Source: Candidatus Tectimicrobiota bacterium (GTDB taxonomy: Bacteria; JACPUC01). From it: DNA of 64,000 nucleotides. The DNA lies in NCBI GenBank assembly GCA_016192455.1, contig JACPUC010000009.1:62001-126000 (forward strand). Direction: 5' to 3'. The stretch's first letter is position 1; each line of letters starts with the position of its first letter. Positions 1 through 64,000 of this stretch are shown here, one piece after another. Position numbers and translations under genes: made by a program. Under the pieces are notes generated by a model. That model worked only from the letters and a program-made list of their open reading frames with translations, ran no database searches and was not told the origin of the DNA.

Positions 1-2
1 TG

Positions 3-2075
3 CGGGAAGCGAATGAACAGTTCCGGCACGAGGTCGTCGAACGGCAGAAGATCGAGGAAACCTGGCGTGAAACGGAGGCCCGCTACCGCGATCTTTACGA
101 TAACGCGCCAGACATGTACACCTCGGTAGACAGCTCCCTCACCCTGTTGATGTGCAACCTGACCTTCGCTCGCGCCCTGGGGTACAGCAGAGACGAACTT
201 CTTGGCACGAGCTACTTCAGCTTGCTCGTGCCGGAAGAACGCGAGGCAGTATGGGCGAACTTGCAGCAGTTTCGAGCTGGGGGCGGAGAGCTGATCGTTG
301 CCCGCACCCTGGTGTGTCGCGATGGCTCCACGCTGCCGGTGGAAGTGAACCTTCGCCCTCTCTACGACGCCACGGGCGAATTTGTCCGTCTGGATAGCTT
401 CATTCGCGACATCCGCGATCGCAAGAAATGGGAGCGCGCCCTGCTGGAGAGCGAGCGCCGCTTCCGGACGCTCATCGAGAATGCCGCCGACGCGTTCTTT
501 CTGCGAGATTTGCAGGGCAGGTTCGTCGATGTGAACCAGCAGGCCTGCAGCAGTTTGGGCTACACACGAGAGGAGCTGCTGCGGCTCTCGGTCACCGATC
601 TTGACCCCGCGGTTACGCCAGAAAGGCTTGACGAGATTACCCGCCTGAGTGACTCTGGCAACCCACTTACCCTCCCCGGCCGCATCCGCCGCAAGGATGG
701 CTCGACGTTTCCCGCCGAGGTGCGCCTGAACAAGATTTGCATCGATGACAAGCCCTTCATCCTGTCGCTTGTCCGAGACGTATCGAAGCAGAAAGAAGCC
801 GAAGAGGCATTGCGGAGAAAGACTGAGCAGTTGAGCGTGATCACCGAGGCGATGAGTGTTGTCCTCGAGCGGCGAGACTGGCGGAAGGCGCTGCGCTTGG
901 TCCTGCAAGCGCTCCTGCGTGAGACGTCCAGCAGCTACGGATTCGTTGGCGTGCGCATGGGCGGCTCGAATCTTCGCCTCCTCTGCTTTGAAGGGTTCGC
1001 CTGGGAGGCGGCGCGCCGCCCTGAGATCTACGAACAGATGATGAAGACCTATCAGGAGCAGGGCTACGTCGAGTTGAGCAACCCGCAGACCCTCTTCGGC
1101 GCGGTGATCGCCAGCGGCATGCCGGTGATCTCGAACGATCCACAATCAGACCCGCGCGCCGCGGACCTTCCAGCGGGCCATCCTCCTCTCGAGAACTTCC
1201 TCGGCGTGCCGATTTACATGGGCGAGCGCCTGGTTGGCATGATCGGCATTGCCAACCGCCCAGGGGGGTACGGCGCCGCGGAGCAGTCGATCGTGGAGGT
1301 CATGGCCCAGGCCGCCGCGGTGCTCTATGACTCCTACTTGCAGGAGCAGCACCAAGAAGAGATCGAACGGCATCTGCGCAGAAGCGAGAAACTTGCCAGT
1401 CTCGGAACCCTCGCCGCCGGCGCGGCGCATGAGATTCTGAACCCCGCCAACATCATCGGGCTGTACGCGCAGGGGCTTCTCGGGGGTGAAATCTCCGAGC
1501 GGACACGCCGCGCCTGCGGCATCTTTGTTCAGCAAGTGGAGCGCATCAGCACGATTTGCGGAGCGCTGCGCCGCATCTCTCGGGTAGATTCAGGGGATCG
1601 TTCGACGTTCCATCTGACGGCGCTCATCGAGGAGACGCTGCAGCTCCTCGAACCCGACCTGCGCTTCCACAACATCACGGTGGCGCTGCGGCTTGATGCG
1701 GAATCTGATGTCGTCGAGGCGAACCACGACGAGCTTACTCAGGTTCTCCTCAATCTCTGCAGTAATGCGAAGGATGCCATGCCGCAAGGCGGGCTCTTGA
1801 CGATCACCACGGAGACCATCCTCCGTGATGGGGAGACGTGCCTCCGGATTACTGTTGAAGACACCGGAGAGGGCATCCCGGAGGAATATATCGACCGCAT
1901 CTTTGATCCCTTCTTCACGACGAAGCCGCAGGATAAGGGTACCGGCCTTGGGTTATCGATCGCTCATGGCATCATCGAGAGCCACGGCGGCGCCATCCAG
2001 GTGAGCAGCGCGGTTGGGAAAGGGGCGTCGTTCGTGCTCGACCTGCCGCTTTCGGTAGGCAAGAGTCCGCGCTGA
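3..2075 (+). CDS. PAS-PAS-GAF sensor histidine kinase, 5' end outside window
   Basis: The frame is open from base 3, so the true start lies upstream; the first in-window ATG (base 114) falls inside a PAS domain. Visible order: a charged helix, PAS 1, PAS 2 (following the FRTLIENAADAF segment), a GAF-like domain, a dimerisation helix whose H-box AAHEILNP carries the phospho-accepting His (codon 1428-1430), and a C-terminal HATPase with N-box NLCSNAKDAM and G-boxes DTGEGIPEEY and GTGLGLSIAHG. No transmembrane segment is visible in the part present, so this region looks cytoplasmic. It presumably phosphorylates the receiver protein encoded 63 bases downstream. The signal is unknown. Class assignment is secure; the target pathway is not. 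Confidence 0.93.
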   Translation, partial: REANEQFRHEVVERQKIEETWRETEARYRDLYDNAPDMYTSVDSSLTLLMCNLTFARALGYSRDELLGTSYFSLLVPEEREAVWANLQQFRAGGGELIVARTLVCRDGSTLPVEVNLRPLYDATGEFVRLDSFIRDIRDRKKWERALLESERRFRTLIENAADAFFLRDLQGRFVDVNQQACSSLGYTREELLRLSVTDLDPAVTPERLDEITRLSDSGNPLTLPGRIRRKDGSTFPAEVRLNKICIDDKPFILSLVRDVSKQKEAEEALRRKTEQLSVITEAMSVVLERRDWRKALRLVLQALLRETSSSYGFVGVRMGGSNLRLLCFEGFAWEAARRPEIYEQMMKTYQEQGYVELSNPQTLFGAVIASGMPVISNDPQSDPRAADLPAGHPPLENFLGVPIYMGERLVGMIGIANRPGGYGAAEQSIVEVMAQAAAVLYDSYLQEQHQEEIERHLRRSEKLASLGTLAAGAAHEILNPANIIGLYAQGLLGGEISERTRRACGIFVQQVERISTICGALRRISRVDSGDRSTFHLTALIEETLQLLEPDLRFHNITVALRLDAESDVVEANHDELTQVLLNLCSNAKDAMPQGGLLTITTETILRDGETCLRITVEDTGEGIPEEYIDRIFDPFFTTKPQDKGTGLGLSIAHGIIESHGGAIQVSSAVGKGASFVLDLPLSVGKSPR

Positions 2076-2138
2076 CCTCGGTTCGGGCCGGCCTGCGCAC
2101 CCCCGCGACCTCCGGCCTTGTCCAGGGAGCCTGACATC

Positions 2139-2528
2139 ATGTATCGAGTTCTGGTCGTCGATGATGAGATCGCCGTGGGCCTCTTCCTGCAAGAGGATCT
2201 CTACTCCTCCGGCTATGATGTAGAGATCGCCGTAAGTGCTGGCGAGGCGCTGGCAAAGATCGAGTCGAATCCGCCGGACTTGGTCCTCCTCGATATTCGC
2301 ATGCCGGGTACCAGCGGCGTGGAGCTGCTGGCCACCCTACAGCTCCGAGAAATCAACGTTCCCGTCATCATGCTTACCGCCGTCCATGAAGAGGAGCTGG
2401 CGCGGCAATGCCTGAAAATGGGAGCCAGGGATTACATCACGAAACCCATCAACCTCCACTACCTGAAGGACAGTATCCTGGCGAGCATCTTCACGGGTGG
2501 CGGTCTGGACGAGGAGCCGCCGGCATAG
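2139..2528 (+). CDS. Single-domain response regulator (CheY-like receiver)
   Basis: 129 residues making up one receiver domain with no output domain. Seen: the acidic pair D8-D9, phospho-acceptor D52 in LLDIRMPG, T80 in IMLTA and K102 in ITKPI, all at canonical spacing. An in-frame TTG at 2118 exists, but the ATG at 2139 has an AGGGAG ribosome-binding site about ten bases upstream and begins exactly where receiver domains begin, so it was chosen. It follows the histidine kinase gene by 63 bases and probably forms an operon with it. Without a DNA-binding domain it must act by protein-protein contact or as a phosphorelay intermediate. Confidence 0.93.
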   Translation: MYRVLVVDDEIAVGLFLQEDLYSSGYDVEIAVSAGEALAKIESNPPDLVLLDIRMPGTSGVELLATLQLREINVPVIMLTAVHEEELARQCLKMGARDYITKPINLHYLKDSILASIFTGGGLDEEPPA

Positions 2529-3057
2529 CGCCACGCCCTGCTGGTCATCGCCGCCGGCTGGGGGCGCGTCGCAACACGGCAGGAAAGAATTTTTGAGCCA
2601 CCAGAAAGACTTGGCGAGGGGTTCTCCTGTCAGGGCAGGACTGCGGCGCACCAACCCCGCCCGTGGCTGGGAGTGAACGTCCAGATCGTTGGTCGATCAT
2701 CGTTCGTGTCGTGGCGAGCTATCGCAGGAGTCTTCGTCTCATCCCAAAAGGCGGAAGCGAGGCGCGCCTGCCCGCGGGCCGAGCCGGGGTGAGGCTGGAG
2801 GGGAGGACTCTGGTCGGCGCGTCCTGCCGAGGGTGCGGGGCGGACCACCCCTTGCGGACTTGACACCCTGACCCGGCTTCGATGCCGGCGGGAGGCGTGA
2901 CGAGGGGAGGACATGAAGCGAATCTAGGGGCAAAACTTCTCCGCTCCCCATTGCGCCAACGAGCCGCGGAGAGAACCTTAGAGGCAACGATTCGCCGCGA
3001 TGTTGGGAAAGGCCATAGAGGCATAGAGGAATGCGCCGCCAGAGGAGGAGGTTCACG
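2529..3057. other. Intergenic region, 529 bases
   Basis: No convincing gene was found on either strand; the open frames here are arginine- and proline-rich GC artefacts. A TTGACA-like hexamer lies at 2860-2865 but has no acceptable -10 box at 16-18 bases. The last bases carry the AGGAGG ribosome-binding site of the next gene (3045-3051). Confidence 0.6.
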
Positions 3058-3474
3058 ATGGGTGAGGCGGTCTCTCGTTGGGCCCTTCTTTTCCTCGTCG
3101 TTGCCGGCATGCTGGTGGTCGGCGCTCAACGCACCGGCTACGCTGCCGAGCAGACCGTGGTCGTCGGCATCAAGGACTCCCTCATCACACCCCCCAACGT
3201 GACGATCGAGCCGGGCACGAGGGTCATGTGGGCGGGTGAACGCCATGTCGAGCGCGAGGTCTACACGATCACCTTCCCGGATGGCCAGCGTGTGCTGGAC
3301 GCGGTAAGCTACGCCTCCCTCTTCAACCTCGACCGCGGCAAGCTGGTGGCGCGGATCGAGGCCGCCGGCGGCAGAGCGGCCCTCTCGTTCACCAAGCCAG
3401 GTACGTACACGTATACCGTGGAGCCATCGTCACCCACGGCCACCGGCGTCATCGTGGTGCAAACGAGAAAGTGA
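3058..3474 (+). CDS. Secreted cupredoxin-like protein without copper ligands
   Basis: 138 residues. The ATG at 3058 follows an AGGAGG box by about seven bases; an upstream ATG at 3031 would include that box within the gene. An N-terminal hydrophobic signal segment ends near YAAEQ, implying export. The mature part has the plastocyanin/azurin pattern: PPNVTIEPGTRVMWAG, then a beta-rich stretch ending in KPGTYTYTV. Known blue-copper proteins carry His, Cys, His and Met ligands, with Cys and His in a YxCxxH-like loop. Here the mature chain has no Cys and one His (ERHVER), so it probably keeps the fold but not type I copper. Function unknown. Confidence 0.75.
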   Translation: MGEAVSRWALLFLVVAGMLVVGAQRTGYAAEQTVVVGIKDSLITPPNVTIEPGTRVMWAGERHVEREVYTITFPDGQRVLDAVSYASLFNLDRGKLVARIEAAGGRAALSFTKPGTYTYTVEPSSPTATGVIVVQTRK

Positions 3475-3577
3475 TGCCGCCGACCTCATGCCGCCTCTCC
3501 TCTCTGCCCGCCATCCTCCAGGCGCCCATCCAGGCGCGCGGCTATGGCGCCCAGACTGCGCCAGTAGCCGTTGATGT

Positions 3578-3602
3578 GTAGGGGCGAGGCTCGCCCGCCC
3601 GA
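3578..3602. repeat. Degenerate GTAGGGGC palindrome
   Basis: Begins GTAGGGGCGAGGCTCGCCC, which folds GGGCGAG-type bases against CTCGCCC. It starts with the same GTAGGGGCG terminus as the palindromes near 18.7, 25.9 and 26.0 kb but lacks the matching right end. It abuts the ribosome-binding site of the decayed HTH gene. Confidence 0.45.
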
Positions 3603-3611
3603 GAGGAGATT

Positions 3612-3775
3612 ATGATGCCCACCCTCCGCGATCTCCGCCGCGCCCGCGGCCTCGCGCAAGCGCGGATCAGTGAGTGGGAGCGCGGCCGGATAAGTTCGTC
3701 GCCCACGAGGGCGACATCGAATGGATCAAGAAGCCGGATACCAAGGGCGGGGCCAGCCCTGCCCCTACCCCCCCC
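3612..3775 (+). pseudogene. Decayed XRE-family HTH regulator remnant
   Basis: An AGAGGAG ribosome-binding site precedes ATGATG at 3612. The first residues read TLRDLRRARGLAQ and then directly ARISEWERGR. These are the start of helix 1 and the recognition-helix end of a Cro/C1-type HTH domain, but the usual dozen residues between them are missing. About ten codons later a shift to another frame gives FVAHEGDIEWIKKPDTKGG, which reads like protein before the sequence becomes a proline-rich repeat. The combination of a good start, an internal deletion and a frameshift suggests a broken gene. A very short active peptide is possible but less likely. Confidence 0.4.
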
Positions 3776-4015
3776 TCCGCGCCCTCCGCGCCTCCGCGGT
3801 GAATTCCCCTTCTTCCCGGAACCCGTGGAACAAGGGCAGTCCCGCAGGCGCGGAGATCGCCCTGCCGCTGCTCCCAGGCGGGGAATCCCTCTTCCCTTCA
3901 TTCTCGCGCGCCGTCCATGGGCGGGGCGGGAATCCTGCATGGCAGGAGCAGCTCGCCGCGAGGCCCTGGGGCGGCGTTGCCAACCTCCAGGCCAGCCGAA
4001 CAATTCCGTAAGACC
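3776..4015. other. Low-complexity intergenic DNA with a CTCCGCGCC-type repeat
   Basis: The stretch around 3772-3806 contains tandem CTCCGCGCC units ending CGGTGAATT. The same kind of sequence occurs in reverse orientation at about 26174-26210, with T for C at several places. Such gene-free repeats are scattered in many bacterial genomes. The remainder is GC-rich with no supported gene. Confidence 0.5.
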
Positions 4016-4044
4016 TTGCTCGACATCTCACAAGATTGTAAGAT
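4016..4044 (+). promoter_or_regulatory. Candidate sigma-70 promoter of the NifA-like regulator gene
   Basis: TTGCTC (4016-4021), a 17-base spacer, then TAAGAT (4039-4044). It lies in a locally AT-rich patch in otherwise GC-rich DNA, 138 bases upstream of the chosen ATG. ACAAGATTGT, a short palindrome, overlaps the spacer and could be an operator. Confidence 0.5.
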
Positions 4045-4181
4045 AGTTTTGATGATCACCCCCCGCCGCAGGGCCGCCAATCAGCCGCCGGGGGGTGGCT
4101 CCCCGCCGAGCCTTCCCTGCGGCATCCGTTCTTGCGCCGCTTCCGCCCACGCGCACCCAGAGTGACCGTTCGGGAGATTCC

Positions 4182-5732
<1,551 letters not shown>

Positions 5733-6123
5733 CGCTGCCGGCGACGAGGCGGCGCGGACCTCGCCGCGGAGCCGGTGCCGGGCTGTCGGGGATGCCGGTC
5801 TCGGCGCCCGCCGATACCATCACCACTCAGCACGGGAGAGACGTTGTCCCTGCTTGTGGGCATGAGCAGGGGAGAGGGGTTCTGTGCGCTGCGGCCGCGG
5901 ACCACCGCCCAGGTTGGCGGTTCCCAGGTTCTTGGGTCACCCAGGTGCTGTTTCACAAATTCTATCGCAAGAATTTGCGAGGGAGCCTCGCCCCCTCGCG
6001 CACCCCGACTACGCGAGCTGCTGCGCAGCTCGCGGGGATTCGGGGGGTGGGGAAGCAAAGGTCTTGCGCAAAAACTCCCCGACCACATGGCCCGAAGAAG
6101 GCGTCCGATTAAGGATGGAATTT
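5733..6123. other. Intergenic region between regulator and UbiD gene
   Basis: No gene supported. A hairpin TCCCTGCT/AGCAGGGGA with a ten-base loop lies near 5849-5875 and may end the regulator transcript, although no T-tract follows. The right half is a copy of the modular palindromic repeat (5976-6080). I looked for a sigma-54 -24/-12 element and found no convincing one. Confidence 0.5.
5976..6080 (-). repeat. Modular palindromic repeat, copy C
   Basis: In minus orientation this matches the copies at 17.5 and 18.7 kb. The arm at 5976-6006 differs from theirs at one position over 31 bases. The core is CGCGAGCTGC / GCAGCTCGCG (6012-6034) with a three-base loop. The distal part (6050-6080) reads on the minus strand GGGGAGTTTTTGCGCAAGACC and resembles the left arm of copy A. 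Confidence 0.75.
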
Positions 6124-6137
6124 GTGTGACGTAACAC
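6124..6137. promoter_or_regulatory. Near-palindromic operator candidate upstream of UbiD gene 1
   Basis: GTGTGACGTAACAC is a 14-base near-perfect palindrome centred on ACGT, with one mismatched pair, ending 21 bases before the UbiD start codon. Its position suits a repressor site. The half-site resembles those of GntR- or CRP-type regulators, but the regulator cannot be named. Confidence 0.35.
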
Positions 6138-6158
6138 TAGTCAGGAGCGAGGTGCGGC

Positions 6159-7634
6159 ATGGCATTTCAGGATGGCTTGCGAGGCTGGATGAAGGCGCTC
6201 GAAAGCGAGGGGGAGCTGAAGGAGATCACCGCCGAGGTGGACTGGAACCTCGAGATGTCCGGCATCATGTGGCGCGCCTGCGAGGAGCACGGGCCGGCGC
6301 TCCTCTTCACCAACATCAAGGACCACCGCCACACCCTCTGCACGAAGTTCATCTCCGGCGCGCTGCACACCTATCGCCACGTCGCCCTCATGATGGGCCT
6401 GCCCAAGGAGACGCCGCCCAAGGAGCTCATCCTCGAGTACCGTCGGCGCACCGAGAAGCTTCTGCCCCCCGAGATCGTCGAGTACGGGCCGGTGAAAGAG
6501 AACATCATCCGCCGCGAGGCCGTGGACCTCTGGCAATTCCCGGCGCCCTTCTGGCACGCGCTGGACGGCGGACGCTACCTGAACACCTACTGCGGCACCG
6601 TCACCCAGGACCCCGACAACGGCTGGATCAACGTCGGCCTCTACCGCGGCATGGTGCATGACGACGGCAAGAGCATCGGCGTGCTCCTGTCGATGGGCTC
6701 GCACTGGGGACAGATGTGCCAGAAGTACCACGAGCGCGGCCAGGCCATGCCGGTGGCCGTCGTCTACGGCTGGGAGCCGGTGATGCCGCTCGTCGCCGCC
6801 GCTCTCTTCCCGCGCAACGTCGGCGAGTACGACGTCATGGGGGCGGTGCGCCAGAAGCCGGTGGAGCTGGTGAAGTGCGAGACGAACGACCTCCTCGTGC
6901 CGGCGACCGCCGAGATCGTCATCGAGGGCACGGTCTCCCTCGATCCCGCCACCTTCCGCATGGAAGGCCCCTTCGGCGAGTACCCCTGCTACTACGGCGG
7001 CACCCCAGCGCCGAAGCCGGTGCTGCAGGTCGACTGTATCACCCACCGCACCGATCCCATCCTGCAGGGCTCGCTGGAAGGCGCGCCCTACGACGACGGC
7101 GCCGTGGCGCAGTCGATCACCAAGTCGGCCTACATGTGGAACAACCTCGACCGCAATATCCCCGGCGTCGTCGATGTCTGGTGCCCCGCCATTACCCACG
7201 GCACCGACTGCTACGTCGCCATCAAGAAGACCTACCAGGGCCAGGCCAAGCAGGTGGCCGCCTGCATCTGGGGCAGCACCGGCGCCATCTACTCGGCGAA
7301 GATCGTCATGGTCGTCGATGACGATATCGACATCCGCAACCTCGAGGACATCCAGTGGGCCCTCAACTACCGCGTCTGGGACCCCGACGAAGACTTCTCT
7401 TTCTTCCGCGGCTGTCCCGGCTCCATGCTCGACCCCAGCGTGCCCCCGGAGCTGAAAGATGCGACCAAATTCGGCGCCGTGGGCCGCTGGCACCGCCTCT
7501 GCATCGACGCCACGAAGGACTGGCGCCTCACCCGCATCGAGCACTGGGGCGACCGCTTCCCGCCGCGCACCCTGCCCACGCGGCAGATTACGGAGCTGGT
7601 CAACCGCCGCTGGAAGGAGTATGGGCTGGGGTAG
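6159..7634 (+). CDS. UbiD-family prenylated-FMN-dependent decarboxylase 1
   Basis: 491 residues; the ATG is preceded by AGGAGCGAGG. UbiD enzymes use prenylated FMN and a metal to (de)carboxylate aromatic or alpha,beta-unsaturated acids. Seen here: INVGLYRG, placing the conserved Asn and Arg that bind metal/cofactor five residues apart, and EGPFGE with Glu269 and Glu274, the spacing of the catalytic glutamates in the fungal Fdc1 enzyme. The conserved core extends through to the C-terminal TRQITELVNRRWKEYGLG. No UbiX flavin prenyltransferase gene is in the window. A second family member lies 2 kb downstream, so both may serve one catabolic route. Substrate unknown. Confidence 0.9.
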   Translation: MAFQDGLRGWMKALESEGELKEITAEVDWNLEMSGIMWRACEEHGPALLFTNIKDHRHTLCTKFISGALHTYRHVALMMGLPKETPPKELILEYRRRTEKLLPPEIVEYGPVKENIIRREAVDLWQFPAPFWHALDGGRYLNTYCGTVTQDPDNGWINVGLYRGMVHDDGKSIGVLLSMGSHWGQMCQKYHERGQAMPVAVVYGWEPVMPLVAAALFPRNVGEYDVMGAVRQKPVELVKCETNDLLVPATAEIVIEGTVSLDPATFRMEGPFGEYPCYYGGTPAPKPVLQVDCITHRTDPILQGSLEGAPYDDGAVAQSITKSAYMWNNLDRNIPGVVDVWCPAITHGTDCYVAIKKTYQGQAKQVAACIWGSTGAIYSAKIVMVVDDDIDIRNLEDIQWALNYRVWDPDEDFSFFRGCPGSMLDPSVPPELKDATKFGAVGRWHRLCIDATKDWRLTRIEHWGDRFPPRTLPTRQITELVNRRWKEYGLG

Positions 7635-7724
7635 TCCCTATGGTCTCGCGGCGTCGAGGGCGGGCAAGACAGGGAGCCATGATTGCCGCGCGCCGCGGCG
7701 ACCCGCACGCAGGGCAGGAACGGT

Positions 7725-9548
<1,824 letters not shown>

Positions 9549-9699
9549 GAGGAGGGGCTGCTACCGAGTGCTGCGTGTCACCAGATCACTGACAACGTTG
9601 ATGCGCTACAAACAGTATGTTCAATGCCTTGGGGGCTGACCGACGGCCTCTCGGGAACTGTCTGGAACTCTCATGTCACGGAAAGGAGCGGTGAACAAC

Positions 9700-11238
9700 A
9701 TGAAAGACGTGCGTGATTTCATCGACGAAGTAGCGGCACTGAAGCAACTCAAGACCATCGGCGCCGACGTTGATTGGGACGAGGAACTGGGCGCCATTAC
9801 CTACCTGGTGGCGAAACGCAAGCCCAGCCCGTCGCTGCTCTTCGAGCGTATCAAGGATGCGCCGTCCGGCTACCGCGTGCTGACGAACATCATGGGATCG
9901 AGCCACGATCGCATCGCCCTGGCGCTGCGCCTGAAGTTGGGCCTGCCATTGATGCAGATGGTCGAACAGGTCAAGGACGCCTTCCACCGGCGCATTCCGC
10001 CGGTCGAGGTGCCTGCCGCCACCGCGCCGGTCAATGAAAACGTGTTCACCGGTGATGCCGTCGACGTGACCAAGTTCCCGGCGTGGAAAGCCTGGCCGCT
10101 GGACGGCGGGCGCTACATCGGCACCGCCTGCGTCACGGTCACGCGCGATCCGGACACGGGGCGCGTCAACCTCGGGACCTACCGGCAGATGGTGCAGGGA
10201 AAGCGGGAAATCAACGTCTACATGTCACCGGGCAAAGATGCCCTTCAGTTCATGGACCGTTACTGGAAACGTGGCGAGCCGATGCCGATTGCCGTGGCCT
10301 ATGGCATTGATCCGGCCCTGCTGATCGGCGGCGCGATCACGTTTCCCAACAACGCACCGGAATACGAGTGCACTGGCGGGATGATCGGCGCCCCCATCGA
10401 GGTGTTCACCGGCGACGTCACCGGCTTGCCAATACCGGCACGCGCCGAAATCGTCGTCGAGGGGTTCTTCCAGCCGAACACCTTTCGTCGCGAAGGCCCG
10501 ATGGGGGAGTTTCAAGCCTACTACGGGCGCCCCGGTGGCGCCACGCCCTTCATCGACGTGAAATGCCTGCGCCACCGCAACAATCCCATTCTGACCTGCG
10601 CGCTGATGGCCGATTACCCGGCATGCGAATCACACGATTTTCTGGCGATCGTGCGCTCGGCGAAGATTTGGAATGATCTCGACACGCTTGGGATTCCAGG
10701 CATCAAAGGAGTCTACTCGGTGCCGGCGGCGGGTGCCGGTATGGGCATGGTGATCGTGTCGCTGGAACAGCGGTATGCGGGGCACGTGGCGCAAACGCTG
10801 GCCCTGGCGGCGCAGTGCCCTGCCGCCGCCTACTTCACCAAATGGTTCATCGCCGTCGATGAAGACGTCGATCCCACCAATTTGGATGAGGTGACCTGGG
10901 CCATGGTGACGCGCTGCATCCCCACCGACGGGATCGACATCTTGCGGCAGACGTGGTCCACCTACCTCGATCCGTCGCGCAATCCGCCGGCCCTGCGCCC
11001 TTACGGTTCAAAGGTGTTGGTGAACGCCTGCAAGGAGCACCGCTTCCTGAAGACGTACTCGAAGCGCTTACTGCTGCGCGAGGAAACCTACGAGCAGGTG
11101 AGTGAACGATGGAGCGCTCTGGGTCTCGAGGGGAAGCCGCCGGTGATCAATCACTTCGAAACATTCGAGGGTGGGGAACCGGGACCTGATGGGGCGCGAC
11201 GCGATGACATGCCGGACCCCTCCTCGTTTCAAATGTGA
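9700..11238 (+). CDS. UbiD-family prenylated-FMN-dependent decarboxylase 2
   Basis: 512 residues from the ATG at 9700, which has AAGGAG 12 bases upstream and aligns with UbiD starts (MKDVRDFIDEV). An ATG at 9673 and a GTG at 9691 are also in frame but fit less well. RVNLGTYRQMV keeps the Asn and Arg of the cofactor site, and EGPMGE gives Glu265 and Glu270, so the catalytic set is complete. The relationship to the first UbiD protein (6159-7634) looks distant rather than a recent duplication, judging by sequence read side by side. Likely role: cytoplasmic decarboxylation of an aromatic or unsaturated acid; substrate unknown. Confidence 0.9.
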   Translation: MKDVRDFIDEVAALKQLKTIGADVDWDEELGAITYLVAKRKPSPSLLFERIKDAPSGYRVLTNIMGSSHDRIALALRLKLGLPLMQMVEQVKDAFHRRIPPVEVPAATAPVNENVFTGDAVDVTKFPAWKAWPLDGGRYIGTACVTVTRDPDTGRVNLGTYRQMVQGKREINVYMSPGKDALQFMDRYWKRGEPMPIAVAYGIDPALLIGGAITFPNNAPEYECTGGMIGAPIEVFTGDVTGLPIPARAEIVVEGFFQPNTFRREGPMGEFQAYYGRPGGATPFIDVKCLRHRNNPILTCALMADYPACESHDFLAIVRSAKIWNDLDTLGIPGIKGVYSVPAAGAGMGMVIVSLEQRYAGHVAQTLALAAQCPAAAYFTKWFIAVDEDVDPTNLDEVTWAMVTRCIPTDGIDILRQTWSTYLDPSRNPPALRPYGSKVLVNACKEHRFLKTYSKRLLLREETYEQVSERWSALGLEGKPPVINHFETFEGGEPGPDGARRDDMPDPSSFQM

Positions 11239-11261
11239 GCGCGACCGGAAGCGCAAAAGAA

Positions 11262-11304
11262 GCGCGCCCCGGGGATGGCCGATTGGGCTGCTCCCGGGGC
11301 GCGC
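11262..11304 (-). terminator. Intrinsic terminator of the NMT1-type binding protein gene
   Basis: A perfect 12-base inverted repeat, GCGCGCCCCGGG / CCCGGGGCGCGC, with a 19-base loop. On the minus strand the stem is followed by TTCTTTT, as in Rho-independent termination. It lies 24 bases beyond the stop of the minus-strand gene and also just after the convergent UbiD gene, so it may block readthrough both ways. Confidence 0.7.
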
Positions 11305-11327
11305 GTCTGGCTGCGTCGCAGCAAGGG

Positions 11328-12350
11328 TTACATCCCCGCCGCCTTCTTGACGAAACTCACATCCGCAAATTTCTCGATTGGCGTTTTCTTCTTCACCGCA
11401 CCCACTTCGAAGAAGTAGTCCTGCATGGCACTGATGCTCTGCAGATTGGGCATGCCGTATGGGTGCAGATAAAAGGGTACGGCGGACTGGATGATGTCCT
11501 TGGGAACCTTCGTCCACTTATGGAGAATGTCGACCACCTCCGCATCCTTCATCCCACGCTCGTTATAGTAGCGCACCGCCTTGACGTAGGCGTTCATGTA
11601 TTTCTGGGCAGCGGAGCGGCGCTCGCGCGCGAAGGCGCCGTTGTACATGATCGTGGCAACCTGAAGGTCTTTCGAGGTGTCGAAATCAGCAGGGGAAAGG
11701 AAGCGTACCCCCACTCCCGTCTTCTCTATTTGGGCACCCCATGGCTCAGCATTTCCCACAGCGTCAACGGCCTTGTTCTTCAAGGCCGTCAGTTGGTTCG
11801 GAAAGCTGATGAATTTCCAATTCACATCTTCCAGAGAGAGTCCTGCCGACTGCAGAGCACGCCCCACCCAGAATATCGTAACGTTCATCGGTGCATTGGT
11901 GGCGAGGGTCAATCCCTTGAAATCCTTGATTGATTTAACCCGCCCACTGTCGATGAGATCCTTTCTGACGACAAGCTGCGTAAAGCCGTAGCCTTTCCGC
12001 GTTTGCCCCTTATCGGCGACCACGAGGACGTCACTCCCCTGCGCCAGGGCGTTAAAGAATCCCGCGCCCATGCTGCCGGTGGCAACCTCGATCTGTCCCG
12101 TAGCCAGCGGCGCCGCCATCTTTGCTCCGGATACAAATCGAACGTATTCAACTTTCATCCCTTGTTCAGCAAAGAACCCTTTCTCTTCGGCCAGGTAAAT
12201 CGGAGCGAAGGAGATGACGGCCAGGTCGCCCTGCTTGATGGATTCTTGAGCCACGGCGCGCGCAGCGCTGAGGCTTACCTGGCCAAGCGCGGCAACTGCG
12301 GAGAATGTTGCGAGCAAACCGAGCGCGTGGAATACGCGTCTCACCTTCAT
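11328..12350 (-). CDS. NMT1/THI5-type ABC transporter substrate-binding protein
   Basis: 340 residues. The start at 12350 (MKVRRVF) follows a GGGGGGCAGG run and opens a signal peptide with a hydrophobic core ending near ARAVAQES; longer in-frame starts would bury it. The mature part shows the SsuA/THI5 fold signature: FAPIYLAEEKGFFAEQGMKVEY, SGAKMAAPLATGQIEVATGS and KGLTLATNAPMNV. Relatives bind nitrate, sulfonates, taurine or pyrimidine precursors in the periplasm and pass them to an ABC permease. No permease or ATPase gene lies nearby, so it is an orphan here. Ligand unknown. Confidence 0.85.
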   Translation of the reverse strand: MKVRRVFHALGLLATFSAVAALGQVSLSAARAVAQESIKQGDLAVISFAPIYLAEEKGFFAEQGMKVEYVRFVSGAKMAAPLATGQIEVATGSMGAGFFNALAQGSDVLVVADKGQTRKGYGFTQLVVRKDLIDSGRVKSIKDFKGLTLATNAPMNVTIFWVGRALQSAGLSLEDVNWKFISFPNQLTALKNKAVDAVGNAEPWGAQIEKTGVGVRFLSPADFDTSKDLQVATIMYNGAFARERRSAAQKYMNAYVKAVRYYNERGMKDAEVVDILHKWTKVPKDIIQSAVPFYLHPYGMPNLQSISAMQDYFFEVGAVKKKTPIEKFADVSFVKKAAGM

Positions 12351-13106
12351 CGCCTGCCCCCCCTGAGTTAAGGCGAACGTTGGATACCACCCGTGCAGTC
12401 CGCGATCATGCCGCGCCACGTGGAGCGTCACAAGCGGGCGTCGCAAAAGATGATCTTTTCGGAACTCACACGGCTGGCCTGCAAGGCGAACGTGCTGCCG
12501 GGGTCACCCATGCAATGGTGAAGTTCCAGTACCCCTCGCGCGGTCTGGACGCCTGCCCATTGTCCTCGAAGTCCTGCCCATATCTGAATATACTAACCTC
12601 CTCTGCACCCCAAACTCAACCGCAAATTACGCGATTCTCCGCTGAGACCTGGCAAGGAGAGGTGGCGAGGTCCCCACGTCCGGTCAAGGTGGCCCTGGTG
12701 ATCTGCACCTCGTCGATATGCGGCGATTCAGCCTTGTTGCGGGAGGTGATCCGTGCCATGCTCAAGCTCCACCCTTGGCTTCTGCGTGGCCGGCCCCGCG
12801 CGATGTTGTAACTTCTGCAATTGCAACGTCTTCTCCCAAAGGGTGGTTCTTTTTCAAGGCGGAATCGCTGAGGGGAGGTCTCGGATTGGCAACGACGGCG
12901 CCAAGGTAGGTAACGAACCCAGTATCGTATCCCGTAAGTTCCATCAACCAATTCTAAGAGGGAACCTTCTCCCCTGGCGCACCCCGTTTACGCGAGCTGC
13001 TGCGCAGCCTGCGGGGAGGAGGGGTGTGGGGGAGCATGGGCCCTCACAGGCCCCTTGCCAAAGCAGCGAGCAACCCCGCACATATGTGAGCGAATTTGTG
13101 AGCACT
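12351..13106. other. Intergenic region upstream of the binding-protein gene
   Basis: No gene supported on either strand. The minus-strand promoter of the binding-protein gene should lie in the first 150 bases, but no clear -35/-10 pair was found. Copy D of the modular palindromic repeat occupies 12956-13040. Confidence 0.5.
12956..13040 (-). repeat. Modular palindromic repeat, copy D
   Basis: Minus orientation. The left part reads CCTGGCGCACCCCGTTTACG and the core CGCGAGCTGC / GCAGCCTGCG (12991-13014) has two mismatches compared with copy C. This is the most diverged of the five clear copies, but the arm, core and spacing are in the same order. Confidence 0.6.
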
Positions 13107-13275
13107 ACGTCGCCGACCAGGAGCATGGCCGCCAGGCGTTGGATCTCCTCGACGGTTCACCCCCAATGAAGCGGAGATTGAGGAGGCGCTCATCCAGGCC
13201 GCCATCGTCTGCGGGTTGCGCCGGCGTCACGCTGCCGACGCCTGCCGCCATGCCGTGCTCGGTGAGGAGTTAGCC
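13107..13275 (+). pseudogene. Possible gene fragment with carboxymuconolactone-decarboxylase-like residues
   Basis: One frame gives DQEHGRQALDLLDGSPP; after a one-base shift the next gives NEAEIEEALIQAAIVCGL and then DACRHAVLGEEL. The helix-rich EIEEALIQAAIVCG segment resembles the AhpD/carboxymuconolactone decarboxylase fold. No start codon with a ribosome-binding site and no continuous frame exist, so if real it is a remnant. The assignment is tentative. Confidence 0.25.
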
Positions 13276-13447
13276 CTACCGTCACCTTCATAATTGGACA
13301 CCGCGCTGATCTCGTTCGCAATGTAACGGCCGCGGGGCGCGGGTGATGCATCAGATGGGTCGCGAGCTCTGCCGCGACGCGCAGTGTTGCCCGGCGGCCT
13401 GGCGGTCGAGCTAAAGGAAACTCACACGAGAGGGGGGATAGAGGACG

Positions 13448-14584
13448 ATGAAAATCTATGGATTCCATTTGATGCCGTGGCCGTATCTGAAAGAGCGCTC
13501 GGAATACCCCGATGCGAACTCACTCTACGATCCCCGGATGGGACACCGGGTCTACAACGAGTATCTCGATCAGCTCGAAGCCTTCGAGGACTACGGCTTC
13601 GACGGCATATGCTTCAACGAACATCATTCCGTCCCTTATGGCGGCATGCCCTCTCCCAACATCATCGCCGCCGCCATCGCCCGGCGCACCAAGAAGCTGA
13701 GGATCGCCATCGTCGGCAATCTGCCGGCGCTGCACGGGCATCCCCTCCGCCTTGCTGAAGAGCTGGCCATGCTCGACGTCATCACCGGCGGCCGCATGGT
13801 GTCGGGATTCGTGCGCGGCATCCCCACCGAGTACTACGCCTACTCTCAAAGAGCCACGGAAGCCCGCGAGCGCATCGAAGAAGCCGTGGACCTGATCGTC
13901 AAGGCGTGGACCGAGCGCCAGCCGTTCGCCTGGCATGGGAAGTTCTTCACCTACGACCACGTCAGCATCTGGCCGCGCCCCCTGCAGCAGCCCCATCCGC
14001 CCATCATCTATCCGGCGCAGACCCCGGACTCGCAGGAGATCGCGGCGAAACGCCGCTGGCCCAGCGGCATCGCCTATCGCTCGACCGCGGCCTCGAAACC
14101 CCTGGCCGACAACTTCCGCGCCCTGGCCCGCACCTACGGCTGGGAGCCGACGCTCGAAGACCTCTCCATCCTGCGCTTCGTCTACGTCAGCGAATCGAAC
14201 GCGCAGGCGCGCGAAGAGGCCAAGGAGCACATGGATTACTTCTGGCAGAAACTCTTCAGCATGAACCTCGGCATCTTGCGCCTGGAAGGGGGAAGCGCCC
14301 CGCGCGGCTACGAAAGCAATACGAGCAGCCAGGACCGGCAATTCTGGGAGATCGACTACGACTTCGCCAACGCCAGCGGCATCAGCATCTGCGGCGACCC
14401 CGATTTCGTCACCGAGCAAATCCTGCGCCAGCAAGATGAGATCGGCGTCGGCACCTTCATGTTGCTCTTCCAGTTCGGCAGTCTGCCGCACAACCTGGCG
14501 ATGAAGAACCTCGACCTGTTCGCCAGGCACGTCCTGCCCGAACTGCGCAAGCAGGCTCCGGTGCAGGCCCCCAGCTCAAGCTGA
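13448..14584 (+). CDS. LLM-class flavin-dependent oxidoreductase (luciferase-like monooxygenase)
   Basis: 378 residues; GAGAGGGGGG and GAGGAC lie ahead of the ATG. It has the bacterial luciferase TIM-barrel pattern: MKIYGFHLMPWPY, a substrate-side FNEHHSVPYGG motif typical of alkanal/alkanesulfonate-type monooxygenases, IAIVGNLPALHGHPLRLAEELAMLD, and GGRMVSGFVRG. The family oxidises organic substrates with reduced FMN and oxygen. No flavin reductase gene is adjacent. With the binding protein upstream and two UbiD genes, it fits a catabolic neighbourhood, although each has its own orientation. Substrate unknown. Confidence 0.9.
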   Translation: MKIYGFHLMPWPYLKERSEYPDANSLYDPRMGHRVYNEYLDQLEAFEDYGFDGICFNEHHSVPYGGMPSPNIIAAAIARRTKKLRIAIVGNLPALHGHPLRLAEELAMLDVITGGRMVSGFVRGIPTEYYAYSQRATEARERIEEAVDLIVKAWTERQPFAWHGKFFTYDHVSIWPRPLQQPHPPIIYPAQTPDSQEIAAKRRWPSGIAYRSTAASKPLADNFRALARTYGWEPTLEDLSILRFVYVSESNAQAREEAKEHMDYFWQKLFSMNLGILRLEGGSAPRGYESNTSSQDRQFWEIDYDFANASGISICGDPDFVTEQILRQQDEIGVGTFMLLFQFGSLPHNLAMKNLDLFARHVLPELRKQAPVQAPSSS

Positions 14585-14686
14585 GCCGGGTGGATGCAGG
14601 CGGCGCGCTGCGGTGCTCGGGGCAACATTCCTCGAAGGGCGACGTCGGGGCCCGAACCTAGCCTCTCCTTGGCCGGGCGTCGAGCC

Positions 14687-15655
14687 TTACAAGGTTTGCA
14701 GGTAGGCGAGGATGGTCCCCAGCCTCTCATCCCCCAGGTGCGCGAAGGAGGGCATCTTGTCGATGGGGTTGCGGAGCTGGCTGAGCACGTTCTCCACCGT
14801 GGCGGGCCGCCCGCTGAAGGGGAGGCGCGGCTTCTTGAACAGACCCTTGAGGCCGGGCCCCACCTTGTCCTCATCCCGATCGGGGTAGTGGCAGTAGACG
14901 CAGATCGAGGTGAAGAGGTCGTGCCCCGCGTCCCGCGTGGTGCTGTCCACGCTGTTCAACGCCGTGAGGGCGCTGGCGACGAACCGCGGCTTCCCCTCGC
15001 TCGCCCGCGCGCCGCGAATCTCCGCCAGGTAGGCGGCGACGAGGCCCCCCTCGCGCGCCGCAATCCAGCCCGGCAGCAGCTCCCGCATCCGATCCACCGT
15101 CTGCACCCAGCCCTCGGCGGTCTTGGTGCGATCAAAGACGCGCGACAGGTCGTGGCAGCGCGTGCACTTCTCGTCGAGCAAGGCGGCGCCGCTGACGGGA
15201 CCGATCCGCGCCTGGCCGCTCAGCTTGGAGATCTGGTACTGGTTTCCCGTGGCCCGCATGAGGTAGTAGTACCCCGTTGAACTCGCCCCCACGCCGAGAG
15301 CGAGCACGAAGACCACCAGGCCATACTGCCGCACGCCGCCCTTGAGCTGCTTGTAGACCCGGATGATGAGAATCTTCAGCGCCAGGACCACGAACAGGGC
15401 GAAGGCGACAAAGGCGTGCAGGGTGCCGCGCGGCGACACCTCCCCCTTGGCGGCGGCGAAATCACGCAGGCAGTAGTAACTGATGAGCAGGTAGAGGGCG
15501 ACGAACGTGTAGCCGGAGACCTGGTGGAGACGCCGCAGCAGCCGTGGGTTGAGGCGGTGCTCCTTGCGCCCCAGCAGCTCGAACATCGACCAGAACTGGA
15601 ACAGCGCCAAGAGCACGAAGAAGATGCTGAGGAAAGACTTCAACTCAACAGTCAT
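14687..15655 (-). CDS. Membrane-anchored dihaem c-type cytochrome
   Basis: 322 residues from the ATG at 15655 (AGAGGA upstream). Four hydrophobic helices fill the first about 145 residues, with histidines in RRLHQVSGYTF and TLHAFVAFAL that could hold a b-type haem. A periplasmic part follows with two CXXCH haem c sites, CTRCH and CVYCH; the second starts a cytochrome-c-like domain with KMPSFAHLGDE supplying a likely Met ligand. It is probably an electron carrier between quinone and a periplasmic acceptor. The partner is not visible, and the DUF family of the membrane part is not recognised with certainty. Confidence 0.8.
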   Translation of the reverse strand: MTVELKSFLSIFFVLLALFQFWSMFELLGRKEHRLNPRLLRRLHQVSGYTFVALYLLISYYCLRDFAAAKGEVSPRGTLHAFVAFALFVVLALKILIIRVYKQLKGGVRQYGLVVFVLALGVGASSTGYYYLMRATGNQYQISKLSGQARIGPVSGAALLDEKCTRCHDLSRVFDRTKTAEGWVQTVDRMRELLPGWIAAREGGLVAAYLAEIRGARASEGKPRFVASALTALNSVDSTTRDAGHDLFTSICVYCHYPDRDEDKVGPGLKGLFKKPRLPFSGRPATVENVLSQLRNPIDKMPSFAHLGDERLGTILAYLQTL

Positions 15656-15900
15656 GGCAGCGGTCCTCTCCCGGCCCAAAGGCGCGGCGCTGACGGCGCG
15701 CGGTCTCGCGCGACCGCAAGGGATTCATGACAGTCCAAACCGCTGGACACCACGCTCATATTTCCCGCCCGCGACATTTTCCGCTCACGCCCTCGGATGC
15801 CGCCCACGCTGGCGCCGCGCGGCGTGGGGCAGACCACCCCGCACGCGAGCGCACAGCCGATGCGCCGCTCGGGGAGCAATCCACGATGCCGCGCGGCGCT

Positions 15901-16164
15901 CTACGGCGGGCTGAAACCCGGCAGCTCATCGAGGCTCAACTGCAGGTGCAGCGGCTCGAGCTGGCGCGCCAGGAATTTCCCCTTCACGCCGTTGTCCAGC
16001 AGCACGTACACTTCCAGCCGCCCGGCCCCGGAGGCGTCGGCTGCTTCCGCGACCGGATGGACGCCGGTGACCGTCCCCCTTTCTCCGACGTACGCCGCCC
16101 GCCGACACTCGCGCACCCGCACCCGATCACCGGCCCGGTAGCAAGGCTCCCCGCGCGCCCTCAT
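15901..16164 (-). CDS. Small KOW-like conserved hypothetical protein
   Basis: 87 residues. The ATG at 16164 follows AGAGGGGAG by about six bases; a GTG at 16191 has an AAGGAGG box but too close. The middle reads GDRVRVRECRRAAYVGERGTVTGVH, resembling the small beta-barrel (KOW/SH3-like) opening seen in many RNA- or protein-binding domains, followed by LEVYVLLDNGVKGKFLARQLEPL. No signal peptide or membrane segment. Function unknown. Confidence 0.6.
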   Translation of the reverse strand: MRARGEPCYRAGDRVRVRECRRAAYVGERGTVTGVHPVAEAADASGAGRLEVYVLLDNGVKGKFLARQLEPLHLQLSLDELPGFSPP

Positions 16165-16554
16165 TGGAGCTCCCCTCTGGGAAGGATTCACCTACCCTCC
16201 TTCACCTCCAGGGAATCGGTACCACGCCTTCCGCCTTCACTCAACGGTGAAGCGGCATGGCTTCACTCCCCCCGCGGCTCCGTCTCCCCGCCGAAGGGGG
16301 ACGCCGCGATCGCCGTTCGATCCCGCGGCAGGCCATTCTCAATCGCTTTTTCTTTGTCTTTTTTTTGCAACGAACGACTTTTTCCTTGATCTTCGTGTTT
16401 TCTTCATACATCTTAGAAGCAACGGCAGAGGTCGGCAAGCGCTCGGTGGGCGTTCGGGCGCCGTACGCCGCGCTCGGGCGCCCCGGGAGGCGAGGGGGCA
16501 AACGGCGCGGCAACGGCTCATGCTGACAGGCCCCCCTGCACGAGGAGCACCACG
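16165..16554. promoter_or_regulatory. lexA upstream region with a strongly T-rich segment
   Basis: Bases about 16335-16430 are a sharp AT-rich, pyrimidine-rich island (runs of T5, T8 and T5) in GC-rich DNA. A TTGATC...TACATC pair with a 15-base spacer (16387-16413) is a weak promoter candidate. No inverted repeat that could be a LexA box was recognised. A GAGGAG ribosome-binding site lies just before the lexA ATG. Confidence 0.4.
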
Positions 16555-17199
16555 ATGTACGTCACGAAGCGGCAGCGGCAAATCTACGAGTTCATCAAGG
16601 CCAGCATCGAGACCAACGGCTACGCTCCCAGCCTGCAGGAAATCGGTGCTCAGTTCAACCTCTCCTCCCTCGCCACCATCCACAAGCACCTCACCAACCT
16701 GGAGGAGAAGGGCCTCATCGTGCGCCACTGGAACCGCAGCCGCGCCATCGAGCTGACCACCCCGCCAAGCCCCACCACCACGCAGCGCGGCGGCCGCCCC
16801 GTGTCCTCCGCCGTGGAGCTGCCGCTGCTCGGGCGCATCGCCGCCGGCCAGCCGCTGGAGGCCGTGCAGGACAGCGAGAGCATCCTCGTGCCGCCGGACA
16901 TGGTCGGCCGCCAGAAGACCTACGTCCTGCGCGTCACCGGCGACTCGATGATCGAGGAGCACATCCGCGAAGGGGACTACGTCATCGTCGAGGAGCGCCA
17001 AACCGCCTCGAACGGCGACACCGTCGTCGCCCTCATCGACGGCGACAGCGCCACGCTGAAGAAGTTCTTCCGCGAGGGCGACCGCATCCGCCTGCAGCCG
17101 GCCAACGCCACCATGCAGCCGATCTACGTCACCGGCGACCGCCTCGCCATCCAGGGCATCGTCATCGGCATCCTGCGGAAGTACCGGGCCGGGAGGTAG
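16555..17199 (+). CDS. lexA: LexA repressor
   Basis: 214 residues. The N-terminal winged helix-turn-helix (1-65; PSLQEIGAQFNLSSLATIHKHL) binds operators. The C-terminal S24 peptidase-like domain shows the cleavage dipeptide Ala97-Gly98 in GRIAAGQP, nucleophile Ser131 (VTGDSMIEEHI) and general base Lys169 (ATLKKF). RecA filaments trigger self-cleavage, derepressing SOS genes. Nearby dinB and, further away, recN and recQ are possible targets. Autoregulation is usual, but no operator was identified. Confidence 0.97.
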   Translation: MYVTKRQRQIYEFIKASIETNGYAPSLQEIGAQFNLSSLATIHKHLTNLEEKGLIVRHWNRSRAIELTTPPSPTTTQRGGRPVSSAVELPLLGRIAAGQPLEAVQDSESILVPPDMVGRQKTYVLRVTGDSMIEEHIREGDYVIVEERQTASNGDTVVALIDGDSATLKKFFREGDRIRLQPANATMQPIYVTGDRLAIQGIVIGILRKYRAGR

Positions 17200-17211
17200 G
17201 GAGGCGACGTG

Positions 17212-17460
17212 ATGCTTTGGAAGGAACGCAATCAGGTGAAGCGCCGGATGTGGGGGCTGACGCTTAGGCGGCAGATGCGGCGGCTGCCGCTGCCGAGCGT
17301 GCTGGAGGCGGCCGAGCTGCGGCGCCGGCGGCAGGCGCAGCTCATCGCCCTGGCGCTGGCGGCCGAAAGCGGCGCGCGACAATTCCACAATGGAAGCAAG
17401 CCGCCATCATCCATGAACGTGGCCAATGCCCGCTCGTGTTGCTTCGCAAACGTCCGCTAA
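17212..17460 (+). CDS. Small basic ORF after lexA, possibly truncated
   Basis: 82 codons starting at an ATG (GTG at 17209 also possible) 12 bases past the lexA stop, with GGGAGGC as ribosome-binding site. Residues 1-57 are Arg/Leu-rich and helical-looking (LRRQMRRLPLPSVLEAAELRRRRQAQL). The last 25 residues look random and run up to the palindromic repeat. It may be the 5' part of a gene cut off when the repeat and methyltransferase gene arrived. No homologue is recognised; it could also be non-coding. Confidence 0.35.
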   Translation: MLWKERNQVKRRMWGLTLRRQMRRLPLPSVLEAAELRRRRQAQLIALALAAESGARQFHNGSKPPSSMNVANARSCCFANVR

Positions 17461-17470
17461 TAAATTGGAT

Positions 17471-17605
17471 GCGTTGCAGGCGACATTTTTGTGGGGGACC
17501 CTTGCTCCCCTGCCGCCCCAGCGGGGAAGGCTCCACGCCCATTCCCCGCGAGCTGCGCAGCAGCTCGCGGAGAAGGGGTGCGCGAGGGGGCGCGGCTCCC
17601 TCGCA
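17471..17605 (+). repeat. Modular palindromic repeat, copy A (left of DNA methyltransferase)
   Basis: Left arm CGTTGCAGG, then GTGGGGGACCCTTGCTCCC. The core is a perfect 11-base inverted repeat CCGCGAGCTGC / GCAGCTCGCGG (17546-17570) with a three-base loop. The right arm (17574-17605) is identical over 32 bases to 18715-18746. It lies 53 bases before the methyltransferase start. Confidence 0.85.
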
Positions 17606-17658
17606 CGAAAACTCCCTTCGCCAGAACCAGTATTCGCTCTTCGCTCGCGGGATAACCT

Positions 17659-18534
17659 ATGAAGCAAAAACTCCCGTCACAAATTTACCTCGATGAAAAG
17701 TCGCTACACCATGACAATGGCAGCATTGCACGCCGCCGCTCGAAACTCATCGCCTTCGGTTGGTATGGTGGTAAGTTCAATCACCTCAATTGGCTGCTTC
17801 CTTTATTGCCGAGGTGCCATCATTATTGCGAGCCGTTTGCCGGCTCAGCCGCGGTCCTGTTCAATCGTGATCCCTCTCCTGTTGAAACGTACAACGATCT
17901 TGATGGCGAGGTCGTCAACTTTTTCCGTGTCTTGCGCGAGCAGAAAGAGAAGCTGCTCGAGTCCATAGGGCTTACGCCATTTTCCAGGGAAGAATTCTAC
18001 TTTGCCGTAACGGATAGCGAAGAACCGTTATCCGATTTGGAACACGCGCGCCGTTTCTTTGTGCGGGCGCGACAGGCGCGCACGGGTCTGGCGCAAACCG
18101 CCTCGCTCGGGCGCTGGGCGAACTGCAAGAACACCAGCCGCGCCGGCATGTCCGGGGTGGTATCGCGCTGGCTCGGCAGCGTGGAGATGCTGCCGGAAAT
18201 CGCCGCGCGCCTCCTGCGTGTGCAGATCGAAAACCGCCCGGCGGTGGATGCCATTCGCTTGTATGACAGCCCTTCGACCCTGTTTTACTGCGATCCGCCG
18301 TATGTTCACGACAGCCGCGGCGACAGCAAAGCTTACGGTTTCGAGATGAATGACCTCGCGCACCAGGAGCTGGCGCGGCTCCTTCAGCAGTGCAAGGGGA
18401 TGGTCGCTCTTTCGGGGTATCGTTGCGATCTGCTGGATTCCGTCTATAAAGACTGGCGCCGCCATGACGCCCCTGCGAAATACTGCCACTCCATCAAGAA
18501 ACCGCGTCAGGAGGCGCTCTGGGTGAACTATTAA
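17659..18534 (+). CDS. DNA adenine methyltransferase, Dam/D12 class
   Basis: 291 residues. It has the class order of Dam-type N6-adenine methyltransferases: WYGGKFNHLNWLLPLLP (lysine-bearing N-terminal motif), EPFAGSAAVLFN (AdoMet binding) and catalytic DPPY at 212-215. It transfers a methyl group from S-adenosylmethionine to adenine in DNA. No restriction endonuclease gene is adjacent, so it looks like an orphan enzyme. Base composition of the first 400 bases is visibly lower in GC than its neighbours, and the gene is bracketed by repeat copies A and B within a lexA-dinB locus. Both suggest acquisition by transfer. The ribosome-binding site is weak. Target sequence unknown. Confidence 0.9.
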   Translation: MKQKLPSQIYLDEKSLHHDNGSIARRRSKLIAFGWYGGKFNHLNWLLPLLPRCHHYCEPFAGSAAVLFNRDPSPVETYNDLDGEVVNFFRVLREQKEKLLESIGLTPFSREEFYFAVTDSEEPLSDLEHARRFFVRARQARTGLAQTASLGRWANCKNTSRAGMSGVVSRWLGSVEMLPEIAARLLRVQIENRPAVDAIRLYDSPSTLFYCDPPYVHDSRGDSKAYGFEMNDLAHQELARLLQQCKGMVALSGYRCDLLDSVYKDWRRHDAPAKYCHSIKKPRQEALWVNY

Positions 18535-18606
18535 CGCTTGCTGAGTCGCGACATGCTTGTTGATTATGCTAGTAGTGCGTCTCACGAGTTCGTTGATACA
18601 TTTAAT

Positions 18607-18746
18607 TCGTTGCAGGTGGCATTGGCAGGAAGATTTCTTGTGGGGAACCCTTGCTCCCGCACATTCCCAATCCGCGCGAGCGGTAGGGGCGGTTCACGAA
18701 CCGCCCCTACGAGTAGGGGTGCGCGAGGGGGCGCGGCTCCCTCGCA
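18607..18746 (+). repeat. Modular palindromic repeat, copy B (right of DNA methyltransferase)
   Basis: Same orientation and same outer parts as copy A: CGTTGCAGG, then GTGGGGAACCCTTGCTCCC, and the 32-base identical right arm (18715-18746). The GAGCTGC core is replaced by a different palindrome of the GTAGGGGCGG family (18683-18710). Confidence 0.85.
18683..18710. repeat. GTAGGGGCGGTTC palindrome inside copy B
   Basis: 28 bases, palindromic except for one central pair: GTAGGGGCGGTTC, then A/C at the centre, then GAACCGCCCCTAC. It differs by one base from the perfect copy at 26035-26062. Confidence 0.85.
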
Positions 18747-18899
18747 GAAAAACTGTCTAAGATTGGCAACAATCTTGCTAATTTCGTTAATGAACGTATG
18801 AGGCAGGAAATTAGGAAATCAACGCCCCCCTTCTCGCTGCCGCGCAGGCGTGGCGGCGCCGGAAGGAGTGGGGGGGCCTGCCTCGCCAGAAGATCACCC

Positions 18900-20180
18900 A
18901 TGCGGCAGATTCTCCATGTTGACATGGATACGTTCTTCGTGGCGGTGGAGCAGCGCCTCGATCCGTCGCTGCTCGGCAAGCCGGTCATCGTCGGCGGGCA
19001 TCCCGAGGGGCGCGGCGTGGTGGCGGCGTGCTCCTACGAGGCCCGCGCCTTCGGCGTGCACTCCGCCATGCCGCTGGCGCAGGCTTTGCGCCTCTGCCCG
19101 CGCGCCGTCTTCCTGCGCGGCGCCTATGACAACTACCTGCGCGCCAGCCTGGAAGTCTTCCGCATCCTGAAGCAGTTCACCCCCCTCGTCGAGCCGACCT
19201 CCCTCGACGAGGCGTACCTCGACGTCAGCGCCTGCCTGCGCCTGCACGGCCATGCCATGGCGATCGCGGAGACGATCCACGAGCGCATCGCCGGGCGGCT
19301 GGCGCTGCCCGCCTCGGTGGGTCTCGCCACCAGCAAGATCGTGGCCAAGGTGGCCTCGCGGCGCGCCAAGCCGAACGGCATCCTGCGCGTCCTTCCCGGC
19401 GCGGAGGCGGCGTTCCTGGCGCCGCTCTCCCTGCGCGAGCTGCCGGGCATCGGGCCGAGCACGGCGGAGCGCCTCCAGAGCCTCGGCCTGCGCGCCATCG
19501 GCGAGCTGGCGCACCTGCCGCCCGCCATGCTCGAGACCGTCTTCGGCAAGACAGGTCGCCTGCTGACGCAGCGCGCCCGCGGCATCGACGCCTCCCCCGT
19601 GGTCACCGGCTCCGTGGTCAAGTCGGTCGGCCACGAAACCACCTTTGAAACGGATACCGCCGACCGCGGGGAGCTCGAAGCGGTCCTCGCCCACCTCACC
19701 GAGAAGGCCACGCGCCGCCTGCGCCGCCTCCCCATGCAGGCCCGGACCGTCACCCTGAAGCTGCGCTACGCCGATTTCACGACCGTCAGCCGCTCCCGCA
19801 CCCTGCGCGCCGCCACCGACCTCGACACCGAGGTCTATCGCACCGCCGGCCGCCTCCTGCGCAGCCTGTTGACGCGCCGCGTGCGCGTCCGCCTCCTCGG
19901 CGTCAGCCTCTCGAACCTCTGCGAGGGCGAGCGCCAGCTCGACCTCTTCGGCGAGGGGCGCTGCGCCAAGTACCGCGGCTTCTACCGCGCCGTCGATACC
20001 CTGCGGGACCGGTTTGGCTTCGATGTGGTGACCGTGGGGCGCGCCGCCCTCTTGCAGCCGGCCGCGCGGCGGGGCGAGCGCCACCTCAACCCGTTTCGAC
20101 CCGCGCTTGACCAGGAAGAGAGGAAGAAGGGAGAGGGCACGCCGGAGGAGGGCGGGCCGTCGTTCCAGGACGCGGCCTGA
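18900..20180 (+). CDS. dinB: DNA polymerase IV (Y family)
   Basis: 426 residues from the ATG at 18900, which gives the canonical DinB start MRQILHVDMDTFFV; an ATG at 18798 would add 34 unconserved residues. Catalytic acids are Asp8 and the SLDEAYLDVS motif. Palm, fingers, thumb (LRELPGIGPSTAERLQSLG helix-hairpin-helix) and little-finger domains follow. The C-terminus ends in an acidic/charged tail (EERKKGEGTPEEGG) rather than a recognisable beta-clamp motif; QLDLF (near 346) is the probable clamp-binding peptide. It performs error-prone bypass of lesions and is normally SOS-induced, consistent with lexA 1.7 kb upstream. Confidence 0.95.
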   Translation: MRQILHVDMDTFFVAVEQRLDPSLLGKPVIVGGHPEGRGVVAACSYEARAFGVHSAMPLAQALRLCPRAVFLRGAYDNYLRASLEVFRILKQFTPLVEPTSLDEAYLDVSACLRLHGHAMAIAETIHERIAGRLALPASVGLATSKIVAKVASRRAKPNGILRVLPGAEAAFLAPLSLRELPGIGPSTAERLQSLGLRAIGELAHLPPAMLETVFGKTGRLLTQRARGIDASPVVTGSVVKSVGHETTFETDTADRGELEAVLAHLTEKATRRLRRLPMQARTVTLKLRYADFTTVSRSRTLRAATDLDTEVYRTAGRLLRSLLTRRVRVRLLGVSLSNLCEGERQLDLFGEGRCAKYRGFYRAVDTLRDRFGFDVVTVGRAALLQPAARRGERHLNPFRPALDQEERKKGEGTPEEGGPSFQDAA

Positions 20181-20224
20181 GAGAGCCGCCGGCGCCGGCC
20201 GCCAGCGGCAACTTAACGACAGCC

Positions 20225-22279
20225 TCAAATCCGGTGGATGAGTCGGTTCGGCGCGCCATCCGGCCAGGAGCCGAAGTAGCGCAGCACCCCCTCGGGCGGG
20301 CGCCGCCGCGACCACGCCGCGACGAACTCTGCGTAGGGGAGGGCTTGTTCCTTGCGCCGGGCGCGCGCCGCCTGCCGCCGGCGCTGCGTCTCGCCGTCGT
20401 CGACTTTCAGGGTGGCGGGATTGTAGGCCACGCGGTAGACCTGCTCGATCGCCCAGGGTGACACGGCGCCTTTGCGCAGGTCCTCCATGAGCGCCTGGGG
20501 ATCGCGTTCCAGCACGTCGCCGTAGCCTCCGCCGCCGGCCACGTTGACGATGAAAAGATCGCCCCGTTCCAGGATGCGCGGCCGCCGCGTCTTACTCTCC
20601 ACGGTGTAGGCGCCGCTGATCGTACGCTCCCGCATGAGCTGCTTCGAGCTGGTCGGCAGGTCGAGGGCGCTCTGCGCCAGCTTCTCGAAAAGGTTGCTGT
20701 GGCGCACCTGCAGGCCGGGATGGATGGCGTGCGGGTAGCCCCCGAAGAGGCCGCTGTGCGACGGGAACTTGCTCTCCTTGGCCGCCTGCTGGTAGCTCGA
20801 GCGCGGCACGAGGTGCGGGGCGTAGGCGGCGGAGAGACCGGCGCCGCCCCGGTACTTGCCATGCCCGCAGCTATCGGCGAGCATGCGCATGAAGAGGTGC
20901 AGGTGGGGCTGATCGTTCTCCAGGTCCTCCACGTCCGCCCCCTTGCCGTGCGGGCCGTGGCTGAAGCCGAAGCAGTCGATGCCGTCCGCGTCGAACCGGG
21001 CTGGTCCCCCCTGGGCGTTGAGGGCGTAGGACATCGAATCGGTGACTCGCACGCCGTACTGGTTCTCGCCGGCCACCACCGCCCCGAAGGCGGCGGAATT
21101 GATGCTGGCGCAGACGAGCTCGCGCGTCGGGCTGTCGAACATCATCTTGCCGAAGGTCACCGCCAGCGGCTGCCAGAGGTTCATCATCACGAAGACCGAG
21201 TTGGCCACGGCGGCATCGTGGCTGGCGTTGAACACGCACCCTTGCGGGGCCACGAAGTGCAGGGGCGCGAAGGCCCCGGAGGAGAGGGGGAAGTCGTGGA
21301 AGGGGTAAAGGTAGAGGTAGACGGCCGCGGCGGCCCGCACGATGTGCAGGTAGCAGTGGTACGAGCCTTCGTTCTCCGGTGAGCTGCCCGTCAGGTCGAT
21401 GGTAATCTCGTCCCCATGCTTGATGAGAGCGAAGGAGACGCGCAGCAGGGCGTCATCGAGGCCGATGGTGTCGCTGAAGACGGTGTGGCGGTAAGTGCCG
21501 TCGTTCCATTGCCCGATGCGCTCGCGCACGGCCGCCTCGGTGTGGCTCAGCATGCGCCGGAAGAGGCCGTGCAGGAACGGTACGCCGCGCTTTGCGGCAA
21601 GCTCCTGGAGGCGCACCCGGATGCGGTCGCAGGCGGCGACGCGGGCGCGCACGTCAAGCATCTGCATGCGCGGCGCCCGCCCGACCATGTTTGACATCAT
21701 CTCCAGCAGGTCATCGCGCAGGCGGTAGTTCTCACCGATGCGGATAGGCGTCAGGCGCATGCCTTCGTCGTAGCGGCTGCGGGCGCTCACCGGCATGCCC
21801 CCCGGCTCGATGGCGCCGGTCTCCGGCTGGTGCGCCGCCGAGAGCGCCCAGGCGATGATCTCTCCCTCGTGGAACACCGGCATGATGGCGATCTGGTCGG
21901 GGTTGTGGATGCCGCCGTAGAGGGCGTCGTTGCAGTAGAAGATGTCCCCCTCCCGCACCCCGACGGTGGGGTTGTCCTTCCAGTAGCGCAGGATGAACTT
22001 GATGGGGATGATGCCGGTGATGCAGTGCAGGTAGGTGCCGAGCACCGCCACCACCTGGTCACCCACCGGGCTGTAAATCGCCGTGACGATGTCGCCGGCA
22101 TGGATGAAGGCCGAGACCCCCAGGCGCGTCAGCACCTCCTTGGACTCCTGGCAGATCATCTGCAGCTTCTCGCTGTAAATCTCGTAGTCGCCGAGCTGCA
22201 GCTTCTCCATGCAGGCGTACTCGTACTGCGTGATCGGTTCCGGTTTCACCTGATCGAGAAGCGAGAAATCCATCAACAT
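20225..22279 (-). CDS. Hydantoinase B / acetone carboxylase alpha-like subunit
   Basis: 684 residues from MLMDFSLLDQ (ATG 22279, AGGGGCGG upstream); in-frame codons further up look non-coding. HyuB-family signatures: GDIFYCNDALYGGIHNPDQIAIMPVF, IDLTGSSPENEGSY, and the C-terminal GGGGYGDVLERDP. The family includes N-methylhydantoinase subunit B and the alpha subunits of acetone and acetophenone carboxylases. These work with a HyuA-type ATP-binding subunit, usually encoded next door; none is visible here. It converges on dinB with a 44-base gap. Exact reaction unknown. Confidence 0.85.
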   Translation of the reverse strand: MLMDFSLLDQVKPEPITQYEYACMEKLQLGDYEIYSEKLQMICQESKEVLTRLGVSAFIHAGDIVTAIYSPVGDQVVAVLGTYLHCITGIIPIKFILRYWKDNPTVGVREGDIFYCNDALYGGIHNPDQIAIMPVFHEGEIIAWALSAAHQPETGAIEPGGMPVSARSRYDEGMRLTPIRIGENYRLRDDLLEMMSNMVGRAPRMQMLDVRARVAACDRIRVRLQELAAKRGVPFLHGLFRRMLSHTEAAVRERIGQWNDGTYRHTVFSDTIGLDDALLRVSFALIKHGDEITIDLTGSSPENEGSYHCYLHIVRAAAAVYLYLYPFHDFPLSSGAFAPLHFVAPQGCVFNASHDAAVANSVFVMMNLWQPLAVTFGKMMFDSPTRELVCASINSAAFGAVVAGENQYGVRVTDSMSYALNAQGGPARFDADGIDCFGFSHGPHGKGADVEDLENDQPHLHLFMRMLADSCGHGKYRGGAGLSAAYAPHLVPRSSYQQAAKESKFPSHSGLFGGYPHAIHPGLQVRHSNLFEKLAQSALDLPTSSKQLMRERTISGAYTVESKTRRPRILERGDLFIVNVAGGGGYGDVLERDPQALMEDLRKGAVSPWAIEQVYRVAYNPATLKVDDGETQRRRQAARARRKEQALPYAEFVAAWSRRRPPEGVLRYFGSWPDGAPNRLIHRI

Positions 22280-22499
22280 CGCTTCCGCCCCTTCTATGCC
22301 GCAGCCCCTCGGCCCCCATCGCCGGCCCAGAGGATGAACCGGGTGGGGGGCGAGGCGGCAAACGTCAATGCATCTGTTCTTCGTCAACTATGGTACGACG
22401 AGAGCGAAAAGTACAGGGGGAATATGCCCCGCGACGGAGGGGACCACCGCCCCGCAAGGCGCCGGGGGCGCGGCCGGAGGCAGACGGGAGCGCCGCGCG
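22280..22499. other. Intergenic region between purD and the HyuB-like gene
   Basis: 220 bases on the shared minus-strand path. No gene seen. ATGGTACGACGAGAGCGAAAAGTACAGG is a moderately AT-rich patch at 22388-22415 that may carry the promoter of the HyuB-like gene. Confidence 0.4.
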
Positions 22500-23774
22500 C
22501 TAGCCGGCGCGCTCGGCTTTGGCGCCGATATCGGTGCGGTACTGCGCGCCCTCCCAGGAGATGCAGTGCGCGGCGGCGTAAGCGCGCCGGCGGGCTTCGG
22601 CGAAGGTGGGCGCCACGGCGGTCACTCCCAGCACCCGGCCGCCGTTGGTCAGCCACGCCGCGCCCTGGCGCCGGGTGCCGGCATGGTAGATGGTAACACC
22701 CTCCACCTTGCCTGCCTCGTCGAGACCGGAGATTGCCCTGCCCTTCTCGTACGCCCCCGGGTAGCCGCCCGAGGCCATGACGACGCAGACCGCCGACGCC
22801 GCGCGCTGCTTCAGGGGCAGCGTGTGGAGTCGTCCCTCGGCCGTGGCCATCAGGACCTCCAGCAGGTCGCCGTCGAGGAGCGGCAGGATGACCTGGGCCT
22901 CGGGGTCTCCGAAACGAACATTGAACTCCAGGACGCGCAGGGCGCCCTCCTTGATCATCAAGCCAGCGTAAAGGATGCCGCGGAACGGCGAGCCTGCGGC
23001 GGCCATGCCGCGCACCACCGGCTGCATCACCTGCCGCATGGCGGCCTCGGCCAGCGCCCGCGTGACGATGGGCGCCGGGGCGTACGCCCCCATGCCGCCG
23101 GTGTTGGGGCCGCGGTCGCCGTCGCCGATCGGCTTGTGGTCCTGCGAGGGGGCCAGGGGCGCAATGGTCTCCCCATCCACCAAGGCGATGAAGGAGGCTT
23201 CCTCACCCTCGAGGAACTCCTCGACCAGGAGGCGCTCGCCCGCGGCGCCGAACTCGCGCTCCTCCATCATGCGGCGGATGGCCTCCTCGGCCTGCCGCCG
23301 ATCCTGGCAGATGATGGCTCCCTTGCCCGCCGCCAGGCCGTCCGCCTTCACCACCAGGGGCGCCCGCATGCGCGCCGCGGCCTGGCGCGCCTCGCCGGGT
23401 GTGGCGCAGAGGTGCGCCTCGGCGGTGGGGACGCCGCAGCGGCGCATGACCTGCTTGGCGAAGACCTTGCTCCCTTCGAGCGCGGCGGCGGCGCGGCTCG
23501 GCCCAACGATGCGCAAGCCGGCGCTCTGAAAGGCGTCGACAATCCCCAGCGTCAGCGGCGCCTCCGGCCCCACCACCGTGAGGTCGATCGACTCGCGCCG
23601 GGCAAAATCGTAGAGCGTGGCCACATCTTCGGCGGCAATCGGCAGCAGCCGCGCCTGCAGGCCGATGCCGTCGTTCCCCGGCGCGCAATAGAGTTCCGGC
23701 GCGGCGGCGCTCTGGGCGAGCTGGGCGACGAGCGCATGCTCCCGCCCACCCGCGCCGACGACGAGGACCTTCAT
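22500..23774 (-). CDS. purD: Phosphoribosylamine-glycine ligase (GAR synthetase)
   Basis: 424 residues, start MKVLVVGAGGREHAL at 23774 with GGAG upstream. ATP-grasp enzyme: N-terminal domain with the GGREHA motif, PSRAAAALEGSK, ATP-grasp lysines in PLVVKADGLAAGKG, GRGPNTGGMGAYAP-like loop (GDRGPNTGGMG), and metal ligands in EFNVRFGDPEAQ. It catalyses the second step of de novo purine synthesis. purH lies just upstream on the same strand, separated by 210 bases that hold a palindromic repeat, so cotranscription is uncertain. Confidence 0.97.
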   Translation of the reverse strand: MKVLVVGAGGREHALVAQLAQSAAAPELYCAPGNDGIGLQARLLPIAAEDVATLYDFARRESIDLTVVGPEAPLTLGIVDAFQSAGLRIVGPSRAAAALEGSKVFAKQVMRRCGVPTAEAHLCATPGEARQAAARMRAPLVVKADGLAAGKGAIICQDRRQAEEAIRRMMEEREFGAAGERLLVEEFLEGEEASFIALVDGETIAPLAPSQDHKPIGDGDRGPNTGGMGAYAPAPIVTRALAEAAMRQVMQPVVRGMAAAGSPFRGILYAGLMIKEGALRVLEFNVRFGDPEAQVILPLLDGDLLEVLMATAEGRLHTLPLKQRAASAVCVVMASGGYPGAYEKGRAISGLDEAGKVEGVTIYHAGTRRQGAAWLTNGGRVLGVTAVAPTFAEARRRAYAAAHCISWEGAQYRTDIGAKAERAG

Positions 23775-23984
23775 ACCCTGCTCCCGCGACCTCGCTGCCC
23801 TCTTACTTCTGCTATCGCCGGGCCTCAAACCTGGGGGATCATTGATCCCCCAGACCCCCTCTCCTCGCGAGCTGCGCCGCAGCTCGCGTAAGCGGGGTGC
23901 GCGAGGGGAGATTGTCCCCTCGCATCATTTCTTCGCTGCATCGAAGTGTGGAACCTTGGTCCGCGAGTTTCTAAGGCGCGACGA
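23775..23984. other. purH-purD intergenic region with hairpins
   Basis: 210 bases, almost half occupied by repeat copy E. A perfect 23-base hairpin CTGGGGGATCA / TGATCCCCCAG (23831-23853, one-base centre) lies downstream of purH on the transcribed strand and could stabilise or attenuate the purH transcript. Confidence 0.6.
23831..23924 (+). repeat. Modular palindromic repeat, copy E
   Basis: Core CGCGAGCTGCG / CGCAGCTCGCG (23866-23888, one-base centre), then the right arm CGGGGTGCGCGAGGGG ending in CCCCTCGCA. The left arm is replaced by a perfect hairpin around GGGGGATCA. The order and spacing match copies A-D. Confidence 0.8.
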
Positions 23985-25604
<1,620 letters not shown>

Positions 25605-25849
25605 CGCCGACTCCCCACCGAACGTTCCAGCAGCACCGGTCTGGCGGCAGCTCCAGCGGCAACGGGGCGCGCCGGCCGCGGCCCGCCCCCGACGACCCGA
25701 CAGGGGCATGGTAGCCGAGACCCCCCGGAGGTTCAAGGTGACCGGTGCAAGGCAGGTCCCCATGGGCCTGCGGCCCGCCCGCGAAGGGATGACCATGGGG
25801 TTTCCAGGGAGCGACCGTCTCTCCTGTCGAAGGGTTCGGCACCCGGGCT

Positions 25850-25928
25850 GTAGGGGCGCCGCTTGCTGCGCCCCAGCGTGGCGGCTCAAAGAGGGCGACG
25901 AAGCGGGCGGGGCAAGCCCCGCCCCTAC
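25850..25928. repeat. 79-base element with GTAGGGGCG inverted ends
   Basis: Starts GTAGGGGCGCCGC and ends GGGCGGGGCAAGCCCCGCCC followed by CTAC, so the ends are inverted copies and the right half contains its own hairpin (GGGCGGGGC / GCCCCGCCC). It looks like a composite of two palindromes of the same family. Confidence 0.65.
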
Positions 25929-26034
25929 GCTCTGCACATCCCGCCGCTGTACCACGCACGGCGGCAAACCTGCAAGCTCGTGAAATCAACCACTTAGACG
26001 GCTAGTTCCGAGGCAGGGTTCCATCCCATCGACC

Positions 26035-26062
26035 GTAGGGGCGGTTCGCGAACCGCCCCTAC
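26035..26062. repeat. Perfect 28-base palindrome, GTAGGGGCGGTTCG family
   Basis: GTAGGGGCGGTTCG followed by its exact reverse complement. One base different from the palindrome embedded in repeat copy B at 18683-18710, showing that this unit occurs alone as well as inside the larger element. Confidence 0.9.
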
Positions 26063-26173
26063 CATCGGCATGCAAGGACCCGTGGAGGGAGGCTGAGATC
26101 GGTGTGCGTCCGTGTCGAGCGGTGGTTCCTTCCGCTCCCTTCTCCGTGTCGTCTGTGTCTCGGCGGTGCACTC

Positions 26174-26210
26174 CATTGAACCGCAGAGGCGCAGAGAACG
26201 CAGAGGTGAA
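26174..26210. repeat. GCAGAGGCGCAGAG-type dispersed repeat
   Basis: AACCGCAGAGGCGCAGAG followed by AACGCAGAGG: short tandem GCAGAG units. Its reverse complement resembles the CTCCGCGCCTCCGCGGTGAA run at 3772-3806. Confidence 0.55.
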
Positions 26211-26775
26211 GGACACCGGCCGCACGGCCGTCAGCCTCACCATCACAAGAAATCAATTACTTAGGGGTTCTTCTTTCTAGCGGGACGCTGAAGGGAAACG
26301 GCAAGCCTGGCGAGGCAGGGTTGATCCTCCTCCCCCAGCCGCCCTCCGCCGATGAGAGGGGTCGTGGGGGGGAGCGCCGGTCTGCCTGCAACGCCCCGGC
26401 GGGCGAGCAAAGAGCCGTCCTCCCTGGAGCAGTTCAAGCGTGTCGGCGCCCACAGCCGCCCAGACGATGAAAGAACAACCAAGGCGAGCCGACCGGCGGG
26501 CACAAGGGCAAGCTCTTCAAGAAGTTTTCTTCACTCCTCGCTCTTGCAATTCAGCTTCCGCCGCCTATATCTAAACGCGGCTGGAGAGAGAGGGTTCGAC
26601 TCGGTTGCGCGTCTTCAAGCAGAGACCACCTTGGCGTCCCGCCTGGGGGGATCGCTTGACCCGCGCTTGCGGCGCATGCTAGAAGTGCCTGAGGGGTGCG
26701 CGCCTGCCCCAACGAGGGGTGTCTCGCCGGCACGTCTCGCCTCCCCCACGGGCGCACGATTCATGTTGAGTGGCG

Positions 26776-27852
26776 ATGCACCTTCCCCTTGATCTCAAGG
26801 GCGCCACCTTCGAGCAGGTGGCCGCGTTCGTAGCGGAGCTCGGCGAGCGGCCGTACCGCGCCCGGCAGCTCTATCGCTGGGTCTTCGCGCGGGACGCCGC
26901 CAGTATTGCCGCCATGACCGACCTCGCCGGCAGCTTCCGAACCAGGCTGGTGGGGCTGTGCGCCATCAGCCGCCTGCGGCTCGCCCATCAGCACCTGGCT
27001 CGGGATGGAACCCGCAAGTTTCTCTTTCGCTTGCAGGACGGCGAGGCGATTGAGACGGTCCTCATCCCCACCGAAGGGCGGCTCACCCTCTGCCTGTCGA
27101 CGCAGGTGGGGTGCAAGCTGGCCTGTGATTTCTGCCGCACGGGGGAGGGCGGGTTCGCCCGCAACCTGACGCCGGCGGAGATCGTCGACCAGTACCTCGC
27201 CGTGCAGCGCGAAGTCCTGGCGCCTGGCGGGGAGAAGATCACCAACCTTGTCTTCATGGGCATGGGCGAGCCGCTGGATAACTATGCGGACTTCGTCCAG
27301 GCCCTGCGCATCCTGACGGCTCCCGCGGGCCTGCACGTGGCGCCGCGCCGCATCACCCTCTCCACGGCCGGTCTCGTTCCCCGCATGGAGCAGTTCGGGC
27401 GCGAAGGGATTCCGGTCAAGCTGGCCGTCTCGCTCAACGCCACCACCGACGAGCAGCGCAACCGCCTCATGCCGATCAACCGCAGCTATGATCTGGCCCG
27501 CCTGCTGCAGGCCTGCCGGGCCTATCCCCTGGCGCGCCGGGACCGGATCACGTTCGAGTACGTGCTGCTGGGAGAGGTGAACGACACCCCCGAGGATGCG
27601 CAGCGGCTCTGTCGCCTGGTGCAAGGCATCCGCTGCAAGATCAACCTCATCCCCTTCAACCCCTTTGCCACGAGCCTCTACCGCGGGCCGCAGCCGGAGC
27701 GGGTGCAACGGTTCCTGGACATCCTCGTCGCCGGGCATTGCACGGCAACGCTGCGCGAGAGCCGTGGCGTGGACATCGAGGCCGCCTGCGGGCAGCTCCG
27801 CACGAGCGCGCCGGGCCTCGCCGAAGCGGCGCCCTTGGCGCTGCACGGTTGA
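26776..27852 (+). CDS. rlmN: Dual-specificity RNA methyltransferase RlmN
   Basis: 358 residues from the ATG at 26776 (a GTG at 26770 is two codons upstream). Radical SAM enzyme that methylates C2 of A2503 in 23S rRNA and A37 in some tRNAs. Seen: the iron-sulfur motif CKLACDFC, the methyl-carrying region with the catalytic Cys in ESRGVDIEAACGQL near the C-terminus, and TNLVFMGMGEPLDNY. The start context is weak (GAGTGG). It opens a plus-strand run with coaD and an aminotransferase gene, but spacing suggests separate transcripts. Confidence 0.96.
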   Translation: MHLPLDLKGATFEQVAAFVAELGERPYRARQLYRWVFARDAASIAAMTDLAGSFRTRLVGLCAISRLRLAHQHLARDGTRKFLFRLQDGEAIETVLIPTEGRLTLCLSTQVGCKLACDFCRTGEGGFARNLTPAEIVDQYLAVQREVLAPGGEKITNLVFMGMGEPLDNYADFVQALRILTAPAGLHVAPRRITLSTAGLVPRMEQFGREGIPVKLAVSLNATTDEQRNRLMPINRSYDLARLLQACRAYPLARRDRITFEYVLLGEVNDTPEDAQRLCRLVQGIRCKINLIPFNPFATSLYRGPQPERVQRFLDILVAGHCTATLRESRGVDIEAACGQLRTSAPGLAEAAPLALHG

Positions 27853-27964
27853 AGCGGCGGCCACGGATGAGGAGAGATGCGGCGCGCCGTCGCCTCGTTG
27901 CGTCTCGACCGCCACGCCAGCGCAGGAATCGACATCTCTCGCAGCGAGAATAACCAAGAGGTTT

Positions 27965-28016
27965 GGTATCCGGTTTGTCTTGATATGTTGGAATGTAGAT
28001 AGGGGGGCCGGATACC
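27965..28016. promoter_or_regulatory. Inverted repeat in the AT-rich coaD leader
   Basis: GGTATCCGG (27965-27973) and CCGGATACC (28008-28016) are perfect 9-base inverted repeats separated by 34 AT-rich bases that include TTGTCTTGATATG and GTAGATAG. This could be a promoter framed by an operator or a transcript hairpin, ending ten bases before the first coaD ATG. Confidence 0.45.
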
Positions 28017-28025
28017 CGCGCACCC

Positions 28026-28598
28026 ATGAAGAGATTTGGTTTGAAGGGGAAAAGGAAAGTGGAAAAAGTTGACATTTCTGAGTTACAGGAAATACCTGCT
28101 AAGGTGTTGAGGAATAAGAGAATCGCCGTCTACCCCGGGGCCTTCGATCCGGTCACCAACGGCCACCTGGACCTGATCAAGCGCGGCCTGCGCCTCTTCG
28201 ACCACCTGATCGTGGCCGCCACGAATAATCCGAACAAGCACCCGTTCTTCTCGATTGACGAGCGCCTGCACTTCATTCACACGGCGGTGAACGGCCTGCC
28301 GGGAAGTCTCGAGGTCTCCACCTTCGACTGCCTCCTCGTCGACTACCTGAAGCAGACGAAGGCCTGTGTCGTCCTGCGCGGGCTGCGCGCCATCTCTGAC
28401 TTTGAGTACGAGTTCCAGATGGCGCTGATGAACCGGAATCTTTTTGAGGACTTCGAGACCGTTTTCATGATGCCGAGCGTCGAGTATGCCTACCTGAGCT
28501 CGCAACTGGTGCGCGAGGTAGCGTCGTACGGGGGGGATATCACAGGTCTGGTGCCCGAGGTCGTGCGCCTCGCCTTTCAGAAGCGCCGCAGCGCGTGA
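28026..28598 (+). CDS. coaD: Phosphopantetheine adenylyltransferase, with N-terminal extension or downstream start
   Basis: 190 residues if the ATG at 28026 is used. The CoaD core begins at RIAVYPGAFDPVTNGH (residue 32 onwards), with the nucleotidyltransferase TNGH motif, VLRGLRAISDFEYEFQMALMNR, and SSQLVREVASYGGD near the end. Family members normally start immediately before RIAVYPG, so about 26 lysine-rich residues are extra. A GTG at 28104 or a TTG at 28107 would give the usual length, but the ribosome-binding site there is poor. It makes dephospho-CoA in coenzyme A synthesis. The 5' part is AT-rich. Confidence 0.93.
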   Translation: MKRFGLKGKRKVEKVDISELQEIPAKVLRNKRIAVYPGAFDPVTNGHLDLIKRGLRLFDHLIVAATNNPNKHPFFSIDERLHFIHTAVNGLPGSLEVSTFDCLLVDYLKQTKACVVLRGLRAISDFEYEFQMALMNRNLFEDFETVFMMPSVEYAYLSSQLVREVASYGGDITGLVPEVVRLAFQKRRSA

Positions 28599-28734
28599 CG
28601 GCACCCCGAACTCGCAGAGGCAGCGAAGTCACGTCGAAACGCCCGCCGCGGCGGGCAGAGGCCCGTGCCGCCTGATCCTCACTCCCAGGGCCGGGCAGGT
28701 CCCCCACGTAGTTCCTTGGTTCGAGGACGTCACC

Positions 28735-29934
<1,200 letters not shown>

Positions 29935-29943
<9 letters not shown>

Positions 29944-31719
29944 GGCGTCGTGTTCGCCGCGGCGCCGCAACAGTTCCCGGGCATAGGTGCGGGTGGCGTC
30001 GGTCAGGGACGCGCCACCCGCAAGCCGGGCGATCTCCTCAACGCGTTCCTCCCCCGTCAGCTCACGGATAGTGATGCGCGTGCGGTTGCGGCGCACCTCC
30101 TTGGTGATGCAGTAGTGCGCGTCGGCCAGGGCGGCGATCTGCGGCAGGTGCGTGATGCAGAGCACCTGATGCCGCGCCGTCACCTCCTTGAGCTTCTCCC
30201 CCACCACCACGGCGGTCTCGCCGCCGATCCCCGCATCGACCTCGTCGAAGATCAGGCAGGGGATCTCATCCACCGCCGCGATCAGCCGCTTCACCGCCAG
30301 CATGAGGCGCGCCAGCTCGCCCCCCGAGGCGATGCGGGCCAGGGGTTTCGCCTCTTCGCCGGGGTTCGGCGCGAAGTAGAACTCCACGTCGTCAATGCCG
30401 TGCTCCGTCAGGCGGTAGGGGACCTCGTTGAGGCGCACCCACGTCGCCCCTTCGGGCGCCTGCGCATCCCCCGCCGCCGCCGCGCTCTCCGGCGCCGGGT
30501 GGAAGCAGATGAGGAACCGCGCCCCCTGCATGCGCAGGTCGCGCAGCTCGGCCTCCATCGCCGCGCCAAGCCGCGCCGCTCCCTGGCGGCGGGCCCGCGC
30601 CAGGTCCAGCGCCTCCTCCACCAGCTCCGCCCGCCGGCGCTCCGCCTCGCCGGCGAGCTCGGCGAGGCGCTCCTCCGCATGGTGGAGCTGGTCCAGCTCC
30701 GCCTTGCTCGCCGCAAGATAGGCCAGGACCTCGCCGAGGCTGCCGCCGTACTTCCGCTGCAAGCCGCGCAGAAGCTCGATGCGCTCCTCCACCTCCGCGA
30801 GGCGGGCCGGGTCTTGTTCGAGATGGGCGGCGTAGCCCTGCAGCTCGCGCGCCACCTCCTCGAGCTGCAGGCGCGCGGCTTCCAGCTCGTCTCGTCGCGC
30901 GGCCAGCCGTCCGTCAAGCTCAACCAAACGGCCCAGCCGGCGCGCCACGCTTCCCAGACGGGGCAGGATCGAGTCCTCCGCCTCGAAGAGATCTACCACC
31001 AAACCGTAGCTCTCCGCCGTGAGCTGCGCAGCGTGTTGCAGCACCCGCCGCTCCTGGGTGAGCGTCTCGATCTCGGCGACATCAATGGCGGCGGCTTCAA
31101 TCTCGGCGATCTGAAATCCGAGCAGGTCCCGCCGCTGCAGCCGCTGCCGCTCGGCGTCGCGCAGGCGGCGCCACTCACGCAGCAGCTCCTCGTACGCCGC
31201 GTAGCGCGCGGCGAAGTCCCGGGCCCGCGTGGTGAGGCCACAGGAGGCATCGAGGACGCAGCGGTGCTGGCGCACCTCGAGCAGCCTCTGATGCTGGTGC
31301 TGGCCGTGAAAGTTGACGAGTCTCTCGCCGATCTCCTTCAGCATCCCCACGGTGGCAAGCATGCCGTTGACGGACGCCCGGCCTTTCCCCGCCGCCAGGG
31401 TGCGCGTCAGGAGAATCTCCTCCGGAATCTCCTCCCCAACCCACGCCGCGCTTCCACCCCCTTCCAGGAGCCCCACCGCAAGGCTGCGCCGCACCTGCGG
31501 CAGGCCAGAGAGGTCGAAGAGAGCCTCCACGGTGCACTGCTCCGCGCCGCTGCGCAGCATCTCCGAGCTGAAGCGTCCCCCCAGGAGCACCGACAGGGCC
31601 GCGAAGATGATCGACTTGCCGGCGCCGGTCTCACCCGTGATGACGTTCAGGCCGGGCCGGAAGTCAATGGTGAGCTCGTCGATGATGGCGAAGTTGCGAA
31701 CCTGCAGGGTCTTCAGCAT
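29935..31719 (-). CDS. recN: DNA repair protein RecN
   Basis: 594 residues, an SMC-like ATPase acting in double-strand break repair. Walker A GETGAGKS lies near the start (MLKTLQVRNFAIIDELTIDF); two long Leu/Glu/Arg-rich coiled-coil halves flank the centre; the C-terminal head has SGGELARLMLAVK, Walker B CLIFDEVDAGIGG and a D-loop region. It is convergent with, and overlaps by nine bases, the aminotransferase gene. nadK lies 83 bases upstream on the same strand, the common nadK-recN order. Often an SOS gene; no LexA box was identified. Confidence 0.96.
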
Positions 31720-31802
31720 GGCGGTGGACGTGAAGGAAGCTCCACGGGAGGCCGCGCGACCCGAGGCGGCGGGAGGCGACAGGGCGACGGGCCGGCGCGT
31801 CC

Positions 31803-32741
31803 TCAGAGCCGCGTCGTGCGGTGCGGCGCGGCAACGCCACGCCGCAACGGCTGCGTCTTGAAATTCTCACCCCAGCGCAACTTCTCGCGCAGCACTTGGT
31901 AGTAGCTCTTGCCGGTGGCATTGAGGAGGAGCATGTGGCAGGCCGCTTTCACCACCCGCACCGTATCATCCGGCTGCAGCGGCACCGCATGCTGGCCATC
32001 CAGGGTGATCAGGGCGTCTTCTTCATGCGTGCGCAAGGTGACCTCGATGATGCCGCTGTCCGGCAGCACGATCGGTCGGTTCGTCAGGGTGTGCGGGCAA
32101 ATGGGAGCCAGGATCATCGCCGGCATGGTGGGGTAAACCACCGGACCGCCCGCCGACAGCGCGTAGGCGGTGGAGCCGGTCGGCGTGGCGACGATCAGCC
32201 CATCGGCGCGGTACGTGGTCACGTACTGGGAATCGACGTAGGTCTCCAGCTCGATGATGCGCGCCAGGGTGCCTTTGTTGATGACGACATCGTTGATGAC
32301 CGGCACCTGGGGGAGAACCTCGCTGCCGCGCAGAATCGAGCACTCCAGCATGGTGCGCTCCTCGAGAGCGTACTTGCCGTCGAGCACATGCTCGAGCGCC
32401 CCATAGAGCTCATCGAGCCGAACTTCCGTCAGGAACCCCAGGCTGCCGAGGTTGACGCCGAGGACGGGGACTCCCGCCGCGCTGGCGTGGCGCGCCACGC
32501 TCAGGAACGTGCCGTCGCCGCCAAGCACCACGATCAGCTCCACGTAAGCGGGAAGGACGGAGCGGTTCACCACCCGGGGGCTGCCCGGCGCCGCTTCGCC
32601 CGCCACGTGGTTCAGGTAGACCGTGATCCCTCGCGCCTCCAGCCAGGCGCAGAGCTCAGCCAGCACCCGGCGCAGCACGTCGGTCTTCTGGGCCTTCGCG
32701 ACAATCCCGACGCGGTTGAACCGTTGCGTCTCGTGTTCCAC
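31803..32741 (-). CDS. nadK: NAD kinase
   Basis: 312 residues starting at GTG 32741 (GGAG about ten bases upstream). It phosphorylates NAD to NADP. Seen: VVLGGDGTFLSVARH with the GGDG catalytic Asp, the NLGSLGFLTE loop, INDVVINKG, and YRADGLIVATPTGSTAYALSAGGP. A C-terminal tail of about 20 basic residues (KTQPLRRGVAAPHRTTRL) goes beyond the conserved fold. It lies upstream of recN and is probably cotranscribed. The divergent binding-protein gene starts 401 bases to the right. Confidence 0.96.
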   Translation of the reverse strand: MEHETQRFNRVGIVAKAQKTDVLRRVLAELCAWLEARGITVYLNHVAGEAAPGSPRVVNRSVLPAYVELIVVLGGDGTFLSVARHASAAGVPVLGVNLGSLGFLTEVRLDELYGALEHVLDGKYALEERTMLECSILRGSEVLPQVPVINDVVINKGTLARIIELETYVDSQYVTTYRADGLIVATPTGSTAYALSAGGPVVYPTMPAMILAPICPHTLTNRPIVLPDSGIIEVTLRTHEEDALITLDGQHAVPLQPDDTVRVVKAACHMLLLNATGKSYYQVLREKLRWGENFKTQPLRRGVAAPHRTTRL

Positions 32742-32884
32742 GATCCTGCCACTCCGCTGAGGTCGAGCCGATTGTAGGGCAAGGCGCGCGCCGGTTCAAG
32801 CGTTTGCCGCACCCACCGTTCGAGGTCATCCCAGCCGCTGAGCGGGACCAACGCCCGCGGCCAGGCGAGGTCCCCATGCCTCTC

Positions 32885-32914
32885 TTGACAGTTCACAAGG
32901 CCGTTGCTTACACT
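32885..32914 (+). promoter_or_regulatory. Sigma-70 promoter of the LivK-like gene
   Basis: TTGACA (consensus -35), an 18-base spacer and TACACT (-10). It points at the LivK-like gene, giving a leader of about 220 bases. Confidence 0.65.
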
Positions 32915-33060
32915 GGGCGCCATGCCACTGAATGAGTCGGCGTGGCGGGTCGGGATGCGCCAGAGCAGCCTTGTCGGGCGGCAGCCGGCGAGGGTCTCGG
33001 CGCCGACCTTTGAGGAGACGGGGCGCCTCAAACCGCGGACGCGCCTGTGGCGCGGCAAAC

Positions 33061-33106
33061 TTCTTGGGCGAAGAAGGAGGCTGCGCGCGTCACGCCGCCC
33101 CAAGAA
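33061..33106 (+). promoter_or_regulatory. Leader hairpin before the LivK-like gene
   Basis: TTCTTGGGCG (33061-33070) can pair with CGCCCCAAGAA (33096-33106) with a single bulged C. It lies 37 bases before the start codon and the AGGAGGAGG ribosome-binding site, so it could influence translation or termination. No T-tract follows. Confidence 0.4.
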
Positions 33107-33142
33107 AGCGGCACTCATCACACGCAGTGGAGGAGGAGGATC

Positions 33143-34321
33143 ATGAGTCGACAGTACCGCGTATATCTCATCACCTTGCTGGTTCTGGCCGTGGGAGTGC
33201 TGGGAAGCGCGCCCGCGCCGGCGGCGCTCGAGGGCAAGACGGTGAAGTTCGGGGCCATCGTGCCGCTCACCGGGCGCGGCGCGCCCACCGGGCAGGGGAA
33301 CAAGCTGGGCATGGACATCGCCGTGGAGGAGATCAATGCGGCCGGCGGCATCGGCGGCAAGCCGATCGAGATCATCCTCTACGATTCGGCCGGCAAGAAC
33401 GAGGAGGGGGCCGCGGCGACGCGGCGCCTCATCGTCAGCGATAATGTGCTGGCGATCATCGGTCCCTGCCTGAGCGGCGTCGCCGAGGTGAGCTTTCCGG
33501 TGACGAACCGCCTGAAGACGCCGAGTATTGCGGTCTGCTCGGCGAAGCCCGGCGTGGCAGAGAAGAACCGGCCCTGGGCCTTCCGCAACACCACCATTTC
33601 CACCGCGCTCTACGAGCACGGCATCCGCCTCTGGGCCGAGAAGTACAAGATCAAGAAGGCCGCCGTCATCTACGACGCCCGCGACGCCTTCTCAAAGGCT
33701 GACGGCGCCATCGTCTTCCCCATCATGGCCAAGAAGGCCGGCGTGGAGATCGTGGACTCGGTGAGCTTCCAGACCGGCGACCTTGACTACAGCGGCCAGG
33801 TCACCAAGATCAAGGGGCTGAACGTCCAGGGCATGCTCATCGCTGGGCTCGTCAACGAGGCCGCCGCTATCGTCCGCGAAGCGAAGCGCCAGAACCTCTC
33901 TATCCGCATCTTCGGCGGCGGCGACCTCTCCTCGGGGAAGTTCATCGAGCTGGCCGGCAAGGACGCGGTGGAGGGGCTCTACTCGGTGACCGCCTTCTGG
34001 GTGAATAACCCGGATCCGCGCGCCCAGTCATTCCTGAAGAAGTTCCGCCCGCGCTACAACAACGTCGACCCGCACTTCACGGCGGCGCAAGCGTACGACG
34101 TCGTCTATATGCTGAAGCAGGTCATCGAGTCGGAAGGGGTGACGAACAAGGCGGAAGACCTCGAGAAGGATCGAGACCGGATTCGCATTGGCCTGGAGAA
34201 GATCAAGAACTTCCCCGGCCTCACCGGCATCACCACGATGACCAAAACCGGCGACGTGCAGAAAAAGATCCTCGTCCTCGTTGCCCGCAAGGGGGAGTAC
34301 CAGCTTGTCGAAGGCCAGTAG
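33143..34321 (+). CDS. Branched-chain amino acid-type ABC substrate-binding protein
   Basis: 392 residues. The ATG at 33143 sits after AGGAGGAGG and begins a signal peptide (MSRQYRVYLITLLVLAVGVLG, cleavage near APAALEG). The periplasmic-binding type 1 fold of the LivK/Leu-Ile-Val family is clear: VKFGAIVPLTGRGAPTGQG, GMDIAVEEINAAGGIGGKPIE, GPCLSGVAEVSFPVTNRLKTP, and FTAAQAYDVVYML. No LivHMGF permease or ATPase genes are adjacent, so the partner must be elsewhere. Ligands of such soil-bacterial expansions range from amino acids to aromatic acids; not determinable here. Confidence 0.9.
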   Translation: MSRQYRVYLITLLVLAVGVLGSAPAPAALEGKTVKFGAIVPLTGRGAPTGQGNKLGMDIAVEEINAAGGIGGKPIEIILYDSAGKNEEGAAATRRLIVSDNVLAIIGPCLSGVAEVSFPVTNRLKTPSIAVCSAKPGVAEKNRPWAFRNTTISTALYEHGIRLWAEKYKIKKAAVIYDARDAFSKADGAIVFPIMAKKAGVEIVDSVSFQTGDLDYSGQVTKIKGLNVQGMLIAGLVNEAAAIVREAKRQNLSIRIFGGGDLSSGKFIELAGKDAVEGLYSVTAFWVNNPDPRAQSFLKKFRPRYNNVDPHFTAAQAYDVVYMLKQVIESEGVTNKAEDLEKDRDRIRIGLEKIKNFPGLTGITTMTKTGDVQKKILVLVARKGEYQLVEGQ

Positions 34322-34364
34322 TTCTGGCAGGTCAACCCAGCGCACGTAGCAGCCGACGCGAGAA

Positions 34365-34384
34365 GAGCGCCCGCCAAGGCGCTC
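34365..34384 (+). terminator. Weak hairpin after the LivK-like gene
   Basis: GAGCGCC / GGCGCTC with a six-base loop, 44 bases past the stop, followed by CTCTTGGTTG rather than a T-run. It may be a terminator or simply an RNA-stabilising hairpin. The rest of the 368-base space to fbp (34322-34689) shows nothing else. Confidence 0.3.
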
Positions 34385-34689
34385 CTCTTGGTTGCGCAGG
34401 GGGGCTGCGAAGGCGGGCGCCGAGGCACATCGAGGGGCGCGACGGCACACCTGCCGCCGCGCCTTTCAGTCTGCCGGCCCCAGGGTATCTAGCCAGGGTC
34501 GCGCGGCGTGTGGTATCGTGGAGCAGAGGAATTAAGCCCCACTCCATCGCAAGGCTTGCCGCGTCGGCACGGCGCAACGTGAACCGAGCGGCGACGGGGT
34601 GCGGCGCGAGCCGTTTCCAGTGCGGGGGGACCATGGTGAAGCGCGCCGCGCTTCTTGCCCGGCGCGATCATAGCGAAGGAGGCGGCACC

Positions 34690-35706
34690 ATGCAGGACAA
34701 GCTCGTCACCGTGCAGCGCTACCTCGCGGAGAGTCAGTCCCTGCATCCGGAAGCGACCGGAGCTTTCACCGAGCTGCTTTGGAACCTCATCCTCGCCTTC
34801 AAGATCATCTCCCGCGAAGTCAACAAGGCGGGTCTTGCCAGCATCCTCGGGCTTACCGGCGAGCGCAACATCCACGGCGAAGAGGTGAAGAAGCTCGACG
34901 TCTATGCCCACGAGACCATCGTCGGCATCATGCAGCGCAGCAGCCCGCTCTGCGGCATGGCCTCCGAGGAGGCCGAGGAGGTCATCCCCATCCCGCCGGG
35001 CCGGCCGCTGGGGAAGTACGTCCTGGCCTTCGACCCACTCGACGGCTCCTCCAACATCGATGCGAACGCCAGCATCGGCACCATCTTCTCGATCCACCAG
35101 CGCCTCTCGAAGGAAGGCCCGGCGGTGCGCGCCGACTTCCTCCAACCCGGCGGCCGCCAAGTGGCCGCGGGCTACGTCATCTACGGCTCCAGCACCATCC
35201 TCGTCTACTCCAGCGGCAGCGGGGTGGTGGCCTTCACCCTCGATCAGAGCGTCGGCGAGTTCCTGCTCTCGCACGCCGGCATCATCACCCCTGCCCAGGG
35301 GAAGATTTACAGCGTCAATGAAGGCAACGCCCTCACCTGGGACGCCGGCACGCAGCGCTACATCGCCCACCTGAAGGAGAAGGACGCGGCAAGCGGCCGT
35401 CCCTATTCGCTGCGCTACATCGGCAGCCTCGTCTCCGACTTTCACCGCAACCTCCTCTATGGCGGCATCTTCCTCTACCCCGCCAGCCAGGCCGATCCCG
35501 CCAAGCCGAAGCCCAAGCTGCGCCTCCTCTACGAAGTCGCCCCGCTGGCCTTGATCGCCGAGCAGGCGGGCGGCCGCGCCTCCACCGGCGCGGCGCGCAT
35601 CCTCGATCTGCAGCCCACCGAGCTGCACCAGAAAGTCCCCTTCATCGTCGGCAGCAAGGTGGACGTGGAGCGCTACGAAGCCTTCTTCCAGGGCAGGGAA
35701 CGGTAG
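34690..35706 (+). CDS. fbp: Fructose-1,6-bisphosphatase, class I
   Basis: 338 residues from MQDKLVTVQRYL; the ATG at 34690 follows GAAGGAGG, while the upstream open frame is non-coding. Class I signature: metal ligands in MASEEAEEV, FDPLDGSSNIDANASIGTIFSI, DFHRNLLYGGIFLYP, and the PLALIAEQAGGRAS active-site segment. It hydrolyses fructose-1,6-bisphosphate to fructose-6-phosphate in gluconeogenesis or the Calvin cycle. No RuBisCO or phosphoribulokinase gene is in the window, so gluconeogenesis is the safer reading. Confidence 0.97.
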   Translation: MQDKLVTVQRYLAESQSLHPEATGAFTELLWNLILAFKIISREVNKAGLASILGLTGERNIHGEEVKKLDVYAHETIVGIMQRSSPLCGMASEEAEEVIPIPPGRPLGKYVLAFDPLDGSSNIDANASIGTIFSIHQRLSKEGPAVRADFLQPGGRQVAAGYVIYGSSTILVYSSGSGVVAFTLDQSVGEFLLSHAGIITPAQGKIYSVNEGNALTWDAGTQRYIAHLKEKDAASGRPYSLRYIGSLVSDFHRNLLYGGIFLYPASQADPAKPKPKLRLLYEVAPLALIAEQAGGRASTGAARILDLQPTELHQKVPFIVGSKVDVERYEAFFQGRER

Positions 35707-35767
35707 CGCCGGGGGCAGGCGCGGGCAAAGAGGACCGACCGGGGCGCCCCGGCTGTCGCCCGACGAC

Positions 35768-35798
35768 GAACGGGGCCGCACCTGCTGTGGCCCCGTTC
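35768..35798. terminator. Bidirectional terminator hairpin between fbp and the carboxylase gene
   Basis: Perfect 10-base inverted repeat GAACGGGGCC / GGCCCCGTTC with an 11-base loop, placed between two convergent genes about 60-80 bases from each stop. The plus strand continues AGCCTTTCCC, a weak T-tract. Confidence 0.55.
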
Positions 35799-35877
35799 AG
35801 CCTTTCCCCCGCTCGACGCGACCTCCCCGCGCCGCCGCCCCGCAGGCAAACCCATGCCGCGCCCGCCCCGGGGGGCA

Positions 35878-37428
35878 TCAGAGCGGCATGTTGCCGTGCT
35901 TCTTCGGCGGGTTCTGGTCGCGCTTGTTCTGCGTCACCTCCAGCGCCTGAATGAGGCGGTGGCGCGTCTCCTTCGGCTCGATGATCTCGTCGATGTAGCC
36001 GAGCTCGGCGGCCACGAAGGGGTTGGCGAAGGCGGTGCGGAACTCCTCGACCTTGCGGTTCTTGAAGGCCACGCGGTCAGCCGCCTTGGCGAGCTCGCCG
36101 CGGAAGATGATGTCCACCGCCCCGTCCGGCCCCATGACCGCGATCTCGGCCGTGGGGTAGGCGAAGTTCACGTCGCCGCGAATGTGCTTGCTGCTCATCA
36201 CGCAGTAGGCGCCGCCATACGCCTTGCGGGTAATCACCGTGATCTTCGGCACGGTGGCTTCGCAGAAGGCGTAGAGAAGCTTCGCCCCGTGCGTGATGAT
36301 GCCGCCATGCTCCTGCGCCACGCCCGGCAGGAAGCCGGGCACATCCTCGAAGGTGATGAGCGGGATATTGAAACAGTCGCAGAAGCGCACGAAGCGCGCG
36401 CCCTTGATGGAGCAGTTGATGTCGAGACAGCCGGCGAGCGCCGCGGGTTGGTTCGCCACCACCCCAACCGTGCGGCCGTTGAGGCGACCGAACCCCACTA
36501 CGAGGTTTTGGGCGAAGTGCGGGTGCACCTCGAAGAAGAAGTGCTCGTCCAGCACCGTCTCGATGAGACCCTTGATGTCGTACGGCTTGTTCGGGTTCTC
36601 GGGCACCAGCGTCTGCAGCGCCTCGTCAACGCGCTGGGGGTCATCCCGCGTGGCGACGAACGGCGGGTCCTCCATGTTGTTCTGCGGCAGGAAGCTCAGC
36701 AGGGTGCGCATCATCAGGAGGCAATCCTCGTCATCCTCGCAGGCGAAGTGCGCCACGCCGCTCTTCATGTTGTGGGCCATGGCGCCGCCGAGCTCTTCCT
36801 TCGTCACCTCTTCGTGCGTCACGGTGCGAATGACGTCCGGCCCGGTCACGAACATGTTGCTCGTCCCCTTCACCATGAAGGTGAAGTCGGTCAGCGCCGG
36901 CGAGTAGACCGCTCCCCCCGCGCACGGCCCCATGATGGCGCTGAGCTGCGGCACCACCCCCGAGGCCAGGGTGTTCAAGAGGAAGATGTCGGCATAGCCG
37001 CCCAGGCTCACTACGCCTTCCTGGATGCGGGCGCCGCCGGAGTCGTTCAGGCCCACCATTGGACAGCCCATCTTCAGCGCCAGCTTCATCACCTTGCAGA
37101 TTTTCTCCGCATAGGCGCCGCTGAGCGATCCCCCGAACACCGTGAAGTCCTGGGCGAAGACGAAGACCTGGCGGCCGTTCACCTTGCCGTAGCCCGTCAC
37201 CACGCCGTCGCCCGGGATCTTCGTCTTCTCCATGCCGAAGGAGATGCAGCGGTGCGTCACGAACTTGTCCATCTCGACGAAGGTGCCTCGGTCGAGGAAC
37301 TTGTCCAGCCGCTCCCGGGCGGTGAGCTTGCCGGCTTCGTGCTGGCGCAGAATGCGCTCCGCGCCACCCCCGAGCTCCGCTGCCTGCGAAACTTCCCGCA
37401 ACTTCCGCAGTCGTTCTTCAATGGTCAT
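35878..37428 (-). CDS. Acyl-CoA carboxylase carboxyltransferase (beta) subunit, propionyl-CoA type
   Basis: 516 residues from [13 protein letters not shown] (ATG 37428). Two crotonase-like halves: an N-terminal half with [41 protein letters not shown] and [16 protein letters not shown], and a C-terminal half with [32 protein letters not shown] and [16 protein letters not shown]. It ends KHGNMPL, the usual end of PccB/MmdA proteins. It transfers carboxylate from biotin to propionyl- or a related acyl-CoA; the biotin-carrying partner is not in the window. The next gene upstream encodes an enoyl-CoA hydratase, fitting acyl-CoA catabolism. Confidence 0.93.
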
Positions 37429-37619
37429 GACCCACCGTTCCCACGCAGCGATCCCAAGCGCGCACCAATCACGCCGGGCGCGAAGGCGAGCGCGAGCTCT
37501 CCCCTGCCCGCCTCGACCGCGCACCGCAGCCGGCAACGTTCCCCGCGGGACGCAACGCCCGAGGACGGCGAGCGCCCGCTGCCCAGGCCGCGCGCCCCTC
37601 CCCGGCGCTGTCGCGGTCT

Positions 37620-38402
37620 CTACTTGCCGGTGAACTTCGGCGTGCGCTTCTCCAGGAAGGCCCGCGTCCCTTCCGTCTTGTCCTCCGAGGCCAAGATGAC
37701 GCCCATCATCGTCGCCTCGTAGCTGATGCCTTCCTGCAGCGGCATGTTCATGCCGCGGTTGATGGCCTCGATGCAGTAGCGCACGGCAAGCGGCCCCCGG
37801 CTGATGATCGTCCGCGCCATCTTTTGGGCGGCCGGCAGCAGCTCCTGCGGCTCGTAGACGTGGTTGATGACCCCCAAGGCCATCCCCTCCTCGGCGCTGA
37901 TCATGTCGCCCACCAGGATGAGCTCCATGGCCCATCCCTTGCCGGCCAGGCGTGGCAAGCGTTGCGTGCCGCCGAATCCCGGCATGAGCCCCAGCTTCAC
38001 CTCCGGTTGGCCCAGTTTCGCGGTCTTCGACGCCAGCCGGATGTGGCAGGCCATGGCCATCTCCATGCCGCCACCCAGGCAGAAGCCGCTGATCGCCGCG
38101 ATCACGGGCTTGCGCATCGACTCCATGTAGTTGAGGACCGATTGCCCGAAAACGATGGCGTCGCGGCCCGAGACGGGGGTCTTCAGGGTCAGCTCGCTGA
38201 TGTCGGCCCCGGAGATGAAGGAGCGGTCGCCCGCGCCGGTGAAGATGACCGCGCCGATGGCGTCGTCCTCGTTCGCGTCGCGGAAGGCGTGGTCGAGCTC
38301 GCGCATCGTGAGGTCATTGAGGGCGTTGAGCACCTTCGGACGATTGACCGTGATAGTGGCGATGCCCTCCTTCTTCTCCAGGATGATGTTCTCATAAGCC
38401 AT
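37620..38402 (-). CDS. Enoyl-CoA hydratase/isomerase (crotonase) family protein
   Basis: 260 residues from [13 protein letters not shown] (ATG 38402, AGGAGA upstream). Oxyanion-hole segments [11 protein letters not shown] and [23 protein letters not shown], and the second glutamate in [23 protein letters not shown]: both catalytic Glu residues of enoyl-CoA hydratases are present, supporting hydration rather than another crotonase reaction. It lies 191 bases upstream of the carboxyltransferase gene and probably shares its transcript. Chain-length preference unknown. Confidence 0.93.
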
Positions 38403-38866
38403 GAGTTTCTCCTCTTCGTCGCTGACCCTTCCCACGCGAGGCATCCAAGCGCCGCGGCTGCGGTGAATGGTTGTTCCATCTCAGGAGATGACGCATCCTC
38501 GCGGCGCGTGCCGGCTCGCTCCCCGCCCGCGGCCGGGCAGCCTTCCAACGTCGGCGCGTCGCGGGCGTGCCGGCGGACCCACCCCCGGACGGCATGGAGT
38601 TCTACCATATCCAGGCGGCCTGGTCGAGGCACCCCTGCGGCGGCGCGGCTGGAGATTGGTGCGGGTCTCGCCGCGCAGCACCCCTCAGCGGCTCGGCGAG
38701 ATTATAGGACAGACTGTTCCTTTCCCGCCAGGGATCAGCCCCCAGTGGCAGGCTGACGGCTTGCTTCGAAGTTTCGGCGGGGTATAATTGATCCTCTGTC
38801 TCATTCTCATCACGCCTGCTGCGGCGCCGTTTCCCAGGAAAGGAACAGGAAAGGAAGAGGAAGACC
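38403..38866. other. Divergent intergenic region crotonase / cytochrome c
   Basis: 464 bases without a gene. It contains the cytochrome promoter (38761-38788) and, near the crotonase start, a small palindrome CATCTCAGGAGATG (38477-38490) that might be an operator for the minus-strand operon. Confidence 0.55.
38761..38788 (+). promoter_or_regulatory. Sigma-70 promoter of the cytochrome c gene
   Basis: TTGCTT, a 16-base spacer and a consensus TATAAT. It is the best -10 box in the window, about 75 bases upstream of the cytochrome ATG. Confidence 0.75.
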
Positions 38867-39292
38867 ATGACGAGCCCAGGCAGACAGGGGAAAAGGCGCC
38901 TACGGCTGCTCCTTGCCCTGCTGCTGGGAAGCTCCGTCGCGGCAGCCTTCCTCCGGATGGCGGCGCCCGGCATGGCGCAGGCGCGGAAGGGCGATCCCGC
39001 CAAGGGAAAGGCGCACTACCAGGCGCTCTGCGCGGCCTGCCACGGAACCACCGGCAGGGGCGATGGCCCGGCGGCGGCGGCTCTCGACCCGAAGCCGCGC
39101 AACCATGCCGACGGCGCGACCATGAACAAGCTGAGCGACGAGCACCTCGTCACGGTCATCAAGAACGGCGGGGCGGCCGTCGGCAAGTCCCCCCTCATGC
39201 CTCCTTGGCGCGACAGCCTGAGTGACACGCAGGTCCGCGATGTCATCGCCTACCTGCGCGCCCTGGCGGTCCCTCATTTCAAGGAAAAGTGA
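38867..39292 (+). CDS. Small periplasmic cytochrome c (class I)
   Basis: 141 residues; GGAAAGGAAGAGG precedes the ATG. A twin-Arg-like basic start and a hydrophobic signal segment lead to a single haem c domain: KGKAHYQALCAACHGTTGRGDGPAA with CAACH, the axial Met in SPLMPPWRDSLSD, and the C-terminal helix VRDVIAYLRALA. It belongs to the cbb3 subunit III-like group of soluble electron carriers. It is monocistronic with its own strong promoter; the redox partner is unknown. Confidence 0.93.
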   Translation: MTSPGRQGKRRLRLLLALLLGSSVAAAFLRMAAPGMAQARKGDPAKGKAHYQALCAACHGTTGRGDGPAAAALDPKPRNHADGATMNKLSDEHLVTVIKNGGAAVGKSPLMPPWRDSLSDTQVRDVIAYLRALAVPHFKEK

Positions 39293-39430
39293 TCGCTCCC
39301 CTCACATCTTCGCTGTACCGGCGGCCTGTCCAGGCGGGCCACCCCGGTCCCAGGCTCGCCGCCCTCCCGCTTCTTCAGGCCAGGGCGCACCTCGTTTGCG
39401 CGAGCTCCGAACACCCCCCGCGGAGTCGCT
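39293..39430. other. Spacer between cytochrome c and lpxK with a degenerate repeat
   Basis: AGGGCGCACCTCGTTTGCGC (39382-39401), followed by GAGCTC, resembles half of the modular palindromic repeat in minus orientation. CCTGCCTCCGGCAGG near the lpxK stop is a short hairpin that may help end the lipid A transcript. Confidence 0.4.
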
Positions 39431-40543
39431 TCAACCTGCCTCCGGCAGGCGGCTCAGAAGCCACTCCTCAAAGGTCGGCTGGCCCGGCTCGAAGCGCATC
39501 TCCATGCGCAGGACCAGGATCGGCGCGCCGGGCGACCGCAGCCCCTCGATCTTCACCGCGTCCTTCTCGGTGGTGAGGAGGAACTCCCCCCGCCGCTGCC
39601 GCAGGTGGCGCGTCAGCAAAGCGAGGTCGGCGGCGCCATAGGCGTGATGGTCGGGGTAGGCCCGCAAGCCGAGACAGCTTCCCGGCAAGCGCGCCAGGCT
39701 GGCGCGGAACCGCGCGGGACGAGCCAGGCCGCAAAAGGCGACGTAGGACGCGCCCGTGAGGTGGGCGAGGGGATGTCGTGCGCCGCTCGCCAGCTCGAGG
39801 AGATCACGCGCCTCGTAGCGCGCCACGAAGAGCGGCAGGTCCGGGCGCTCGGCCCCCAGAAGGCGACGCGCCGCCTCGCTCGATTCATCGGCAAGGGCGG
39901 TGATGAGCACGCCGTCAGCCCGCCGCAGGGCGGCGAGCGGCTCGCGCAGGGGACCGCGCGGCAGCAGGCAGCCGTTGCCGAGGGGGGCGTCGGCGCTGAC
40001 GAGGAGGAGGTTGACGTCCCGATGGAGCTGCTGGTGCTGGTAGCCATCGTCAAGCACCAACACGTCCGGCTGGTAGCGGCGGAGCGCGTACCTGCCGACG
40101 ACCGCGCGCCGCGCCCCAACCAGGACGGGCACGCCGGCGAGCTGCCGCGCCAGCATGAAGGCCTCATCCCCCGCCAGTTCGGGGGTTGAGAGGAGGGCGG
40201 CGCCATTCGACACCTCGTGCACCGCCTGGCGCGCCCGGCCGCGATAACCGCGGCTGATGACGACGACGCGGCGGCCGCGCGCCTGCAGCAGGGCGGCGAT
40301 GGCGCCCGTCATGGGCGTCTTGCCGGTTCCCCCCACGGTGAGGTTGCCGACGCTGACGACCCGGCAGGGAAGCCGCGCCACCGGACGCAGCCCGCTGCGG
40401 AAGCCCGCCTGCCGCAGCCGCCAGCCGAGGCGGTACAGCCCCGCGGCGCAGCGCAGCGCCTTGGCAACCACCCAGCGCCGGCCGCGGAAGGCTCCATCGC
40501 CGGCGCTTGCCCAGTAGTCTTCCAACCAGTTCGATCCTACCAC
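39431..40543 (-). CDS. lpxK: Tetraacyldisaccharide 4'-kinase
   Basis: 370 residues from GTG 40543; a TTG six codons on (40525) is the alternative. P-loop VGNLTVGGTGKTP, VVVISRGYRGRARQ, GDEAFMLARQL and the LVLDDGYQHQQLHRDVNLLLV motif of LpxK. It phosphorylates the 4' position of the lipid A disaccharide at the inner membrane; the expected N-terminal hydrophobic helix is weak here. Last gene of the minus-strand envelope cluster. Confidence 0.95.
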   Translation of the reverse strand: MVGSNWLEDYWASAGDGAFRGRRWVVAKALRCAAGLYRLGWRLRQAGFRSGLRPVARLPCRVVSVGNLTVGGTGKTPMTGAIAALLQARGRRVVVISRGYRGRARQAVHEVSNGAALLSTPELAGDEAFMLARQLAGVPVLVGARRAVVGRYALRRYQPDVLVLDDGYQHQQLHRDVNLLLVSADAPLGNGCLLPRGPLREPLAALRRADGVLITALADESSEAARRLLGAERPDLPLFVARYEARDLLELASGARHPLAHLTGASYVAFCGLARPARFRASLARLPGSCLGLRAYPDHHAYGAADLALLTRHLRQRRGEFLLTTEKDAVKIEGLRSPGAPILVLRMEMRFEPGQPTFEEWLLSRLPEAG

Positions 40544-40601
40544 GGCGTTGCGTCACCCGAGCAGACTGGAACAGCTCCGCCGGCGGGGAGTGGCGGCGGC
40601 G

Positions 40602-41894
40602 TCAGGCGCTGGCCGCGCGCCCTCCCGGCCCCTCGAGGAGGGCGGCGATGATCTCGAGGTGGCGCTCCACCGCGCCCTGATTCTCCGCGATGATCTGCCG
40701 CGCGCGGGAACCCATGGCGCTGCGCCGCGGCGGATCGTCCAGGAGGAGGGTCCAGGCGGCCGCTAGTTCCGCCGCGTCAGCCACGCGCCAAGCGGCCTCG
40801 CCGCGCCGCAAGCGCTCGCAGATGGCGGCGAAGTTGAAGGTGTGCGGCCCGCACAGGATGCCCACCCCGCAGGCCGCCGCCTCGAGGGGGTTCTGCCCGC
40901 CGTGCGGCACGAGGCTGCCGCCGATGTACGCGAGATCGGCCATAGCGTAGAGCTCCTTCAGCTCCCCCATCGTCTCGAGGAGGAGCACCGGCGCCTCGCC
41001 GAGCTCGCCGCGCCGGCGCACGGCGAACCCTCGCGCGCGCGCCAGCTCCGCCACCTCGGCGGCGCGCTCCACATGGCGCGGCGCCAGGAGGAGGCACGCC
41101 GCGGGGTGGGCCCGGCGGACGCGGGCGAAGGCCTCGAGGAGCTGCTCCTCCTCGCCCGGGTGCGTGCTTCCCGCAAGGAGGAGCGGCGTCGCCTCCGCCA
41201 GGCCCCAGGCGGCCCGCAGCGCCTGCCGGCGCGCCGGCGCGGCGTCGGCGGAGGCCTCGAACTTCATGTTCCCCGCCATGCGGCAGCGCTCCGCCGGCGC
41301 GCCCAGGGCGACGATGCGCGCCAGGTCCTCGGGGCTCTGCATGGCGCAGGCGCTGAGGCGCCGCACCATGCGGCGCACGAACCAGCCGCAGCGCCGGTAG
41401 CGTGCGAAGGAGCGGGGCGACAGCCGGCCGTTCGCCAGCATCACCGGAACCCCCTCGGCGCGGCAGACGCGCAGGAAGTTCGGCCACAGCTCGGTTTCGG
41501 TCAGGACCACGAGCTGCGGCCGCAGGGCGGCGAGGTGCCGGCGGATACAGCGCACGAAATCGAAAGGGAAGTAGATGAGCGCATCGAGGTCCGTGGCTTC
41601 CCGCGCCGCCACCTGCTGCCCCGCCTCGGTCACCGTCGAGAGCACGAGGCGCGCCTCGGCGTAGCGCGCCCGCGCGGCGCGCAGCAGCGGCAGCACGGCG
41701 CGCACCTCCCCCACCGACACGGCATGGAACCAGATGCAGCGAGCCCGGCGCCGCGGCGGCGCGCCCGGCAGGCCAAAACCAGGGCGCTGCCGCCAGCCGG
41801 CGCGGTAGCGGCTCGTCGTGGCGCTGCGCACCGCGAAGTAGGGGAGGGCGACCGCCGCGCAGCCCCACAGCACCGCCGAGTAGAGTCGATCCAT
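40602..41894 (-). CDS. waaA: 3-deoxy-D-manno-octulosonic acid (Kdo) transferase
   Basis: 430 residues from MPMDRLYSAVLWG at 41894 or two codons later; GAGCGG precedes. GT30 glycosyltransferase: N-terminal membrane helix, the catalytic Glu in IWFHAVSVGEVRA, PYFPFDF-like IYFPFDFVRCIRRHLAALRP, LTETELWPNFLR, NGRLSPRSFARYRR, LLAGSTHPGEEEQLLEAF and VPHGGQNPLEAAACG. It adds Kdo to lipid IVA. It starts ten bases after the stop of the DUF374 gene and is followed by lpxK. Confidence 0.95.
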   Translation of the reverse strand: MDRLYSAVLWGCAAVALPYFAVRSATTSRYRAGWRQRPGFGLPGAPPRRRARCIWFHAVSVGEVRAVLPLLRAARARYAEARLVLSTVTEAGQQVAAREATDLDALIYFPFDFVRCIRRHLAALRPQLVVLTETELWPNFLRVCRAEGVPVMLANGRLSPRSFARYRRCGWFVRRMVRRLSACAMQSPEDLARIVALGAPAERCRMAGNMKFEASADAAPARRQALRAAWGLAEATPLLLAGSTHPGEEEQLLEAFARVRRAHPAACLLLAPRHVERAAEVAELARARGFAVRRRGELGEAPVLLLETMGELKELYAMADLAYIGGSLVPHGGQNPLEAAACGVGILCGPHTFNFAAICERLRRGEAAWRVADAAELAAAWTLLLDDPPRRSAMGSRARQIIAENQGAVERHLEIIAALLEGPGGRAASA

Positions 41895-41904
41895 AGGCAT
41901 CCGC

Positions 41905-42585
41905 TCAGCGAGGGAACCAGCTCTCGGCCTGCCGGGTGATGGCATTGAGCGCCTGCTCAACGTCGCGGCATGCCTTTTCGAGGTCCGCGGCGTCGAGGTC
42001 GGGCGGAACGCTGATAGGATCGCCGTACACCACGACGATCCTGCTGAACGGCAGGGGCAAGAGGAAGCGGTCCCAGCTCGGCAGGCGCAGGGCCCGCGAC
42101 GCCGCGTAGGTCATCGGCAGGAGCGGCTTGGCGGCGCGGGCGGCAAGGTAGATGCACCCCGGCTGCACCCGGCAGGCAGGGCCGCGCGGACCGTCCGGCG
42201 ACACCGAGACGGGCCGTCCGCGCGCCAGGATTTCCAGGCTGGCCCGCAGCGCCGAGGCCGCGCCGTGCGACGTCGAGCCCCGCACCGTGACGATGCCCAA
42301 GTGCCGCAAGGTGCGGCTGATCAGTTCGCCGTCGCGGCTGCGGCTGACGATGACCGTCTGGCCCCGCCAGCGATAGAGGTAGGCGAGGTAGAGGATGCGG
42401 CTGTGCCAGAAGATCTGCACCATGCCCCGCTCACGGCGCGGGCGCCGGTCGGCGCGACCGTGGTTCACAAGGGTGAGCCGCAGGGTCTTGCAGAGCAGCC
42501 AGATCGTCAAGGCGCCAAGCCCGGTAAGGAGGCGGGAACTCAGGAGCCGATCCTGGAAGCCGCGCCTCTTGAACCTCGCCCTCAT
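41905..42585 (-). CDS. DUF374 lysophospholipid acyltransferase-family protein
   Basis: 226 residues; GGGGAGGAG precedes the ATG. One N-terminal hydrophobic helix (LLTGLGALTIWLLCKTLRLTL), then IFWHSRILYLAYLYR in place of the usual HX4D region, DGELISRTLRHLGI, RGSTSHGAASALRASLEILARGR and SVSPDGPRGPACRVQPG. DUF374 proteins are acyltransferase-like and occur next to waaA in lipid A clusters, which points to secondary acylation of lipid A or a related envelope lipid. Exact acceptor unproven. Confidence 0.88.
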   Translation of the reverse strand: MRARFKRRGFQDRLLSSRLLTGLGALTIWLLCKTLRLTLVNHGRADRRPRRERGMVQIFWHSRILYLAYLYRWRGQTVIVSRSRDGELISRTLRHLGIVTVRGSTSHGAASALRASLEILARGRPVSVSPDGPRGPACRVQPGCIYLAARAAKPLLPMTYAASRALRLPSWDRFLLPLPFSRIVVVYGDPISVPPDLDAADLEKACRDVEQALNAITRQAESWFPR

Positions 42586-42606
42586 GGCTCCTCCCCGGCG
42601 ACGCGC

Positions 42607-43827
42607 TCAGCGGGCGGCGGTGGGCCGAGTGGCGGCGCCTTCCAGGAAGGCCAGGAATGCCTGCGCGGCGCGCCCCGCGGCCCCGGGCCCGCCCAGCCTC
42701 GCGGCCATGGCGGCGAGCCGGCGCCGCTGCTCCAGCGCCGCCGGGCTCCCCGGCAGCAAGGCGCCGACGGCTGCGGCGAGTCGCGGCGCCGTGCAGGCGT
42801 GCTGGACCAATTCGGGAACGATCCCTTCCCCCGCAATAAGATTGACGAGGCCGATCCACCTCACCCGCACGAGGCGGCGCGCCAGCCAGTAGGTGCTGGG
42901 ACGCACCCTGTAGGCAATGACCATCGGCGTCCCCAGGATGCCGGCCTCCAGGGTGGCGGTTCCCGACGCCACGAGGAGGACATCGCAGGCGCGGAAGACT
43001 TCCGGCGTGCGGCCAAGCTCGAGCTGCACCGGCAGGCGATGCCGACTGATCAACCTCTGCGCCAGCGGGCGCAGCTCTCCGCCCGCCAGCGGCAGCAGGA
43101 AGCGCAGCTCGGGATGGCGGGCCGCGAGGAGGGCGGCGGCCTCGAGGAAGCGAGGCAGCAGGGTCGTCACCTCCTGGGCTCTGCTGCCGGGGGCCAGCCC
43201 GATTACCGTCGCGGCCGCCGGCACCCCGAGTTGCCGCCGCGCCACTTCGCGGGGCGGGGTGTGGCGCAAGGCATCAAGGGTCGGATGGCCAACGAACGTG
43301 GCGTGCATGCCGGCGGCCTCGAAGGACGGCGGCTCGAAGGGGAGGATGACGAGCACCTCATCCACGCAGCGGGTCATGCGCCGTAGTCGCTGCGGACGCC
43401 AGGCCCAGACCTGCGGCGCGATGTAGTAGACCACCGGCACGCCACAGCCGCGCAAGCGCTCGGCGAGCCGGAGATTGAAGCCGGGGTAGTCGATGAGGAC
43501 GGCCGCCTCGACGGAGCCCCGGCGCGCGGCGCGCAGCACGGCGCGGAACGTGCGCCAGAGGAGCGGCAGCTTGCCAAGCCCCTCGCGCAGGCCGATGACG
43601 GCGAGGGCGGTAGCGTCCCAGCGCGTCTCGACCCCTGCGGCGCGCATGTTGGGACCGCCGACCCCGAAGAACCGCACCTGCGGCGCGCGCGCCAGCACGG
43701 CGCGGACGAAGTCGGCGCCATGCTGATCGCCGGAGCGCTCGCCGGCCACGATGAGAATGCGCGGCGCGACGCGTCCCCCCTCGCGCCGCCTGCCGGTGCG
43801 GTCCGCCGCGGCGCCGCGCGGGGCCAT
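42607..43827 (-). CDS. lpxB: Lipid-A-disaccharide synthase
   Basis: 406 residues; the ATG at 43827 lies one base beyond the lpxI stop (TAG-C-ATG), implying translational coupling. GT19 features: ILIVAGERSGDQHGADFVRA, FFGVGGPNMRAAG, LIDYPGFNLRLAERLR, YYIAPQVWAWRPQRLRRM, LPFEPPSFEAAG, FVGHPTLDAL, LAPGSRAQEV, and VASGTATLEAGILGTPMVIAYR. It joins UDP-diacylglucosamine and lipid X. Starts further upstream lie inside lpxI. Confidence 0.96.
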   Translation of the reverse strand: MAPRGAAADRTGRRREGGRVAPRILIVAGERSGDQHGADFVRAVLARAPQVRFFGVGGPNMRAAGVETRWDATALAVIGLREGLGKLPLLWRTFRAVLRAARRGSVEAAVLIDYPGFNLRLAERLRGCGVPVVYYIAPQVWAWRPQRLRRMTRCVDEVLVILPFEPPSFEAAGMHATFVGHPTLDALRHTPPREVARRQLGVPAAATVIGLAPGSRAQEVTTLLPRFLEAAALLAARHPELRFLLPLAGGELRPLAQRLISRHRLPVQLELGRTPEVFRACDVLLVASGTATLEAGILGTPMVIAYRVRPSTYWLARRLVRVRWIGLVNLIAGEGIVPELVQHACTAPRLAAAVGALLPGSPAALEQRRRLAAMAARLGGPGAAGRAAQAFLAFLEGAATRPTAAR

Positions 43828-43828
43828 G

Positions 43829-44686
43829 CTAGGCAACCCCCACGACGCTGATGCCGGCACGATCGGCTGCTCCCAGCATCTCCCGGCGCTGCAGGAGGAG
43901 CGTGCGCTGCGCCTCCACGGCGAGGACGCGGCCGCCCGCCTCCTTGAGGTTCTCGACGGTCTGCAGGCCGACGGCCGGGACATCGAAGCGATAGTCCTGG
44001 GCGCTGCGGCTCACCTTGACGACGACGCCTCCCCGGCGGGCCAGGGCGCAGCCGCGCCGCACCGCCTCGTCGGTGCCCTCCACCGCCTCCAGAGAAAGGA
44101 TCGTGGTATTCTTCACGACGACGGTCTGCCCCACCTCGAGGTCCGCCAGTCGCCGGGCGATGGCGAGGCCGGCTTCGATATCCTGCCACTCGCGCGGCGT
44201 GGGCCGACGCCGGCCGAGGCAGCCGGCCGGCGCCAGATACGGCCCCAGGAAGGGGAGCTGGGAGAGGACCTCGAACCCCTCCTGCTGCAGCTCGTCGATG
44301 ATGAGCCGCAACAGCGCGCCGTCGTCATGCTGCCGGGCTCGCCGCAACAGCCGCAGGGCGCGGCGATCAAAACGGGGATTCTCGAAGAGGAGGCGTTTGC
44401 GCACCTTGCCGGCCAGGACGAGCTGGCGCACCTGGCTGTGCTGGAGGCTGGCGATGATCTTCTGCGCCTGGCCGACGCCGCAGGTAACGAGGCTGTCGCT
44501 GAGGGGGTCGAGGAGGCGCGCGGCGGTTTTCGAGAGGCTCACCGTCACCACGCGGCGGCCCTGCCTCCTGGCCTCGCCGGCGATGAGGCCGGGCGCCTCG
44601 CCGTCGCCGGCGATCAAGCCGAGCGCCTCGGGAGCGGCGGCGGCAGCCGACGGCGTGGCGGTGGAGGAAGGGGCGGATGATGGCAT
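43829..44686 (-). CDS. lpxI: UDP-2,3-diacylglucosamine pyrophosphatase LpxI
   Basis: 285 residues from the ATG at 44686 (weak ribosome-binding site) or 312 from a GTG at 44767; I prefer the former because the first residues are then followed directly by LGLIAGDGEAPGLIAGEARRQG. DUF1009 features: GKVRKRLLFENPRFD, DDGALLRLIIDELQQEGFEVL, QLPFLGPYLAPAGCLGRRRPTP, and VVVKNTTILSLEAVEGTDEAVRRG. It hydrolyses UDP-diacylglucosamine to lipid X and UMP, replacing LpxH. lpxB follows after one base. Confidence 0.95.
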   Translation of the reverse strand: MPSSAPSSTATPSAAAAAPEALGLIAGDGEAPGLIAGEARRQGRRVVTVSLSKTAARLLDPLSDSLVTCGVGQAQKIIASLQHSQVRQLVLAGKVRKRLLFENPRFDRRALRLLRRARQHDDGALLRLIIDELQQEGFEVLSQLPFLGPYLAPAGCLGRRRPTPREWQDIEAGLAIARRLADLEVGQTVVVKNTTILSLEAVEGTDEAVRRGCALARRGGVVVKVSRSAQDYRFDVPAVGLQTVENLKEAGGRVLAVEAQRTLLLQRREMLGAADRAGISVVGVA

Positions 44687-44791
44687 GGCGAGTGTGAGAG
44701 GGGATCGGGCAGCCCAGACGGCGCGGCGCCTCGGGAGCGCACGACGGGGGAAAGACGCCCCCACCACTGAGGCTGGCGTCGTCGCCCTCCC

Positions 44792-45769
44792 TTACCGGGC
44801 GCTGGCTGGAATCCTTTGCTCCTTGCAAATCTCCATGACCTGCAGCGCCACTTCGAGGGAGGCGAGGTCGTCCTCCATCGACACGGCATCCGCGCCGCCG
44901 TTCCGTGCCGCAAGGAGGAGGTACTGAATCTCCAGCTTCAGGGGGTTGTCCTTGTGGACGAAGACACGCTCGATGAGTGATTCCTGCCGGTACGTGAGCT
45001 CCTGCCGCGTCAGGATGTGCTGCGACGTTGCCTGGCGGTGAATGGTGATGTCCTGGTCGGTGTAGTTGAGGAAGACATAGGCGTCGCGCTCGGTGACGGC
45101 GAGGGTGCGGATCTTGTTCTGGGTGGCGCGGCTGGCCGTGACGTTGGCAACGCAGCCGTTGGCGAAGTGAAGCTGGGCGCTGGCGATATCGAGCTGCGAG
45201 GAGAAGACCGAGCTGCCGAAGGCGTTAATGGACAGGAGAGGAGCATCAACGAGCTGCAGGATGATATCGAGGTCATGGATCATGACATCGAGGATGACCC
45301 CATCATCCTGCACGCGGGAGACGAACGGTCCCAGGCGGCGCGACTCGATGAGCAGGGGTTCATGGACGATCTTCTTCAGCTCCTGCACGGCGCCGTTGAA
45401 GCGCTCCACGTGGCCGACGTGCATGACGACGCCGCGCTCCGCGGCGAGCTGGTAGAGCTCGCGCGCCTCCTCGAGCCTGGGGGTGATCGGCTTCTCCACC
45501 AGCACGTGCACCCCATGCTGGAGGAAGGTTCGGGCCACGCTGTAGTGATGCTGGGTGGGAACCGCGACGCTCACCACATCCACCCGGTCGAGGAGGTCGT
45601 GGTAGTCGGCGTACGCCTTCGTCCCATACTTCGCAGCCACCTCGGCGGCCCGCGGCAGATTCGTGTCGGCAATCCCCACCAGGTCGACATCAAGGAGCTG
45701 GCTGTACACGCCGACGTGGTACTCTCCCATGTAGCCCACGCCAACGACTCCCGCGCGCAGTCGATCCAT
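44792..45769 (-). CDS. Gfo/Idh/MocA-family oxidoreductase in the lipid A operon
   Basis: 325 residues; GGAGACGGAG precedes the ATG. N-terminal Rossmann fold (AGVVGVGYMGEYHVGVYSQL), the EKPI motif in HVLVEKPITPRLEEA, then VGHVERFNGAV and LDVMIHDLDIILQLV. Family members are NAD(P)-dependent sugar dehydrogenases. Position between lpxA and lpxI suggests a UDP-GlcNAc-related substrate, like GnnA of bacteria that make 2,3-diamino sugars for lipid A. The partner aminotransferase GnnB is not in the window, so that role stays hypothetical. Confidence 0.88.
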   Translation of the reverse strand: MDRLRAGVVGVGYMGEYHVGVYSQLLDVDLVGIADTNLPRAAEVAAKYGTKAYADYHDLLDRVDVVSVAVPTQHHYSVARTFLQHGVHVLVEKPITPRLEEARELYQLAAERGVVMHVGHVERFNGAVQELKKIVHEPLLIESRRLGPFVSRVQDDGVILDVMIHDLDIILQLVDAPLLSINAFGSSVFSSQLDIASAQLHFANGCVANVTASRATQNKIRTLAVTERDAYVFLNYTDQDITIHRQATSQHILTRQELTYRQESLIERVFVHKDNPLKLEIQYLLLAARNGGADAVSMEDDLASLEVALQVMEICKEQRIPASAR

Positions 45770-45864
45770 GCACTCCGTCTCCCCGCACTCCCAGGGGTGG
45801 TTCCGCGCTGCTCTCCCCGCTGCTCGGCAAAGCGCCGCCGCTGCCGAGGGGGGACGAGGCGCGC

Positions 45865-46635
45865 CTAGCGGCAGATGCCTCGCTCTGAAGCTGCGATGAA
45901 GTCAACGAGGTGGCAGACCTCGGCAGTGGGTTCACAGGAGGCCCGCACTGCGGCAAGCGCATCGCGGACGTTCTGCTTGGACCGGAAGAGGAGGCGAAAC
46001 GCTTGCTTCAGCACGCGGCGCCGGTCCTCTCCGAGACCCCGCCGGAGCAGCCCAACCGTGTTCAGCCCCCGCACCACCGCCGGACGCCCCTCGACGATGA
46101 CGAAGGGCGGCACATCCTTGGTCACCCCTGATTGCCCGCTGACGAGCGCCAGGCGGCCGATGCGCACGAACTGGTGCACCCCGACGAAGCCGGAGATGAT
46201 TACTTCGGGCTCCACGACGACATGTCCCGACAGCCCGGCAAAGCTGGTGATCGTCACCTCGTCCCCAAGCTGGCAGTTGTGTCCCACATGACAGCTTGCC
46301 ATGAGGTAGGCGCCGGCGCCGATGCGGGTAGGCTCCGCCGCCGAGGTGGAGCGGTGCACCGTGACGTACTCGCGGATGACGCTTCCGCTGCCGATGACGA
46401 GTTGGGTCGGTTCCCCTTGGTACTTGCGATCCTGAGGCGGCCCCCCCAGCGCCGCGGCAGGACCTATTGTACATCCCGGCTCGATGACTGTCCAGCCGTC
46501 GATGACGCTGTGGGCGAGGATCTGGCAGGCCGCGCCGAGACGCACATGGGGGCCGATGACGGCGTACGGCCCAACTTCGACCGTCGCCTCCAGCTCGGCG
46601 CCGGGCGCCACGATGGCTGTCGGATGAATGCCCAT
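45865..46635 (-). CDS. lpxA: UDP-N-acetylglucosamine acyltransferase
   Basis: 256 residues. The ATG at 46635 overlaps the fabZ stop by one base (TGATG), a classic coupling arrangement. Left-handed beta-helix of hexapeptide repeats from IHPTAIVAPGAELEATVEVGPYAVIG; catalytic His119 in ASCHVGHNCQLGD; then a C-terminal helical domain (RRGLGEDRRRVLKQAFRLLF). It attaches the first 3-hydroxyacyl chain to UDP-GlcNAc. Acyl-length specificity cannot be read with confidence. Confidence 0.96.
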   Translation of the reverse strand: MGIHPTAIVAPGAELEATVEVGPYAVIGPHVRLGAACQILAHSVIDGWTVIEPGCTIGPAAALGGPPQDRKYQGEPTQLVIGSGSVIREYVTVHRSTSAAEPTRIGAGAYLMASCHVGHNCQLGDEVTITSFAGLSGHVVVEPEVIISGFVGVHQFVRIGRLALVSGQSGVTKDVPPFVIVEGRPAVVRGLNTVGLLRRGLGEDRRRVLKQAFRLLFRSKQNVRDALAAVRASCEPTAEVCHLVDFIAASERGICR

Positions 46636-47111
46636 CAGGAGCGCTCTGCTCTGAAGGAGGGAAGCGTGTCCTTCGTGACCATGGCGCTGAGGCCGGCCTC
46701 GGCGCAGAGCTGGCCGCCCACGCGCGCCTCGCCGTCGAACCACCAGAAATCGCGCCGCTGCTTGCGCATGGTGACGATGAGCTCGAGCCGGTCGCCGGGC
46801 AGCACGGGGGCGCGGAAGCGGGCGTGGTCGATGCCGGTGAAGTAGCAGAGCTTGCCCCGTTTCTCCTCCTCGCCATAGAGAGCCAGGATGCCGCCAGTCT
46901 GCGCCATGGCCTCGACGATGAGCACGCCGGGCATGACGGGATGACCGGGGAAATGCCCCTGGAAGTACGGCTCATTGAGACTGACGTTCTTCACCCCGAC
47001 GATGCGCGAGCCGGGCTCGAGCTCGATGACCTGGTCGACGAACAGAAAGGGGTAGCGGTGTGGCAGGAAGGTGTGGATGGCGCTGGCATCCAGGACCGCG
47101 GCTGGTTTCAC
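46635..47111 (-). CDS. fabZ: 3-hydroxyacyl-[ACP] dehydratase FabZ
   Basis: 158 residues. Hot-dog fold enzyme with catalytic His53 in [14 protein letters not shown] and Glu67 in [11 protein letters not shown]; also [10 protein letters not shown] and [13 protein letters not shown]. It dehydrates 3-hydroxyacyl-ACP in fatty acid synthesis and competes with LpxA/LpxD for the same pool, which explains its conserved place between them. Its ATG overlaps the lpxD stop by four bases and its stop overlaps the lpxA start. Confidence 0.97.
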
Positions 47112-48220
47112 GAGCTCCTCCCGGGCGCTCCCCGCTGCTGCTCGAGGTCTCGGAGGCGGTGTTCAAGGCTTTGGATGCGTCGGCGCAGCTCGGGCAGCCT
47201 GGGGATGATCTGGACTGCCTGCAGCCACTCCTTGTGGGGGAACGCCGGCACGCCGGCCACGCGCGCCCCCGGGGGCACGTCACGCACGATCCCCGCTCCG
47301 CCCGCGGCCATTGCCCCATCGCCGATGGTGACGTGATCGCGCACCCCCACCTGTCCCGCCAGCACAACGTGGTGGCCGAGCCGGCAGCTTCCGGAAATGC
47401 CGACTTGGGCCACGAGCAGGGAGTGTGGACCAACCGTCACGTTATGCCCGATATGGACGTGGTTGTCGATCTTCGTGCCGCGGCCGATGCGCGTCGCCCC
47501 CTGGGTGGCCCGGTCGATGCAGACATTGGCGCCGATCTCCACGTCGTCTTCGATGATCACGGTCCCCAGTTGGGGGATCTTGACGTGCCTCCCCTCCTCA
47601 TCCAGGACGTAGCCGAAGCCGTCGCTGCCGATGACGCTGCCGGCATGGATGGCGCAGTTCTGCCCGATCCGCACGCCATCGTAGAGGGTGACGTTGGCGT
47701 GCACGATGGTGCCGCCGCCGAGCTCCACGCCGGCGCCGACGTAGACGCCGGGGGCAACCAGACAGCGCGGTCCGATCCGGGCCTGGGGACCGACAAAGGC
47801 CAGGGGCATGACGGTGGCGCCGGCATCCACCTGGGCCTGCGCGTCCACCCAAGCGGCCGGCCACACCTCTGGCTCTTCGCGGCGCTCCCCGCCAGCCGCC
47901 GCCGATCCAGGAGGAGCAGCGAGCGCCCCCGAGCCCGGTTGCGGAAGAGGAGCCGGGTAGAGCCACGCCAGCAAGCGCGCATAAGCGAGGAGAGGGTTCG
48001 ACACCGCCACGGCGGGCTTCCTCACCGCCAGGCCGGGAGGCACCAGGAGCGCCGCCGCGGGGCTCTTCTCGGCCTCTTCCAAATAGCGTTTGGCGGTGAC
48101 GTAGGTGAGCTGGCCCGGCTCGACGAGGTCGAGCCGCGCCACGCCGGTGATGCAGACGTCGCCTCCGGAGAGGACTTCACCACCGAGTCGCTCGGCAATG
48201 TCGCGCAAACGATGCTGCAT
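47108..48220 (-). CDS. lpxD: UDP-3-O-(3-hydroxyacyl)glucosamine N-acyltransferase
   Basis: 370 residues from [16 protein letters not shown] (ATG 48220, no obvious ribosome-binding site). N-terminal uridine-binding domain ([24 protein letters not shown]), then hexapeptide repeats with [37 protein letters not shown] (catalytic His region) and a C-terminal helix. About 25 Gly/Ala/Pro-rich residues ([21 protein letters not shown]) are inserted between the two domains and look like a flexible linker. It adds the second primary acyl chain of lipid A. Confidence 0.95.
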
Positions 48221-48374
48221 GACGGGGATGGCGCCCACGGCAGGGCGCGATGTCACTCCATGACGATGAGGCTGAGAGGAGAGAGGCGCGCCGACAGGTT
48301 GGGCTGGGCGCGGCACGCCGTCGCGCAGGGTCGCATCTCCTCCCTTCCGTGCACCGCGGCGTCATGGGCAGGCG

Positions 48375-49034
48375 CTACTTCTGGCCCGGCTTGCTCTTCG
48401 TCGGGGGGGCGGCTGGTTTCTGCGGCGGTTTGTTGGCAGCCTCCTCCTTCATCCGGTCATAGGCGACGGTTACCTGCTCGGTGAGATCGATCGCTTTGGT
48501 GAAATAGACGATGCTCTCCTTCGCTTCCAGGATGATGGTAAACCCCAGCCGTTCTCCCAGCCCTCTCGAAATCTGCATGATCTCGCGCGCCAGGCGCAGG
48601 TTCGTGTCGTTCTCTTCACGCCGCATGTCGTCGCGCGAATCAGCCACGAGCCGCCGCAGCTCGCGTCCTTCCTTCTGGAAGGTCTCCTCCCGCTCGCGCC
48701 GCACCGCGGCCGCCATGAGTGGGCCGCGCCGCTCCAACTCATCGCGGAGTTTCTGCAGCGCCTCCTGGCGCGTCTGGATGATCTGCTGCTTGTCGTTGAA
48801 GATGGCTTTCAATTGTTCGTAAGCCTGCTTGCCAGCAATGGAGCGCTCGATCACGCGCTGGAAATCCACCACCCCGATCTTCGGAGCGCTGCTCTGTCCC
48901 TGTGCGTAGGCGGGCAGGGAGAGTCTCCCCATACCAGCCAGCAGCAGGCAGGCGCCAAGTCCGAGCGTCACCCCCTGCGCCACCCGCGCGCGCACCCCAG
49001 CCACCAGCCTGGCTGTCACGTGGCATCCTCGCAT
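48375..49034 (-). CDS. skp: OmpH/Skp-family periplasmic chaperone
   Basis: 219 residues; AAGGAG precedes the ATG at 49034. Signal peptide (hydrophobic LGLGACLLLAGMG, cleavage near AYAQG), then IGVVDFQRVIERSIAGKQAYEQLK, a long charged coiled-coil arm (EALQKLRDELERRGPLMAAAV to DTNLRLAREIM) and a short beta segment TIILEAKESIVYF. A Pro/Lys-rich tail (PPQKPAAPPTKSKPGQK) follows. It holds unfolded outer-membrane proteins for BamA, encoded 88 bases upstream. Confidence 0.93.
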   Translation of the reverse strand: MRGCHVTARLVAGVRARVAQGVTLGLGACLLLAGMGRLSLPAYAQGQSSAPKIGVVDFQRVIERSIAGKQAYEQLKAIFNDKQQIIQTRQEALQKLRDELERRGPLMAAAVRREREETFQKEGRELRRLVADSRDDMRREENDTNLRLAREIMQISRGLGERLGFTIILEAKESIVYFTKAIDLTEQVTVAYDRMKEEAANKPPQKPAAPPTKSKPGQK

Positions 49035-49122
49035 TCGTGCTGCACTCCTTCGCGCCGCCTGGGAAGCTCCGGCGACGCACCTATTCTCCCACACCGGCGT
49101 TTGGCCGCTGCCGGCCAGCCGC

Positions 49123-51507
49123 TCAGAAGCCTCGCCCGAATTTGAAGTGAATCTCCGACGCGTCCTCGCCGTCGCGCTTATCAAGCTTCCAGCCCATCTC
49201 GAGCTGCACGGTACCCAACGGCGAGTCGAAGCGAACCCCCCCTCCCGCCGAGTACCGCAGGTCGCCGAAGTCCAAGGCTTTGCCGCCGCAAATGCGCTCA
49301 CCTGAGCGCTTCAGATCGTCATCGTCGCAAAAGACATTGCCGGCGTCAACAAAAAGCAGCCCGCCGATCACCGGGATTCTCGGGATGGGGAAGCGCACCT
49401 CACTGCTGAAGAGGAGCTCGGAGGTGCCGCCGAACGGTTCATCGTTGTCATCCTTGGGGCCGGCCTCGCGGAACTTGAACCCACGGAGGTTGTCGTTGCC
49501 GCCAAGGAAGTAGCGCTCGAAGACGGGCAGTTCGTCGCCATTGGTGGGTCTGGCGTAGCTCCCCCTGCCGCGCAGCATGAGGACCACGGCTTTTTTCGGT
49601 TCCCCCGCATTCAGGATGGGGAAGAACCAGCGCGATTCGCCGCTGAGCTTGTAGAAGTGCGTGCCGCCGAGGGGGCCGGAGGTCTCGGCGGAGATGCGGT
49701 CGTAGGTGCCGCGCGTGGGGGCGAGCCGATTGTCGCGCGAATCCCAGGAGAGCGCGGGCGAAATGGCGCTGATGGTGAAATCCTTCTCAGCCTGGCGCCG
49801 CGCGAGGGCGGGGGCGTCGCTATCGACCTCGCTGATGGAGGTGTCCTCATAGCGGTAGCCCATCGAGGCGCGCAGGTTCTTCCATACCCGCCGCCCGAGC
49901 CGCACGTTGCCGCCGGTGGTATCCACGGTGAAGGTGTTGAACTCGTCCTCGCGCGCGAAGAGATCGAAGTTGAAGCTCACGTCGCGCCCCCACAGGTACG
50001 GTTCGGCGAAAGAGAAGACGAGGCTCTGGCGAATGGATGAGCGCGAGCCGCGCAGCGAGACGCTCTGGCCTTTACCGAGGAAGTTGCGCTCGGAGATGGC
50101 GGCCGAGAAGAGGACATTCTCCGTCGAACTGAAACCGACACCCCCGGAGATGCTGCCGGTTGACTGCTCCTGGACGCGCGTGACGATATCCAGGACCTCC
50201 CGCTTCTCCGTGGGTTGGTTGTTGATCTCCACCTGGTCGAAGTAGCCCAAGCCGCGAATGCGTTGCTGGGCGGTCTGCAGGAGCTTGCCGTTGTAGAGAT
50301 CCCCTTCCGCGAACGGAATCTCGCGCCGAATCACGTGGTCGCGGGTGCGATGATTGCCGCGCAAGAGGATGCGCCCGATATTGACCACGATGCCGCGCTC
50401 AATGGTGTAGGTGAGGTTGACGAGGCGCTCCTGGTGATCCTGCTTCACGAGGGGTTGGACATCGGTGTAGGCGTAACCGACAACCGCATAGAGGTTGGTG
50501 AGGGTGATGATGTCCTTGCGAAGCTGGGAGCGGCTGAATACCCTGCCGGGTTTGAGCGTCAGCGGCGCCAGGAGCTGCTCGGTGCTGTACGGCTCCTGCC
50601 CCTGCACCTCAACAGTGCCGACGCGGTACTCTGGACCTTCCACAACATCGTAGTGGATGTGGATTTCGCGCTTCTCGCGGTTGTAGTCAACCTTGGCGTC
50701 ACCCACCTGCGCCTGGATGTAACCGTAATCCTCGTAGGCCGCTTTCAGGCGCAGGCGGTCGACGTTCAGGGCGTCGCGACGGAACTTGCCACTGCCGGTG
50801 ATCACCGAGAGGAGGGATTTCTCCTTCAGGATCATACGCTTGCGCAGCAAGCGGCTGGAGAGATGCTCGTTGCCGCTGAAGGTGATGGAGGTGACCTTGA
50901 GCTTCATCCCCTCGTCGATGGTGAAGCTGACGTCCACATCGCTGTCGTTGACCTTCTCCACGGCCGACGAAATCTCCGCAAAGATGTACCCTTCCTCCTC
51001 ATAGAGCTTCTTCATGTCGGTGATGGACTCTTGGAGGAGCTGCCGATTCATGACGGCTCGTTTGCTGACCTTGAGCCGTTCGCGCAGCTTCTCCTCGTCA
51101 ATGTTCTTGTTCCCTTTGAAGTGGATGCCGCGGATAGTCGGCTGTTCCTCCACCACGAAGATGATCTTCAAGCCCCCCTCGAAATCCTCCGTCTCGACGC
51201 GGACATCCTTGAAGAAGCGCAGACCGTAGATTTTGCGCAGGTCGTTGCGGATGGTGGTAACCGAGAAGCGTTCGCCAACTTTGCTGGAGACGTGGAACAG
51301 GATCGTGTCGCGCTCGACGCGGCGATTGCCGCGAACTTCGATGCTCTTCACGATGGGCAGCGGCGGGGAAGAGGCAAGCTGCGCCTCGGCATGGCCCGGC
51401 CCCCACCACCAGGTGAGAGCCATGGCACTGAGGAGAAGAAGACCTGCCTGCCCCCACGCGCACCACGTCGCTGCCGCTCCACTTCTCCATCGCGGCTTGT
51501 GGATCAT
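49123..51507 (-). CDS. bamA: Outer membrane protein assembly factor BamA
   Basis: 794 residues from MIHKPRWRSG (ATG 51507), with a signal-like hydrophobic segment (QAGLLLLSAMALTWWWG). Five POTRA repeats follow (the first opens IVKSIEVRGNRRVERDTI; the last IGRILLRGNHRTRDHVIRREIPFAEGD), then the 16-stranded Omp85 barrel with GISGGVGFSSTENV-like strands, the FFLGG-type lid motif FERYFLGGNDNLRGF and terminal Phe (FKFGRGF). It inserts beta-barrel proteins in the outer membrane. A terminator separates it from clpC upstream, so it needs its own promoter in 51508-51618. Confidence 0.97.
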   Translation of the reverse strand: MIHKPRWRSGAAATWCAWGQAGLLLLSAMALTWWWGPGHAEAQLASSPPLPIVKSIEVRGNRRVERDTILFHVSSKVGERFSVTTIRNDLRKIYGLRFFKDVRVETEDFEGGLKIIFVVEEQPTIRGIHFKGNKNIDEEKLRERLKVSKRAVMNRQLLQESITDMKKLYEEEGYIFAEISSAVEKVNDSDVDVSFTIDEGMKLKVTSITFSGNEHLSSRLLRKRMILKEKSLLSVITGSGKFRRDALNVDRLRLKAAYEDYGYIQAQVGDAKVDYNREKREIHIHYDVVEGPEYRVGTVEVQGQEPYSTEQLLAPLTLKPGRVFSRSQLRKDIITLTNLYAVVGYAYTDVQPLVKQDHQERLVNLTYTIERGIVVNIGRILLRGNHRTRDHVIRREIPFAEGDLYNGKLLQTAQQRIRGLGYFDQVEINNQPTEKREVLDIVTRVQEQSTGSISGGVGFSSTENVLFSAAISERNFLGKGQSVSLRGSRSSIRQSLVFSFAEPYLWGRDVSFNFDLFAREDEFNTFTVDTTGGNVRLGRRVWKNLRASMGYRYEDTSISEVDSDAPALARRQAEKDFTISAISPALSWDSRDNRLAPTRGTYDRISAETSGPLGGTHFYKLSGESRWFFPILNAGEPKKAVVLMLRGRGSYARPTNGDELPVFERYFLGGNDNLRGFKFREAGPKDDNDEPFGGTSELLFSSEVRFPIPRIPVIGGLLFVDAGNVFCDDDDLKRSGERICGGKALDFGDLRYSAGGGVRFDSPLGTVQLEMGWKLDKRDGEDASEIHFKFGRGF

Positions 51508-51618
51508 GCCTGGCTTCTCAATTCCCTGGAATGATGTCAAGAATAACGCCGCTGCTGTAATGCCTTTCCTTGCGGAGGCTTCACAGGAGAGAGGCAACGC
51601 CTCCAGCGCTGGCAGTTC

Positions 51619-51656
51619 AAAAAAAAGCGCGAGTTGTTTACCACAAACCTCGCGCT
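51619..51656 (-). terminator. Intrinsic terminator between clpC and bamA
   Basis: On the minus strand: AGCGCGAG, a 15-base loop, CTCGCGCT and then eight T. This is the clearest Rho-independent terminator in the window. It is 81 bases beyond the clpC stop. Confidence 0.9.
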
Positions 51657-51736
51657 AGTTCAAGGGAAATCAGCGCACCCCCTGAGGCCGCGCCGCGACT
51701 CCTTGGTCGTCGCCGGCCGCCTGGGGGGGGTGGCAC

Positions 51737-54176
<2,440 letters not shown>

Positions 54177-54184
<8 letters not shown>

Positions 54185-54878
54185 GTTTGCAATCCTCTCC
54201 GTCCGTCACGAGCCTTCCGTCCTTCAGCTCCACCACGCGATCCAGACTGGCGGCAAGCTGGTGATTATGCGTCACGACGATGAAGGTCTGGCCAAACTGT
54301 CGATTAAAACGCCGCAACAACTCACAAATTGCCCCGCCGGTGGTGCTGTCGAGATCCCCCGTCGGTTCATCAGCCAGCACGAGCTCTGGACGGTTCATGA
54401 GGGCCCGCGCAATGGCGACGCGCTGCTGCTCTCCCCCCGACAGCTCGCCGGCACGGTGGCGCAGCCGCTGCGAGAGACCCACGTACTCCGCCACCTCCGC
54501 TGCCGTCCGGCGCGCCTGCGTCGCAACCGCGCGGCCAATCAGCGCCGGCATCATGATGTTCTCCAGAACAGTAAATTCCGGCAGCAGATAATGCAATTGA
54601 AAAATGAAGCCGAGATGCCGGTTGCGCAGCTCCGTCAGCTCGCCGTTGCTGCGATCCAGGAGAGAGGCGCCGTGAAACGTGAGGTTCCCCCCCGATGGCC
54701 GCTCGAGGGTGCCCAGGATGTGCAGGAGCGTGCTCTTGCCGGCGCCGCTGCTGCCCGTGATGCCGAGCATCTCCCCCGCCTGCACCACCAGGTTGATGTC
54801 CCGTAGCACCGGCAGCATGGCCGTCCCCTGCTGGAACGACTTGTGCAAATTCTCTGCCACCAGCAGCGGCTTGCGAAC
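54177..54878 (-). CDS. lolD: Lipoprotein-releasing ABC transporter ATP-binding protein LolD
   Basis: 233 residues if the start is at 54878. ABC ATPase: Walker A GSSGAGKST, Q-loop FIFQLHYLLPEF, signature LSGGEQQRVAIARALMNRPE, Walker B LVLADEPTGDLD, H-loop VTHNHQ. Homology with LolD places the N-terminus at RKPLLVAENLHKSF, and AGGAGG lies seven bases before that point, but the codon there is GTT. The nearest conventional start is a GTG at 54986, inside the lolC gene. Its product powers release of lipoproteins with the permease encoded upstream. The stop overlaps the clpC ATG. Confidence 0.92.
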
Positions 54879-54937
54879 GGCTCCGCCTCCTCGGACGGCC
54901 GCGCGGCCGTTTCGCCGCGCCAGCCTTCCTCCGCCCC

Positions 54938-56260
54938 CTACTCGTAGCGCAGCACCTCCACCGGTTGCACGCGCGCCGCGCTCCACGCCGGGTAGAGGGT
55001 GGCGATGAAGGTCAACCCGAGTGCTGCCACTGAGACTGTTATTAACATAAGAGGTTGCAGATCGAATGGCAAGGTATCGAGGAGATACACCTCCGCCGGG
55101 AGGCGGATGTAGTGGTACGTCTGCAGGCTCCAGCCGATGAGCGAGCCGCCGAGCACGCCGAGGAGGGTTCCCAGCACGCCGATGAGCAGCCCCTGGAAGA
55201 TGAAGATTTTCATGATGCTGCGGTGCGTTGCTCCCATCGACTTCAGGATGGCGATCTCCTTGCGCTTCTCCATCACCACCATGGTGAGCGTACTGATAAT
55301 GTTGAACGCCGCCACCAGGACGATCATCACCAGGATGATGAACATGACGGTGCGCTCAAGCTGCAGCGCCGCGAAGAGGTTGCGGTTCATCTGCATCCAG
55401 TCGCGCGCCAGGTAGGGGGGAGCGAGCCGGGCGTTGATGCGCCGGGCGACGCGATCGGCGTGGTAGACGTCGGCGACGCGCACCTCGACCCCGCTCACGA
55501 GGTCATCCAGATCGAAAAAGCGCTGGGCATTCCGCAGATTGATGAAGGCCAGGCTGTTGTCGTACTCGAAGAGGCCCGTCTGGAAGATGCCGGCGACGCG
55601 GAAGGCGCGCAGCTTCGGCACGCTCCCCATGGGGGTCGCCTCGCCCAGCGGCGAGACCACGTTGACCTTCTGCCCGAGGCCGACGGCCAGGGTGCGCGCC
55701 AGCTCCTTGCCGAGGATGATCGCCTCCGGGGTTGGCGCGGCGCCGCGTCCACTTGGCGGGGGGACGCCCTCCGCCGACGCGCTTTGCGACGCGCCAGCGT
55801 CGGTTCCCCGCCCCGCCTCCGGCGCTGGGGCGTTCAGCTCCTGCAAGCTCCCTTCCCGCATCATCCGTTCGAAGCTCGTCAAGCGGCCGAAGCGCTGCGG
55901 GTCAATGCCGCGCAGGATCACGCCGGTGACGCTCCGCTCGCTCGTCAGCAGCACCTGGCTGACGACGAACGGCTCGGCCTCCACCACCCCCGGCACCTGG
56001 CGCAGTTGCTCGAGAAGCCGCTCCTTCTCCTCCACGGGGCGTTGATCGTGGCGCAGCACGATGATGTGGGGGTTGGCCCCCAGAATCTTGCCGCGCAGGT
56101 CGCTCTCGAAGCCCCCCATCACCCCGAGGACGACGATGAGCGCCATCACCCCCAGGGTCACGCCGCCGATGGAGATCCAGGTGCTGAGCGAGATGAAGGC
56201 CTCGTGCCGCTTGGCCCGCAGGTAGCGCCAACTGATCCGTACTTCATACGGGAAGGGCAT
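54938..56260 (-). CDS. lolC: Lipoprotein-releasing ABC transporter permease LolC/LolE
   Basis: 440 residues. N-terminal helix after RISWRYLRAKRHEAFISLSTW, a large periplasmic domain, then three helices (FIILVMIVLVAAFNIISTLTMVV; GLLIGVLGTLLGVLGGSLIGW; LMLITVSVAALGLTFIATLY), as in the FtsX/MacB-type LolCE family. Only one permease gene is present, so the transporter is presumably a homodimer. Residues 143-179 (APAPEAGRGTDAG, Pro/Ser/Gly-rich) form an unusual low-complexity insert in the periplasmic domain. It is followed by lolD. Confidence 0.93.
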   Translation of the reverse strand: MPFPYEVRISWRYLRAKRHEAFISLSTWISIGGVTLGVMALIVVLGVMGGFESDLRGKILGANPHIIVLRHDQRPVEEKERLLEQLRQVPGVVEAEPFVVSQVLLTSERSVTGVILRGIDPQRFGRLTSFERMMREGSLQELNAPAPEAGRGTDAGASQSASAEGVPPPSGRGAAPTPEAIILGKELARTLAVGLGQKVNVVSPLGEATPMGSVPKLRAFRVAGIFQTGLFEYDNSLAFINLRNAQRFFDLDDLVSGVEVRVADVYHADRVARRINARLAPPYLARDWMQMNRNLFAALQLERTVMFIILVMIVLVAAFNIISTLTMVVMEKRKEIAILKSMGATHRSIMKIFIFQGLLIGVLGTLLGVLGGSLIGWSLQTYHYIRLPAEVYLLDTLPFDLQPLMLITVSVAALGLTFIATLYPAWSAARVQPVEVLRYE

Positions 56261-56517
56261 GCGTGCGTCTCAATCGGCGCGCCGGAGGGATCGTGCCGGA
56301 GCGCCGCGGCTGGAGTCGTAGGCGGGGCGCCGGGGCCAGGGGCTGCCCCCTCTGGGTTCTGGTCGAGGTTTGGCGCACGCTGATGCGGAGACGAATGGTT
56401 GTGCCGGGGAGGGGAGGGTCGTCGCAGACGGCTGGCGCATGATCCTGCCCACCGGAGCACGCCTGCCGATCCTCGCCTGCGCAGGCGGAGGGTACAACCC
56501 GAAGTCGGCAGGATGCA

Positions 56518-58086
56518 TCAGACGTGAGGGTGCTCGTCACTGTTCGACCAGGCTGCCTCGGCCGACTCTCCGCGCAGCTCTGCTCCAAGGCGCGGCTCTT
56601 CCTTGAGCTGCGGGAAGAAGATGACGTCGCGGATGGAGGCCGAGTCGGTGAGGAGCATGACGAGCCGGTCGATGCCGATGCCCAGGCCGCCGGCCGGCGG
56701 CAGGCCATACTCCAGGGCGCGCACGAAATCGTGGTCCATGGCGTGCGCCTCCTCGTCGCCGGCGCTGCGCTGCCGCGCCTGCTCGACGAAGCGCCGCCGC
56801 TGCTCGAGGGGGTCGTTCAGCTCGGAGTAAGCATTCGCCAGCTCCCGCCCGTTGATGAAGAGCTCGAAGCGCTCGGCCACCTCTGGGTTGGCGGCGCTCG
56901 CCTTGGCCAGAGGGCAGAGGGCGATGGGGTAGTCGATGACGAACGTCGGCTGAATAAGGCGCGGCTCCACGCACGCCTCGAAGACCTTGGCGAGAAGCTT
57001 CGCGTGGGCCGTCGCCGCTTCGAAGGCGCCCCTCTCTTTGACGATGGCGTGCGCGGCCGCGGCGGCTTCGAGGCGCGCCGGGTCGCGCAGCACATCCCGC
57101 GCGAAGCCGCCGATCTCCACGAGGGCGTCCTCGAAGGTGATCCGGCGCCATGGGGGGGTGAGGTCCAGGTTGCTCCCCTGGCTGCCGAACTGCAGGGCGC
57201 CGAGCACCTGCTCCGCCACGTGGCAGAGGAGCTCCTCGGTGAGCTGCATGACGTCGGCATAGTCCGCGTAGGCCATGTAGCTCTCCAGGGTGGTGAACTC
57301 CGGGTTATGTTCCGTGGAGAGACCCTCGTTGCGGAAGCAGCGGTTGATTTCAAAGACGCGCTCCAGCCCGCCGACGACCAGCCGCTTCAGGTCGAGCTCC
57401 GGGGCGATGCGCAGGAAGAGCCGGCGGTTGAGCGCGTTGTGGTGGGTGACGAAGGGCTTCGCCGCGGCGCCGCCGGCGATCGGCTGCAGCATCGGCGTCT
57501 CCACCTCGAGGAAGTCCCGCGCCAGCATGAACTCGCGCATGGCGCGGATGATCGCGGCGCGCTTCACGAACACCTCGCGCACCTCGGGGTTCATGAGGAG
57601 ATCGAGGTAGCGCTGGCGGTAGCGGGTTTCCACGTCGCGCAGCCCATGCCACTTCTCCGGCAGCGGACGGAGGGTTTTGCTGAGGAGCTCGATCCGTTCC
57701 ACCGCCAGGGTGAGTTCGCCCGTGCGGGTCTTGAAGAGCGTGCCGGCACAGCCAAGGAAATCACCCACATCGAAGCGCCTGACGCGCTGGAAGAGGTCGC
57801 CGCCGAGGGTGTCGTGGCGCGCGTAGACCTGCAGGCTGCCGGTGCGGTCCCGCAGGTGGCCGAAGAGCGTCTTTCCCATCAGCCGCTTCGCCATCAGGCG
57901 GCCGGCGATGGTGAACGGCTCGCGCAGGTGCTGCAGCTCCTCCCCCGGCAGGTTCGCATACTTCGTGGTGAGGGCGCCGATGGTGTGGCTCACCTCGTAG
58001 CGGCTTGGGTAGGGGTTGATGCCGGCGGCGCGCAACTCCTCGAGCTTGGCCTTGCGTTGCTCATGGAGGTCAGACGTTTCGGACAC
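56518..58086 (-). CDS. lysS: Lysyl-tRNA synthetase, class II
   Basis: 522 residues from GTG 58086 (AGGG eight bases upstream; no ATG nearby). N-terminal OB-fold anticodon domain ([23 protein letters not shown]), then the class II core: motif 2 [30 protein letters not shown]-type helix, and motif 3 [26 protein letters not shown]. The C-terminus has an extra tail ([20 protein letters not shown]). It charges tRNA-Lys. The order prfB-lysS-lolC is shared with many Desulfobacterota-like genomes. Confidence 0.97.
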
Positions 58087-58265
58087 TGGAACCCTCGCTT
58101 CAGGGAGGAGTAAGCCTCAAGGTTGATGGAGACGTAAGGGACCGGGTTCCCCGTCCACCGCCCTAGCGCCAGGTGCGGGGTGGCCGACCGCTGCGCCCCT
58201 GGCAGGAGCGTCACGCTTTGATGGCGCCGCGCCGCGGCGCGGCGGTCCTCCCGCCGCAGGACCGT

Positions 58266-59394
58266 TTAGGCGCGCTTGCTCGCCTTCTGCTGCAGGGCGC
58301 GCGCCTGCTGCACCAGCCAAGCCTCGATGAACTCGTCGATCCCGCCGTCCAGGACGGCCGTCACGTTGCCGATCTCGATGCCGGTACGATGGTCCTTGAC
58401 GAGCTGGTAGGGCTGCAGGGTGTAGGAGCGAATCTGGCTTCCCCAGGCGATCTCGCGCTTGCTGCTGTGCAGCTCGTCGAGGCGCTCCTGCTGCTTGCTC
58501 TTTTCGAGCTCGTAGAGGCGCGCCCGCAGCACCTTCAGGGCCCAGGCCTTGTTCTTGTGCTGGGAGCGCTGGTTCTGGCACTGCACCACGATGCCCGTCG
58601 GCAGGTGCGTGATGCGCACCGCGGAGTCCGTCACATTCACGTGCTGGCCGCCCGCCCCGCTGGAGCGGAACGTCTCGATGCGCAGCTCCGCGTCGTCGAT
58701 CTCGATGGTGATGTCCTCATCCACCTCGGGGTAGACGAAGACGGAGGCAAAGGACGTGTGGCGGCGCTTGTTGGCGTCGTAGGGAGAGATGCGCACCAGG
58801 CGATGGACGCCGATCTCGGCCTGCAGGTAGCCGTAGGCGTATTCGCCATTGACGGCGAAGGTGGCGCTCTTGATCCCCGCCTGCTCTCCCGGCTGCAAGT
58901 CGAGGATGTCGGTTTTGAAATCGTGGCGCTCGGCCCAGCGCAGGTAGAGGCGCACGAGCATCTCCGCCCAGTCCTGCGACTCCGTGCCGCCCGCGCCGGG
59001 ATGCACCGCCACGATGGCGTTCTTCCGGTCGTTCTCCTGCGTGAACAGGAGTTGCAGCTCCAGCGCCCGCACCTCGTCGGAGATCAGCCGCAGCTCCGCG
59101 GCCACCTCCTTGAGCTGGGCCTCATCCTCTTCTTCCGCGGCCAGGTCGTGCAGGATGATGAGATCATCCAGCCGGGCGACGCGTTGCGCCTGCGCCTCCA
59201 CCACGCGCTGCAGCTCGCTGCGTTTCTTCAGCACCTCCTGCTGGCGCTCGGGATCGTCCCAGAAGCCTTCCTCTTGCATGAGCTTGTCGAGACGGCGCAG
59301 TTCAGCCTCCTTGCCCTCGAGGTCAAAGGTGACCTCGCAACTCCAGCAACTGGCCCATCAACTCCTGCAACTCTCGCCCAAGCTCGTCCGTCAT
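58266..59394 (-). CDS. prfB: Peptide chain release factor 2, with programmed +1 frameshift
   Basis: About 375 residues after the shift. The ATG at 59394 follows AAGGAG and runs 23 codons ([14 protein letters not shown]...) to an in-frame TGA at 59325-59323. Reading continues in the +1 frame (CTT-T-GAC) as [24 protein letters not shown]. The catalytic GGQ is in [16 protein letters not shown]. The stop-codon recognition tripeptide, SPF in E. coli RF2, reads SPY here ([15 protein letters not shown]). RF2 releases peptides at UGA and UAA and controls its own level through this frameshift. It lies between lnt and lysS. Confidence 0.97.
59322..59330 (-). promoter_or_regulatory. Programmed +1 ribosomal frameshift site of prfB
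   Basis: On the minus strand: GAGGTCACCTTTGAC, with slippery CTT at 59328-59326, stop TGA at 59325-59323, and an SD-like GAGG upstream. At low RF2 the ribosome slips from CTT onto TTT-GAC and finishes the protein; at high RF2 it terminates. Confidence 0.93.
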
Positions 59395-59603
59395 CCCGGT
59401 TCTCCTTAGGGGATACAGAACGGCTTCTCTCCCGCCTGCCTGTGGAGAGAAGAAGGGAAGCGGCGGAAGCGGCTCGGCTGGTCAGCTTGACCGCGTTTTC
59501 CACAGCGCCTCTGCCCGGCACCCAATATAGGCCCTGGCCGGCTCACTCTGCTAGTGGTGGCTGCCTTTCCCTGACGGCGAAGTGCGGCGCCGCGAGGTGA
59601 CGT

Positions 59604-61391
59604 TCATCGCCGCCCGGAGACCCCACGGGGACGCCACAGCGCCGCCAGCACGAAACCAAGAGCCACGGCGGCGCAGAGCCAGCCGAAGAGGTAGCCGAGG
59701 CGCACGTAGAAGGTGAGAGGGGTGTGCCGGGGGGGGATGGTCACCCGAACCACGGCGCGTTCGAAGAGCCCGGCCCCGGCGTGCAAGCCGCCGCGCCGAT
59801 CGATCCAGCCGGAGATGCCGGTGTTGGCCGCGCGGGCGATTGGCCGCCGCGTCTCCACCGCTCGCAGGCTTGCCATGGCCCAATGCTGGTAAGGCGCGGA
59901 GGTGCGTCCAAACCAGGCATCGTTCGTGAGGTTAAGGAAGAACTCGGCCCCCTGGCGCGCCGCCGCGCGCGCCAGCTCCGGGAAGATGATCTCGAAGCAG
60001 ATGAGCACGGCGAAGGGATGCCCGCGCAGCTCCATCATGGCGACCCCGGCGCCCGGCGTGAACGCTCCGATTTCGCCCGTCAGGTTGCTGGCGAACTTGA
60101 AGAGCCAAGAGAACGGCACGTACTCGCCGAACGGGACGAGATGCTGCTTGTCGTAGCGCCCCAGCACCTCCGCTCGCGGTGAAAGGAGGTAGGCGCTGTT
60201 GAAGACACGGCTGCTCTCTCCCGACGCCGCGCCGGCGACGGCCTCGACCGTCGGGGCGCCTACGACCGTCGGCGTGGCGCTCTCGCGCACCCCCTCGAGG
60301 AAGCGTCGGCGCAGTGCCGATTCGGCGGCAAAATCGAAGGGGAGTGCCGTCTCGGGCCACACCACGAGGTCCACGCCCGCTGCTCGGGCCTGGCGGCTGA
60401 GGGTTTCATAGATGTCCAGCGTCGCTTCACGGTAGCTCCGCTCCCACTTGATGCCTTGCGGCACACTCCCTTGCAGGATGCCGAGACGTAGGGCGCCGGC
60501 GGCGGCGCGGCGCGCCGTCGCGGGCGGGGTGTCGCCACTCCCTGATTGCCCCAGTCCGCCGGCAATCCCGCCGGCAGCCGTCGCCGCGGCCGCCGTCTGG
60601 CCCGTTCCGCGCGCCTCCGCGGCCTGCCGCTCAGGAGCGTAGGCCGACCATTGCACGACCCCGTAGGCCGCGTTGCCAAGGAAGAGCAGCACCGCCGCCA
60701 GGGTGACCGGCTGACGGAGAACCCGCCACCAGCGGCTGCCCGCCTCGCCCCATGCCGGGAAGAACCAGGCCTCGAGCGACGCGGCGACGGCGCCGTTCAC
60801 CGTCACCAGCAGGAGGTTCAGGCCGGCCGTACCGAAGAGATCGGCGCTCTGGATCAGCAGGGGCCAGGGAACCTGGCTGTAGGCCAGCTCACCCCAGGGG
60901 AAACCGCCGAAGACGGCATGCGCCCGCCCCACCTCCACCCCCACCCAGAGGAACGGCGTCGCGCCCCAATACCAGGCCTCGCGGCGCCTCGCCACCAGGG
61001 AGGCGAAGAAGGCGAACAGCGCCGGGTAGCAGGCGAGGTAGGCGGTCAGCAGCAGCGTCACGAGGAGGCTGGCAAGGCGCGGCAGCCCCCCATACTGCTC
61101 CATGACCAGCACCACCCAGTAGAGGAGCGGCAGGTAGAACCCCATGCCGCAGGCCCAGCCAAGCCAGAGGCTTCGCAAGCCCGTCGCCCGCCGGCAGAAG
61201 AGGAGGAGCGGCGCCAGCCCCACGTAAGCCAGCCAGGGAATGGCCAGCTTGGGGAGGCTGAAGCTGAGGAGGACGCCCCCTGCCACGACGACCACGGTGC
61301 AGGCGGTCAGGCTGCCGGCACGCACCTCGCTCCAGCCCATGACCCGCCGGATGGCGACCGTTCTGGATGTCCCCGCATCTCCGCTCGGCAT
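59604..61391 (-). CDS. lnt: Apolipoprotein N-acyltransferase
   Basis: 595 residues from ATG 61391 (ATG 61340 is an alternative). Six or so N-terminal transmembrane helices (for example LAIPWLAYVGLAPLLLF; LASLLVTLLLTAYLACYPALFAFF), then a periplasmic nitrilase domain with the catalytic triad Glu347 (VVWPETALP), Lys415 (YDKQHLVPFGEY) and Cys465 (AVLICFEIIFPEL), and a last C-terminal helix. It adds the third acyl chain to lipoproteins before Lol sorting. An Ala/Gly/Thr-rich low-complexity stretch (about 253-300) sits between membrane and nitrilase parts, making it longer than usual. Confidence 0.96.
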   Translation of the reverse strand: MPSGDAGTSRTVAIRRVMGWSEVRAGSLTACTVVVVAGGVLLSFSLPKLAIPWLAYVGLAPLLLFCRRATGLRSLWLGWACGMGFYLPLLYWVVLVMEQYGGLPRLASLLVTLLLTAYLACYPALFAFFASLVARRREAWYWGATPFLWVGVEVGRAHAVFGGFPWGELAYSQVPWPLLIQSADLFGTAGLNLLLVTVNGAVAASLEAWFFPAWGEAGSRWWRVLRQPVTLAAVLLFLGNAAYGVVQWSAYAPERQAAEARGTGQTAAAATAAGGIAGGLGQSGSGDTPPATARRAAAGALRLGILQGSVPQGIKWERSYREATLDIYETLSRQARAAGVDLVVWPETALPFDFAAESALRRRFLEGVRESATPTVVGAPTVEAVAGAASGESSRVFNSAYLLSPRAEVLGRYDKQHLVPFGEYVPFSWLFKFASNLTGEIGAFTPGAGVAMMELRGHPFAVLICFEIIFPELARAAARQGAEFFLNLTNDAWFGRTSAPYQHWAMASLRAVETRRPIARAANTGISGWIDRRGGLHAGAGLFERAVVRVTIPPRHTPLTFYVRLGYLFGWLCAAVALGFVLAALWRPRGVSGRR

Positions 61392-61711
61392 GTCGTGTCT
61401 CGTTGATTCGTGGCGGAATCGTGGGCTGCGGTCCGGTCGGAGAACTTTTGCGATACGACCTTCCCGCTTCGCGCACCCCCGACCCTGCGACCATTTCCCA
61501 GCGGCAGAGGGTTGGGATGGGGGTGGGACGCGAGAACCCAGCGTTGCGCCAGCCGTTCGCCAGCCGGCGTAGGCAGGGTGAATTCCAGCCTTGTGCGCCT
61601 GCTGAGGCGCGCGGGAAGAGGGCGGCCCCCCACTCTAGCCTGCTTCGCCATGGAGATTCCGGGTCGCCTATGACAACGGCAGGCCGGCGAGCTCGCGCCG
61701 GCGGACGGGCA
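61392..61711. other. Intergenic region between HNH gene and lnt
   Basis: 320 bases, no gene. CTTTTGCGATACG followed by CTTCGCGCACCCCCGAC (61445-61484) resembles a worn copy of the modular repeat in minus orientation. The lnt promoter should be here but no clear hexamers were found. Confidence 0.4.
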
Positions 61712-62251
61712 TCACGCAGATTGCGGCAAGGGAACCCAGCGCGATGGCAGGTATTTACTCCAGCGTTGGAGCTGCGAGGGCGTGGGGGCGTGCGCCATGA
61801 GTTGGTACCAGAAGTAATGCGGACGGAAAGGACGGCGACGCAACCTGAGGTTGCTGGCGGCCAAGGGGCGATCACCCTTGCGCAGGTTGCAGGGGTGACA
61901 GGCGACGACGACATTCTCCCAGCTCGTCGCCCCGCCCTGGGAGCGAGGCACGACGTGGTCGAGCGTCAGGTCCGCGCCGCGCGCGCCGCAATACTGGCAG
62001 GTAAAGTCATCACGGCGGAAGACGTTCCGTTTGCTGAAGCTCACGGCCAGCCGGGAGGGCCTGTGGATGTAGCGATTGAGGCGGACCACCGACGGCTCGA
62101 GCATGCTGAGGCGCTCGCTGCGCAGACGGCCCTCTCCCCTCTCGACATACTCCGCTTTACCGACCAGGAGGAGGATGATTGCTCGGCGTGTAGAGGTAAA
62201 GTGGAGAGGCTCATAGGACTGATTCAGCACCAGTACCCGTACATACGGCAT
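61712..62251 (-). CDS. HNH endonuclease
   Basis: 179 residues from MPYVRVLVLNQSYEPLHF (ATG 62251 after AGGAGG). This is the widespread small single-domain HNH family: RAIILLLVGKAEYVE, FSKRNVFRRDDFTCQYCG (first zinc Cys pair), LTLDHVVPRSQGGATSWENVVVACHPCNLRKGD (catalytic His-Asn-His and second Cys pair). Such proteins are probably metal-dependent nucleases; the natural role is not established. A convincing promoter and a leader hairpin lie upstream. Not obviously part of a mobile element. Confidence 0.93.
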   Translation of the reverse strand: MPYVRVLVLNQSYEPLHFTSTRRAIILLLVGKAEYVERGEGRLRSERLSMLEPSVVRLNRYIHRPSRLAVSFSKRNVFRRDDFTCQYCGARGADLTLDHVVPRSQGGATSWENVVVACHPCNLRKGDRPLAASNLRLRRRPFRPHYFWYQLMAHAPTPSQLQRWSKYLPSRWVPLPQSA

Positions 62252-62379
62252 ACACGGCCCTCCTGGGACATCGACCTCCACAGCCACAGCCAGGGAACCG
62301 CACAGCCCGCGCCATACTCCAGTCGGTTCATGCCAGCGTGGGTCTCCCGTGATGTCCCACCTCATCATCAACCTAGACA

Positions 62380-62396
62380 AAGCACTCCTTGTGCTT
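62380..62396 (-). promoter_or_regulatory. Leader hairpin of the HNH gene
   Basis: AAGCAC, five-base loop, GTGCTT: a perfect 6-base stem right after the predicted transcription start, in a 150-base leader. It could protect the RNA 5' end or be regulatory. Confidence 0.4.
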
Positions 62397-62411
62397 CGGG
62401 CGCTGGGGCGT

Positions 62412-62440
62412 ACTCTACAAACTTGGCCGTTCCCTGTCAA
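62412..62440 (-). promoter_or_regulatory. Sigma-70 promoter of the HNH gene
   Basis: On the minus strand TTGACA (62440-62435), a 17-base spacer and TAGAGT (62417-62412). About 160 bases upstream of the HNH start codon. Confidence 0.7.
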
Positions 62441-62998
62441 CGCCGCCCGGCGCCGCCTCCCGGTGCAGGAGGCTCGTGCTCGCGCGCGCAGGTGAACTCC
62501 GGAGATGGAGATTGGGGGCGGAGACTGAGGCAGGGGAGGGAGAAGTCTGGTCGCCGCAGCGGGAGAGTCTCTCGCCCCACGCCGGGCGCTCCTCTTCGGC
62601 TGCATTCCGGCGCTGTCCGCAGGATGAACCGTGAGGCTGTTCCCTTGTCTAACCTGGCGCCTCGGCCCGCGGCGCGACAGAGCACCGCGAGGCCGGGCCG
62701 GCCGCAACCCAGGGGCAACATCCGGGCAGCACCCCGATCAATGCTTTGGGCGCGGTCCAGAACGGGTGAGCGAGGCGGGAGCACACCTGTGGAAAGTTCT
62801 CCCCCTCCTCAACTTTCCAATTGAACCTCACGGACCGACCGTGCAGACTTGCAGGTGCGTCGCTTCATCCACGGCCACGGCCGGGGCCCGACCGGTGGCG
62901 CCCGCGCACCACCGCCGAGCCGCCGCATGCCGTGGCGCAAGCCGTCAGCGCCAGGCGGCGTCTCCCCGGGACGCCACTTCGGCGCCTCAGGAACGCTG

Positions 62999-64000
62999 AT
63001 GTCCGCCACGCGGAGCGCAAGAAAGACGATGCGTCCCCTCCGCTACCTCCTTCTCGGTATGGTGGCTCTCGTGGCGGTGGCTATGGGCATCGCGGCAGCC
63101 CTGGGGATTGCCTCGGTGTCGCAGCTCCCGCAGGTTTCCGAGCTCGCCACCTTCCGGCCGAGCTCGACCACCCGCATCTATGACCGCAACGGCGAGCTGC
63201 TGGCGGAGTTTTTCCAGGAACGCCGGCACATCATCCCCCTCGGTGGCATGCCGCGCCACCTCATCAACGCCGTGCTGGCCGCGGAGGATCCGCGCTTCTA
63301 CACGCATGAGGGACTGGATTTCCGCGGCATCGCCAGGGCGCTGGTGGCCGACATCCGGCACGGCTCGATGAAGCAGGGGGGCTCGACGATCACCCAGCAG
63401 CTCGCGCGCGTGCTCTTCCTCTCCACCGAGAGGACCCTCATGCGCAAGCTGCGCGAGGCGCTCCTGGCGATGCTCATTGAGCGCCGCTACACGAAGGATG
63501 AGATTCTCTGGCTGTACCTGAACCAGATCTACCTCGGCAGCGGCGCCTACGGCGTGGAAGCCGCCGCGCAGACCTACTTCAGCAAGAACGCCAGCGCGCT
63601 CACCCTCCCCGAGGCGGCGCTCATTGCCGGGCTGCCGCAGGCACCCAGCGCCTATACCCCGTTCCGCAACCCCGCGCGCGCCGTGCAGCGTCGCAACCAT
63701 GTGCTGCGCCGCATGTGGGCCGAGGGATTCCTTCCTGAGGTCACGTACAAGAGGGCGATCCAGGCCCCCATGCAGCTCGCGCCGCGACAGGCGGCGGGAC
63801 AAAGCTCCACCTCGGCCCCGTTCTGGGTGGAGATGATCCGCCAATACCTCGAATCATCGTATGGCGCCGAGGCGATCTACCACACCGGCCTCGAAGTCCA
63901 CACCACCCTCGATCTCACTTTCCAGCGCGATGCCCAAAAGGCCCTGCGGCAAGGTCTGCGGGAACTGGACCGGCGGGGGCGCTATCGCGGCGTCCCGACC
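62999..64000 (+). CDS. Penicillin-binding protein 1A, 3' end outside window
   Basis: 334 codons in window, open to the end. The ATG at 62999 follows AGGAACGCTG and gives a short basic tail before MRPLRYLLLGMVALVAVAMG, the single membrane helix; an ATG at 63029 is the alternative. The GT51 peptidoglycan glycosyltransferase domain is complete: AAEDPRFYTHEGLDFRGIARA with the catalytic Glu, QGGSTITQQLARVLFLS, RRYTKDEILWLYLNQIYLGSGAYG, and LPEAALIAGLPQAPSAYTP. A linker and the start of the OB/transpeptidase region (GLEVHTTLDLTFQ) follow. It polymerises and cross-links murein in the periplasm. Confidence 0.93.
   Translation, partial: MSATRSARKTMRPLRYLLLGMVALVAVAMGIAAALGIASVSQLPQVSELATFRPSSTTRIYDRNGELLAEFFQERRHIIPLGGMPRHLINAVLAAEDPRFYTHEGLDFRGIARALVADIRHGSMKQGGSTITQQLARVLFLSTERTLMRKLREALLAMLIERRYTKDEILWLYLNQIYLGSGAYGVEAAAQTYFSKNASALTLPEAALIAGLPQAPSAYTPFRNPARAVQRRNHVLRRMWAEGFLPEVTYKRAIQAPMQLAPRQAAGQSSTSAPFWVEMIRQYLESSYGAEAIYHTGLEVHTTLDLTFQRDAQKALRQGLRELDRRGRYRGVPT

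What the first reader, a model, noticed from the sequence alone, without database searches (positions are those of the whole stretch)
5976..23924. Modular intergenic repeat family with conserved arms and exchangeable core palindromes
Five copies (5976-6080, 12956-13040, 17471-17605, 18607-18746, 23831-23924) share the arm GGGGTGCGCGAGGGG...CCCTCGCA. Copies A, C, D and E have a CGCGAGCTGC-type hairpin in the centre, but copy B carries a GTAGGGGCGG palindrome that also exists alone at 26035-26062. Copy E swaps the left arm for a GGGGGATCA hairpin. Weaker traces lie at 39381-39421 and 61441-61515. All are intergenic and occur in both orientations. Nested palindromes suggest REP/MITE-like units that insert in one another or are shuffled by a nuclease such as a TnpA-REP (RAYT) protein.
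Basis: seen in the sequence. Interest (0 to 1): 0.72.

Follow-up and report, generated by a model that had tools for sequence, protein, structure and literature searches.

The report
Mobile repeat with swappable central hairpin
This bacterium carries a large family of short, non-coding, probably mobile DNA repeats whose central hairpin has been exchanged for other, unrelated hairpin repeats while the rest of the element stayed the same.

Summary
The repeat family is real and genome-wide: 75 exact matches of one arm pattern in the 4.46-Mb genome, 0 for the reversed-pattern control. The full unit is a MITE-like element of about 196-213 bp with inverted ends that folds as three hairpins, H1-[P stem(H2)]-H3. 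H2 is a replaceable slot: among the 75 copies, 24 carry a GTAGGGGCGGTTCGCGAACCGCCCCTAC-type palindrome, 1 a CCCTCACCC/GGGAGAGGG palindrome, and the remaining 50 the CGCGAGCTGC class. Near-identical backbones carry different cores; in two pairs, one apparently two alleles of one locus, the break points are CACCCC and GGGGTG. The GTAG palindrome is a 'double-foot' REP that also stands alone and lies in frame inside a RAYT gene of this genome, as published for TnpAREP subclass 2.4 (PMC6006769). REPs inside other palindromes are also published (PMC3733652). That RAYT does the swapping is inferred; gene conversion or template switching is a close rival. New variant of a known kind.

The parts
5943..6139 (-). 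Copy A, full-length element with both inverted ends (reader gave 5976-6080)
   Evidence: ends recognised, 197 nt; right-arm profile E 8.5e-12
5977..5999 (-). Copy A, hairpin H3 (10 bp, 3-nt loop)
   Evidence: fold; sequence
6012..6034 (-). Copy A, slot H2 with CGCGAGCTGC-type core
   Evidence: fold; sequence
12956..13040 (-). Copy B, degenerate; CGCGAGCTGC-type core, not GTAG
   Evidence: 82% identical to A over 79 nt; profile E 0.0097; fold not significant
17471..17605 (+). Copy C, CGCGAGCTGC-type core
   Evidence: profile E 6.8e-9; fold z -3.1
18569..18746 (+). Copy D; left limit is the CTAG of a recognisable left end; reader gave 18607-18746
   Evidence: profile E 2.1e-10; sequence
18683..18710 (+). 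Copy D, slot filled with GTAGGGGCGG-type palindrome; left arm CGCGAGC of the old H2 remains just before it (junction class X)
23831..23924 (+). Copy E: H1 23831-23853 (GGGGGATCATTGATCCCCC type), H2 23866-23888, H3 23901-23923
   Evidence: profile E 2.5e-7; fold z -7.8
26035..26062 (.). Solo GTAG double-foot REP, in the second repeat context (..GCATGCCGATG[REP]GGTCGATGGGATGG.. on the minus strand)

Best explanation
A non-coding, MITE-like element with inverted ends makes three hairpins in a row, H1-[P(H2)]-H3. The tip of the middle hairpin (H2) is a slot that has repeatedly been refilled with other palindromic repeats, chiefly the GTAG double-foot REP that belongs to a RAYT of this genome. Shown: the family, its anatomy, at least three unrelated palindromes in the slot, swaps between near-identical backbones, and identity of the GTAG core with the palindrome inside the RAYT gene. 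Inferred: the REP entered the slot by RAYT cutting and joining at an exposed hairpin on single-stranded DNA; cores then spread by transposition of the carrier and by template switching or gene conversion between copies, with the short CACCCC/GGGGTG P stem as the matching ends. No host function is required; the place mostly behind genes is best read as tolerance, with possible side effects on mRNA ends.
For: 75 exact arm matches against 0 for the control; 49 profile hits in 1.08 Mb against 0 in two controls; inverted ends in 21 of 75 copies; folds. Slot contents of the 75: 24 GTAG, 1 CCCTC, 50 remainder class. Swapped pairs: C1 end/C22 start, 135/135 and 176/183 nt of shared flank, CCCTC against CGCGAGCTGC-type core; C1:320 kb/C1:325 kb, 248/259 and 60/64 nt, GTAG against CCCTC; L003/L052, 97/98 and 66/67 nt; L017/C1:224718, 99/104 and 61/64 nt; L017/L054, 94/103 and 60/68 nt. 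Of 50 GTAG palindromes in the sample, 29 are in a slot. The exact GTAG 28-mer lies in frame in the C4 RAYT gene. Junction class X keeps half of the old hairpin and in 4 of 8 copies has CT just before GTAG, the dinucleotide at which TnpAREP cuts (PMC8266576, passages). REPs inserted within palindromes are on record (PMC3733652 section 7).
Against: CT precedes GTAG in only 4 of 55 GTAG slots. The CCCTC palindrome also swaps and has no known RAYT. The C4 RAYT is below the curated cut-offs of Pfam and NCBIfam. The RAYT gene is not flanked by arms. No parent transposase was found for the carrier and no target duplication was resolved. The best allele pair lies at two contig ends of a draft assembly. 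Covariation in H2 is marginal.
Confidence: 0.5

Rival explanations
1. No RAYT is involved in the swaps: polymerase stalling at palindromes leads to template switching or gene conversion between copies, guided by the CACCCC/GGGGTG stem and short matches such as ATCCC, which copies in whatever palindrome the donor has.
For: Two pairs share break points exactly at CACCCC and GGGGTG whatever the incoming palindrome. Three palindromes of different kind use the same slot. A solo REP has flanks CCATCCC/AAGCC like those of class Y (C1:349193). H3 also takes foreign palindromes (C1:206892, C1:211790, C20:29269).
Against: It does not by itself explain why the commonest incomer is the very palindrome inside the genome's RAYT gene, nor its 64 exact copies.
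Confidence: 0.35
2. No recent exchange: the element has old subfamilies with different middle hairpins, each amplified on its own.
For: Junction class Y goes largely with one or two backbone types.
Against: Within one young subfamily, copies 96-99% alike outside the slot carry three kinds of core.
Confidence: 0.05
3. The hairpins are kept because they serve the host, as transcription terminators or mRNA 3' stabilisers, and any strong palindrome in the slot will do.
For: 43 of 49 hits are outside genes called by a simple GC-frame method, and convergent gaps exceed divergent ones 16 to 3 (random points 1346 to 1367). H3 keeps pairing through A-T/G-C changes.
Against: Terminal inverted repeats, copies on both strands, copies of 96-99% identity and a mobile REP as filler point to mobile DNA; avoidance of promoters explains the gap bias too.
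Confidence: 0.15
4. The swapped cores are assembly errors of a draft genome.
For: The genome is a draft in 31 contigs whose ends often share 141-bp overlaps, so it was probably assembled with 141-mers; the key pair lies at two contig ends.
Against: C1:320 kb and C1:325 kb lie inside one contig with different cores, L052 and others are also inside contigs, and core types come with recurring junctions in many copies.
Confidence: 0.08

Closest known systems
GTAG-tagged REPs inserted within palindromes (Di Nocera et al. 2013, PMC3733652; section 7 and passages read)
   Same: REPs of the GTAG kind sit inside other palindromes (A. variabilis GTAG-15, T. roseum GTAG-23) and in frame in some genes.
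   Different: There the target palindromes are simple; here the target is the middle hairpin of a MITE-like element and the old palindrome is replaced, by more than one kind of palindrome.
TnpAREP (RAYT) subclass 2.4 with double-foot REPs (PMC6006769; abstract and passages read)
   Same: The REP has GTAG at one foot and CTAC at the other; the cognate-like REP lies in frame inside the RAYT gene after the HUH motif.
   Different: The paper passages do not describe REPs filling the slot of a second repeat. Membership in subclass 2.4 was not tested with its own models.
Bacterial MITEs (named in PMC3733652: NEMIS, RUP, ERIC, Nezha and others)
   Same: 70-300 bp, inverted ends, no coding capacity, dispersed, intergenic, strong secondary structure.
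   Different: No parent transposase found here and no target duplication resolved; the central hairpin is replaceable.
BIMEs and REPINs (passages in PMC6006769)
   Same: Mosaic of palindromic units, intergenic.
   Different: Their unit is two REPs of one kind in inverted orientation; here H1, H2 and H3 are different sequences in a fixed order.

Membership tests
GTAG REP, double-foot type (for the GTAG core) | Short palindrome with GT[AG]G at one foot and C[TC]AC at the other | tested here: met
   28-mer GTAG-GGGCGGTTCGCGAACCGCCC-CTAC, 64 exact copies; definition from PMC6006769
GTAG REP, double-foot type (for the GTAG core) | High copy number, mainly between genes | tested here: met
   50 sites in 1.08 Mb, 44 of 50 outside called genes
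GTAG REP, double-foot type (for the GTAG core) | Associated RAYT gene | tested here: met
   palindrome inside the C4 RAYT-like gene; NF047646 E 2.6e-16 but below cut-off
GTAG REP, double-foot type (for the GTAG core) | Cut and joined by the cognate RAYT | not testable with these tools
   needs purified protein
MITE (for the whole element) | 70-300 bp, non-coding, dispersed | tested here: met
   196-213 bp in 21 copies with both ends; 75 exact arm matches over the genome
MITE (for the whole element) | Terminal inverted repeats | tested here: met
   left TAGTGTTACGTCACACAAATTC, right GAATTTGTGAAACAGCACAC (imperfect), 21 of 75 copies
MITE (for the whole element) | Target site duplication | tested here: inconclusive
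   both ends show CTAG-like bases (left C19 T19 A17 G19 of 21; right C19 T15 A10/G9 G17 of 21), nothing repeated further out
MITE (for the whole element) | Parent transposase with the same ends | tested here: inconclusive
   not found; a contig end (C7) has a transposase-like C-terminus and another end sequence (IS630 label recalled)
BIME/REPIN | Two REPs of one kind in inverted orientation | tested here: not met
   H1, H2 and H3 are different sequences
Copies A-E as RAYT substrates | RAYT gene flanked by the same repeats | tested here: not met
   no arm or H2 copy next to the C4 RAYT; nearest arm-like site next to a REP at C4:52631

The most novel reading that the evidence does not exclude
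The element is a mobile carrier with a true cassette position for palindromes: RAYT-type enzymes (or a hairpin-dependent repair process) repeatedly and precisely replace the tip of the middle hairpin between CACCCC and GGGGTG, so that REPs travel on an unrelated DNA transposon; carriers of similar build exist in other lineages.
Probability: 0.3. Interest if true: 0.65.

Novelty: new variant of a known kind. Interest (0 to 1): 0.42.

Why it matters
How REPs move is still poorly understood (abstract of PMC8266576, as listed). Here near-identical copies, and probably two alleles of one locus, differ mainly in the palindrome in the slot, with break points that can be read to the base. That gives a natural before-and-after record against which RAYT insertion and template switching can be tested, and it shows REPs hitch-hiking in a second, unrelated mobile repeat.

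Tried and rejected
Plasmid collection: no match. The element was not found in 385 other genomes searched with copy A, nor the arm pattern in 97 others; all of those are only same-domain relatives, so absence says little. The lineage of the genome was not identified (partial 16S at C31:153-715).

Rejected: that the arm similarity is chance; that CT next to GTAG is a general signature of the junctions (4 of 55); that the RAYT gene is flanked by the arms. The IS630 label for the carrier is recalled and unproven. A first pattern for other REP types had the wrong spacer and was repeated. I first took the REP inside the RAYT gene for new; PMC6006769 already reports it. The count of 216 comes from a loose rule and is not used; pairs (3) to (5) come from that call, chosen from the 30 best-scoring pairs printed. 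'H2a' is the remainder class; 49 of its 50 members are in register with the CGCGAGCTGC consensus. Literature searches; none of the listings showed replacement of the core of a MITE, but most subscription papers are not held.
Full report
Observation. The window holds a real repeat family. Repeat search pairs copies A to E at 77-94% over 35-88 nt. In the whole genome (G000, 4.46 Mb, 31 contigs; the window is C8:62001-126000) the arm pattern GGGGTGCGCGAGGGN{3,14}CCCTCGC has 38 + 37 exact matches, and the pattern read backwards has none. A profile of the right arm built from those 75 finds 49 places at E<=1e-3 in a 1.08-Mb sample (contigs C1, C7, C20 and the window) and none at E<=1 in shuffled or reversed DNA. 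The GTAGGGGCGG core is in D, not B.

Anatomy. In the orientation of copy C the unit reads: left end (C)TAGTGTTACGTCACACAAATTC; about 70 bp; H1 (GGGGGACCCTTGCTCCCC, GGGGGATCATTGATCCCCC or similar); CACACCCCC; slot; GGGGTGC; H3 (GCGAGGGGGC-NNN-GCTCCCTCGC); about 15 bp; right end GAATTTGTGAAACAGCACAC. In 21 of the 75 copies both ends could be recognised by a mismatch-tolerant match, and these measure 196-213 bp. The rest have decayed or different outer parts, and some look like the H2-H3 part alone. Single-strand DNA folding gives H1, then a stem P made by ACCCC/GGGGT around H2, then H3; copy E is clearest (z -7.8, no shuffle as good), copy B is not significant (25 of 200 shuffles as good). In the 74 of 75 copies with the common spacing, the three H3 pairs that the search pattern leaves free are paired in 99.1% of cells (shuffled mean 93.1%, maximum 95.9%), with G-C in 52 and A-T in 19 at one pair. 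For H2 the excess is marginal (96.9%; shuffled mean 95.6%, maximum 96.7%).

The slot. Of the 75 copies, 24 carry a GTAGGGGCGG..CCGCCCCTAC palindrome, 1 a CCCTCACCC..CCCTCTCCC..GGGAGAGGG..GGGTGAGGG palindrome, and the remainder, 50, are CGCGAGCTGC-type or variants (49 of those 50 in register). The sample shows further CCCTC cores followed by GGGGTGCGC or GGGGCGCGC at C1:214086, 308692, 325949 and 364802, and a remnant at 339741. The GTAG cores fall into three junction classes. Y: CATCCC|GTAG..CTAC|AAGGC and close forms, 15 copies. X: the left arm CGCGAGC of the old H2 is kept, 5 copies, copy D among them. Z: TGTTCC|GTAG..CTAC|CAGTC and alike, 4 copies. A looser scan gives 8 copies of class X.

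Exchange between near-identical copies. (1) The end of contig C1 and the start of contig C22 share both flanks: 135 of 135 nt from the right flank up to CACCCC, and 176 of 183 nt from GGGGTG to the left flank; one has the CCCTC core, the other a CGCGAGCTGC-type core. (2) C1:320.0-320.5 kb and C1:325.6-326.2 kb, inside one contig, match at 248/259 nt up to CACACCCC and at 60/64 nt from GGGGTG, with a GTAG and a CCCTC core. (3) L003 and L052: 97/98 and 66/67 nt, CGCGAGCTGC against GTCGGGGCGG..CCGCCCCGAC core. (4) L017 and C1:224718: 99/104 and 61/64 nt. (5) L017 and L054: 94/103 and 60/68 nt. Many contig ends in this assembly share overlaps of about 141 bp, so pair (1) is probably two variants of one locus that the assembler left apart, but it is also the pair most open to artefact. 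Pairs (2) to (5) are copies at different places, not alleles.

The GTAG palindrome and its enzyme. In the sample, 50 sites match it with up to 4 changes: 29 have GGGGTG[CT]GC (one mismatch allowed) within 25 nt on one side, 21 do not. Several of the 21 stand in a second repeat context..GTGGTTCCTTGCATGCCG..[REP]..GGTCGATGGGATGG.., where two places carry another palindrome, GTAGGGGCGGGGCTTGCCCCGCCC (C1:190095, 324697). The exact 28-mer occurs 64 times in this genome and in 6 of 385 other genomes, all only same-domain relatives (1 to 35 copies each). On C4:31097-31702 lies a RAYT-like gene (NCBIfam REP_Tyr_transpos, E 2.6e-16, 59.8 bits, below the 80-bit cut-off; Y1_Tnp E 0.0039, below cut-off). 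Its codons after the HUH motif NHLHG contain exactly this palindrome in frame (RRGGSRTAPT). In G282 a homologue 52-55% identical holds, at the same site, that genome's only exact copy of the same 28-mer. Of the nine near-full-length homologues of this clade put through (own genome included), eight have a hairpin scoring 8 or more that starts 34-52 nt after the motif; the ninth, L317, was not scored by that script, but holds GTAGGGGCGACGCATGCGTCGCCCCTAC inside the gene by coordinates (C1:96108-96135). [quoted passage not shown] A second RAYT on C2 (NF047646, 85 bits, above cut-off) and two distant G040 homologues are of another kind: the C2 one and L323 show no hairpin of that strength near the motif, L320 has one of score 8.

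Elsewhere. In G040, 3 of 5 GTAG REPs examined (of 7 in that genome) stand between inverted repeats with CTAGTG- or CTAAGTG-like ends that score above all 27 control positions; in G137 none of 5 (of 35) and in G275 one of 5 (of 8) exceed their controls (control maxima 21, 36 and 20). So REPs inside elements with inverted ends are not unique to this genome, on a very small sample.

Place in the genome. With a simple GC-frame gene caller of my own, 43 of 49 profile hits are outside genes (random points: mean 37.0 of 49 inside). Convergent gaps outnumber divergent ones 16 to 3, while random points give 1346 to 1367. This fits elements tolerated behind genes.

How it most likely works. The carrier is a MITE-like element. 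Its middle hairpin, when single-stranded, offers an exposed tip. The GTAG REP most likely entered that tip by RAYT cutting and joining; class X, with half of the old hairpin left and CT before GTAG in 4 of 8 copies, looks closest to the original event, since E. coli TnpAREP cuts at CT (PMC8266576, passages). Cores then spread when carriers transposed and when copies exchanged their tips, with the P stem CACCCC/GGGGTG as the matching ends. The RAYT step and the transposition step are inferred. Across 55 GTAG slots only 4 have CT before GTAG, and the swapping of the CCCTC palindrome needs another explanation, so template switching or gene conversion alone is a serious rival.

Known or new. REPs inside palindromes (PMC3733652, section 7), REPs inside RAYT genes (PMC6006769) and MITEs with strong hairpins are known. 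The replacement of one palindrome by unrelated others in a fixed slot of a MITE-like carrier, read from near-identical copies, was not in the papers listed or passages read. I file it as a new variant of a known kind.

Noticed in passing
G000:C4:31097-31702 (L032:1177-1785): RAYT-like gene with the exact GTAG 28-mer in frame after its HUH motif; homologues in G137, G275 and G282 hold other palindromes at the same site. Published as a feature of TnpAREP subclass 2.4 (PMC6006769).
   Followed up: partly
C1:110203, C1:190095, C1:324432, C1:324697, window 26035-26062 and others: A second, unrelated repeat context (GTGGTTCCTTGCATGCCG..REP..GGTCGATGGGATGG) also carries either the GTAGGGGCGGTTCGCGAACC or the GTAGGGGCGGGGCTTGCCCC palindrome at one place.
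   Followed up: partly
C1:206892, C1:211790, C20:29269: H3 is split by foreign palindromes of the CTGCCTGC..GCAGGCAG kind between GTGCGC and GCGAGG.
   Followed up: no
L294, L300, L303, L306 (genome G040): The same 28-nt REP stands between inverted repeats with CTAGTG- or CTAAGTG-like ends in an unrelated genome; 3 of 5 places looked at exceed the controls.
   Followed up: partly
L099:14165-14296 (end of contig C7): C-terminus of a transposase, by recall IS630-like, whose end reads TAGTACTTAGTTGCGTAATTC; a possible but unproven relative of the carrier's mobiliser.
   Followed up: no
window 16555-20180: Copies C and D fill the two gaps of a gene row that I read, by recall and without a database search, as LexA, a DNA adenine methylase and a DinB-type polymerase.
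   Followed up: no
L133, L146, L176, L177, L189: Gammaproteobacterial MAG contigs with tandem runs of (GAGCC)CTCAGC-GGGGTGCGCGAGGGG..CCCCTCGC-like units, another repeat with the same kind of hairpin.
   Followed up: no

What the first reader, a model, noticed from the sequence alone, without database searches (positions are those of the whole stretch)
17471..18746. Orphan Dam-type methyltransferase bracketed by two copies of a palindromic repeat inside a lexA-dinB locus
Copies A (17471-17605) and B (18607-18746) lie in direct orientation on either side of the methyltransferase gene and share a right arm identical over 32 bases. The gene is less GC-rich than its surroundings and splits what looks like a lexA - small ORF - dinB mutagenesis unit; the small ORF seems to end in non-coding sequence at the repeat. 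This is what a cassette moved by, or between, the repeats would leave. An orphan adenine methyltransferase next to lexA could also tie methylation to SOS control. Sequence features are seen; the mobility model is inference.
Basis: partly seen in the sequence, partly recalled or inferred. Interest (0 to 1): 0.75.

Follow-up and report, generated by a model that had tools for sequence, protein, structure and literature searches.

The report
Leftover methylase of lost restriction system
The gene between lexA and dinB is the DNA-marking half of a transferred bacterial restriction-modification (DNA self-defence) system whose DNA-cutting half is gone; the two flanking repeats belong to a family with more than 84 copies in the genome and are not shown to have moved it.

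Summary
The two repeats are degenerate copies of a dispersed MITE-like family: 84 core matches in the 4.46-Mb genome, none for the reversed control. Four copy pairs lie within 1.2 kb (1.8 expected). Another direct pair, 1,244 bp apart, brackets atpC, so bracketing does not mark a cassette.

The methyltransferase is not Dam. It belongs to a patchily spread D12 clade: 62-73% identical relatives on plasmids of Agrobacterium, Nostoc and Aeromonas, in viral contigs and in 7 of about 385 other genomes. All 7 genome relatives, and nearly all plasmid and viral-contig relatives, carry a SacI-family endonuclease gene directly downstream. Here that gene is gone (profile search: 0 hits in this genome, 7 of 7 positive controls), and a repeat starts 31 bp after the methyltransferase stop codon. 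GC3 is the lowest of 36 window genes. Best reading: an imported type II R-M system inserted between lexA and dinB that lost its nuclease.

New lead: CAGCTG is nearly erased from this genome (37 sites in 4.46 Mb) and is the palindrome whose avoidance best separates genomes carrying this R-M pair from others. CAGCTG is therefore the predicted target, not GATC. No support was found for SOS control.

The parts
16555..17199 (+). lexA, SOS repressor (214 aa), intact
   Evidence: TIGR00498 E 5.9e-60 above cut-off; PF00717 and PF01726
17209..17460 (+). 83-aa ORF of unknown function, possibly not a gene; its last ~13 codons lie in repeat A
   Evidence: no Pfam, NCBIfam or PHROG match; no homologue in 109 other lexA loci; overlap with the element from 17422
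   Evidence: nhmmer E 2.5e-43, profile positions 53-224 of 282; end sequences; RNA fold z -4.2
17659..18534 (+). D12 N6-adenine DNA methyltransferase (291 aa), modification gene of an R-M system of the D12 + SacI-family type; catalytic motifs intact (EPFAGS, DPPY)
   Evidence: PF02086 E 2.2e-22, phrog_56 E 2.7e-64, PADLOC MTase_II E 2.7e-56; relatives 58-73% identical
18535..18564 (+). 30-bp spacer where the endonuclease gene begins in relatives; no remnant of it found
   Evidence: tblastn of 18 SacI-family endonucleases against the flanks gave nothing significant
18565..18785 (+). repeat B: MITE-like copy, left terminal repeat good (CTAGTAGTGCGTCTCACGAGTTC), right end diverged (18772-18785 inferred); carries the alternative middle palindrome GTAGGGGCGGTTCACGAACCGCCCCTAC
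   Evidence: nhmmer E 4.8e-42, match 18565-18771; RNA fold z -3.9
18900..20180 (+). dinB, DNA polymerase IV (427 aa from this ATG; an in-frame start at 18798 also exists)
   Evidence: PF00817, PF11799; NF002677 above cut-off
5930..6161 (-). near full-length copy of the same repeat family elsewhere in the window
   Evidence: nhmmer E 4e-72
12916..13103 (-). further degenerate copy of the repeat family
   Evidence: nhmmer E 6.7e-23
23832..23908 (+). partial copy (inner hairpin part) of the repeat family
   Evidence: nhmmer E 7.4e-18

Best explanation
The methyltransferase is the surviving modification gene of a horizontally acquired type II restriction-modification system made of a D12 N6-adenine methyltransferase followed by a SacI-family endonuclease. 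The system entered between lexA and dinB. The endonuclease gene was then lost, and a MITE copy (repeat B) now occupies the place right after the methyltransferase stop. Its predicted target is CAGCTG, methylated on the adenine, not GATC. While the nuclease was active, CAGCTG sites were selected out of the genome; what remains is a methylase whose own target has almost disappeared. The two repeats are independent insertions of a dispersed element family. They may have helped remove the nuclease (insertion at the M/R junction, or recombination between direct copies) but did not carry the gene in as a cassette. Shown: gene family, the paired endonuclease in relatives, its absence here, foreign composition, dispersed repeats, CAGCTG depletion and its statistical link to the R-M pair. 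Inferred: loss rather than never having the nuclease, the role of repeat B, target specificity, present activity.
For: All 7 genome relatives out of 386 genomes searched (window genome included), in 7 families, have the endonuclease gene next to the methyltransferase. So do 7 of 10 IMG/VR relatives and the 7 closest plasmid relatives, annotated SacI family or, in Calothrix, at the same position. PF09566 matches three of four endonucleases tested above its cut-off. A profile of the endonuclease finds it in 7 of 7 control genomes and not in the window's genome. The methyltransferase is compositionally foreign, patchily distributed (8 of 386) and present on archaeal and bacterial plasmids. CAGCTG: 0 in the window against 34 expected, 3 in 221 kb against 126 expected, the most avoided of all 4096 hexamers; 37 in the whole genome against 1009 for reversed GTCGAC and 2216 for GAGCTC. 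Among 64 palindromes CAGCTG best separates the 7 R-M genomes from 32 controls (p 8e-5, next 2e-3), and still ranks first in 43 of 60 equal-size resamplings. Whole-genome density is lower in R-M genomes (p 0.002). Site avoidance as a trace of lost R-M systems is established (PMC4687349).
Against: Three phage relatives lack an adjacent endonuclease, so a solitary phage origin is possible; the tree does not place the window protein firmly. The MAG is 88% complete. CAGCTG is also scarce in some genomes without the methyltransferase, for example a congener of G119 and a family member of G150, and G016 carries the pair with only mild avoidance (114 of 183). The comparison with the reversed word as control is not significant (p 0.18). 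The foreign composition suggests a rather recent arrival, whereas erasing CAGCTG needs long residence.
Confidence: 0.7

Rival explanations
1. Composite cassette: the two repeats act as the ends of one mobile unit that carried the methyltransferase into the lexA-dinB locus, as two MITE copies do in TIME-COMP structures.
For: Direct orientation on both sides, foreign composition. Precedent for MITE-bounded composite elements (PMC13367494).
Against: 84 or more dispersed copies; pair spacing near chance and another direct pair brackets atpC; the unit exists once; A lacks its right terminal repeat and no enclosing target duplication is seen; none of the relatives' R-M genes is known to be flanked by this repeat.
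Confidence: 0.08
2. Solitary phage-type methyltransferase: the gene came from a phage that used it for anti-restriction and never had a nuclease in this lineage.
For: Three IMG/VR phage contigs carry solitary members (L158, L162, L164); one of them (L162) is 73% identical.
Against: No other phage gene lies nearby in the window stretch read; all seven cellular relatives are paired with the nuclease; the nearest rows by tree path are nuclease-linked, though weakly supported; strong CAGCTG erasure needs a nuclease, not a methylase.
Confidence: 0.17
3. Target is GAGCTC (as in SacI) and CAGCTG depletion comes from another, unrelated R-M system such as a PvuII-like one.
For: The partner nuclease is SacI family, and SacI cuts GAGCTC (general knowledge). 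GAGCTC is mildly avoided here (0.54) and nearly absent in R-M genome G047 (29 in 5.0 Mb). Known CAGCTG methylases of Salmonella are m4C enzymes (PMC4490842).
Against: GAGCTC is abundant in this genome (2216 sites) and separates R-M genomes from controls much less well (p 0.03 against 8e-5).
Confidence: 0.25
4. Domesticated regulatory methylase tied to the SOS response through its place between lexA and dinB.
For: Same strand and position downstream of lexA; open reading frame and conserved residues intact.
Against: No recognised LexA box near it, two structured repeats separate it from lexA and dinB, no orthologue at any other lexA locus examined.
Confidence: 0.06

Closest known systems
Type II R-M systems of the D12 methyltransferase + SacI-family endonuclease type (e.g. 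pAtCFBP6626a of Agrobacterium, pTCL26-01_B of Nostoc, pKAM339_3 of Aeromonas)
   Same: Methyltransferase 65-72% identical over nearly its whole length, same conserved motifs and, in most, the same N-terminal extension
   Different: No endonuclease gene downstream or anywhere in the genome; lies in a chromosomal lexA-dinB locus between MITE copies
Dam and DpnM family methyltransferases (TIGR00571; PDB 2g1p, 4rtj, 2dpm)
   Same: Same D12 fold class, weak profile match (E about 1e-12)
   Different: Below the Dam model cut-off; clade is linked to a SacI-family nuclease; predicted target CAGCTG rather than GATC
Bacterial MITEs and repetitive extragenic palindromes
   Same: Short, non-coding, terminal inverted repeats of about 20 bp, many dispersed copies, strong hairpins
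   Different: No autonomous element or transposase with the same ends was found; middle palindrome exists in two interchangeable forms
TIME-COMP (MITE-bounded composite elements, PMC13367494)
   Same: A gene between two directly repeated MITE copies
   Different: No second copy of the unit and no enclosing target duplication; another such pair brackets a housekeeping gene
Traces of lost R-M systems seen as avoided sites (PMC4687349)
   Same: A palindrome is strongly depleted while no matching nuclease is found in the genome
   Different: Here the methyltransferase is still present and points to the candidate system

Membership tests
Type II R-M system (orthodox) | methyltransferase gene of the matching clade, intact | tested here: met
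   PF02086 E 2.2e-22; PADLOC MTase_II E 2.7e-56; all columns invariant in 14 relatives kept
Type II R-M system (orthodox) | cognate endonuclease gene adjacent or elsewhere in the genome | tested here: not met
   absent with 7 of 7 positive controls; no remnant in the flanks; genome 88% complete
Type II R-M system (orthodox) | methylase and nuclease share one target | not testable with these tools
   CAGCTG avoidance is indirect
Dam (GATC) methyltransferase | score above the curated Dam model cut-off | tested here: not met
   72.5 bits against 114.85
Dam (GATC) methyltransferase | methylates GATC | not testable with these tools
   no methylation data
MITE (the repeats) | multiple dispersed non-coding copies | tested here: met
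   84 places of the 27-nt core, 0 for the reversed control
MITE (the repeats) | terminal inverted repeats | tested here: met
   GTGTTRCGTCWCACAARTTC and GTGTGCTGTTTCACAAATTC at the two ends of full-length copies
MITE (the repeats) | target-site duplication | tested here: inconclusive
   CTAG-like ends on many copies but no consistent duplication
MITE (the repeats) | autonomous element with the same ends | tested here: inconclusive
   the six unpaired end matches examined all lie at further copies of the family; whole genome not read
Composite MITE cassette (TIME-COMP-like) | unit with outer target duplication or a second copy elsewhere | tested here: not met
   single copy; no duplication seen
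SOS-regulated gene | LexA box upstream | tested here: inconclusive
   no perfect match to nine known consensus motifs, also not upstream of lexA itself; this phylum's box is unknown

The most novel reading that the evidence does not exclude
A retained CAGCTG-specific N6-adenine methylase in a genome that has purged its target to about 37 sites in 4.46 Mb: the enzyme outlived its nuclease and now marks only a few dozen places, either as a sparse regulatory mark or as insurance against return of the same nuclease. It would also be the first m6A, D12-class and SacI-family route to the PvuII word.
Probability: 0.2. Interest if true: 0.6.

Novelty: new member of a known kind. Interest (0 to 1): 0.4.

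Why it matters
It shows how a repeat-bracketed orphan gene next to lexA can look like a designed cassette and still be an R-M remnant beside ordinary dispersed repeats. It assigns a testable target (CAGCTG) to an uncharacterised D12 + SacI-family R-M clade that spans archaea, cyanobacteria and proteobacteria, and gives a possible snapshot of what follows loss of a nuclease: methylase retained, sites erased.

Tried and rejected
No genome of the same phylum is held, so no empty site or direct ancestor could be compared; the single scan of genome contigs with LexA found only other phyla. PF09566 as such was too weak a probe (control silent) and was replaced by a profile of eight endonucleases with positive controls. 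Remnants of the endonuclease in the flanks: none. Autonomous transposase behind the repeats: unpaired end matches turned out to be further copies. Tree of the methyltransferase: position of the window protein not resolved. GATC-directed Dam reading rejected on the curated cut-off. A first DinB query was one base out of frame and was repeated correctly. The R profile in 26 CAGCTG-poor and 26 CAGCTG-rich genomes gave 3 against 0 partial matches, too few to use. Papers on the SacI-family pair or PF09566: none held.

Full report
Observation. The window lies at G000:C8:62001-126000 of a 4.46-Mb, 88%-complete MAG. LexA (16555-17199), an 83-aa ORF (17209-17460), repeat A, a D12 methyltransferase (17659-18534), repeat B and dinB (18900-20180) follow each other on the + strand. 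The repeats share 32 identical bases as stated.

What the repeats are. The 27-nt core of the shared arm occurs at 84 places in the genome with up to 3 mismatches, against 0 for the reversed word. Aligning copies gives an element of about 205-230 bp with imperfect 20-bp terminal inverted repeats (GTGTTRCGTCWCACAARTTC / GTGTGCTGTTTCACAAATTC), usually with CTAG or a close variant at the ends. It folds into strong hairpins (z about -4). The middle palindrome exists in two exchangeable forms, GCGAGCTGCGCAGCAGCTCGC-like in 32 copies and GTAGGGGCGGTTCGCGAACCGCCCCTAC-like in 18. It behaves like a MITE family, although no autonomous partner and no consistent target duplication were found. A and B are old, degenerate copies (E 2.5e-43 and 4.8e-42 against 1.7e-75 for the best), and A has lost its right end. 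The window holds three further copies.

Is the bracketing special? With 84 copies, 1.8 neighbouring pairs within 1,141 bp are expected and 4 are seen, so there is mild clustering at most. Another pair in direct orientation, 1,244 bp apart, encloses atpC and a DUF2203 gene, plainly not a mobile cassette. The methyltransferase has no second copy. The repeats therefore do not support transport of the gene.

What the methyltransferase is. It matches PF02086, phrog_56 and PADLOC type II methyltransferase models, and fails the Dam model cut-off. Relatives at 58-73% identity lie on plasmids of Agrobacterium, Nostoc, Calothrix, Aeromonas, Comamonas and a haloarchaeon, in IMG/VR contigs and in 7 of 385 other whole genomes, each from a different family. 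This is the pattern of a horizontally moving gene. In all seven genomes, in seven of ten IMG/VR contigs and on the closest plasmids, the next gene downstream is an endonuclease of the SacI family. Three phage contigs have it alone. The window protein keeps every residue invariant across 14 relatives, including the EPF.GS and DPPY motifs. Its GC3 of 0.69 is the lowest of 36 window ORFs.

Loss of the nuclease. A profile of eight endonucleases finds the gene in all seven genomes known to have it and not in the window's genome. No remnant lies in the flanks. Repeat B begins 31 bp after the methyltransferase stop, where the endonuclease gene starts in relatives. Insertion of, or recombination at, that repeat is a natural way to lose it, but this step is inferred.

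The locus. In loci of other phyla dinB follows lexA at 21-139 bp on the same strand in eight cases and at about 450-560 bp in three more. A lexA-dinB unit is thus common, and 1.7 kb of extra DNA here is unusual. No genome of the same phylum is held, so the empty site could not be shown directly. The 83-aa ORF has no counterpart in 109 other lexA loci and ends in repeat A.

Target specificity. The word CAGCTG is absent from the window (34 expected), occurs 3 times in 221 kb of own DNA (126 expected; 2 against 85 with repeats masked), and is the most depleted of all 4096 hexamers. The whole genome has 37, against 1009 of reversed GTCGAC and 2216 GAGCTC. Among 154 genomes this is the second-lowest density, and genomes with the R-M pair are lower than others (p 0.002; 3 of the 7 are among the lowest six). 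With a Markov expectation, CAGCTG separates the 7 R-M genomes from 32 controls better than any other of the 64 palindromes (p 8e-5; median observed/expected 0.25 against 0.79; next word 2e-3). With equal sample sizes it still ranks first in 43 of 60 resamplings. I therefore predict CAGCTG as the target. Limits: some genomes without the pair also lack CAGCTG, G016 avoids it only mildly, the comparison with reversed GTCGAC is not significant (p 0.18), the genomes are not fully independent samples, and SacI itself cuts GAGCTC. PMC4687349 reports that avoided sites are frequently traces of lost R-M systems. CAGCTG methylation known from Salmonella is m4C (PMC4490842), so an m6A enzyme for this word would be a different solution.

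Verdict. An imported type II R-M system reduced to its methyltransferase is the best reading (0.7). Phage-type solitary origin (0.17) and a different target with an unrelated source of CAGCTG avoidance (0.25, not exclusive of the main reading) remain open. The repeat-driven cassette (0.08) and SOS regulation (0.06) lack support.

Noticed in passing
whole window and genome G000: CAGCTG is nearly erased: 0 in the window, 37 in 4.46 Mb; the most depleted hexamer of all.
   Followed up: yes
18681-18710 and 26032-26063 (window): The palindrome GTAGGGGCGGTTCGCGAACCGCCCCTAC occurs both inside repeat B and free-standing at 26032, so the middle hairpin of the MITE-like family may itself be an independent dispersed element that swaps in.
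   Followed up: partly
L022 281-1449 (G000:C1:363240-365081): A second direct pair of the same repeats, 1.2 kb apart, encloses atpC and a DUF2203 gene.
   Followed up: yes
L224 3328-4461 (Calothrix plasmid AP018278.1): The endonuclease position of the R-M pair is annotated as a D12 methyltransferase, probably a misannotation of the SacI-family nuclease.
   Followed up: no
L207 and L222: Aeromonas and Comamonas plasmids from Japan and China carry the same R-M pair; in the Aeromonas plasmid it sits next to an integron with GES-24.
   Followed up: no
G047 whole genome: GAGCTC is nearly absent (29 in 5.0 Mb) in a genome with the R-M pair, so targets may differ between subclades.
   Followed up: no
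G323, G127, G261 (L328-L330): Partial SacI-family-like nuclease matches, one with stop codons, occur in three CAGCTG-poor genomes and in none of 26 CAGCTG-rich ones.
   Followed up: no
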